A stretch of 35,730 nucleotides of DNA from Granulicella sp. L46 (GTDB lineage Bacteria > Acidobacteriota > Terriglobia > Terriglobales > Acidobacteriaceae), in assembly GCF_009765785.1 (NCBI RefSeq), contig NZ_LMUT01000003.1, positions 93,310-129,039 of the forward strand, written 5' to 3'. Positions 1 through 35,730 of the stretch are shown here, one piece after another (position 1 is the first letter of the stretch; each line of letters starts with the position of its first letter). The notes beneath the pieces are model-generated. The model did no database searches. It saw only the letters and a list, made by a program, of their open reading frames with translations, and was not told the DNA's origin. The position numbers and the translations under genes are program-made.

Positions 1-154
1 CGACGACGACGTCCATCGGCGTCGGCACGTCGAAGCCCTCGCTGACGATGCGCAACGCCTGGAAGATGGGAGGCATGTGCGCCTCTTCGAATTGAATGTC
101 AACGGCCGGACCGCTGATGCTCACTACTTTGCCAATGTTCTGTGTCTCTGCCAT
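1..154 (-). CDS. atpD: ATP synthase F1 subunit beta, N-terminal fragment
   Basis: Only the first 51 codons are in the window; the gene runs off the left edge. The start is the ATG whose complement lies at 152-154. The protein begins MAETQNIGKVVSISGPAVDI and continues with a QFEEAHMPPIF segment, the usual beta-barrel domain at the N-terminus of F1 beta. The catalytic P-loop lies outside the window. The gene follows atpG by 29 bp on the same strand, which is the normal gamma-beta order, and a purine-rich AAAGAGA stretch precedes the ATG. Beta carries the catalytic nucleotide sites of the F1 head on the cytoplasmic face of the membrane. The identification rests on the N-terminal sequence together with operon position. 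Confidence 0.93.
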   Translation of the reverse strand, partial: MAETQNIGKVVSISGPAVDIQFEEAHMPPIFQALRIVSEGFDVPTPMDVVV

Positions 155-183
155 AAGTCTCTTTCGTACGATCGCGTTTGCGC

Positions 184-1275
<1,092 letters not shown>

Positions 1276-1296
1276 TCGTCCTTATGCCGTGCGCTG

Positions 1297-2874
<1,578 letters not shown>

Positions 2875-2896
2875 TCAGATCTTGTTGCGTATGCGT

Positions 2897-3445
2897 CTAC
2901 GCTCCGGCTGCAATCAGCCGAGCTTTGAGTTGCTGTAGTTGTGCGCGAATCGATCCATCATAAACAGTGGATCCTATGGTGACGACAGCACCGCCCAGCA
3001 AGGTTGCATCTTCGCTGTAGGTAGCATGAACGTGCTGCTGACCGGTCATCGTCGAGATTTTTTCCTCAAGAAGCTTGCGGTTCTTCTCATCCAGCGGAAG
3101 AGCGCTGACAATTTCAGCCTCGGCGACGCTGGCGTTTTCGTCCGCAATGGTGTCGTACGCCGCTACCATGCTGCGGAGCTCGTGCAGGCGCTGATGATGG
3201 GCGATGACCGCGATGAAATTCCGCACCGTCTTGCTCATGCCGGATTTCGCGGCAATGGCATCGAGCACCTTGAGCTTCTGGGGCTCGGGAATCGAAGGAT
3301 TCTCGAGTACCTCACGCAACTCCGCGCTGGCTTCCAGCGTGTCGGCAAAGTCGTTCAATTGCCCTTGCGTGGCGACCACATCCAACTTCTGGTTAGAGAT
3401 AACAGCAGCCAACGCACGCGCATAGCGGAGATCAACAGCAGCCAT
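2897..3445 (-). CDS. atpH: ATP synthase F1 subunit delta
   Basis: This subunit links the F1 head to the peripheral b/b' stalk (OSCP homologue). At 182 aa the length is typical. The N-terminal helical domain begins MAAVDLRYARALAAV, and the C-terminal part contains the ATLLGGAVVTIGSTVYDGSIR segment typical of delta (LxGGxxIxxGxxxxDxSxxxxL). The ATG shares one base with the TAA stop of the upstream b gene, so the two are translationally coupled. The order b-delta-alpha-gamma-beta agrees with most F-ATPase operons. Confidence 0.95.
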   Translation of the reverse strand: MAAVDLRYARALAAVISNQKLDVVATQGQLNDFADTLEASAELREVLENPSIPEPQKLKVLDAIAAKSGMSKTVRNFIAVIAHHQRLHELRSMVAAYDTIADENASVAEAEIVSALPLDEKNRKLLEEKISTMTGQQHVHATYSEDATLLGGAVVTIGSTVYDGSIRAQLQQLKARLIAAGA

Positions 3446-4137
3446 TAGTTGTTGCTCCCTTCGCCAAGCTTGTGAGCAAAACTCTCAACGAGTAAGCGGT
3501 CCGTCTCCGCGGTGACGACGAGTTTGCGGGCTGCTTGCTCGATGGCCAGCTCTGCGGCATACTTCTGAATCTCGCGGCGTGCAAGAGTGGTCGCGCTTTG
3601 AATCTCTGCATCCGCAGCGGCGAGAATCTTGTTCTTCTCGTCTTCCACGCTGGCCAGGATTCGCTGCTCATCGCGTGCGGAATCTGCCTCGGCCTGAGCC
3701 CGCATCGCAGCGATCTGATCGTCCAGCTTGGCAAGCCGATCCTCTACGGAACTGAGTCTCGCAGTGGCCTCTTCGGTCGCGGTGCGCGCGTCCACCAGAT
3801 GCTTCTGGATTGCCGTGCTGCGGTTGCGGAAGGCCTTGGGAAGAACCTTGAACAACCCATATCCAATGCCGCCAAACAGAAGGACAATGTTGAAGATCGT
3901 GAAAACGTTGGCGGCCGTCTCAGGCTTCATGCCCAGCAGAGCGCCGAGCTTTACCACTGGCGCGGACATCCGGTACTGGTCGGTCTCGCTCAGGACTGTC
4001 TGATGTCCATTCGCTGGAGTCGACGCGGGCGCGGCGGAGGTTTGCGCAAGAATTGGTTGAACAATCGACAGAGCAAGGAACAGCCCGAACGTGAGGACAA
4101 GGAAACGGGGCAGCATGATGAACCGGCGAGAGATCAT
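3445..4137 (-). CDS. atpF: ATP synthase F0 subunit b with signal-like N-terminus
   Basis: This is a peripheral-stalk b subunit of 230 aa, well above the usual 155-170. Two hydrophobic segments are seen. A signal-peptide-like stretch at residues 1-31 ends in PILAQ. After about 45 polar residues comes a membrane helix at about 78-98 (NVFTIFNIVLLFGGIGYGLF). The remainder is a long charged helix (TARLSSVEDRLAKLDDQIA onwards) expected to form the right-handed coiled coil with b'. The first codons overlap the end of the b' gene (ATGA, 4134-4137). The extra N-terminal export-like segment means the true N-terminus may be periplasmic or processed; that is inference. Two ATGs, MISRR and MLPRF, could both start it. 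Confidence 0.9.
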   Translation of the reverse strand: MISRRFIMLPRFLVLTFGLFLALSIVQPILAQTSAAPASTPANGHQTVLSETDQYRMSAPVVKLGALLGMKPETAANVFTIFNIVLLFGGIGYGLFKVLPKAFRNRSTAIQKHLVDARTATEEATARLSSVEDRLAKLDDQIAAMRAQAEADSARDEQRILASVEDEKNKILAAADAEIQSATTLARREIQKYAAELAIEQAARKLVVTAETDRLLVESFAHKLGEGSNN

Positions 4138-4601
4138 GAAGGGCGCGCCTCCGAGAGTTTGGTTCCGGCCGGAAGTACGGCACGTAAAATCTGCTCGCTG
4201 AGCTGCGCGGTCGACTCCTCGATCTGCTTACGCGCTCCGGCGGACATCCCCTCGATCTCCTGCCGCGCTGCATTCACGCGAGCCTGAGCAGCATCGCGTG
4301 CGCTCTTCACGGCTTGATCCCGCTCAGCCTGCCATTGCTGCACTTTACGCTCGCGCGCAGCCATCATCTCGCTACGTGCAGCTCGCAACTTTTCCTCGTA
4401 CACGGTGGCTTCGGCCTCGGCCGCGGAAATTGCGTCGCGTGCTCTTTCGACGGCGCCCGTGGTCCGTGCGCGACGCTCCGCCAGGGTCTTGTCGAGAGGT
4501 TTGCGCACCAAGGGTCCGTACGCCGCCACCAGCAGAAGAAAAAAGACCATGGTCGGCACAGAGCCGAGCACTAGACCACCAAGTTGATGCAAAATTTCCA
4601 T
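4134..4601 (-). CDS. ATP synthase F0 subunit b' (second b-type subunit)
   Basis: This is a 155-aa b-type subunit and the first gene of the operon. One N-terminal membrane helix lies at about residues 8-28 (GGLVLGSVPTMVFFLLLVAA). It is followed by the RKPLDKTLAERRART motif found after the helix in b and b' proteins, then a continuous alanine- and charge-rich coiled coil. A pair of unequal b genes implies a b/b' heterodimer stalk, as in cyanobacteria and alphaproteobacteria; here the longer protein follows by a 4-bp overlap. No strong Shine-Dalgarno is visible before the ATG at 4601. The a and c subunit genes that usually precede b are absent upstream, where hflX lies instead. Confidence 0.9.
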   Translation of the reverse strand: MEILHQLGGLVLGSVPTMVFFLLLVAAYGPLVRKPLDKTLAERRARTTGAVERARDAISAAEAEATVYEEKLRAARSEMMAARERKVQQWQAERDQAVKSARDAAQARVNAARQEIEGMSAGARKQIEESTAQLSEQILRAVLPAGTKLSEARPS

Positions 4602-4721
4602 GAGATTCTAGGGTTCTTCAGGAGGGGGTAAAGGCTCGTCGCTTCCAGGAGCAATTCAAGCCCTGTTGTCTACTGCCGAGCACCGCTCAAGCATTTCTAT
4701 TTTTTCAATTCGCTCCCTTTA

Positions 4722-4751
4722 TTTGTAGCAAAGCTGGGAGTTGGAAGTCAA
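4722..4751 (-). promoter_or_regulatory. Putative sigma70-type promoter of the ATP synthase operon
   Basis: Read on the minus strand, TTGACT (complement of 4746-4751) is followed after 18 bp by TACAAA (complement of 4722-4727). It lies about 120 bp upstream of the b' start codon and points into the operon. The -35 matches five of six consensus bases and the -10 four of six. It is the best promoter match noticed in this gap, but it was found by eye only. Confidence 0.45.
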
Positions 4752-4885
4752 AGAATGAGCGCGTTATGGATGCAATTCTGGAAGATTCTTCGGACAGACA
4801 CGATAATCGCTTTTCTCGCTCGATTTCTCATTATTTTCTTCTTCCATTGTGCGTGTCGGGAGTAGGATATTTCTTACCACCCTGA

Positions 4886-4952
4886 GACCCATTCCGGGTC
4901 ATGCAGGCCGCGTGAAACGGGACACCACCTCCGCTCCCGATCAGGCGGCCTG
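4886..4952. other. Structured intergenic element (three stems) between hflX and the atp operon
   Basis: In the 366-bp gap 4602-4967 this short stretch contains three stems. A perfect 5-bp hairpin is GACCC at 4886-4890 with GGGTC at 4896-4900. A perfect 8-bp outer stem is CAGGCCGC at 4904-4911 with GCGGCCTG at 4945-4952. Inside it lies a 5-bp stem, CGGGA at 4918-4922 with TCCCG at 4935-4939. No run of T follows on either strand, so a simple Rho-independent terminator is unlikely. It could be a small RNA, the 3' end of the hflX transcript or a leader. The rest of the gap is A+T-rich and shows only the promoter listed separately. Confidence 0.4.
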
Positions 4953-4967
4953 TACTAGTTTGTGGGG

Positions 4968-6452
4968 CTAATCATGAACAGCTTCGAGTGGCTTCACATG
5001 ACGGTGCTGATAACGCTTGTAGCGCTCCAACAGAGAGCTCGGCCCGATGGCGTGAAGATAGACTAGATTCCCCTCGAATCGTTGTCCGGTAATGGTTGCT
5101 CCGCGCTCCAAGGCGGCAAGAACTCGGCCCTCAGCCTGCGGAATGCGAAATTCAACCGATTCGAGTGGATCGGCTGTCAATGCTGCGTCAATAGCATGCA
5201 GTAGATCTTCCAAACCATCGCCCGTGAGGGCAGAAACGGCGATCGTTCCCTTCCCTTGGGAGCCTGGCTGAATATCTGAACCAGCGGGCAGCAAATCGAT
5301 CTTATTCAAGACTTGCAGCGTGGGTTTGTCCATCACGCCCAACTCTGTCAGGACGGCCTCCACCTGGGCTCGCTGTTCATCGAGCGTGGGGCTGGCTGCG
5401 TCGCGCACGTGCAGGAGGAGTTCGGCGCGTTCGACCTCTTCAAGCGTGGCGCGAAAGCTGGTCACAAGAGCGTGGGGGAGGTTTCGGATGAATCCAACGG
5501 TGTCTGAAAGCAGCACTTTGCGTCGCGAAGGAAGGGTCAACTGACGCAGTTTGGGGTCGAGCGTGGCGAACATTCGCTCGGAGGCAAGGACCTCTCCGCC
5601 GGTCAAGGAGTTGAACAAGGTGGATTTGCCGGCATTGGTGTATCCAACCAAGGCTACAGTGGGCACAGGGACGGCCTCGCGCCTGCCGCGCTGTTGACGC
5701 CTAATGCGCCGGACGGCTTCGAGTTGCTGCTTGATGCGATCGAGGCGGCCATTGATTTTGCGGCGATCGGTCTCGAGTTGGGTTTCGCCGGGACCGCGGG
5801 TTCCAATGCCGCCGCCGGTCTGGGACATAGTCTTGCCGCGACCGGCTAATCGAGGCAGTTGATATTCAAGCTGTGCCAACTCCACCTGCAACTGCCCTTC
5901 CCGCGTGCGAGCGTGGCGGGCAAAGATGTCGAGAATGAGTTGGGTGCGATCGATGACCGTGCAAGGCAATCGCGCTTCAACGTTGCGAGCCTGGGACGGC
6001 GTCAGATCGTGATCGAAGAGGACCAGACTTGCGCCGGTCGACGCAACGGTGGCGATGATTTCATCGAGCTTTCCTCCGCCTACCAGGGTGGCGGGATCGG
6101 GCCGGCCGCGACGCTGGATCAAGACTGCTGCGATGGTTGCGCCGGCAGACCTGGCTAGCTCCTGAAACTCGGCTAGCGAGGCATCGAAGTCCAGATCGAC
6201 TGGAGGCTCAGCTGCGGGCGTTGGAGTTTCCGGAATATCGTCGAGGTGATTGGCAGAGGACGGATCACGCTCGGAAATAGCTGCTGCAGCGCGGGCCTGC
6301 TGCGCTACGCTCGAGGGGCGAAAGCGATCAGAGGTGAACTCGACAGCAACCAGAACGGCGCTTTCACGCGAAGTTCGCTGCCGCGAGCGCAGGAGATCCC
6401 GCTCAACGGCTTCGCGATTCGCTCTTGCCTTGGATGCTGGCTTATTGGGCAC
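4968..6452 (-). CDS. hflX: GTPase HflX
   Basis: HflX is a ribosome-binding GTPase that splits or rescues stalled 70S ribosomes under stress. The protein has an N-terminal HflX domain from about residue 90 ([26 protein letters not shown]). The glycine-rich linker [19 protein letters not shown] is the family hallmark. The G domain carries G1 [10 protein letters not shown]3 [10 protein letters not shown] and G4 NKID. At 494 aa it is longer than E. coli HflX (about 426) because of an N-terminal extension rich in polar residues. The start chosen is GTG at 6452, with AAGG four bases before it; a later start is possible. The gene follows hfq by 50 bp on the same strand, the arrangement known from enterobacteria, so an hfq-hflX operon is likely. 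Confidence 0.94.
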
Positions 6453-6502
6453 GTTGCCTTGTAACTCTCGCGAGCAGACATCGCCTGAAGGCGGCGGATC
6501 GG

Positions 6503-6805
6503 CTAGCTATTGGCTGCTCCCGTGGCTGGCTGAGGAGTCTCGGCGTGGGTTGTCGCGACAGGACGAGTCTCGCTACGCGTTTCGCCAAAGCCGGAGGGGC
6601 GACCGCTGACCACCGTGGAGATTGCATGCTTGAAGATCAATTGTTCCTGCGCGTTGTTTTCGAGCAGAACAGAATATTTATCAAAGGAACGAATCTTTCC
6701 TGTCAGCTTTACACCGCTGACGAGGTAGATGGTAATGGGGCTCTTGTCTTTGCGGACCGTATTCAGGAACGTATCCTGAATATTCTGTGCCGGCTTGGAA
6801 TCCAT
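6503..6805 (-). CDS. hfq: RNA chaperone Hfq
   Basis: Hfq forms a hexameric Sm-like ring that pairs small RNAs with mRNAs. The 100-aa product starts [19 protein letters not shown]. Sm1 is seen in [20 protein letters not shown], with Sm2 in IFKHAISTV, whose FKHAIST matches the YKHAIST signature of the family with F for Y. The C-terminal tail is short and rich in T, A, P and E. The open frame extends 31 codons further upstream, but GGAGAT six bases before the ATG at 6805 and the conserved N-terminus fix this start. hflX follows after 50 bp. The miaA gene common upstream of hfq in enterobacteria is absent; a divergent aminotransferase lies there. Confidence 0.96.
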
Positions 6806-6977
6806 GGGCCGATCTCCTCTTATCATTTCACTCAACCATTTTTTGACATTCCGCGCCAAAGACTCGCGGTCGAACCTTGCAGCAAAGCAGACATGCACCC
6901 TTCACACTATCGCCTTCGATGCTTCAGGACAAGGGGTTGGAACACGGATTGGGCGGGGAAGGTCTTGAAAGATTACG

Positions 6978-8144
6978 ATGATAGAGATGATTGAGACGGA
7001 TACTCACCCAAAACTGCTCGCTGTTCCGATGCTGGATTTTAGCCGCGAATTTGCGGAAATTCGCGAAGAAGTGCTGGCCGCGATTGCTGGGGTTTGTGAG
7101 TCGCAGCGGTTCATTCTGGGGCCGGAGGTTGCTCGGTTTGAGGCGGCGGCGGCTGAGGCTTGCGGGGTTCCGTTTGCGGTGGGGTGTGCGAGTGGGACCG
7201 ATGCGCTGTGGTTGGCGTTGACAGCATTGAAGATAGGGGCTGGGGATGCGGTTGTTACTACACCGTTTAGCTTTTTTGCTACGGTGAGTTCGATTTTGAG
7301 AGTCGGCGCTTGGCCGGTTTTGGCGGATATTGACGAGAGGACTTTCAACCTTTCGGCGGGGGCTGTGGAGAAGGTTTTGGGGGCCGATGTTGTGGGGATT
7401 ATGCCGGTGCATCTGTACGGGCAATGTGCTGATATTACTGCGCTTACGGCGCTCGCGAGGGAGCGGGGATTGAAGGTGGTGGAGGATGCGGCGCAGGCGT
7501 TTGGGGCTTCCTGGGAGGGGGTGAAGGCTGGGGGGTTGGGGGATGCTGCGGCGTTTAGCTTCTATCCGACTAAGAATCTGGCTGCGTTTGGGGACGCTGG
7601 GATGGTTTCTACTCGCGATGAGGTTGTTGCCGAGCGGGCTAAGATGTTGAGACAACATGGGATGCGGCGACGGTATTACCACGATGAGGTGGGGTGGAAC
7701 TCGCGGCTGGATACGCTGCAGGCGGCGGTTTTGGAGGTGAAGTTGCAGCGGGTGGAGGCTGGGAATCGGCGGCGGCGGGAGCTGGCTTCCCTTTATAATG
7801 AGCGGTTTACGGCTGCTGGGTTGGTGGGAAAGACTACAGCCGAGGGGGTCGTGCTTCCCTTCACCGATCCTCGGGCGGAACATGTGTTTCACCAGTATGT
7901 GATTCGGGCGCCGAAGCGGGATGCGCTGCGGGAGTACCTGACGGCGCATTCGATTGGGTCGGAAGTGTATTACCCTCTGGTACTTAGCTTGCAGGAGAGC
8001 TTGAAGTTTCTGGGGTATAAGAAGGGCGATTTCCCGGTTAGTGAGAAGGCTGCTGAGGAGGTTTTGGCGCTGCCGATTTATCCGGAATTGCGGGTGGAGG
8101 AGTTGGAGAGCGTGGTGGAAGCGATTCGGCGGTTTTACGCTTAG
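6978..8144 (+). CDS. DegT/DnrJ/EryC1/StrS-family PLP aminotransferase
   Basis: This is a 388-aa fold-type I PLP enzyme of the sugar aminotransferase family, which transfers an amino group to keto-sugar nucleotides for cell-surface polysaccharides or glycosylated products. Motifs seen are GCASGTDALWLAL near residue 75 (cofactor phosphate site), VEDAAQAFGA (Asp contacting the pyridine ring), and SFYPTKNLAAFGDAGM with Lys199 as the expected Schiff-base lysine. The HQYVIRAPKRD and YYPLVLSLQ segments near the end are also typical. No other sugar genes lie near, so the substrate cannot be named. Two in-frame ATGs compete, at 6978 and 6987; neither has a clear ribosome site. It is divergent from hfq and followed directly by a hairpin terminator. 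Confidence 0.9.
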   Translation: MIEMIETDTHPKLLAVPMLDFSREFAEIREEVLAAIAGVCESQRFILGPEVARFEAAAAEACGVPFAVGCASGTDALWLALTALKIGAGDAVVTTPFSFFATVSSILRVGAWPVLADIDERTFNLSAGAVEKVLGADVVGIMPVHLYGQCADITALTALARERGLKVVEDAAQAFGASWEGVKAGGLGDAAAFSFYPTKNLAAFGDAGMVSTRDEVVAERAKMLRQHGMRRRYYHDEVGWNSRLDTLQAAVLEVKLQRVEAGNRRRRELASLYNERFTAAGLVGKTTAEGVVLPFTDPRAEHVFHQYVIRAPKRDALREYLTAHSIGSEVYYPLVLSLQESLKFLGYKKGDFPVSEKAAEEVLALPIYPELRVEELESVVEAIRRFYA

Positions 8145-8166
8145 ATGGGGGATTTGGCCCATTTTT
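8145..8166 (+). terminator. Rho-independent terminator after the aminotransferase
   Basis: ATGGG (8145-8149) pairs with CCCAT (8158-8162), followed by TTTT. The element begins directly after the TAG stop codon of the aminotransferase. The stem is short, but position and T-run agree. Confidence 0.6.
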
Positions 8167-8272
8167 CGTAAATTTCGGGCTCCAAATCGAGTGCTTTAGG
8201 TGGGTTTCGGGACGCAAATCGGGGGGTTCAGCCTGGTTATTTGGGGATCGGCTGACCTAGCTTGCAGATAGA

Positions 8273-8288
8273 TGGGTCAAATGACCCA
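8273..8288. repeat. Palindrome with 7-bp arms
   Basis: TGGGTCA and TGACCCA are separated by AA, forming a perfect inverted repeat in the gene-free stretch 8167-8665. It has the same two-base centre as the REP-like palindromes elsewhere in the window. Apart from this and the composite repeat at 8353-8632, nothing else is seen in that stretch. Confidence 0.5.
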
Positions 8289-8352
8289 ATTGTCGGGTGG
8301 GAGCGTTCTTTGCGGTCGTTTGGGAAGGCTTCTTATTGAGCAATGGCAACGG

Positions 8353-8632
8353 TCTCCCAGGGGCTAAAGCCCTTTGGTTGGGTGTTGCGATTGTCCGGGC
8401 TAAAGCCCGGACCTATCTCAGAGGCAAAGACAGGGGCAACGGCAAAAGCGAAAGAAGAAGCAGATTCCCGGAGGGAATGACAGAAAGAAAAGCAAGGGCA
8501 AGAACGAAGGCAACAGCAGATTCCCGGAGGGGATGACAGCCGGAAAAGCAAGGGCAACGGCAAAGGCCAATGCGGGGGTCTCTCCACTCCGCATCACAAA
8601 GACAAAGGCGTGATGCTCCGGTCGAGATGACG
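8353..8632 (+). repeat. Composite dispersed repeat, full copy A
   Basis: The parts in order are as follows. First is a palindrome GGGCT-AA-AGCCC (8361-8372). Second is an 8-bp-arm palindrome TCCGGGCT-AA-AGCCCGGA (8394-8411), then ACCTATCTCAGAGGCAA. Third is a purine-rich GGCAA/CAACGG tract with two copies of the AGCAGATTCCC...GGGAATGACAG module (8457-8483 and 8514-8539). Last is the tail GGGGTCTCTCCACT, a hairpin with GCATCAC at 8591-8597 and GTGATGC at 8610-8616, and the end motif CGGTCGAGATGACG. The same order recurs at 18342 and 23959. No coding potential is credible. Confidence 0.85.
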
Positions 8633-8665
8633 AGATTATCGGCAGAAGAGAACGGACGCGATTCG

Positions 8666-9865
8666 CTAGGGTTTGGGGTGCTTGGGGGCTGGCTTGGCAG
8701 CCTTGCGGGCGGCTTTCTTGGCGGCTTTGGAGCCGGGCTTTGCCGGTTCGGCTTCGGGGTGGGCTTCGGGCTCGGGCTGGGTGCCGGGGGGGAGGATGCG
8801 GCGGCAGATGTTGCCTTCCAGGCGGTAGGTCTTGGCGATGGTGCGGCCGGGCTTGATGAGGCCAGTGGTGGGGTCGGGTGCGGGGATGGGCTGGTCGGCG
8901 GCCAGGACGCGGTAGGTGAAGGTGGGGAGCTCGAGGGCGGCTAAGGGTCCCTTGCCGTAGGGGTCCTTGGTGGCGCCTAGCTTCACGGGCAGGTAGCCGA
9001 CGATGTTGCGTTCGGCGAAGCCGGTCTCGTAGCGGTGCTTTTTGGTGTTCCAGGTGAAGACGCGGATCTGGTTGAAGTCGTAGGGGAGGCCGGCTTTGTA
9101 GGGGGAGAGGACGGTGACGTAGACGGGGATGGAGGTGATGGTGTTGCCGTTGTCGAGGATGCCGGAGTCGGGGTCGTCGACATGGGTGAGGATGTAAGCG
9201 CCGACGATGCGCTGGCCTTCGGCGTAGCGAAGGAGGGAGTCGGGGGCGGAGACCTCGAGGAGGCGGCTGAAGACCCAGCCGGTTTGACCTTTCGCATCGC
9301 GGACGAGCCACCAGTCTTCATAGACGGGGCCTGCAGGCGGGGCGTTGGGATCGGATTGCGCAGGCTGGGCTCCGGGAGTGACGGGCTTGGTTACGGAGGC
9401 GCGCTGGAGGAGGCTGAGGGTTCCGTTCGGGGTGAGCAGGTAGAGCTTGTCGGTGAGGCGGCCGGGGGTGACGTGGAGGTACGCGTCGTCGCTGGTGGTG
9501 GCGGTGGCGACTACGGGGTCCTTGGCGTGATCTTTGCGGAGAGTGTCGAATTTGTCGGCGATGTCTTGCGGGGCGGTGAGGCGTTCTTCAATCCAGCCGA
9601 TTTCGCCGCTGGGGGTGCGGACTTTGACCCAGCGGCGGGCGTGGTCGAGGACGACGAGTTGTTCGCCGTTGGTGGCGGTGCCGGTGCGGTTGGAGACAGC
9701 GGCGACGCGGTCGCGGAGGAAGGTCTGCTTGGAGGTGACGTAGACGTACTTATCCGCGGGCGCGGTGCGGAAGTGGGAGCAGCCGGAGAGCGCGCAGGTG
9801 AGGGCGATCGCTACGAGGACACGCGCGAGGGACCGGTTCAACCGCTTCGATGGAATTTGCTGCAT
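8666..9865 (-). CDS. Lipoprotein with SH3-like domains
   Basis: The protein is a predicted outer- or inner-membrane lipoprotein of about 399 aa. The signal peptide (RSLARVLVAIALTCALSGC) ends in a lipobox LSGC, so processing at that cysteine is expected. After it come stretches resembling bacterial SH3 repeats: TFLRDRVAAVSNRTGTA with WVKVRTPSGEIGWI, and a second WWLVRDAKGQTGWVFSRLL. The C-terminus is a lysine/alanine/proline-rich tail (KAAKKAARKAAKPAPK). The open frame runs 45 codons further upstream, but the ATG at 9865 puts the signal peptide at the N-terminus. No clear ribosome site is seen. Bacterial SH3 domains often bind cell wall, so an envelope role is inferred; no specific function is recognised. 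Confidence 0.75.
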   Translation of the reverse strand: MQQIPSKRLNRSLARVLVAIALTCALSGCSHFRTAPADKYVYVTSKQTFLRDRVAAVSNRTGTATNGEQLVVLDHARRWVKVRTPSGEIGWIEERLTAPQDIADKFDTLRKDHAKDPVVATATTSDDAYLHVTPGRLTDKLYLLTPNGTLSLLQRASVTKPVTPGAQPAQSDPNAPPAGPVYEDWWLVRDAKGQTGWVFSRLLEVSAPDSLLRYAEGQRIVGAYILTHVDDPDSGILDNGNTITSIPVYVTVLSPYKAGLPYDFNQIRVFTWNTKKHRYETGFAERNIVGYLPVKLGATKDPYGKGPLAALELPTFTYRVLAADQPIPAPDPTTGLIKPGRTIAKTYRLEGNICRRILPPGTQPEPEAHPEAEPAKPGSKAAKKAARKAAKPAPKHPKP

Positions 9866-10015
9866 GGTTGGGTGATGCCTTTGGAGGTTGCTGCGATGTA
9901 TGGTCGCTGCATCCAGAGTAGCGCGAAGTGGGCAGAGCTTTAGTGTATGCGCGGATACGGCGGGGTGGGTGGTTCGGATTTGGGATTGGGTGGGCGACAC
10001 GAGGCGCCGGCCGGA

Positions 10016-11077
10016 TTATTGCGGCACTTTGAAATTAAGGGTGATCGTCGTATTCAGGTCTGCCGGCTGCCCGTTCAGCATGGCAGGCTCATATCTCCAC
10101 TGGCGCACCGCATCCAGCGCCGCTGCGGATAGCGCAGCATCCGGGCTGCTAACAATCTTGGCATCCTTGACGGAGCCATCCTTGCCGATCAGCGCAGAAA
10201 GCACCACCGTGCCTTCTTTCCTCATTGCGATATAACTTTGAGGAAAGATGGGTTCGACTCTGTGGATCAGCGACGGTAGCTGGATACCACCACCCTTCGG
10301 CACAACGATGACTACAGGTGGAGGAGGCTCCTTTGCGTCGGCGGCCGGGGTAAACGCGTCATCATCGGCCGCAACCAGGTTCGACTCCTCCAGCGTCGCG
10401 ACCAAGCGCTTCTTGCCGACATACAAAATCTCTATGTCGCCCGGAAAATAATGGTCTTGGAATTTCTGCACCTTGCCATAGACGTTGATCAGACTGCCAT
10501 TTTCATGACTCGCCGTCAGCACCGGCTGCGCTTTCAGGAAGCAGTACGTTGGCCATACCGCCCCGAACGAAGGCGGGGTATTGTTCGGAGCTGCGGTACG
10601 TACCGATCCAACACATTCCAGCTCGGTGGTGGACGTCTTCGTCGTGAAGTGTTTGAGCTGCCGGCCGTCGGACGGTGAATCCTTCATGGTCAGAAACCCT
10701 GGAGTCATCACCCAGTACAGTCGATGCGGCATGCTTGGGATGCTCGTCCTGCCCGGCAATTCCAGCACCTTGTTTGCGGCTGTGCGCCATTCGACGCTCG
10801 ACTGGTCCCCCTGCGTCCACATAGCCTTGCTCCCTTTCTCCGTAGAGTGCCAGTAGTCGAACATGCCCTCCCCATCCGGCTGGCCGCTGATGTCGAACGA
10901 CTGGTAGTGATAGCGAATGTGCCAGGGTTTCATGTCTGGTGAGGCGTAGTCATAAAACGGGGCGGCCGCGCGGAGGAGCGCATCGGGATCGGCGGCGGGC
11001 GGAGTGGCCGTGTCGTTTTGCGCCAGAAGAATTGGGGCAAAGGCGAAGGCAAGAGCAACGAAGGAGCACTTTTTCAC
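10016..11077 (-). CDS. Exported protein with TonB C-terminal domain
   Basis: The likely start is GTG at 11077, giving a 353-aa protein with a short signal peptide (KKCSFVALAFAFAPILLAQ). The upstream half of the long open frame lies antisense to the beta-propeller gene and is arginine/histidine-rich, so it was discarded. The last 90 residues are a TonB C-terminal domain: PIFPQSYIAMRKEGTVVLSA, GKDGSVKDAKIVSS, AALDAVRQWRYEPAMLNGQP, ending TITLNFKVPQ. The middle (PWHIRYHYQSFD, GMFDYWHS, YFPGDIEILYVGKK) is not recognised. There is no N-terminal anchor with a proline-rich linker like classical TonB, so an energy-transducing role is doubtful. Its neighbours are also exported proteins. Confidence 0.8.
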   Translation of the reverse strand: MKKCSFVALAFAFAPILLAQNDTATPPAADPDALLRAAAPFYDYASPDMKPWHIRYHYQSFDISGQPDGEGMFDYWHSTEKGSKAMWTQGDQSSVEWRTAANKVLELPGRTSIPSMPHRLYWVMTPGFLTMKDSPSDGRQLKHFTTKTSTTELECVGSVRTAAPNNTPPSFGAVWPTYCFLKAQPVLTASHENGSLINVYGKVQKFQDHYFPGDIEILYVGKKRLVATLEESNLVAADDDAFTPAADAKEPPPPVVIVVPKGGGIQLPSLIHRVEPIFPQSYIAMRKEGTVVLSALIGKDGSVKDAKIVSSPDAALSAAALDAVRQWRYEPAMLNGQPADLNTTITLNFKVPQ

Positions 11078-11148
11078 GCCCCAAGCGTAGCAGGATTTTC
11101 CAGCCGCGTCCGGAAATGCCAGAGGATGCTGAAGCGCTTGGGGCGGGG

Positions 11149-12363
11149 TTAGTGGGTGGTGGCGATGGCGCTGACTACGGCGGCGTTGGTGCCGCTGCCG
11201 GCGCTGCCGGACGAGGTGAGCGCTCCGGTGGTGCCTATGGCGAAGAGCTCTATGCCGGTGGAGGTGTTGTAGCCGGAGGTGATGAGGTAGCCGCTGGTGT
11301 TGTCGATGGCGAGCGCGCCGATGGAGGTGGGGCCGGTGAAGGGGCTGCCAGAGATGGCCGTCAGGACGGCGTTGGTGCCGATGGAGAATCCGGAGATGGT
11401 GCTGTCGGTCTTGTTGCCTACGTAGACGAAGGTGGAGGCGGTGTTGACGGCGACCGAGCGGGGGCCGTTGCCGGCGGTGTAGGTCTTGAGGGCTGTGGGG
11501 ACTCCGGCGGTGGTGGCGGAAAAGACGGCCAGGCCGTTGGTGGCTGCGGCGTAGAGATAGTTGTTGGCGTCGATGGCAACCGCGTAGATGCCGATTTGGG
11601 TGGTCGCGGGGGCGACGGGGTTCTGGGGAGTGAGGGCGCCGGTGGAGGTGTCTAAGGTGAAGGTCTGGAGGCCTCCGGTGCCGAGGGCGACGGCAACGTA
11701 ATCGCCGCTGGGAGCGACGGTGACGTCGAGGGATGCGTTGCCGGTTGTGCCGGCACCGGGTGTGATGGCGCCGGTGGTGTTGAAGGTGAGAGCGCCGGTG
11801 GAGGTGTTGATGGAGTATTCCGAGAGGGTGAGGCTGTTGGCGTCGAGGACGAAGAGCCATTGGCCGTCGGGCGAGACGGCGAGAGAGACGGCGCTTTCGG
11901 TGATGAGAGGCATGCCGCTGGAGAGGATGTTGAGAGCTCCGCCGGTCTCGATGGAGTAGCCGTAGAGATAGCCGGTGGAGATGCCGGGGTTGCTGGCGGT
12001 GTAGAGGAAGGTGTTGGCAGGGGTGACGGCCATGGCGATGGGTTGGTAGCCGAAGGAAAAGGGCGCACTGGTGGCGTTGGTGGTCAGGTTACCGTTGTCG
12101 AGGTTGTAGCCGTTGACGTTGTTGGCGGAGGCGGAGGGGTTGGCTACGTAGGCGAAGTCGGTACCGGTGGCTGGGCAGGTGACGGTGGAGGATGGGACAC
12201 AGGGGGCGGCGGGGCAGCTGGTTTTGCCTTCGCAGACAAAGAAGCTACCGCAGCCGCTTAAGAGGGTGATGGCCGAGAGCAGGGCGAGGGCGCAGAGGTG
12301 CGCGGGGTTCGGGCGGAAGATAGAACGGCGGGGGGCAGGCACAGTCGGACTCTCCATAGCCAT
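11149..12363 (-). CDS. Beta-propeller lipoprotein (lactonase/YncE-like)
   Basis: This is a 404-aa predicted lipoprotein. The signal region (CALALLSAITLLSGC) ends with lipobox LSGC at about residues 35-38. The mature part is built of repeated blades with the pattern IAMAVTPANTFLYTAS, VSLAVSPDGQWLFVLD, RSVAVNTASTFVYVGN and IGALAIDNTSGYLITSG, each roughly 45-50 residues apart. This is the sequence pattern of the 6-phosphogluconolactonase/YncE seven-bladed propellers. Alanine, serine, threonine and glycine dominate. Whether it has lactonase activity cannot be judged; many such acidobacterial surface propellers are uncharacterised. The start could be either of two ATGs two codons apart. It lies upstream of the TonB-domain gene on the same strand with a 71-bp gap. 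Confidence 0.82.
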   Translation of the reverse strand: MAMESPTVPAPRRSIFRPNPAHLCALALLSAITLLSGCGSFFVCEGKTSCPAAPCVPSSTVTCPATGTDFAYVANPSASANNVNGYNLDNGNLTTNATSAPFSFGYQPIAMAVTPANTFLYTASNPGISTGYLYGYSIETGGALNILSSGMPLITESAVSLAVSPDGQWLFVLDANSLTLSEYSINTSTGALTFNTTGAITPGAGTTGNASLDVTVAPSGDYVAVALGTGGLQTFTLDTSTGALTPQNPVAPATTQIGIYAVAIDANNYLYAAATNGLAVFSATTAGVPTALKTYTAGNGPRSVAVNTASTFVYVGNKTDSTISGFSIGTNAVLTAISGSPFTGPTSIGALAIDNTSGYLITSGYNTSTGIELFAIGTTGALTSSGSAGSGTNAAVVSAIATTH

Positions 12364-12573
12364 CGGGCAGTGGGTTTGCCCTCTGATAGTAGTTCATTGG
12401 ATCAGGTGCACCCTGTTGGAGTGCTGAAGCTTAGGACGGATGGGAGGGGGAAGGGTTTCGCTGGGTGCGGAAGAATTGTTATGGCGGGCGGGATGGAAGT
12501 GTTTGGCAATCCGGGGGGAGCGGTGGAACGTCTCATGAAGGGAGGGCGGCTTTCAACTGCGAGGGCTAGGCCG

Positions 12574-12579
12574 TATCAT
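12574..12579 (+). promoter_or_regulatory. Possible -10 element close to the tatA/B start
   Basis: TATCAT matches five of six bases of the -10 consensus and ends 10 bases before the ATG at 12590. No Shine-Dalgarno lies between them. If used, transcription would begin at or next to the start codon and the mRNA would be leaderless. Confidence 0.35.
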
Positions 12580-12589
12580 CTGAGTCTGT

Positions 12590-13195
12590 ATGCCGAGTTT
12601 TCCTGACAGCATTTTTCTGTTTGTGTTGGCGCTGCTGCTGTTTGGGCCGAAGCGGTTGCCGGTGCTCGCGCGTGAGCTGGGTAAGTGGGTGGGGGAGTTT
12701 CGGCGGGCTAGCAATGAGTTCAAGATGCAGATGGAAGATGAGCTGCGGCTGAGTGAGCAGGCGGAACGGAATAAGCAAATTGCCGCGATGGAGGCGGCGG
12801 CGCCTGTGGCGCCTGCGATTACGGAGCCGGTGGCGGATGAGGTGAAGGTGTCGGATATGACGGTGGCGGAGGTGGAGACTGGAGAGGCCGCGGAGGGTTC
12901 AGTGGAAACCCAGGTCCCAGAAGCGGGACCTGGGGCACCCGGATTTGGGGTGGGGGACGCGGGGGTTGGGACGGAATATGAGGTGGTGGATGGGGTGAAG
13001 ACGGTGCTGCCGATTGCGGTGTCGGGGGAGTTGAAGATTATGCCGCCGGCTACGGGGTTGCCGGCGGCGGCGGCGAATGGGGGGCCACGGAATAGTGCGC
13101 TGAAGGGGTTGCTGGATGCGATTCCTGCGGCGGAGACGGCTGCAGATGAGACGTCCTCAGCGGAGTCGACGGAGACTACAGTTCATGGCAACTGA
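12590..13195 (+). CDS. Twin-arginine translocase TatA/TatB-family subunit
   Basis: The N-terminus PDSIFLFVLALLLFGPKRLP is a short membrane helix followed by the FGP hinge. The amphipathic helix VLARELGKWVGEFRRASNEFK follows; together these define TatA/TatB proteins. The remaining 140 residues are an acidic, proline/alanine-rich tail. The protein recruits or forms the pore for folded twin-arginine substrates with TatC. At 201 aa it is longer than TatA (about 60-90) and closer to TatB length. The last codons overlap the start of tatC by 11 bp. Residues about 107-120 are encoded by a repeat-like palindrome (see separate entry). Whether it acts as TatA, TatB or both cannot be decided here. Confidence 0.9.
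   Translation: MPSFPDSIFLFVLALLLFGPKRLPVLARELGKWVGEFRRASNEFKMQMEDELRLSEQAERNKQIAAMEAAAPVAPAITEPVADEVKVSDMTVAEVETGEAAEGSVETQVPEAGPGAPGFGVGDAGVGTEYEVVDGVKTVLPIAVSGELKIMPPATGLPAAAANGGPRNSALKGLLDAIPAAETAADETSSAESTETTVHGN
12909..12934. repeat. 10-bp inverted repeat inside the tatA/B tail
   Basis: CCCAGGTCCC (12909-12918) and GGGACCTGGG (12925-12934) form a perfect palindrome around the six bases AGAAGC, followed by GGCACCC. It is read in frame as part of the acidic tail (TQVPEAGPGAPG). The symmetry is unusual for coding DNA and suggests insertion of a REP-type repeat into a tolerant linker. Confidence 0.7.
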
Positions 13196-13970
13196 TCTGG
13201 TAGATCGCGCACGGAGCGCGGTGCATGAACGGGCGGAGCTGCCGGGGATGAGTTTGATGGAGCACCTGGAAGAGCTGAGGAATCGGCTGTTCTGGATCTT
13301 CGGATATTTGGCGGCCGGGTTCGTGGTGGCCTGGATTTTTCGGAATCGGCTGGTGGGGTATATCCAGAAGCCGCTGGTGGATATCGGGCTGAAGATGACG
13401 ATGACGCATCCTACGGATGCGATCAATTTCTTTATTAAGACGTCGCTGGTGTGCGGCGCGATTATTGCCTCGCCGTTCATTCTTTATCAGGTGTGGCTGT
13501 TTATTTCGCCGGGGATGTATCAGAACGAGAAGAAGTATGTTTGGCCGTTTATGACGGCTACGGTGGGGCTGTTTCTGGCGGGAACGTGGTTTGGGTATCG
13601 GTATGTGCTGCCGGGCGCGATGGTGTTTCTGATCCAGGATTTCGGCAAGAACTTTACGCACATGATCACGATTGACGATTACACGGGATTCTTTCTGGCC
13701 GTGATTCTCGGGTTGGGCATTACGTTTGAGATGCCGATTGTGATTTTCTTCCTGGCACTGTTTGGGATTGTGGATGCGAAGTTCCTGCTGAAGAATTTTC
13801 GGTATGCGGTGATGGCGATCTTTCTGCTGGCTGCGGTGATTTGCCCGGATCCTAGCCCGGTGGGGATGTGCTTGTTCGCGTCGCCGATGCTGGTGCTTTA
13901 TTTCGTGGGGGTGGGGGTGGCGTGGATTGTTACTCGGAACCGGAAGAAGAAGGACGTTGTGGCGGCATGA
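13185..13970 (+). CDS. tatC: Twin-arginine translocase subunit TatC
   Basis: This is the core receptor of the Tat pathway in the inner membrane. The 261-aa product (E. coli 258) begins MATDLVDRARSAVHERAELP. The hallmark MSLMEHLEELRNRLFW precedes the first helix. Several further hydrophobic helices follow, with the conserved FISPGMYQNEKKYVWPF and LGITFEMPIVIFFLALFGI segments. The open frame extends upstream, but the ATG at 13185 has GGAG (13171-13174) ten bases before it and overlaps the upstream stop by 11 bp, which implies translational coupling. It ends in a charged NRKKKDVVAA tail. Confidence 0.96.
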   Translation: MATDLVDRARSAVHERAELPGMSLMEHLEELRNRLFWIFGYLAAGFVVAWIFRNRLVGYIQKPLVDIGLKMTMTHPTDAINFFIKTSLVCGAIIASPFILYQVWLFISPGMYQNEKKYVWPFMTATVGLFLAGTWFGYRYVLPGAMVFLIQDFGKNFTHMITIDDYTGFFLAVILGLGITFEMPIVIFFLALFGIVDAKFLLKNFRYAVMAIFLLAAVICPDPSPVGMCLFASPMLVLYFVGVGVAWIVTRNRKKKDVVAA

Positions 13971-14004
13971 TTGAGGTGCGATTGAGCTTGAAAGAGCCCC
14001 TCAG

Positions 14005-14057
14005 CGGCTAAAGCCGTTTTGTGCTGGGTGAGTTTATGGCACGACTGAAGTCGTGCC
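14005..14057. repeat. Two REP-like palindromes after tatC
   Basis: The first is CGGCT-AA-AGCCG (14005-14016) followed by TTTT, which could also act as the tatC terminator. The second is a perfect 9-bp-arm palindrome, GGCACGACT-GA-AGTCGTGCC (14038-14057). Both have the two-base RA centre shared by palindromes elsewhere in the window. Confidence 0.65.
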
Positions 14058-14139
14058 CCTTCGAGATAATTACGGATGACAGGCTGCAGGACTGTGCTTC
14101 TGCCCGTTCGAAACGAATCGTACTGCCGAGGTTGCTGAG

Positions 14140-15057
14140 ATGAATCGTTTTCTTTGCGCGCTGTTGTTTGGGACGGCGCTAACGACTGCGCCGGTGATGC
14201 GGGCGCAGACGCGTGGGGTGAGTGGGGCGGAGGTGATGCGGCTTACGCAGGCGTATGTAAATGCGGCGCCGAAACGGTATATCGGATCGCCGGGGCATGC
14301 GGCGGCTGAGGCGTTTATCAAGGATCAATTCAAGCCGGAGGTGGCGAAAGGGAATTTCGTCGATGACAAATTTACGGCTCGAACGCCGATTGGGCCGTTG
14401 ACGATGCATAACTTAATTGTGAAGTTTCCGGGGAAGAAGGACGGGATTATTGTTCTGGCTTCGCATTACGAGACGAATTATTGGTTGAAGGATATTCACT
14501 TTATCGGGGCGAATGATGGGGCTTGTACTACGGCGTTGCTGATTGCGCTGGGGCAGTATTATCGCGAGCATCCGCCGCAGGGGTACTCGGTGTGGCTGCT
14601 GTTTACCGATGGCGAGGAGTCGATTAACAAGGAGTGGACGGATACCGATTCTCTGTATGGGACGCGGCATATTGCGGCGAAGTGGTCGGGGGATGGGACG
14701 CTCGGGCACATCAAGGCGTTTGTGCTGGCGGACATGATTGGGTGGAAGCAGTTGAACATCGATAAGGAGTCGAACTCTACGCCGTGGCTGTTGGAGTTGG
14801 AGGCGAAGGCGGGGAGGGATACGGGGCACTCTAAGTATTTGTTCAAGGACTCGCAGGCGATTCAGGATGATCATCTGCCGTTTGTGCAGCGGGGTGTGCC
14901 GTCGCTGGATGTGATTGATTTTCAGTATGGGACGGCGGCGGATCCTGAGGCGTTTCACCATACGGACCAGGACACGATGGATAAGCTGAGTGTGGCGAGT
15001 CTGCAGGTGGCGGCGGATATGTTTTTGGATTTGGTAAAGCTGATCGATCAGCGGTAG
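14140..15057 (+). CDS. Exported M28-family metallopeptidase, glutaminyl-cyclase-like
   Basis: This is a 305-aa secreted protein with signal peptide MNRFLCALLFGTALTTAPVM ending near RAQ. The zinc-site residues of the M28 fold are present: His109 in ASHYET, Asp126 in GANDGA, Glu159/Glu160 in DGEES, Asp198 in LADMIGW, and His273/His274 before TDQDT. The DDHLPFVQRGVPSLDVIDF segment resembles glutaminyl-peptide cyclotransferases, which close N-terminal glutamine to pyroglutamate on exported proteins, rather than broad aminopeptidases. GAGG lies eight bases before the ATG. The gene stands alone between tatC and terC. The cyclase assignment is inferred; a plain M28 aminopeptidase is the alternative. 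Confidence 0.85.
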   Translation: MNRFLCALLFGTALTTAPVMRAQTRGVSGAEVMRLTQAYVNAAPKRYIGSPGHAAAEAFIKDQFKPEVAKGNFVDDKFTARTPIGPLTMHNLIVKFPGKKDGIIVLASHYETNYWLKDIHFIGANDGACTTALLIALGQYYREHPPQGYSVWLLFTDGEESINKEWTDTDSLYGTRHIAAKWSGDGTLGHIKAFVLADMIGWKQLNIDKESNSTPWLLELEAKAGRDTGHSKYLFKDSQAIQDDHLPFVQRGVPSLDVIDFQYGTAADPEAFHHTDQDTMDKLSVASLQVAADMFLDLVKLIDQR

Positions 15058-15100
15058 GGTCCTGCGCGGACGGCGGGCGTTGGGGTTTCGCTTCTAGCTA

Positions 15101-15248
15101 AGGGCAGCGGCAGAAGCAGATTCCTGCGGGATGGTAGCTGGGAAAGCCAAGGGCAACAGCAAAGACAACAGCAGCTGCAACGGCAAGAGCAACAGCAACA
15201 ACCAATGCAGGGATCTCTCCACTGCGCTTCGCTTCGGTCGGGATGACG
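15101..15248 (+). repeat. Composite dispersed repeat, partial copy D
   Basis: This copy lacks the leading palindromes. It has the AGCAGATTCCTGCGGGATGG module (15117-15136), a long purine-rich GGCAA/CAACAG tract and the tail GGGATCTCTCCACT...CGGTCGGGATGACG. It fills most of the gap between the peptidase and terC genes. No riboswitch of the type often found before TerC-family genes was recognised here. Confidence 0.75.
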
Positions 15249-15317
15249 AAGTTGTGGGTGATTTGAATAGCGCTTGGGGGTCGGGCGCGGGGCGTGTAGG
15301 CTTTCAGGAGACTCTTC

Positions 15318-16226
15318 ATGACTCCGCTCTCGTATTGGATTACCTTTCATGTCGCGCTGGTCGCCCTGCTGGGGGTGGAGTATTTGGTGCACCTCGCGGT
15401 GCCGAATGCCCGGCGCAAAGCGATGTGGGCGATCGGGATGTGGGTGGGCGCGGCGCTGTTGCTGGCGGTGCTACTGAGCCGAGCGTTTGGCGCTACCGGG
15501 GCGACGCAGTACCTCGCGGGCTATGCGGTTGAACAGGCGATGTCGCTGGATAATTTGTTTGTGTTCCTGCTGCTGTTCCGGCTGTTTCGGATTCCGCCGG
15601 GAAAGCAGCCGCGGGTGTTGTACTGGGGGGTGGTGGGGGCGGTTGTGCTGCGCGGGCTGTTTATTGCGGGCGGCGTGGGGCTGCTGAATCACTTTCATTG
15701 GGTTGAGTATGTGTTTGGAGCGTTGCTGCTGGTGGCGGCAGTGCGGTTGCTGAAGCCGGAGCCGACCGAGGATAAGCCCGAGCGTACTCCGGGGTGGCTG
15801 AAGTGGCTGACGAAGTGGCATCCGATCAGTGAGAATCAGGATCATTTTCTGGTCGTGGAGAATGGGCAGCGCATGGCTACCGTGATGCTGCTGGCGCTGG
15901 TCGCGGTGGAGTTGACCGATGTGGTGTTTGCGGTGGATTCCATTCCGGCGGTGTTGAGTATTACGCGGCAGCCGTTTTTGGCGTACGCGTCGAACATTAT
16001 GGCGGTGATGGGGCTGCGGTCGTTGTATGTGCTGCTGGCCGCGGGGTTGGCGAAGCTGCGATATCTGCATTATGGGCTCGCGGCCGTGCTGGGGTTTGCT
16101 GCCGTGAAGATGCTGCTTGCGGATTGGGTGGAGATTGGGCCGGGGGTTTCGCTGGCCGTGATTGCGGGGTTGATGGCTGTGACGGTGGGGGTGTCGATGG
16201 TGGTGGGGCGGCGGGCAGTGGTTTAG
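15318..16226 (+). CDS. TerC/Alx-family integral membrane protein
   Basis: The 302-aa protein has about eight to nine hydrophobic helices. TerC-family signatures are clear: YAVEQAMSLDNLFVFLLLF with the acidic Glu and Asp in membrane segments, the second acidic motif VAVELTDVVFAVDSIPAVLS, and the ASNIMAVMGLRSLYVLL segment. A cytoplasmic loop at about 148-180 is hydrophilic. Family members (TerC, Alx/MeeY) are linked to tellurite resistance or Mn2+ export, and some metallate exported proteins; which applies here is unknown. AGGAG lies seven bases before the ATG. The gene is monocistronic by spacing, with a large inverted repeat downstream. Confidence 0.92.
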   Translation: MTPLSYWITFHVALVALLGVEYLVHLAVPNARRKAMWAIGMWVGAALLLAVLLSRAFGATGATQYLAGYAVEQAMSLDNLFVFLLLFRLFRIPPGKQPRVLYWGVVGAVVLRGLFIAGGVGLLNHFHWVEYVFGALLLVAAVRLLKPEPTEDKPERTPGWLKWLTKWHPISENQDHFLVVENGQRMATVMLLALVAVELTDVVFAVDSIPAVLSITRQPFLAYASNIMAVMGLRSLYVLLAAGLAKLRYLHYGLAAVLGFAAVKMLLADWVEIGPGVSLAVIAGLMAVTVGVSMVVGRRAVV

Positions 16227-16374
16227 TTCTCAGTTGTTCGTTCTCAGTTGTTAGTTGATAGAGCTGGAGATGCGGCGAGAAAAGTGGGGGCGTCTCGATG
16301 CTCGGGCTTACTAGAGACGCGGTCGCACACGGTGGGAACTGAGAACTGACAACTAATAACTGACAACTAGGCTG
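16226..16374. repeat. Large inverted repeat of 7-bp units between terC and aroB
   Basis: The left arm (16228-16260) is made of units such as TTCTCAG, TTGTTCG and TTGTTAG repeating every 7 bp. The right arm (16337-16369) is the complementary series (GAACTGA, GAACTGA, CAACTAA). Inside lies GCGTCTC paired with GAGACGC. The whole could fold into a long hairpin. Similar arms occur at 20345 and 28393. Confidence 0.7.
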
Positions 16375-16394
16375 GCGGGGTATTCTGAAGGACG

Positions 16395-17525
16395 ATGACT
16401 TCTGCGGATGCACGTACGGTGATTGGTGTTCGGACTCCCTCGGCTGAGTATGAGGTGGAGATTGGTGCGGGGTTGGTGGAGTTGGTGGGGGCGCGGTTGG
16501 ATGCGCTGCTCGGTGGTGGGCTGAAGGCTGGGAAGCAGCGGGCGTTTGTGGTGACGTCGCCGGAGATTGATCGGCTGTGGGGTGGAAAGTTGGAAGGTGG
16601 ATTCCCTGCTCCTCTTACGCGGCTGATGGTGCCGGCAGGTGAGGAGCATAAACGGCTGGCTACGGTGGAGAGGTTGACGGAGGAGTTGGCGGGGCTTGGG
16701 GCGGATCGGGATTCTGTGCTGGTGGCGCTGGGTGGCGGCGTGATTGGCGATATGACCGGGTTTGTGGCGGCGATGTATATGCGCGGGATTCGGTATGTGG
16801 GCGTGCCTACCACTGCGCTTGCCCAGGTGGATAGTTCGCTGGGTGGGAAGACGGGTGTGAATCTTGCGGCGGGGAAAAATCTGGTGGGGGCGTTTCATCA
16901 TCCGCTGGCCGTGTATGCGGATATTCGGACGCTGGGGACGCTGCCGGCGGAGGAGTTGCGGGCTGGCTTGCAGGAGTCTGTGAAGGCTGGGATTATTCGG
17001 GACCGTGGGTTGTTTGAATTTTTGGAGAGCGAGAGTGCGGCGGTGCTGTCGGGCGATGCTGAGGCGCTGACGCGCGTTGTGGCCGCCAGCGTTCGGGTGA
17101 AGGCCGAGGTGGTGAGCGCGGATGAGCGGGAGGGTGGGCTGCGCATGATTCTGAATTTGGGGCATACGCTTGGGCATGCGATCGAGGCCGCTACTGGTTA
17201 TAAACAGTTGCTGCATGGCGAGGCGGTTGCTTGGGGGATGGTTGCGGCGGTGGGGATTGCGAAGAGGCGCGGGACCGTGACGTCGGAGGAGGCGGAGCGG
17301 ATGGAGCGCGTGATTCGCGCGTATGGGCCGCTGCGTGGGTTTACTGCGGAGGCGAGTGAACTTGTGGCGCTGACGGCTAAGGATAAGAAGAATCGGAGTG
17401 GGGCGCGGTCGTTTGTGCTGCCGGTGGGGATTGGGGATGCAGTGGTGGTGAAGGATGTTGGTGAGGCGGAGTTGATGGTCGCGGCTAGCGCGATTGTTGG
17501 TGAGGCGCGTGGGGTGGGGGCGTGA
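16395..17525 (+). CDS. aroB: 3-dehydroquinate synthase
   Basis: This enzyme converts DAHP to 3-dehydroquinate, the second shikimate-pathway step, using NAD and a divalent metal. The 376-aa protein has the NAD-site motif [15 protein letters not shown], the substrate segment [19 protein letters not shown], and the metal-ligand motifs [10 protein letters not shown] and [11 protein letters not shown]. Length is in the normal 345-390 range. The start ATG at 16395 is preceded by GAAGGACG; a TATTCT hexamer eight bases before the ATG could instead be a -10. The stop codon overlaps the GTG of the methyltransferase gene (GTGA), so the two are coupled. aroC of the same pathway lies 9 kb away. Confidence 0.96.
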
Positions 17526-18283
17526 GTGTCGTGGATGAGGTGAATGCTGGGGCGCGGCCTGGGGGGGAGGCGGATGAGGCTGCGGCGGCGGAGCATGTGC
17601 GGGAGATTTTTGATTCGATTGCGCCTAGTTATGATTTGCTGAATCATCTGCTGTCGATGGGGTTGGATCGGCGGTGGTGGGGGCGGGCGGCTCGGAGTTT
17701 TCGGGAAGTGCTGGCGCGGCCGAATGCTCGGGTGCTGGATATTTGTTGTGGGACTGGCGATATGACGGCGGCGTTGTTGAAGGAGCGGCCGTTGAGTGCG
17801 GAGCCGGTGATCGGGCTGGATTTTTCTGGGGAGATGCTGGAGCGGGCTCGGGTGAAGTATGACGGCGCGAACGCGGTTTGGGTGAAGGGCGATGCGATGC
17901 ATCTGCCTTATGCGGACGAGAGTTTTGATTTGGTGACGGCGGCGTTTGGGTTTCGGAATTTGACGAATTATGCGGAGGGGTTGGCGGAGATTTATCGGGT
18001 GCTGGCGCCGGGGGGGCGGATTGGGATCCTGGAGTGCAATCAGCCGGATGGGCTGCGCGGGTTTGGATATGGGATTTATTTTCGGCATGTGCTGCCGGTG
18101 GTGGGTGGGATGATCTCGGGGAAGAGGGCGGCGTATCGGTATCTGCCGGAGTCGGTGGCACGGTTTCCGCGGCCTACGCAGATGCTGGCGATGATGAAAA
18201 ATGCTGGGTTCGAGGAGGGGGCTTGGGATGGGTATTTGTTGCGGGCTGCGGGGTTGTATCGGGGAGTGAAGCGGGCCGGGTAA
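17522..18283 (+). CDS. ubiE: UbiE/MenG quinone C-methyltransferase
   Basis: This is a SAM-dependent methyltransferase that methylates demethylmenaquinone (and 2-polyprenyl-benzoquinol in ubiquinone producers). The 253-aa length matches E. coli UbiE (251). [24 protein letters not shown] is the N-terminal family signature, [12 protein letters not shown] the SAM loop, [10 protein letters not shown] and [16 protein letters not shown] the later motifs. Acidobacteria usually make menaquinone, so the MenG role is more likely; that is inference. The gene starts with GTG overlapping the aroB stop by four bases, so aroB and this gene form an operon. An 11-kb stretch around it uses an unusually G-rich codon set. 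Confidence 0.94.
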
Positions 18284-18341
18284 AGGGAGGTTGATGGTTC
18301 TCCGTTTTCGTTGTTGGATTTGGGGCGGGTAGAGGGAGGTA

Positions 18342-18721
18342 GTCCCAGGGGCTAAAGCCCGGATCCTTGGGCGGTTTGAATGTCCGGGCTGAAGCCCGGA
18401 CCTATCTCAGAGGCAAGAGCAACCGCAAGGACAACAACAACCGCGAGAGAAGAAGCAGATCCCTGCGGGATGACAGCCAGAAAGGCAAGAGCAACGGCAA
18501 CCGCAACAGCAAAGCAAAGGCAAGAACAACGGCAAGAGCAACAGCAAAGGCAAAGGCAAGAGCAACGGCAACCGCAACAGCAAAGGCAAAGGCAAGAACA
18601 ACGGCAAGAACAACGGCAACGGCAAAGACAAAGGCAACAGCAACGGCAACAGCAACAGCGAATACAGGGGTCTCTCCACTTCGCATCATGATGAGGCCAT
18701 GATGCTTCGGTCGAGATGACG
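18342..18721 (+). repeat. Composite dispersed repeat, full copy B
   Basis: The order is as in copy A: palindrome around GGGGCTAAAGCCC (18349-18360), 8-bp-arm palindrome TCCGGGCT-GA-AGCCCGGA (18383-18400), and ACCTATCTCAGAGGCAA. Then the AGCAGATCCCTGCGGGATGACAG module (18454-18476) and an expanded GGCAA/CAACGG tract (about 18490-18660) are seen. The tail hairpin is GCATCATG (18683-18690) with CATGATGC (18698-18705), then CGGTCGAGATGACG. It occupies most of the gene-free stretch 18284-18894. The open frames across the tract encode only QRQEQRQ-like repeats. Confidence 0.85.
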
Positions 18722-18894
18722 TTTCGGTCGGGGTGATTGGGCGCGGGGAGCTGAATGTGGCGTTGAGGGAGTGGGGCGTTGTATGGCGTTTGCGGAGTTG
18801 AACAGGTATGCTCAGGGCGATGGAATGGGCGATGGGGCAGAGGGCGACGTGCGGGGTGGATGCGGGTGGTTGAGGCTGGCCGGAGCATGGAACG

Positions 18895-20340
18895 ATGAGT
18901 CCGATGAGTCAGACGCAGGCTACGGCGGCGAAGCGATCGGCGGCACAGTCGTCGCTGCTGGCGGCGATGGGAATTACGCTGCTGAAGCTGTTGACCGGGA
19001 TTTTGGCGGGCTCGCTGGGGATGCTGAGCGAGGCGGCGCACTCGTTTATTGATTTGATTGCGTCGGCGATTACGCTGCTGACGGTGCGGGCGGCCGATAT
19101 GCCCGCGGATGAAGAGCACAACTACGGGCATGGGAAGCTGGAGAGTTTGTCGGCGGCGTTTGAGACGCTGCTGATGGTGGGGTCGTGCGTGTGGATTGCG
19201 CGCGAGGCGATTGAGCGGATGGTGCATCACACGCGGCTGGATCTGCGCTGGTCTGTGTGGCCATTTGCGGTGCTGCTGCTGTCGATGGCGGTGGACTTTA
19301 CGCGGTCGCGGTCGCTGCACCGCGTGGCGCAGGAACACAGAAGCGATGCGCTGGAGGCCGATGCGGTGCACTTTGGGACCGACATCTGGTCGTCGGCCGC
19401 GGTGTTTCTTGGGTTGCTGGCGACGTTTGCGGGAGAGAAGCTGCATGTGCCGGCGCTGACCTATGCGGATCCGATTGCTGCGCTGATTGTGGCGGCGATT
19501 ATTTTGCGGGTGACGTGGCGGCTGGCGCGGCAGACGGTCGATTCCCTGCTGGATGCGACGCCGCCTGAGGTGCGGGAACAGATTCGGCGGGACTTGATTC
19601 ATGACCTTGAGGCAGAGGATGGTGTGCTGTCGGTAAACCGGGTGAGGGTGCGGCGGTCAGGGTCGAATTATTTTGTGGACCTGACGTTGAGCCTGCCGAG
19701 GAAGCTGACGTTTCAGCGGTCAGAACAAATTACGTTTGCGGCTACCGAGGCGGTGCAGAAGCTGCTGCCGGGAGCGGATGTAGTGATCCATACGGTGCCG
19801 ACGGCTTCGTTGGGAGAGAGTGTGTTCGACAAGGTGCGGGCGGTGGCGGCGCGGTCGAATCTTTCAATTCACGACGTGAGCGTTCGGCAGTATGACGGAG
19901 CGCTGCACGTGGAACAGCATCTCGAGGTGCCGGAGACGATGACGCTGCGCGAGGCGCATGACGTGGTGACGGCGCTTGAGACCGAGATGAAGCATGAGGT
20001 GCCGGGGATTGCGACGCTGCTGACGCATATTGAGAGTGAGCCAGCAACGATTGCGGAGGCTGCGCAGATTGATCCCAGCAAGAATTTGGAGCATCAACTA
20101 CGGACGACCGCTAGTCATTTTCCGGAGATCCTGGATATTCACGAGATCACGGTGACGCGCGGGCATGGCGGCGCGGCGAATAGCGTGCAGGTGAACCTGC
20201 ATTGCACGCTGCCGGATGATCTTCCAATGGAGGCTGTCCACGAGGTGATTACGAATTTTGAAAGTGAGTTTCGGCTGGACCATCCGCAGGTGTCGAGGGT
20301 GTTTATTCATCCGGAGCCGGCTACGGATAATCGGCGGTGA
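18895..20340 (+). CDS. Cation diffusion facilitator metal exporter with extended C-terminus
   Basis: This is a CDF-family proton-coupled efflux transporter for divalent metals such as Zn2+, Co2+ or Fe2+. The six-helix membrane part spans about residues 20-210. Metal-site HxxxD motifs are visible in helix 2 (His49 and Asp53 in EAAHSFID) and helix 5 (ADAVHFGTDIW). DEEHNYGHGKLE follows helix 2. At 481 aa it is much longer than typical CDFs (about 300). After the first cytoplasmic dimerisation domain (about 216-302), two further stretches of similar size and ending (about 310-384 and 398-476, finishing LLTHIESEP and RVFIHPEPA) look like repeats of it. The start could be ATG 18895 or 18904. Metal specificity is not evident. 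Confidence 0.88.
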   Translation: MSPMSQTQATAAKRSAAQSSLLAAMGITLLKLLTGILAGSLGMLSEAAHSFIDLIASAITLLTVRAADMPADEEHNYGHGKLESLSAAFETLLMVGSCVWIAREAIERMVHHTRLDLRWSVWPFAVLLLSMAVDFTRSRSLHRVAQEHRSDALEADAVHFGTDIWSSAAVFLGLLATFAGEKLHVPALTYADPIAALIVAAIILRVTWRLARQTVDSLLDATPPEVREQIRRDLIHDLEAEDGVLSVNRVRVRRSGSNYFVDLTLSLPRKLTFQRSEQITFAATEAVQKLLPGADVVIHTVPTASLGESVFDKVRAVAARSNLSIHDVSVRQYDGALHVEQHLEVPETMTLREAHDVVTALETEMKHEVPGIATLLTHIESEPATIAEAAQIDPSKNLEHQLRTTASHFPEILDIHEITVTRGHGGAANSVQVNLHCTLPDDLPMEAVHEVITNFESEFRLDHPQVSRVFIHPEPATDNRR

Positions 20341-20344
20341 GGGG

Positions 20345-20417
20345 AAGTTGTTAGTTGTTCGTTCTCAGTTGTCAGTTAGGGGTGAGAACTAACAACTGAG
20401 AACTGAGAACTGAGAAC
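20345..20417. repeat. Inverted repeat of 7-bp units before the PASTA gene
   Basis: TTGTTAG, TTGTTCG, TTCTCAG and TTGTCAG units run up to about 20378. After GGGG they are mirrored by GAACTAA, CAACTGA and GAACTGA units ending at 20417. A long, imperfect hairpin with a tiny loop is possible. It ends 21 bp before the ATG of the next gene and may act as a terminator for the CDF gene. Confidence 0.65.
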
Positions 20418-20438
20418 TTTCTGTATGCTGGGGCTGCG

Positions 20439-21287
20439 ATGAAACCGTTTGTGAAATGGACGCTGTTGGGGATGGCGATGCTGGCGGTGATGCTGGTGTC
20501 GGCTGGGATTACGCTGCGGTTTGCGCTGCATGGGCACGAGGTGACGATTCCGGATTTTGCGGGGATGACTGTGGGGGAGGCCAGCCAGGCGGCGCTGCGG
20601 ACGGGCGTGGATCTGAATATCGAGAACAAGTTTTATTCGACCACGGTGCCCGCGGGGAGGGTCTTGTCGCAGGCGCCGGCGGCGGGGTCGCGGGTGCGGC
20701 ATGGGTGGCAGGTGAGGGTGACGGAGAGTTTGGGGCCGCAGCAGGTGACGATTCCGGATGTGGTGGGAGACCCGATGCAGGAGTCGTCGATGGAGATACG
20801 CAAGATGCAGCTGGATTTGGGGACGCTGGCGCATATTGGCGCGCCGGGCGATGCGGAGATGACGCTGGCGCAGACGCCGCCACCCAATGCGGGGGTTGAC
20901 CAGCCTCGGGTGAATCTGTTGCTGAGTTCGTCGGTGAATGCGTCGAGCGCGTTTGTGCTGCCGTCGTTTGTGGGGATGAGTTTTGGGGCGGCGAATCGGG
21001 CGGCGATTGGGCTGGGGTTGAAGGTGGCGACGATTGGCGGCGTGCCGGCTGCGGCGCCAGCGCCGGCCCCAGCGCCTGCGCCGGTGGTGCCGGGGCAGCC
21101 CGTGGTGCCGGCTGCGCCCGCCGCGCCTGTGGTGCCTAGCGGGGTGGTGACGGAGCAGTCGCCGGAGTCGGGGTTTAAAGCTAGTCGGGGGGATGTGGTG
21201 CGGTTGACGCTGGGGGCGAGTGGGGCTGCGGCGGCGCCTGTGGCTCCGGCGGCTCCCGCGGCGGTTCCGGTGCCGGTTGCGCACTAG
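20439..21287 (+). CDS. Membrane-anchored PASTA-domain protein
   Basis: The 282-aa protein has an N-terminal membrane segment (WTLLGMAMLAVMLVSAGITL). PASTA repeats begin at VTIPDFAGMTVGEASQAAL (about 34), VTIPDVVGDPMQESSMEI (about 102) and FVLPSFVGMSFGAANRAAI (about 170). The third repeat is interrupted by an alanine/proline-rich stretch (about 205-235) before VVTEQSPESGFKASRGDVV completes it. PASTA domains bind peptidoglycan precursors or muropeptides and normally occur on Ser/Thr kinases or penicillin-binding proteins; neither catalytic domain is present here. A TATGCT hexamer lies nine bases before the ATG with no ribosome site between. The role as a wall sensor or scaffold is inferred. Confidence 0.85.
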   Translation: MKPFVKWTLLGMAMLAVMLVSAGITLRFALHGHEVTIPDFAGMTVGEASQAALRTGVDLNIENKFYSTTVPAGRVLSQAPAAGSRVRHGWQVRVTESLGPQQVTIPDVVGDPMQESSMEIRKMQLDLGTLAHIGAPGDAEMTLAQTPPPNAGVDQPRVNLLLSSSVNASSAFVLPSFVGMSFGAANRAAIGLGLKVATIGGVPAAAPAPAPAPAPVVPGQPVVPAAPAAPVVPSGVVTEQSPESGFKASRGDVVRLTLGASGAAAAPVAPAAPAAVPVPVAH

Positions 21288-21358
21288 GGGCGTGCGAGGT
21301 CCCAAGGATCCCTTCGATAGCTGGAATATTGGCGACTGAGGCCCAGCTCTTCCAGGCG

Positions 21359-21425
21359 GAGAAAGAGCAAGAACGAGAGGAAGCAGGTTCCTCGCTGCGC
21401 TCGGAATGACAGCCAGAAAAGCAAG
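21359..21425 (+). repeat. Composite dispersed repeat, short fragment E
   Basis: This fragment has the purine-rich AAAGAGCAAGAACGAGAGG tract, the AGCAGGTTCC...GGAATGACAG module (21382-21411) and the following AGCCAGAAAAGCAAG. The leading palindromes and the tail are missing. It lies between the convergent PASTA and rsmB genes. Confidence 0.6.
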
Positions 21426-21430
21426 TACGC

Positions 21431-22861
21431 CTAGGGGCGGTGGAGGAGGGCGGCGAAGAAACCGTCGCCGGAGAAGTTTGCGCCGGGGAGAGTGCGGAGG
21501 TGGCCGTTGCGGAGTAGGTCGGCGGGGGGCGTGGTGAGGAGGCCGGTGGTGGCTAGCTGGTCCAGGATGGGGTCCAGGGGGAGTTGGGTGATGCCGGGGG
21601 CGGCGGCGAGAGCGGCGGCGACTACTTGTTCGTTCTCTTCGGGTTCGAGGGAGCAGGTGGAGTAGAGGAGGTGGCCGCCGGGGGCTAGGCGGGCTAGCGC
21701 GGCAGTGAGGATTTCGCGCTGGCGAGTGGCCTGGCGGGCCAGGTCGGCGGGTTGGAGGCGCTGGCGGATCTCAGGATTGCGGCTGAGGGTGCCGGTGCCG
21801 CTGCAGGGGACGTCGCAGAGGATGAGGTCGAAGAGGCCTTCGGCTTCGGGGAGGGCGGTGGCGTCGGCGTGGAGGGTTTTTGTTTGGGGGGACGTGGTCT
21901 CGAGGCGGGTGGCGAGGGCCTGGAGGCGGCGGGGGTTGGCGTCGGTGGCGAGGAGATGGGCCCCGGGGTGGCGGGCTGCGAGGATTAGGGTTTTGCCGCC
22001 GGGCGCGGCGCAGGTGTCCCAGATGCGGGTGGGGGTGGGGTGAGAGGCGGCGGCTAGCTCGGCTACGAGGCGGGAGCCGTCGTCTAGGTGGGGCAGGTCG
22101 GGGGTTGAAACCCACTCTTCGTTTTCTGAGGTCATGAAACCCGAGGTTGAAACCTCGGGGTAGCTAGAAGCTGGGGGGACAACTGGGGCGTCACCGGAGA
22201 GGAAGAGGGTGTTGGGTTGGGGCTCGGTTTGGTCGTGGGTTAGGATCGCGAGTGCGGCCGCGCGGCCGTAGTTCTGTACCCAGCGGTTGGCTAGCCAGAG
22301 GGGATGCGAGAGGCGCTCGGCGAAGGCGGCCGTTGTTTCGTAGAGTTTGGGTTGGGCGGGGGGTTGGCGGGTTAGCTTTCGGAGGATCGCGTTGACCATG
22401 CCGGCGGCGTGGGGGTGTCCGGCGGCGCGGACTAGCTCGACGGATTCGGAGAGAGCGGCATGGGCGGGGATCCGGTCCAGGTGTAGGAGCTGGAACGCTC
22501 CCATACGGAGGGCGGTGGCGACGGGAGTGGGGAGGGCCTGGTCGGGACGCTGGAGGAGGGGCTGCATGCGGGCGTCGAGGGCGATCTGCCAGCGGAGGAC
22601 ACCGAAGACGAGGGTGTGGGCGAGGTTGCGGTCGGCCTGGGAGAGGGCGGACATGCCGGGGCCGTGGAGGAGGTCGTCGGAGTGGGCGGAGGTGTCGGCG
22701 ACACGGACGAGGATGGCGAAGGCGGCGGAACGGGCGGGGGTGATAGGGGCGTGTGCGGGCGGCTGGGGCTGTGCAAAAACCTGCGCGGCGGGCCGGTTTT
22801 GCGCAGGGGTTTGCATAGGGCCATTCTTTTTAGGCGATTTAGACGATGGGGGCTTGGGCAT
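21431..22861 (-). CDS. rsmB: 16S rRNA (cytosine-C5)-methyltransferase, RsmB type
   Basis: RsmB methylates C967 of 16S rRNA. The N-terminal NusB-like helical domain is seen in AAFAILVRVADTSAHSDDLL and HTLVFGVLRWQIALD. The SAM-dependent methyltransferase domain follows, with DTCAAPGGKTL (SAM loop), DLILCDVPCSGTGTLSRNPE holding one cysteine, and LLYSTCSLEPEENEQ holding the second of the two-cysteine mechanism. The start is uncertain: ATG 22861 (MPKPPSSKS) is used here, ATG 22816 is possible, and the longest frame begins with TTG at 22951. Residues about 235-254 are encoded by REP-like palindromes (see separate entry). It follows fmt on the same strand, as in many bacteria (def-fmt-rsmB). Confidence 0.92.
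   Translation of the reverse strand: MPKPPSSKSPKKNGPMQTPAQNRPAAQVFAQPQPPAHAPITPARSAAFAILVRVADTSAHSDDLLHGPGMSALSQADRNLAHTLVFGVLRWQIALDARMQPLLQRPDQALPTPVATALRMGAFQLLHLDRIPAHAALSESVELVRAAGHPHAAGMVNAILRKLTRQPPAQPKLYETTAAFAERLSHPLWLANRWVQNYGRAAALAILTHDQTEPQPNTLFLSGDAPVVPPASSYPEVSTSGFMTSENEEWVSTPDLPHLDDGSRLVAELAAASHPTPTRIWDTCAAPGGKTLILAARHPGAHLLATDANPRRLQALATRLETTSPQTKTLHADATALPEAEGLFDLILCDVPCSGTGTLSRNPEIRQRLQPADLARQATRQREILTAALARLAPGGHLLYSTCSLEPEENEQVVAAALAAAPGITQLPLDPILDQLATTGLLTTPPADLLRNGHLRTLPGANFSGDGFFAALLHRP
22102..22158. repeat. Pair of REP-like palindromes within rsmB
   Basis: GGGTT-GA-AACCC (22102-22113) and CCGAGGTT-GA-AACCTCGG (22141-22158), 27 bp apart, lie wholly within rsmB coding sequence and keep the frame. 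They encode YPEVSTSGFMTSENEEWVST, a low-conservation linker between the NusB-like and catalytic parts. The two-base GA centre matches the intergenic palindromes. Confidence 0.75.
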
Positions 22862-22987
22862 GTGGGAATCGGTGTGGCTGTGGAAAAGCTGGGATAAATG
22901 GTAATTTGTGAACGCTGATTCAGATGGATTTGTGGATGTATTAGATTGCAAAAGTTACACAAATCATTGTATTAGAACGCTTTGCTA

Positions 22988-23923
22988 CTATGACAAATGT
23001 TCTCCTGCATGAAGTTGAAAGTCTCGAGCGAATTTGAGGCCTGAGAGGCGCGGTTTGCCTTCTAGCTGGACTTCGTCTAGGGCAAGGACCGTGTTATGGG
23101 TGGCGCCTACGAGGAGGTGGTCGGTGGAAAAGTCCAGCTGGTTGGGGGCGAGGGTCAAGGTGGAGGTTGAGGGGTGCATGCGGTGGATGAGGAAGCGCTT
23201 GCCGCGGAAGAGAGCGTGGGCTCCGGGCCATGGGGTGAAGCCTCGCCACCGATTGTAGGTCTGCTGGGCGGTGCGATGGGCTAGATCCAGGCGGCCGTCC
23301 TCGCGGGTGAGGATGGGGGCTAACGTGGCGGCGGCGTTATCCTGCGGCTGGGGGATGATCGTTCCCTGCTCCAGACCGGAAAGGGTTTGAAGTAAGAGGC
23401 TTGCACCTATCTGTGAAAGCTGTGGATAAAGCTCTGCAGAAGTGGCATCGGGGCGTATAGGAAGGCTGTGGAAACGGAGTGTATTTCCTGTGTCGAGGCC
23501 GGCGTCGAGGAGCATGGTGGTGACGCCTGTTTCGGTTTCGCCGTTGGCGACGGCCCACTGGATGGGGGCGGCGCCTCGGTATTTGGGAAGGAGGGATCCG
23601 TGGACGTTGATGTTGCCGTAGGGCGGGAGGTCGAGCATCCATTGGGGGATGATGCGGCCGTAGGCCACGACGATGATTGCGTCTGGGGCGATTTGTTCAA
23701 GTAGCGCCTGAAGGTCTGGGTTGTTCTTTAGGCGCTCGGGTTGGAGGATGGGGAGACCGAGTTTCTGGGCTAGTTGTTTGACGGGTGGGACTTGGAGTTC
23801 GTGCTTGCGGCCGGCGGGGCGGTCGGGCTGGGTTAGGACGAGGGGGATTTCGTGGCCGGCATCGACGAGGGCCTGGAGGGTTGGGACCGCGAATTCGGGG
23901 GTTCCGCAGAAGACTAGTTTCAT
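22988..23923 (-). CDS. fmt: Methionyl-tRNA formyltransferase
   Basis: Fmt formylates initiator Met-tRNA with 10-formyl-tetrahydrofolate. The 311-aa protein (E. coli 315) begins MKLVFCGTPEFAVPTLQAL. It carries the folate-site motif NVHGSLLPKYRGAAPIQWA with the catalytic Asn-His pair, the tRNA-contact loop LTQPDRPAGRKHELQVPPVK, and TGVTTMLLDAGLDTG. The C-terminal OB-like domain includes RWRGFTPWPGAHALF. The ATG at 23923 is the first sensible start. Downstream lies rsmB; upstream, def is separated by a 429-bp gap largely filled by a repeat element, so the usual def-fmt coupling is broken. Confidence 0.96.
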   Translation of the reverse strand: MKLVFCGTPEFAVPTLQALVDAGHEIPLVLTQPDRPAGRKHELQVPPVKQLAQKLGLPILQPERLKNNPDLQALLEQIAPDAIIVVAYGRIIPQWMLDLPPYGNINVHGSLLPKYRGAAPIQWAVANGETETGVTTMLLDAGLDTGNTLRFHSLPIRPDATSAELYPQLSQIGASLLLQTLSGLEQGTIIPQPQDNAAATLAPILTREDGRLDLAHRTAQQTYNRWRGFTPWPGAHALFRGKRFLIHRMHPSTSTLTLAPNQLDFSTDHLLVGATHNTVLALDEVQLEGKPRLSGLKFARDFQLHAGEHLS

Positions 23924-23958
23924 TTGTGCGGACCTCGGTGGTTCGGGTGAAGGAGGAA

Positions 23959-24317
23959 GTCCCAGGGGCTAAAGCCCAAACTCGGGGGCATGTTTAATTG
24001 CCGGGGCTAAAGCCCCGGCCTATCTCAGGTGCAAGGGCGAGGGCAGAGACAACAGCAGATTCCCAGGGGGAATGACAGAAAAAAGCAAGAGCAACGACAA
24101 CGGCAGAAGCGAGAGCAACGACAACGGCAGAAGCGAGAGCAACGACAACGGCAGAAGCAAGAGCAACGACAACGGCAGAAGCAAGAGCAACGACAACGGC
24201 AGAAGCGAGAGCAACGACAACGGCAGAAGCAAGAGCAACGACAACGGCAGAAGCAAGAGCAAATACAGGGGTCTCTCCGCTACGTCCGCAAAGGCGCGGA
24301 CTTCGGTCGAGATGACG
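23959..24317 (+). repeat. Composite dispersed repeat, full copy C
   Basis: The order is again palindrome around GGGGCTAAAGCCC (23965-23977), then CCGGGGCT-AA-AGCCCCGG (24001-24018) and CCTATCTCAGGTGCAA. The AGCAGATTCCCAGGGGGAAT module (24054-24073) follows. Then comes a tandem array (separate entry), and the tail GGGGTCTCTCCGCT with hairpin GTCCGC (24284-24289) / GCGGAC (24296-24301) and CGGTCGAGATGACG. It fills the def-fmt gap (23924-24352), in which nothing else is seen. Confidence 0.85.
24083..24261 (+). repeat. 24-bp tandem repeat array, seven units
   Basis: The core ACGACAACGGCAG recurs at exact 24-bp steps from 24094 to 24238, seven times, with only an A/G alternation between GCAAGAGCA and GCGAGAGCA. 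It lies inside composite repeat C and replaces the irregular purine tract of copies A and B. The frame across it encodes SNDNGRSE/K octapeptides but is unlikely to be a gene. Confidence 0.85.
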
Positions 24318-24352
24318 AACTAAGCGGCGTTGCGAAACAGGTCAAATCAGGA

Positions 24353-24949
24353 CTACCAGTCGCCATGCTTGATGAGCTTCTTGATGCGGCGGAGGACCAG
24401 GTCTCGTTTGAGGCGGCTTAGGCGGTCGATGAAGAGGATGCCGTGGAGGTGGTCGATTTCGTGGAGCATCGCGCGGGCTAATAGCTCTGTACCCTCTACT
24501 TCAAATACTTCCCCTTTCACGTTCTGCGCACGGACTTTAACCCAGGCGTCTCGGGCTACTTTTTCGCGGATGTCGGGGAGGGAGAGGCAGCCTTCTTCTT
24601 CTACCTGCTTGCCGCGGCGGTCGATGACTTCGGGGTTGATGAGGACGAGGCGGTCTTCGGGGCGCTCGTTGAAGCTGATGTCGATTACCGTGATTTGTTT
24701 GGAGACGGAGACCTGGGGGGCGGCGAGGCCGATGCCCTCGGCGGCGTACATGCTGTCGAACATCTCGTCGACGAATTGGGCTAGCTCGGGGGTGAACTCG
24801 GTGACGGGTTCGCCCTTCTTGAGGAGGACGGGGTCGGGGTATTTGACGACCTCGTGGAGCTTGGGGGCGGACTTGCGCACGGCGTCGCGGGTGGCGATAC
24901 GGTTCTGCTTTTTGACTTCTTTGTCGTCGAGTTTGGTGTCGGTGGGCAT
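24353..24949 (-). CDS. def: Peptide deformylase
   Basis: This enzyme removes the formyl group from nascent N-terminal methionine. The three metal-site motifs are all present: GIGLAAPQ, EEGCLSLP (cysteine ligand) and HEIDHLHG (two histidine ligands and catalytic Glu). The 198-aa length includes an N-terminal polar extension (TDTKLDDKEVKKQNRI) before the usual core start at KLHEVVKYPDPVL, and a basic C-terminus. It follows aroC by 27 bp on the same strand. fmt, its functional partner, lies downstream beyond repeat C. The first ATG (24949) is used; no strong ribosome site was seen, and an internal start cannot be excluded. Confidence 0.95.
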   Translation of the reverse strand: MPTDTKLDDKEVKKQNRIATRDAVRKSAPKLHEVVKYPDPVLLKKGEPVTEFTPELAQFVDEMFDSMYAAEGIGLAAPQVSVSKQITVIDISFNERPEDRLVLINPEVIDRRGKQVEEEGCLSLPDIREKVARDAWVKVRAQNVKGEVFEVEGTELLARAMLHEIDHLHGILFIDRLSRLKRDLVLRRIKKLIKHGDW

Positions 24950-24976
24950 GTTCTGTATCGGTCAGTACGGTTTTTC

Positions 24977-26173
24977 TCAGTAGGTGCTTATTTGATGGCA
25001 GTAGCCAGTGTAGTTGCGGTGGAGTTCGTGGAGGCTGTCGCCGCCGAATTTCTCGAGGAGGGAGCGGGCGACGGTGAGGGCGACCATGGCTTCGGCGGCG
25101 ACACCAGCGGCCGGGACGACGCAGACGTCCGAGCGCTCATAGGATGCTTTGGTGGCCTCGCGGGTTTCGAAGGAGACCGAGGCGAGGGGGCGGCGGAGGG
25201 TGGAGATGGGCTTGAGGTAGCCGCGGATGACGAGGTCTTCGCCGTTGGAGATGCCGCCTTCGAGGCCGCCGGCGTTGTTGTGCTCGCGGGTGAACTTGGT
25301 GAATGGGCCGCCTGCGGCGAGGTCGCCTACGTCGCCGCTGGTGTAGCCGATGGCGTCGTGGACTTTGGAGCCGGGGGATTGGGCTGCTGTTACGCCGCGG
25401 CCTAGCTCTACGGCTTTGACGGCCTGGAGGCTCATGACGGCCTGGGCGAGGAGGCCGTCGAGGCGCTCGTCCCAGTTGACGTGTGTGCCGATGCCGGGGG
25501 GGAGGCCGTGGACTACGACTTCGAAGATGCCGCCGATGGTGTCGCCGGTGCGGAGGGCTACGTCGACTTCGGCTTTCATGCGGGCTTCGGATTCGGGGTC
25601 GACGCAGGCGAGGAGGACGTCTTCCCTGCTGGCTAATGCGGCGATTTCCTGGAAGGTGGCCTCGCGGGAGAGTTCGGCACCGCCTACGCGGGTGACGTGG
25701 CTGGCTACTTCGATGCGGAGGGCGCGGAGAAGCATCTTGGCTACGGCCCCGCAGGCTACGCGGGCGGCGGATTCGCGGGCGGAGGCTCGCTCGAGGATGT
25801 AGCGGGCGTCGGGGAAGTTGTACTTGAGGGCGCCTGCGAGGTCGGCGTGGCCTGGGCGGGGGCTGGTTACGGCTTTGTGCTTTTCGGGATCGCCTTCGGC
25901 TACGGGGAGGATCTCTTCCCAGTTCTTCCAATCCTTGTTCGCCAAGGTCATGGCGATGGGCGAGCCGATGGTGTGGCCGTGCCGGACGCCGGAGAGGATG
26001 TGGGCGGTGTCCTTTTCGATGCGCATGCGGCCGCCGCGGCCGTAGCCCTGCTGGCGACGCCAGAGCTCGTGGTCGAGGAAGGATTGGTCTACGGGGATGC
26101 CCGCGGGTAGACCGCTGAGGAGGGCTACGAGGGATTCGCCGTGGCTTTCGCCGGCTGTGGAGAAACGAAGCAT
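24977..26173 (-). CDS. aroC: Chorismate synthase
   Basis: This enzyme catalyses the last shikimate-pathway step, EPSP to chorismate, needing reduced FMN. The 398-aa protein starts MLRFSTAGESHGESLVALLSG. It contains RRQQGYGRGGRMRIEKD, the ISGGIS-like VRHGHTIGSPIAM region, SPRPGHADLAGALKYN with ARESAARVACGAVAK, and the late EGGISNGEDLVIRGYLKPI and RSDVCVVPAAGVAAEAMVAL motifs. These are the FMN and substrate signatures. Length fits the longer 380-400 aa group. The ATG at 26173 lies nine bases from a perfect TATAAT, with no ribosome site between, suggesting a leaderless mRNA. def follows after 27 bp. Confidence 0.96.
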   Translation of the reverse strand: MLRFSTAGESHGESLVALLSGLPAGIPVDQSFLDHELWRRQQGYGRGGRMRIEKDTAHILSGVRHGHTIGSPIAMTLANKDWKNWEEILPVAEGDPEKHKAVTSPRPGHADLAGALKYNFPDARYILERASARESAARVACGAVAKMLLRALRIEVASHVTRVGGAELSREATFQEIAALASREDVLLACVDPESEARMKAEVDVALRTGDTIGGIFEVVVHGLPPGIGTHVNWDERLDGLLAQAVMSLQAVKAVELGRGVTAAQSPGSKVHDAIGYTSGDVGDLAAGGPFTKFTREHNNAGGLEGGISNGEDLVIRGYLKPISTLRRPLASVSFETREATKASYERSDVCVVPAAGVAAEAMVALTVARSLLEKFGGDSLHELHRNYTGYCHQISTY

Positions 26174-26182
26174 GAATTATCG

Positions 26183-26188
26183 ATTATA
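26183..26188 (-). promoter_or_regulatory. -10 element directly before aroC
   Basis: On the minus strand TATAAT (complement of 26183-26188) ends nine bases before the aroC ATG. No -35 match is seen at 17 bp. Just upstream, CCGTCT (26196-26201) and AGACGG (26207-26212) form a perfect 6-bp inverted repeat around TATGC, in the place of an operator between the divergent aroC and corA genes. Confidence 0.5.
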
Positions 26189-26319
26189 AGACCTGCCGTC
26201 TTATGCAGACGGGGAAAGGCCTTCGCGTGCGGGTTCGAGGAAAAGGCGTGCCCCCCGTGTCGAGATGCCGTGAAGATAGAATCGAGGTCGCAAGCTCGAA
26301 CAAATTGCTGGAGGCTATC

Positions 26320-27204
26320 GTGCCCTGGTACCAACTCAACGATGCGAATGATCCGAAACTCGACGAGCTGTCCCGTAAATACAATCTCCATCCTTTGCAC
26401 CTTGAGGACGCGCGCAGCCCGGACGAGAGCGTCAAGGTAGATACCGCGCCCCACTATACCTTTGCAGTTTTTAAACCCGTTCGCCTGGTGCCCGATCCCG
26501 ACAATCCAGGCGAACAGACTCCGACTTTCAGCGCGATCGATATCTTTGCCGGTAAAGACTTCCTCATTACCATTTCAGATCCCACCTGTCCCACGACTGT
26601 CCAGGCTCTCGATCGGGCTCGTCGCGACGGCGATGACGAACATCCAGGAAAACTTCTGTCTCTTATTCTCGACACTATCGTCGATCTGTATTTTCCAGCC
26701 ATCGATCACTTCGATGACCGGATTGACGATCTTGAAGACAAGGTATTCGACAATCCGTCTCCGGAGATCCTGCAAAGTATCTTTGCCATCAAGCGAGAAC
26801 TCATTGATCTTCGCCGTGTATTGGTCAATACACGTGATGCCTCGCTCCATTTGCAGCGCGATCCCAACACCATCATTGATGCCGATCACCAGCCTTACGT
26901 CCGCGATACCTATGACCATATCGCGCGGCTGCTCGACTCCGTGGAAACCCAGCGCGACCTGCTGAATAATACTCTCGACATCTACCTTTCCTCGGTGGCC
27001 AACCGCACCAATGAGGTGATGAAAGTTCTAACCGTCCTCGGGACCATCGCTTTGCCTGCGCTGGCCATCTCGGGCATTTACGGTATGAACCTTAAAGGGC
27101 TTCCCTTTGAAGACTCTCCTCACGGAGCCGCATGGGTTGCAGCCGTGACGATCGTAGCGACGGTGCTCTTTCTTTATCTTCTGCGTAGATTTAAATGGCT
27201 CTGA
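26320..27204 (+). CDS. corA: CorA-family magnesium/divalent cation channel
   Basis: CorA forms a pentameric Mg2+ (or Co2+/Zn2+) channel. The large N-terminal cytoplasmic domain includes HPLHLEDARSPDESVKV and DTIVDLYFPAIDHFDDRIDD, followed by the long stalk helix. The C-terminus has two membrane helices joined by the signature YGMN (in GIYGMNLKGLPF) and ends with the basic RRFKWL. The open frame begins at 26203, but its first 39 residues do not look like CorA. GTG at 26320 has TGGAGG six bases before it, giving 294 aa, so this start is preferred. The gene's codon choice is less G-rich than its neighbours, resembling that of the ATP synthase operon. Confidence 0.93.
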   Translation: MPWYQLNDANDPKLDELSRKYNLHPLHLEDARSPDESVKVDTAPHYTFAVFKPVRLVPDPDNPGEQTPTFSAIDIFAGKDFLITISDPTCPTTVQALDRARRDGDDEHPGKLLSLILDTIVDLYFPAIDHFDDRIDDLEDKVFDNPSPEILQSIFAIKRELIDLRRVLVNTRDASLHLQRDPNTIIDADHQPYVRDTYDHIARLLDSVETQRDLLNNTLDIYLSSVANRTNEVMKVLTVLGTIALPALAISGIYGMNLKGLPFEDSPHGAAWVAAVTIVATVLFLYLLRRFKWL

Positions 27205-27229
27205 TGGACTGGCTTGCGGGTGATCGAGG

Positions 27230-28339
27230 TTAGTCTTTGGTGGGTTTGGTTTGGGGGGAGTTTAGCCAGGCCTGGGAGTTGAAGAGGGCGCGGTCCATGC
27301 TGCGGACCCATTCGGTTGTTTCGCTGGGGGAGCGGCCGGCGGATTGGGCGCTGGCGAATTCGTTGCGGAGAGCCTGGAACTTGGCCTCGAGATCGTCGAG
27401 CGCGCTGAGGAGCATGGCCTCGGGGGTCATGGGGAGTTTGGGGCTGCCGAATTCCAGCTTGCCGTGGTGGGAGAGGATCATGTGCTCGATGAGGAGACGG
27501 AGGTTTTGGGGAAAGGGCTCGAGGCGCGTGGATAGAGAAGCAGATCCTCCGCCTGCGGCGAAGGATGACAAGTCCAGGAGGTCCTGCGCGGAGGGCGGGA
27601 GCTGGGATTGTGCGGCCGCCTCGGCGTCCAGTTGGGTGATTTTTTCCTGGAGGAGGCGTTGGGCTATGGAGATGTGGCCGATGAGTTGGCCTTCTAGTGT
27701 GTAGTCGAAGCTGCTGCCCCAGGAGAGTTCGCGGACTTTGCCGATGTCGTGCAGGATGGCGCCGGTGACGAGGAGGTCGGGGTCGACTTCGGGGTAGAAG
27801 GGGGCGTTGGCTAGACAGACGCGCACTAGCGAGACGACATGTTCGAGGAGGCCACCGATCCAGGCGTGGTGGAGGCGCTTGGCCGCGGGGGCTTCGAGGA
27901 AGGCGGGACCGAGGGTGGGGTCGTCGAGGAAGGCGAAGACTAGGCGGCGGAGGTGCGGATTCTTGAAGGCGGCGACGTAGCTGCGGAGCTCGGCGGCCAT
28001 GGAGGGGATGTCGTATTGGGTGGTGGGGATGAAGTCTGCGGTGTCGATCTCGGAGGCGGCGGCTAGACGCATCTTGGTGAGGGTGATTTGGTACTTGCCC
28101 TGGTATTTCGAGACCTGGCCCTGGACTTTGACGTAGCAGCCGGCAGAGCAGGTTTGGACGACATCGGCGAAGTCTTCCCACATGCGGGCTTCGAACTGGC
28201 CAGACTTGTCGGCTAGAGTGATGGCGAGGTATTGGCCGCTTGGCTTGCGATCGCGCGCGGTGATCGCGGCGATGAGGAAGTAGCTGGTGATGGGCTGGTT
28301 TTCGAAGCGGGCCGCGTCGGCGATGAAGAAGTCTTTCAT
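27230..28339 (-). CDS. YhaM-like 3'-5' exoribonuclease (OB-fold plus HD domain)
   Basis: The 369-aa protein starts MKDFFIADAARFENQPITSY. An N-terminal OB-fold (about 15-95: YFLIAAITARDRKPSGQYLAI, FEARMWEDFADV, YVKVQGQVSKYQGKYQI) precedes an HD domain with HHAWIGGLLEHVVSLVRVC, GAILHDIGKVREL (HD pair) and EGQLIGHISIA, then LSHHGKLEFGSPKLPMTPEA. This matches YhaM/Cbf1 nucleases of Gram-positives. The ATG at 28339 is preferred to an in-frame TTG 12 bases upstream. Residues about 257-269 (LSSFAAGGGSASLS) coincide with a dispersed-repeat module at 27534-27571. Nuclease action on RNA is inferred from the family. Confidence 0.9.
   Translation of the reverse strand: MKDFFIADAARFENQPITSYFLIAAITARDRKPSGQYLAITLADKSGQFEARMWEDFADVVQTCSAGCYVKVQGQVSKYQGKYQITLTKMRLAAASEIDTADFIPTTQYDIPSMAAELRSYVAAFKNPHLRRLVFAFLDDPTLGPAFLEAPAAKRLHHAWIGGLLEHVVSLVRVCLANAPFYPEVDPDLLVTGAILHDIGKVRELSWGSSFDYTLEGQLIGHISIAQRLLQEKITQLDAEAAAQSQLPPSAQDLLDLSSFAAGGGSASLSTRLEPFPQNLRLLIEHMILSHHGKLEFGSPKLPMTPEAMLLSALDDLEAKFQALRNEFASAQSAGRSPSETTEWVRSMDRALFNSQAWLNSPQTKPTKD
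27534..27571. repeat. Repeat module inside the yhaM-like gene
   Basis: GAAGCAGATCCT followed by CCGCCTGCGGCG and AAGGATGACA has the same outer sequence as the AGCAGATYCC...GGRATGACAG module of the composite repeats, with TCCT and AGGA as arms. It is read in frame and encodes a glycine/serine/alanine loop. Confidence 0.6.
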
Positions 28340-28392
28340 GGGTTGGGGCAAGGATACGACAGTGGGTCGGGTGGATGCTGTGATGGGAGGGC

Positions 28393-28433
28393 AGTTCTTC
28401 GTTCTTAGTTGTTAGTTCTTAGTTGTTAGTTGT
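28393..28433. repeat. 7-bp periodic repeat, single arm
   Basis: TTCTTCG, TTCTTAG, TTGTTAG, TTCTTAG, TTGTTAG, TTG runs with a 7-bp period between the yhaM-like and foldase genes. No complementary arm is present, unlike 16226 and 20345. Confidence 0.6.
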
Positions 28434-28499
28434 TGGGTTGGGCTTAAGCGGCAACGAGGGCCGGTTGGCCCTCGTTGGTGGATTCGGTGTGTTGGGTGG

Positions 28500-30401
28500 C
28501 TATTGGGTTGGGCTGGGGTTGGACGGAGGAGGAGGGGGGACGGGGGTTGCCAGGTTGGGGTTGACCGTGGGGGCGACCGTGTTGGGCGTCTCCGCTGGCT
28601 CCTTCGGCTTCTCCTCGAAGCGCTCCTTGACTTCGCCCTTCTTGTGGACCTTCTTCTTCTTGACGACGGTGTCGCCATTGAGGCCGAGGGGTTGGGCACG
28701 CAACTTCTCGTCCGCATTCTCGGTGGGCGTGGTGGGGAGAGGGCGGGTCTCGGCCTTGGCTTCTGCCTTGGTCAGCTTCTCCTTGGCGCTTTTCTCCTCA
28801 GCCTGGGCTTCAAAAGTAGAGAAGCGAACCTTCTTTTGGGGGCCGGTCTTGGAGGCGAAGGGATCTGCGTTGTCCTTGTCCTCATCCGCGCCGGTGCCGG
28901 TGGTGATGGTGGTGATGGCCTCGTTGGGCGACATGGCGACGCCGGGGGCCTGGCCGGTGATGGGGGCGCCGATGGAGCCGCCTACGGCGGTCTCGGCTGT
29001 TCCGTTGGGGAGTGCTTGCTCAGGCGCCTCGCCGTAGCGGATCTTCTCGCGATGAATCTTTTTGGGCTTGTAGGCGGCGGCGACTGGCTTGCCGTTCTTC
29101 TCGTCTACCTTGGCGGCGTGGGCGGCTTCCTTTTCGGCGACGCGTTCGCGAGCGGCGGCGAGTTCAACCTGGGCGCGGTTAGCCTTTTCTTGCTCGAGGC
29201 GCTGCTTGGCCTTGACCTTCTTCTTGAGCGGTGGCGCCTTGTAGGAGGTGTAGGCGATCTGCGTGGTGGTCTTCTTGGTAGGGGCGCCGGTGTCGACGAA
29301 GCCGGGGGCGATCTCGGTGTAGGCGTCGCCGCGGGCCTTAGTGAGGTAGGCGCGGAGAGCGGGCTGGAGCTGCTGGAAGTAGAGCGCCTCCTGCACCTTC
29401 TCCTCTACGGCGGAGAGCGGAGGAACGCCGGCCTTCTGGTGCGAGTCTACGCGGAGGATGACGTAGCCCTGGCGGGTACGGATGGGATCGGTCGTGCCGC
29501 CGACGGGGAGGGAGAAGGTGGCCTTTTCGAGGACATCACCGAGGGTACCGCGCTTCCAATCGCCGAGGTCTCCGCCGGCAGCGGCATTGGGACCGCCGGA
29601 GTCGGTGCGTGCAAGGTCAGCGAAGTTGCCGCCAGCGCGAAGCTTGCCGGCGATGCCGTCGGCCTTGGCCTGGGCCGCGTCAAGCTGGGCCTGGGTGGCG
29701 TTCTCGGGGGTGGGAATGAGGATCTCGCTGAGGTGCACCTGCTCAGGGACTGTGAAGTCCTGGGCGTGGGCGTTGTAGTAGGCGATCTCCTCGGTGTGGG
29801 TCATGTTGAGATGGCTGCCGACCTGGTCGCGCACGACCTGCTGGCGGATGATCTGATCGCGGATGTGCTGCTTGAAGTCTTCGAAGGAGACGCCCTGAGA
29901 GGCGGCGGCTTTCTCGAGGGCTTCCATGGAGGGGAGATTGTTTTTCTTGCGAATATCGTCGAGCTCGCGGATGGTTTCTGCATCGCCGGTGATGCCGAGT
30001 TCCTTGCCCTTGGAGAGCAGGAGCTGCTCGTCGATGAGATCGCGAAGGAGGTTATTGACGCGCTCGTCGAGGTCGGCCTGGGGGAGATTGTCCTGGCGGG
30101 CCTGCTCGAGGAGCTGCTGCTCGGCGGCCGCGTACTCGGTGCGGGTGATGATCTGGTCGTTGATGCGCGCTACGGCATCTTCGACGACGTCGCCGTTGGG
30201 GGTGATGGGCGCGGGGGTGGGCAGAGCGGGGAGGCTGAGCGTGGAGGCCGGCTCGAAGTTGGCGCCGCCAGCCGGGAAGCCGGGCTGCGGGGTCTGCGCT
30301 AGCGCGGGGGAACCGGCTACAGCGAGGAGGAAGGTGGCTACGATGCTGGTCGTGGTCGTGAACCGGCCCTGGAGGTTGATGCGTGTAAGCTTCTCGGTCA
30401 T
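28500..30401 (-). CDS. Periplasmic SurA/PpiC-type peptidyl-prolyl isomerase with long charged tail
   Basis: The 633-aa exported protein has a signal peptide (SIVATFLLAVAGSPALAQ, cleavage near residue 36). A SurA-like N-terminal chaperone domain (about 75-205) contains DAVARINDQIITRTEYAAAE and RDLIDEQLLLSKGKELGI. A parvulin domain (about 220-335) follows, with VHLSEILIPTPENA, FADLARTDSGGPNAAAGGDLGDW and TRQGYVILRVDSH. From about residue 390 the sequence is a low-complexity, lysine/glutamate/alanine-rich tail ending in PVPPPPPSNPSPTQ, about 240 residues without a recognised domain. It should assist folding of outer-membrane proteins. It is transcribed away from the ctpA-type protease gene. The ATG at 30401 places the signal at the N-terminus. 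Confidence 0.9.
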   Translation of the reverse strand: MTEKLTRINLQGRFTTTTSIVATFLLAVAGSPALAQTPQPGFPAGGANFEPASTLSLPALPTPAPITPNGDVVEDAVARINDQIITRTEYAAAEQQLLEQARQDNLPQADLDERVNNLLRDLIDEQLLLSKGKELGITGDAETIRELDDIRKKNNLPSMEALEKAAASQGVSFEDFKQHIRDQIIRQQVVRDQVGSHLNMTHTEEIAYYNAHAQDFTVPEQVHLSEILIPTPENATQAQLDAAQAKADGIAGKLRAGGNFADLARTDSGGPNAAAGGDLGDWKRGTLGDVLEKATFSLPVGGTTDPIRTRQGYVILRVDSHQKAGVPPLSAVEEKVQEALYFQQLQPALRAYLTKARGDAYTEIAPGFVDTGAPTKKTTTQIAYTSYKAPPLKKKVKAKQRLEQEKANRAQVELAAARERVAEKEAAHAAKVDEKNGKPVAAAYKPKKIHREKIRYGEAPEQALPNGTAETAVGGSIGAPITGQAPGVAMSPNEAITTITTGTGADEDKDNADPFASKTGPQKKVRFSTFEAQAEEKSAKEKLTKAEAKAETRPLPTTPTENADEKLRAQPLGLNGDTVVKKKKVHKKGEVKERFEEKPKEPAETPNTVAPTVNPNLATPVPPPPPSNPSPTQ

Positions 30402-30578
30402 CCGTTCCTTATGCAGAACCGCCCGTGCGGGGTGCTTGCTAAGCGGTCTGATGAGGATTTGACCGCGCAGCCGGGTGGAGGTTATCTGGCAATTTCATTC
30501 TACCCGTGCGGACGCTCGTTTGGGGGCTTGGGGCTGTGGAGGGTTTGGGTGGGTGGCGGGAAGCTGAATCCATCCGCG

Positions 30579-30677
30579 AATGATAGAAGGAAAAGCGAGA
30601 GCAAGGGCAAGAGCAACAGCAAGGGCAAATACAGGGGTCTCTCCGCTCCGCGCTGCGCGCTCCGATCGAGATGACGG
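30579..30677 (+). repeat. Composite dispersed repeat, partial copy F
   Basis: A purine-rich GAGCAAGGGCAA tract is followed by TACAGGGGTCTCTCCGCT and CCGATCGAGATGACG. It lies in the 410-bp gap 30402-30811 between the divergent foldase and protease genes. The rest of the gap holds the candidate ctpA promoter and, on the minus strand, a TAGAAT hexamer (complement of 30497-30502) that could serve the foldase gene. Confidence 0.7.
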
Positions 30678-30721
30678 GGATTGGTGGTTGGGGGGTGGGG
30701 AGGCGGCGGCTAACCCTGCGA

Positions 30722-30730
30722 TGTTATACT
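30722..30730 (+). promoter_or_regulatory. Extended -10 promoter candidate for the S41 protease gene
   Basis: TG at 30722-30723, one base, then TATACT at 30725-30730 make an extended -10 element. No -35 match lies 17 bp upstream (GGCGGC). It is 81 bp before the ATG at 30812. Confidence 0.4.
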
Positions 30731-30811
30731 CCGTCCAACCGGAAACGGCTGCAACGACCGGGGTCCCGGCGGTGTTTTTAGCTGTTTCCTACTCCGAGGT
30801 TCTTCCCTTCC

Positions 30812-32437
30812 ATGATGTCTTCCCCGATGCGTCGCGCACTCTTTTCAGCAACGATCTTTTTAACAGCCTGCGGGTTTGCGGGGTCGCTGGTTGGCGGCCG
30901 GGTGGCGGCGCAGTCGGCCACGGATGAGTCGCAGCTGCGCGACTCGATGAAGCAGTTTACGGACGTGTATGCGCTGGTGGAGGCGAATTACGCGAACAAG
31001 CTGAATAAAGACCAGGTAGACAAGGCGATCTACGACGGGGCGATTCCGGGGATGCTGCATGTGCTGGATCCGCACTCGAATTTCTACGATCCGAAGTCGT
31101 ATGCGGAGATGCGCGAGGAGCAGAGCGGCAGGTATTACGGCGTGGGCATGCGGATTGTGCTGCAGGACAGCAAGATCGTGGTGGTGGTGCCGATGGAAGG
31201 GACGCCGGCGTATCGGGCGGGGATTCGGCCGGGCGACGTGATTCTGTCGGTGGACGGGAAATCGACCGATCATATGGACACGGCGGCCGTGGCGTCGCTG
31301 CTGAAGGGACCGCGCGGGACACATGTGGCGGTGACGATGATGCGCGAGGGGTCGGCCAAGCCGCTGACGTTTGACCTGATGCGCGATGAGATTCCAGAGA
31401 AGTCGGTTGATTTGGCGTTCATGATTCGGCCGGGGATCGGGTATATCCGGATCACGGGCGAGATGGAGACGACATCGAACGAGGTCCAGCATGCGCTGGA
31501 TTCGTTTGGGCCGGGACTGCAGGGGCTGCTGATCGATCTGCGTCAGAATCCGGGCGGGCTGCTGAACCAGGCGGTGGATGTGTGCGACAAGTTCCTGAAG
31601 AAGGGCGATATCGTGGTGTCGCAGAGGGCGCGCAAGGGCGTGTTCCCGGACCAGGTGTATACGGTTCCGGGCGGCTCGAGCACGAAGTACCCGATTGTGG
31701 TGCTGGTGGATCGGAATACGGCTTCGGCTGCGGAGATTATCTCGGGCGCGCTGCAGGATCATGATCGCGCACTGATTGTGGGCGAGACGACGTTTGGCAA
31801 GGGACTCGTACAGACGGTGTTTCCGATCTCGCAAGATAGCGGGCTGGCGCTGACGACGTATCACTACTACACGCCTTCGGGACGACTGATCCAGCGGAAC
31901 TATGATGGCGTTTCGCTGTATGACTACTACTATGTGCGCGATGGCGCGAAGCCGGCCAATGACACGAATAAGGAAGTGGTGAAGACCGATGCCGGGCGCA
32001 CCGTGTATGGCGGCGGCGGCATTACGCCGGATGAGAAGATTGCGGCGCTGAAGAATAACAAGTTCGAGGATGAGATGCTGATTCACTACGCGTTCTCGGA
32101 CTTCAGCAAGCATTACCTTGCGACCCATACCGTGACCAGGGACATGACGGTGGACGCGGCGATGCAGCAGGAGTTCAAGGACTTTTTGAAGTCGAAGAAC
32201 GTGGAGTTCACCGACAAGGAGTTCGCCGATAACGTGGAGTGGGTGAAGGCGCGGATCAAGACTGAGTTGTTCACGTCGCAGTTTGGACAGGCGGCGGGCA
32301 GCCAGGTGATTACCGAGTGGGATCCGCAGGTAAATGCGGCGCTGAACTTTATGCCGGAGGCGCTGGCGCTGGAGAATCACACGCTGCCAGCGGAGCAGAA
32401 GGTGCAGACGGCTAGCACCAAGTCGGGCGCGCAGTAA
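30812..32437 (+). CDS. C-terminal processing peptidase, S41 family (CtpA-like)
   Basis: This is a periplasmic serine protease that trims C-termini of exported or wall-associated proteins. The 541-aa protein has a signal segment (RRALFSATIFLTACGFAGSLVGG). An N-terminal helical domain (FTDVYALVEANYANKLNKDQ) is followed by a PDZ domain (about 100-190: GVGMRIVLQD, AYRAGIRPGDVILSVDGK). The catalytic core has GLLIDLRQNPGGLL, the nucleophile Ser305 in NTASAAEIISGAL and the general base Lys330 in FGKGLVQT, 25 residues apart as usual in Ctps. The C-terminal 150 residues are a helical extension. Either the first or the sixth residue Met could start it. A strong hairpin terminator follows. Confidence 0.93.
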   Translation: MMSSPMRRALFSATIFLTACGFAGSLVGGRVAAQSATDESQLRDSMKQFTDVYALVEANYANKLNKDQVDKAIYDGAIPGMLHVLDPHSNFYDPKSYAEMREEQSGRYYGVGMRIVLQDSKIVVVVPMEGTPAYRAGIRPGDVILSVDGKSTDHMDTAAVASLLKGPRGTHVAVTMMREGSAKPLTFDLMRDEIPEKSVDLAFMIRPGIGYIRITGEMETTSNEVQHALDSFGPGLQGLLIDLRQNPGGLLNQAVDVCDKFLKKGDIVVSQRARKGVFPDQVYTVPGGSSTKYPIVVLVDRNTASAAEIISGALQDHDRALIVGETTFGKGLVQTVFPISQDSGLALTTYHYYTPSGRLIQRNYDGVSLYDYYYVRDGAKPANDTNKEVVKTDAGRTVYGGGGITPDEKIAALKNNKFEDEMLIHYAFSDFSKHYLATHTVTRDMTVDAAMQQEFKDFLKSKNVEFTDKEFADNVEWVKARIKTELFTSQFGQAAGSQVITEWDPQVNAALNFMPEALALENHTLPAEQKVQTASTKSGAQ

Positions 32438-32456
32438 AACGATTGGATGAAACACG

Positions 32457-32482
32457 AAGGCCGCGCTGAAGAGCGCGGCCTT
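32457..32482. terminator. Strong hairpin terminator between ctpA and tRNA-Gly
   Basis: A perfect 11-bp stem (AAGGCCGCGCT at 32457-32467 and AGCGCGGCCTT at 32472-32482) with a GAAG loop is followed by TGTGTTTG on the plus strand. It lies 20 bases after the ctpA stop and also 50 bases beyond the 3' end of the minus-strand tRNA, so it may serve both. Confidence 0.85.
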
Positions 32483-32531
32483 TGTGTTTGTGGCGCGATG
32501 TGCGCGCTTTTGTGTCGGGCTTCAGAAAGGA

Positions 32532-32606
32532 TGGAGCGGGAGACCGGGATCGAACCGGCGACATTCAGCTTGGGAAGCTGACGTTCTGCCACTGAACTAC
32601 TCCCGC
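32532..32606 (-). tRNA. tRNA-Gly (anticodon CCC)
   Basis: On the minus strand the acceptor arms GCGGGAG and CTCCCGC pair. The D-arm region has GTTCAGTGGCAGAAC. The anticodon stem TCAGC/GCTGA encloses the loop TTCCCAA with anticodon CCC, and the T-arm has the TTCGATC loop with GCCGG/CCGGT. CCA is encoded at the 3' end (complement of 32532-32534), giving 75 nt. It reads GGG glycine codons, which the G-rich genes here use heavily. An integrase gene starts 100 bp from its 5' end. Confidence 0.95.
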
Positions 32607-32629
32607 AAGTTGCTTACTTTCATCAACTT
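32607..32629. other. Inverted repeat abutting the tRNA, possible recombination site
   Basis: AAGTTG (32607-32612) and CAACTT (32624-32629) flank an 11-base spacer directly beside the tRNA 5' end and upstream of the integrase gene. The shape suits a tyrosine-recombinase core site. No second copy can be seen because the element leaves the window. Confidence 0.3.
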
Positions 32630-32673
32630 ACGCGCTTTGTATCACCTCGCCTAACACCATCAAACACCACACT

Positions 32674-32682
32674 TGCTACACT
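32674..32682 (+). promoter_or_regulatory. Extended -10 candidate for the integrase gene
   Basis: TG at 32674-32675, one base, then TACACT (32677-32682), 23 bases before the ATG. Two AACACCA copies at 32653-32659 and 32663-32669 lie just upstream, 10 bp apart, and could be integrase arm or operator sites. Confidence 0.35.
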
Positions 32683-32705
32683 TAGCTCATCTTCCGAGGG
32701 CTGAG

Positions 32706-33833
32706 ATGAAATTCAATCGTGAGCGATACCAGCATGGCAGCGTCCGCAAGGTTCCACGTTCCCAAGGTTTCGCTTGGGAGTTCCGCTTCTATAGTACGGC
32801 TCCCGATGGCAAACGTAAACTCAAGGTCCAGACGTTCGACTCCGTGAAGTACCCGACCGAACGCGACGTGCGCAAGGCTGTAGAACCTCAGCTATCCGCC
32901 CTCAACTCCGGGACGCTGGCGGCAAAGATTGGCGCAACGCTTGGCACCGTGATTGACCGTTACATGGTGGAGGAGTTCCCTTCCCTTCGCCACTCGACGC
33001 AGACAACCAACAAGAGCCTCATTGACCTACACATCAGGCCCCGTTGGAAAGACGTGAAGTTGGCGGATGTCACAGCGATGGGCGTAAAGAAGTGGCTGGA
33101 GGAGCTACCGTTCGGCGCGGCGTCGAAAGCGCGGACTCGGAACATGGTGTCCAAGCTCCTGGACCTTGCCATGCTGTGGGAGTACATCCCGGTGGCGCGC
33201 AATCCGATGCAGCTTGTCCGCGTCAAGGGCAGCACGAAGCGCCTGAAGGCCATCACGATCATCACGCCGGAGCAGTTCCGTGCGCTGGTGGCGGAGCTGC
33301 CCGAACCATACAACCTCATGGTGCTGGTGTGCGGCTGTCTTGGCCTTCGTGTGAGTGAAACCCTTGGCCTCAAGTGGCAGGACTTTGACTTCGACGCATA
33401 CACGCTCTCCATCGGCCAAGTCTTCACGCATGGCCGCGTCCAGAACACACCAAAGACGGACGCATCCGGCAGCGAAATCCCTGTACACCCGAAGCTCTGC
33501 AAGCTGCTCCGCGAGTTCAAAACCCGGCAAGCCCATGAGTGGCCGTGGGTGTTCGCCAGCGCCAAGACGGGCAGTCCCTACAGCGATTCAACCAGCCTAG
33601 CCAAGCACATCAAGCCCGCTGCGATGCGGCTTGGGATAGCCAACCTAGGGTGGCACACGTTTCGCCATTCCTATAAGTCGTGGATGGCTACCGCCAAGGT
33701 CAGTCCGGCACAGATGAAGGACCTGATGCGTCACTCGGACATTGAGACAACGATGAACGTCTACGGCAAGACCCTCACGCCGGAGATGCGGGCCGCCAAC
33801 GCCACCGTGGCGGAGCAGCTCCTAGTTGGGTGA
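32706..33833 (+). CDS. Tyrosine-type site-specific integrase
   Basis: This is a 375-aa phage-type integrase. A basic N-terminal arm-binding part (MKFNRERYQHGSVRKVPRS) precedes the SAM-like core-binding domain (about 80-170) and the catalytic domain. Catalytic residues visible are Arg in GLRVSETLGLKW, Lys in TPKTDASGS, the HxxR box in WHTFRHSYKSW, and His plus Tyr in MRHSDIETTMNVYG. The frame extends upstream to a TTG at 32673, but GAGGG six bases before the ATG at 32706 decides the start. The gene stands beside tRNA-Gly, a common integration target, and opens a region with different base and codon use. It converges with the small genes that follow. Confidence 0.93.
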   Translation: MKFNRERYQHGSVRKVPRSQGFAWEFRFYSTAPDGKRKLKVQTFDSVKYPTERDVRKAVEPQLSALNSGTLAAKIGATLGTVIDRYMVEEFPSLRHSTQTTNKSLIDLHIRPRWKDVKLADVTAMGVKKWLEELPFGAASKARTRNMVSKLLDLAMLWEYIPVARNPMQLVRVKGSTKRLKAITIITPEQFRALVAELPEPYNLMVLVCGCLGLRVSETLGLKWQDFDFDAYTLSIGQVFTHGRVQNTPKTDASGSEIPVHPKLCKLLREFKTRQAHEWPWVFASAKTGSPYSDSTSLAKHIKPAAMRLGIANLGWHTFRHSYKSWMATAKVSPAQMKDLMRHSDIETTMNVYGKTLTPEMRAANATVAEQLLVG

Positions 33834-34082
33834 CCCGCCCGCCAATGATATCCACTCCCCGTCTTGGCGTTGGACTCTCAGAGTCGTACCGTCGAACGTC
33901 ACCGAGTAGATGCCATCCGGCAAACCCGCAGGTTCGTACACTATGGAAGCACGAGCGTAGTTGTAGTGCTCCGTGCCCGGAAGTGACACCTTCTGAGCAA
34001 ACACACTGCACGAGACATCGTGACCCATGCCTACTAGGCGGCCCGGTATTGTCACAAACTCGTGGATAGACGCCACCAACAC
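33822..34082 (-). CDS. Small unknown protein of the integrated element
   Basis: I do not recognise this 86-aa protein. The C-terminal half (YARASIVYEPAGLPDGIYSV, then TFDGTTLRVQRQDGEWISLA) alternates hydrophobic and polar residues as in a small beta-barrel and reads like real protein. The start taken is GTG at 34082 with GAGGA upstream; an internal ATG at 34029 is possible. The 3' end overlaps the end of the convergent integrase gene by 12 bp. It begins 30 bp after the excisionase-like gene on the same strand, so they are probably co-transcribed. No membrane segment or cysteine pair is seen. Confidence 0.5.
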   Translation of the reverse strand: MLVASIHEFVTIPGRLVGMGHDVSCSVFAQKVSLPGTEHYNYARASIVYEPAGLPDGIYSVTFDGTTLRVQRQDGEWISLAGGSPN

Positions 34083-34112
34083 CCCCTGTCCTCGATTGTC
34101 GCACGCACTCTA

Positions 34113-34289
34113 TTAGGCGGCGTCCCGCTCTTGCATCCAGGCAGTCAACACCGCGCGCGAGAAACGCCACTCCGCGCCCAACCGTCTATGCGGCACACCC
34201 CACGCGGCTGCCCGCTTGCGGAGGGTCACAGGATGCACGCGTAGGAGCGCGGCTGCCTCCGCCAACGTTAGTACGTCATTGGTTTCCAC
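34113..34289 (-). CDS. Excisionase-like small HTH DNA-binding protein
   Basis: This is a 58-aa protein, METNDVLTLAEAAALLRVHP continuing with VTLRKRAAAWGVPHRRLGAE and WRFSRAVLTAWMQERDAA. It matches the winged-helix HTH_17/MerR-like pattern of excisionases: LTLAEAAALLRVHPVTLRK helix-turn-helix, then RRLGAEWRFSRAVLTAWM. The start is GTG at 34289, with GGAG seven bases upstream in a clear ribosome site. Such proteins bend DNA to direct integrase toward excision, or regulate element promoters. Its place next to the integrase supports this. It lies first in a likely two-gene unit with the 86-aa protein. Confidence 0.85.
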   Translation of the reverse strand: METNDVLTLAEAAALLRVHPVTLRKRAAAWGVPHRRLGAEWRFSRAVLTAWMQERDAA

Positions 34290-34611
34290 TTTATTGCTCC
34301 AATTCCAGGTGCCTCTCCCCTTGCACCGTGCCGTCCTTCAGAATCAAATATGGATGTGGTAGGAAAGACACACAAAGTGTGGTAAATCGTCCACATTCGC
34401 AGAATTGTTTGTGTGCCGTTATTTGTGGATGGCGGAGCTCTATTTAGATGGTATCGGCAACATTTTACCTACCCCCTAACACACTTGTTATGTGCGAGTT
34501 AGAATGAATAGATGCCCTTGGCGATTGGTACACTCACCTACTGCATCCGCGCAATGCACACCGCTTGAGTGATCGCAACCAAAACACGCGTCAAACAAGT
34601 ACGTTATATAG

Positions 34612-34673
34612 ATTGCTCTCGTATGTATATGTATATATAAATCAATGACTTACGGACCATAAATGAGAGCAAT
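34612..34673. other. A+T-rich segment flanked by 9-bp inverted repeats
   Basis: ATTGCTCTC (34612-34620) and GAGAGCAAT (34665-34673) are perfect inverted repeats around 44 bp that include GTATGTATATGTATATATAA. This is the most A+T-rich spot in the window. It lies in the 486-bp gene-free stretch 34290-34775 of the integrated element, beside the TGTCACCA repeats. It could be a DNA-unwinding element or a promoter/operator region. No open frame longer than about 20 codons was found in the stretch. Confidence 0.5.
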
Positions 34674-34685
34674 ATAGGGGCCGTT

Positions 34686-34833
34686 TGGTGACAGACGATG
34701 CAACTCATTGATTACAGGCTGCTTGCGCTTGTTTTATTGTCACCACGGTGTCACCAACCTGTCACCACATACGCGTTAGTCTCTTCGTTTCAACAACTTG
34801 ACTACTTTGCCTTTCTTGCCTGCCTTGGTGACA
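34686..34833. repeat. Iteron-like TGTCACCA repeats
   Basis: Three direct copies of TGTCACCA start at 34738, 34749 and 34760, exactly 11 bp apart. Inverted copies (TGGTGACA) lie at 34686-34693 and 34826-34833, the last inside the end of the primase-like gene. About one helical turn separates the direct copies, so a protein could bind all on one DNA face. This pattern is typical of replication initiator or repressor sites. Confidence 0.65.
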
Positions 34834-35730
34834 TCATCCACAACGGCAACGCGTTCATCACGCCTCAACCCTGCGATGGCGCGCTCCCACACGGCAGTAC
34901 CGGCCCTGTCTGCATGGCAAAGCCTTTGCAGTTCCCGGTGTGGAATGGATCGCTTCTGTTTCATCACGGACATGATGCGGTTTTCCCATTGCGCCTCACG
35001 TGTTTCACCTTCTGCCGGACGGTAGAACTCGCGCATCTTGGCTTGGAAGTTTGCCACCTTGATACCGGCGTCAACGTCCGACTCCAATATGTTGGCGTGA
35101 CCGCGCAACCAAGCAAGATGCAGCGCCACACGGAGAGCGTGAATGTTCAACCGCGCTGCCGGTAGATCCTCAGTCTTCATCTCATCCGAAAGCCGGGCAA
35201 ACCACTCATTGAGTAAGCCACGTGCGTTGGGTGAGACGGGAATGCGCGCTGGTGTCTTTTCCAATGCGGTGATGCGCGGCAAGAATACCCGCTGCATCTC
35301 TGCGAAGTCGTACTCCGGCAACGCAGCCACGGTGCGGTCATTCTCCGTGCCAATGATGTTTAGCCGAGAAAACAAACCGCTGCCTACAGATGATGAGCGC
35401 GCAAAAATGTTGTCCCATTCCGTCTTCGGGATGCCGCCCAAGATGGAATACAGCAAGCGTCCAGATTTAGCTGCCCGTTCGTTGGTGGCTGTAGTGGTGA
35501 ACGAGTCGCGGTCATACAGTTCCAAGATGGCCGTTTCCAGTCCGCGTCCAGAATTCTCATTGGCGAAGTTAGCAAACAGTCCGCCAATCTCTTCCTGGAT
35601 GGTGATGAAGCGCGGCAATGGCTTCCACATCTCAAGCGGACCGCGCGTCTCGCCTTTCTCCAACTTGCGCGGCTTCGTTGCCTGGATCAAGCCCGGTGCA
35701 CTGGCGGGACTCACCACGTGAGCACCGAGG
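34776..35730 (-). CDS. DUF3987/primase-helicase-like protein, C-terminal part
   Basis: The frame is open to the right edge, so only the C-terminal 318 or so residues are seen. The segments FITIQEEIGGLFANFANENS, LETAILELYDRDSFTTTAT, LLYSILGGIPKTEWDNIFAR and GSGLFSRLNIIG resemble the DUF3987 family of element-borne proteins, which carry a RecA-like fold and often follow a primase domain. A helical region comes next, and a possible winged-helix stretch (about 262-313: MSVMKQKRSIPHRELQRLCH, ERAIAGLRRDERVAVVDD) ends in the basic KKGKVVKLLKRRD. The upstream ATP-binding motif would lie outside the window. The gene ends 9 bp from the iteron-like repeats. A replication role for the element is inferred. 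Confidence 0.55.
   Translation of the reverse strand, partial: LGAHVVSPASAPGLIQATKPRKLEKGETRGPLEMWKPLPRFITIQEEIGGLFANFANENSGRGLETAILELYDRDSFTTTATNERAAKSGRLLYSILGGIPKTEWDNIFARSSSVGSGLFSRLNIIGTENDRTVAALPEYDFAEMQRVFLPRITALEKTPARIPVSPNARGLLNEWFARLSDEMKTEDLPAARLNIHALRVALHLAWLRGHANILESDVDAGIKVANFQAKMREFYRPAEGETREAQWENRIMSVMKQKRSIPHRELQRLCHADRAGTAVWERAIAGLRRDERVAVVDDVTKAGKKGKVVKLLKRRD

Follow-up and report, generated by a model that had tools for sequence, protein, structure and literature searches.

Composite repeats of Granulicella sp. L46 join RAYT-type element ends to CGTC-like palindromes associated with one type of small GIY-YIG nuclease gene

Introduction

REPINs and the GTAG REPs of RAYT transposases are palindromes with a dedicated enzyme that acts on single strands, and they include satellite copies that carry no gene. 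The Ssn nucleases of Neisseria, which are GIY-YIG enzymes, are reportedly site-specific, act on single strands and are paired with the NTS repeat, which is said to be related to dRS3. For the CGTC-tagged REPs, which include neisserial dRS3 and rickettsial RPE-4 and RPE-6, the corresponding passages of Di Nocera, De Gregorio and Rocco (2013, PMC3733652) state that no dedicated transposase was found; section 16 of the same work, on the TIRtrons/TIRYTs, names an acidobacterial group.

Here, we analyse a window of 35,730 nucleotides from Granulicella sp. L46 (contig NZ_LMUT01000003.1, positions 93,310 to 129,039) that carries several copies of a composite repeat. Our preferred reading, to which we give a probability of roughly 0.6, is that every full copy combines, as a mosaic, ends from two different sorts of small element, and that a GIY-YIG nuclease cuts the tagged hairpins and moves the tail and inner repeats.

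Results

Modular structure of the copies

A sequence-only reading of this DNA had described three full copies (A, B and C) and several fragments (here D, E and F). All are present, the full copies starting 1-2 bases from the positions given there, and they consist of the following modules (window coordinates).

8355-8632, copy A, whole
8355..8372, + strand, copy A head palindrome 1, RAYT-element end repeat; the identical palindrome flanks the RAYT gene in L153
8395..8421, + strand, copy A head palindrome 2, CCTATCTCAG end; 1 base off the L153 form
8460..8538, + strand, copy A inner module, twice (8460-8482, 8516-8538), TGTC-tagged palindrome of a type that flanks GIY-YIG genes in relatives
8575..8632, + strand, copy A tail, outer stem GTCTC/GAGAT, inner hairpin GCATCAC/GTGATGC, far-end CGTC tag on the other strand
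15116..15136, + strand, fragment D degenerate inner module (position counted in the printed sequence)
15210..15248, + strand, fragment D tail with minimal inner hairpin
18343-18721, copy B, whole
18343..18360, + strand, copy B head palindrome 1
18384..18410, + strand, copy B head palindrome 2
18455..18475, + strand, copy B inner module
18481..18659, + strand, copy B GCAA-type 6-base array (union of 3 overlapping tandem-repeat rows)
18667..18721, + strand, copy B tail, arms GCATCATG/CATGATGC
21383..21411, + strand, fragment E lone inner-module-type palindrome (GCAGGTTCC..GGAATGACA; counted in the printed sequence), of a type that flanks relatives' GIY-YIG genes
23960-24317, copy C, whole
23960..23977, + strand, copy C head palindrome 1
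24000..24028, + strand, copy C head palindrome 2 with compensated stem
24055..24077, + strand, copy C inner module
24083..24262, + strand, copy C 24-base tandem array, GCAA type
24268..24317, + strand, copy C tail, arms GTCCGC/GCGGAC
30634..30676, + strand, fragment F tail

The tail arms of all three copies, with loops ending in AGGC, read as that earlier description had them, and the change of the head arms from TCCGGGCT/AGCCCGGA to CCGGGGCT/AGCCCCGG in the second palindrome is likewise seen in the sequence. Fragment D (15101-15248) combines the degenerate inner module with an array and a tail, fragment F (30579-30677) an array with a tail, and fragment E (21359-21425) consists of a tail-less palindrome of the inner-module type. 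All five tails of the window terminate in ATGACG, which is CGTC on the opposite strand, and the four inner modules of copies A-C terminate in ATGACA, i.e., TGTC on the opposite strand. Next to its tag, the tail stem opens with GAGAT or GAAAT opposite RTCTC or ATTTC; this outer stem of about 5 bp is followed by a mostly palindromic insert of 4-27 bases, and the stem of the inner module measures about 6 bp. The GCAA-type tandem arrays, which form the middle stretch of copies B and C, look like slippage products that probably arose beside element ends. Among the ORFs flanking copies A, B, C and fragment D, 7 of 8 had a Pfam match, the exception being the ORF to the left of copy A. Fragments E and F are positioned between long ORFs, from which the Pfam test took in 21431-22951 alone.

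Copies are frequent throughout the genome. The head pattern (3 mismatches allowed) gave 32 matches and the tail pattern (2 mismatches) 74, vs 0 and 2 for the reversed patterns; these controls, together with arm shuffles (1.3 vs 6.5 bp), rule out chance palindromes in low-complexity DNA. The composite form is not universal among the copies: a GCAA array just upstream was found for at least 17 of 66 tails, an inner module for at least 17 and a head within 500 bp for at least 10, the counts being lower bounds because 450 bp or more of upstream sequence was available for 44 of the 66 only. Inverted tail dimers are not the rule in this genome. Three repeat families are combined as a mosaic in the full copies. 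The suggestion that these go beyond simple REP sequences thus holds for their mosaic make-up but not for the parts, which are members of kinds already described, or similar to them (Di Nocera et al. 2013, PMC3733652).

Association with GIY-YIG nuclease genes

Tail and inner module are linked, statistically and phylogenetically, to one type of GIY-YIG gene in several phyla. From 81 loci we obtained 64 genes for a bracketing count (49 LYxGxT, 14 other small, 1 UvrC-like); 17 loci were excluded (7 without the motif, 5 with the motif off-centre, 3 with short flanks, 2 duplicates). Small genes of the LYxGxT type, a type defined post hoc after the flanks had been seen, had an outward-pointing tag within 200 bp in 38 of 49 cases and outward tags on both sides in 20 of 49, vs 25 and 0 of 260 control ORFs, for which the two longest ORFs of each RAYT or orthologue locus were taken. 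The other GIY-YIG genes had one tag in 1 of 15 cases and both in none (0/15); with all small GIY-YIG genes pooled, the numbers were 39 and 20 of 63. In four of the 11 LYxGxT genes (of 49) that lacked an outward tag within this distance, a tag in opposite orientation lay upstream. This tag-based test was added because a first strict regular expression had missed wobble and other stem registers; under that stricter palindrome definition, bracketing on both sides was seen in 9 of 44 genes (control 0/129) and on any side in 20 of 44 (control 5/129). The own genome contains such an arrangement as well, a GIY-YIG gene at C2:380722-380931 enclosed by inverted tails, and palindromes of the inner-module type flank GIY-YIG genes in relatives.

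The type of palindrome tracks the nuclease tree, with 13 changes vs 27.6 after shuffling (0 of 200 shuffles), in a test of 49 rows, of which 9 had no palindrome type and 1 a fourth type, on a tree with 6 of 46 inner branches starred and 19 open. Across 28 genomes, the number of tail copies correlated with that of PF01541 matches (rho 0.75, p 4.8e-6), yet G013 and G027 carry tails and a single PF01541 match of UvrC length. The GIY-YIG protein matched PF01541 with 43.7 bits (cut-off 22.6), and the columns Y, Y, G, R, H, E and N, which we take to be the catalytic residues, were conserved in 45/46 to 49/49 sequences. The L367 protein had no NCBIfam name, PADLOC gave weak matches at most, and UPF0213 (E 0.011) was the sole plausible match among PDB sequences. 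Verrucomicrobiota were left out of the list of carrier phyla, as the L297 record shares its GIY-YIG coordinates with G017, which belongs to the same genus as the window. Among open-licence listings, no title linked GIY-YIG with REP, a result that speaks for those listings and not for the printed literature; a search with the letters of the palindromes returned unrelated titles only.

Pairing of the hairpin arms

Arm re-dealing served as the covariation test in place of R-scape. As it leaves shared descent in, the following values may include a contribution of common ancestry. The inner arms of the tail pair at 5.49 of 6 positions vs 3.05 when re-dealt (sd 0.16; 82 distinct hairpins from seven genomes of one genus, a set for which 70 strings were entered, 2 misfitted the pattern and distinct inserts of at least 15 bases alone were tested). 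A second set, built from 80 tail loci on genome contigs, gave 3.82 vs 1.72 (44 distinct hairpins); after filtering, it comprised 50 copies from the own genome and 92 of the 94 from elsewhere, and inserts of at least 15 bases numbered 22 in the own genome and 49 elsewhere (21 and 44 distinct). Across the 94 copies, which come from many phyla, T/A forms the outer pair in 62, C/G in 25 and another combination in 7, and T/A and C/G both occur within each of Bacillota, Bacteroidota, Pseudomonadota and Acidobacteriota. Head arms paired at 6.69 of 7 positions vs 5.92 re-dealt (29 sites).

These results support the part of the sequence-only reading that saw selection on structure, insofar as pairing is constrained in tail and head. 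Mutation might instead produce the same pattern: template switching during replication would copy one arm onto the other and yield perfect palindromes without a function. The arms are indeed often perfect, and isolated non-pairing positions within stems are few (24 in the 82 distinct hairpins). We nevertheless regard this explanation as unlikely, since it accounts neither for conserved flanks and a tag in distant phyla nor for the bracketing of one nuclease type, although template switching could still add to the covariation.

The same earlier reading had named RNA, besides single-stranded DNA, as the possible object of selection. The hairpins would then be kept for a role in transcripts, be it termination, stabilisation or processing, and the changes that preserve pairing would be RNA covariation. 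This is quite improbable. It would fit the intergenic position of copies A-C and fragment D, with copy C lying between def and fmt, two genes in the same direction, and the terminal outer pair, which sets G against T in 27 of the 50 strict tails of the own genome. Within the stems, however, G.T did not exceed A.C on the modelled strand (7 vs 10, with 7 other, among the 24 isolated non-pairing positions; 1 vs 4, with 3 other, in the second hairpin set), and Rfam at gathering thresholds matched nothing but tRNA in the window; RNA as the selected molecule is therefore unsupported. A tail lying in frame inside ubiE in two relatives also speaks against it.

Occurrence in close relatives

Copies B and C are missing from the corresponding gene gaps of relatives; six of these have def-fmt gaps of 294-543 bp without the modules, which counts against our preferred reading. 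At one site shared by two genomes, G001 carries a tail pair alone and G022 a gene between tails. Ten of 12 selected G001 tail pairs had no tail at the corresponding site of G022, the 12 having been chosen from 31 G001 tail loci for lack of a match among the G022 tail loci. Adjacent inverted tail pairs of both genomes joined unlike hairpins in all 26 cases, with spacers of 45-50 or 74-75 nt. On visual inspection, some of these pairs (L377, L383, L385, L393, L415, L425) lie within an outer inverted repeat near AGAGCAGTTTCC..TATAGGTGTAGAG, which could mean that the palindromes are passengers of larger elements with terminal inverted repeats, moved by an ordinary transposase. Such an origin has little probability, as the outer repeat appears in few of the 38 pairings listed and the mean outer-flank score was 22.6 vs 19.1 for mismatched flanks (sd 6.9).

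The head module and RAYT genes

In the head, two GGCTRAAGCC palindromes together with CCTATCTCAG make up the end repeat of an element of RAYT type, whose transposase is a Y1 HUH enzyme. Inverted heads surround a RAYT gene nearly letter for letter in G022 (locus L153), and inverted variant heads surround another in G025 (locus L160). The sole RAYT ORF of the own genome, apparently frameshifted, has a different GGCTRAAGCC subtype on its flanks. A linked REP-associated tyrosine transposase, which the earlier reading had envisaged, thus exists for the head, while tail and inner module show no link to it and stand beside small GIY-YIG genes instead. That the RAYT transposase moves the tails in the way it does the heads is very improbable. 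The window does join heads to tails, and the numbers of tails and of RAYTs are correlated (rho 0.62), but an HMM that detected 46 of 46 RAYT loci outside its building set found no RAYT in 80 tail-bearing loci of up to 8 kb, GTCGAGATGAC occurred in 0 of 70 RAYT loci (about 2-8 kb each), and the rank correlation of tails was 0.29 with RAYT given GIY-YIG vs 0.59 with GIY-YIG given RAYT.

Discussion

In the reading that we prefer, inner module and tail are CGTC/TGTC-tagged palindromes that elsewhere stand, in many cases as inverted pairs with their tags pointing outward, around a small GIY-YIG gene, and a pair with a short spacer and no gene would be the non-autonomous form. When the strands separate, each palindrome could fold. 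What the nuclease would recognise is the hairpin's shape, along with its conserved flanks and the tag left unpaired, rather than the letters of the arms; it would then cut single-stranded DNA at the tagged hairpin. Cuts at two outward tags might free or copy the unit between them, and units without a gene could spread in trans. Reading of shape would allow the arms to drift as long as they stay paired, which would result in covariation. Recognition of shape and tag, which requires pairing but no particular letters, would also account for the odd covariation. Tentatively, one may go further and suppose that throughout bacteria the mobilisers so far missing for CGTC-type palindromes are the small GIY-YIG nucleases, in a transposition-like system with shape-read tagged hairpins, satellite spread and, at times, mosaics with RAYT ends. 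The linkage would then offer a clue to how such repeats spread, namely as palindromes beside genes of a small DNA-cutting enzyme.

With the CGTC-tagged REPs, as described in the relevant passages of Di Nocera et al. (2013, PMC3733652), tail and inner module share the unpaired CGTC/TGTC tag and the A-T pairs opening the stem, a mainly intergenic location with some copies within genes, a patchy occurrence in distant phyla, inverted dimers of often unlike partners with conserved spacers, and the lack of linkage to a tyrosine transposase gene. In contrast to the stem of 8-9 bp and loop of 4-5 bases given there, the outer stem of the tail is short and a variable second hairpin takes the place of the loop; we therefore call tail and inner module CGTC-like and place them outside the four published families. 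Acidobacteriota, Bacillota, Planctomycetota and others are added here to the five phyla in those passages (PMC3733652), which report no dedicated enzyme, whereas the CGTC-like palindromes flank GIY-YIG genes. This linkage names a candidate enzyme for CGTC-type REPs, for which none was known in 2013.

The head resembles the TIRtrons/TIRYTs in having a RAYT-like gene within inverted end repeats, some of them double-palindromic, and ends that are dispersed, a likeness judged by the description in the pertinent section (PMC3733652) and not by the letters of the TIRs. The window differs from them in keeping the ends alone, fused to other modules. The GGGGWSAS motif of some published TIRs is not in the head, which reads CCCAGGGGCTAAAGCCC. 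Compared with REPINs and GTAG REPs, tail and inner module have another candidate enzyme, and the GTAG tag is not conserved, preceding the head of copy B only, not that of A or C.

With the Ssn/NTS system, the common element is a GIY-YIG nuclease together with a repeated sequence. That work reportedly centres on natural transformation; it is not known to deal with hairpins that covary or with mosaics that include RAYT ends. If it covers the pairing of nuclease and repeat, what the present results add is the occurrence in Acidobacteriota, the form with two hairpins and the joining to RAYT ends in mosaics.

Composition and distribution of the repeat

Three full copies and several fragments of a modular repeat had been placed in the window by the sequence-only reading, and our searches found them at most 2 bases from the positions proposed. 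The full copies are:

8355-8632, copy A
18343-18721, copy B, downstream of ubiE
23960-24317, copy C, between def and fmt

Their parts are a head of two GGCTRAAGCC palindromes, an inner module (a TGTC-tagged palindrome), a GCAA array and a tail hairpin with a CGTC tag. Copy A has two inner modules, B and C one each, and a GCAA-type tandem array fills the stretch between modules in B and C. In the L46 draft genome (5.48 Mb, 39 contigs), the head pattern had 32 matches and the tail pattern 74, vs 0 and 2 for the reversed patterns. Short arrays of 7-base units (AACTGAG and TTAGTTC types) also occur in both orientations at window positions 16223-16256, 16337-16375, 20344-20418 and 28384-28446.

The zero-mismatch tail pattern was present in 17 of 61 genomes (L46 and 60 relatives), every one in the window's genus (17/28 of that genus), with up to 109 copies per genome and 0 matches for the reversed control in the 61 genomes. 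A wider pattern, searched in one genome per species, gave at least 119 stretches, 80 of which were turned into loci. By record title, many titles being those of metagenome bins, these comprise at least 21 from Bacillota, 16 Bacteroidota, 15 Acidobacteriota, 8 Pseudomonadota, 5 Planctomycetota, 2 each Fidelibacterota and Actinomycetota, 1 each Spirochaetota, Verrucomicrobiota and two candidate phyla, and 7 unassigned. Verrucomicrobiota was rejected as a host: its record (L297) has GIY-YIG coordinates identical to those of G017, a member of the acidobacterial genus of the window, and is a mislabelled entry for that assembly.

Pairing and covariation

We defined the tail insert as the stretch between CCRCTNC and TNCGGTCG. 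Among L46 inserts of at least 15 bases, 21 were distinct, with a mean perfect arm of 6.5 bp vs 1.3 after shuffling; the 80 loci yielded 44 distinct ones, with 4.3 vs 1.4. The proposed compensatory change in the stems was supported for tail and head: when 5′ and 3′ arms were re-dealt among copies, pairing fell from 5.49 to 3.05 of 6 in the tail (82 distinct inserts drawn from seven of the genus's genomes) and from 6.69 to 5.92 of 7 in the head palindrome (29 sites), although re-dealing preserves column make-up and not relatedness, and part of the excess is therefore shared descent. The outer stem pair, left free by the search pattern, changed in concert in 94 copies (T/A 62, C/G 25, other 7). 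Since T/A and C/G each occur in Bacillota, Bacteroidota, Pseudomonadota and Acidobacteriota, shared descent alone is unlikely to be the full account. RNA had been offered as one selected form, and this was not supported: isolated unpaired positions within the inner stems of the 82 inserts comprised G.T 7, A.C 10 and other 7, and thus give no sign of one strand being favoured as RNA. Recognition of shape by a single-strand-acting enzyme most likely explains the covariation; such an enzyme would read the hairpin together with the fixed tag and flanks, so that the arms would covary.

Genes enclosed by heads and tails

RAYT-type genes (Y1 HUH REP-associated tyrosine transposases) were found in 52 of the 61 genomes. 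In the relative G022 (L153) such a gene lies within an inverted pair of heads almost identical to the window's, with GCAA-type sequence facing outward, and in G025 (L160) within an inverted variant-head pair bearing GGACTAAAGTCC. The anticipated link to a REP-type tyrosine transposase thus stands for the head; for the tail and inner module, the candidate enzyme is instead a linked GIY-YIG nuclease. G022 has further inverted head pairs about 160 bp apart (for example L372), and another (L368, C1:470500-472000) encloses about 500 bp including other CGTC-type palindromes, apparently nested insertions. The sole Y1 transposase match in L46 is a short RAYT-like ORF (C5:1470757-1470951; NCBIfam REP_Tyr_transpos 51.9 bits, under the cut-off of 80) flanked on either side by GGCTTTAGCC palindrome pairs. 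It looks frameshifted, apparently in its second half (L081:5189-5644, C5), and dispersed GGCTRAAGCC repeats are nonetheless plentiful. The mover of the heads may have been lost from this genome.

One of the inverted tail pairs in G022 surrounds an intact ORF that matches PF01541 (GIY-YIG, 43.7 bits), and inverted tails likewise stand on both sides of the L46 GIY-YIG gene C2:380722-380931. Small GIY-YIG genes were classed by the motif at the second half of GIY-YIG, a split made after the flanks had been inspected. For the LYxGxT type, a CGTC-type tag pointing outward stood no more than 200 bp away in 38/49 genes and on both sides in 20/49, vs 25/260 and 0/260 control ORFs (Fisher p 3e-22 and 2e-18); among the remaining GIY-YIG genes the counts were 1/15 and 0/15, and over all small genes pooled 39/63 and 20/63. 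Four of the 11 LYxGxT misses have an opposite-orientation tag upstream, and L458, L471, L481 and L482 an altered tag, CCATTCC, by the same kind of palindrome. A stricter palindrome test gave 9/44 vs 0/129 controls for both sides and 20/44 vs 5/129 for any side. LYxGxT-type genes in other phyla had a tag in 10/11 and tags on both sides in 7/11; among them are L489 (a planctomycete, with a dRS3-like pair), L497 (a Bacteroidales, with a tail-type pair), L486 (Eggerthellaceae) and L492 (Neomarinimicrobiota).

Palindrome types group on the nuclease tree (13 changes vs 27.6 shuffled; 0/200 shuffles as low), a tree with strong support on 6 of 46 inner branches only, in which near copies favour such clustering. 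One clade (L440, L445, L463 and others) is flanked by inner-module-type palindromes, often with a GCAA-type array outside, which matches fragment E and the window's inner module and array. Conservation is 45/46 to 49/49 at the columns of the GIY-YIG catalytic residues. In L467 (L46, C8:110000-111900) the GIY-YIG gene is preceded by a CGTC-type tag and a GCAA-type array, and on its downstream side it runs into masked sequence.

Probable movement of tails and copies

Flank identity between G001 and G022 was 91-98% at six matched tail loci. One of these sites (L375/L421) is occupied in G001 by two paired tails separated by a 47-base spacer; its G022 counterpart carries a GIY-YIG gene between the tails, the order of the two hairpin types being reversed. 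For 12 further G001 pairs, chosen for lack of a matching G022 tail locus, the flanks were located in G022 in all 12, with the tail present in 2 and absent in 10. Around some tail pairs of G001 and G022 (L377, L383, L385, L393, L415, L425) stands a further, longer inverted repeat, AGAGCAGTTTCC..TATAGGTGTAGAG, which may be another MITE enclosing them. Across the 28 genomes of the genus, which are mutually related, tail number correlated with PF01541 count, UvrC included (rho 0.75), and with RAYT count (rho 0.62), the latter rank correlation being 0.29 after allowing for GIY-YIG; at least two PF01541 matches occurred in 13/17 tail-bearing vs 3/11 tail-less genomes (p 0.019).

Pattern search found no head, inner module or tail in the def-fmt gap of the 26 other same-genus genomes that yielded a locus with both genes. 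This gap is 432 bp in L46, 93 in G019, 24 in G013 and 25 in both G004 and G012, the four nearest relatives by Fmt protein, and 6 to 543 bp in the remainder. Six of these (G023, G007, G026, G010, G003, G002; loci L192-L195, L213, L214) have gaps of 294-543 bp without the modules sought. Neither head nor tail was found in the copy B gap of the 22 relatives with both flanking genes, one of which (L233) has a lone GGCTRAAGCC palindrome. The most economical account has B and C gained after the species split, or else lost from all other relatives; their flanks are strongly diverged, and the insertion ends are therefore not placed exactly. The ubiE genes of G006 and G014 each contain an in-frame tail (L242:1441-1475, L243:1100-1134), which lengthens the enzyme by a short peptide.

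Comparison with known systems

The pairing of GIY-YIG gene and repeat resembles one in Neisseria, where the Ssn nuclease is reportedly paired with the NTS repeat. Read on the opposite strand, the tail begins CGTC-ATCTC and the inner module TGTC-ATTCC. This CGTC/TGTC start characterises the CGTC REPs, which Di Nocera et al. (PMC3733652) describe as lacking a dedicated transposase; the stem and loop lengths published there differ from those of the tail, which we therefore call CGTC-like. The full window copies are mosaics of a RAYT element end, a CGTC-like inner module with array, and a CGTC-like tail. The inverted heads around the RAYT genes of G022 and G025 form the REPtron/TIRtron arrangement, and an acidobacterial group of such elements is reported by the same authors.
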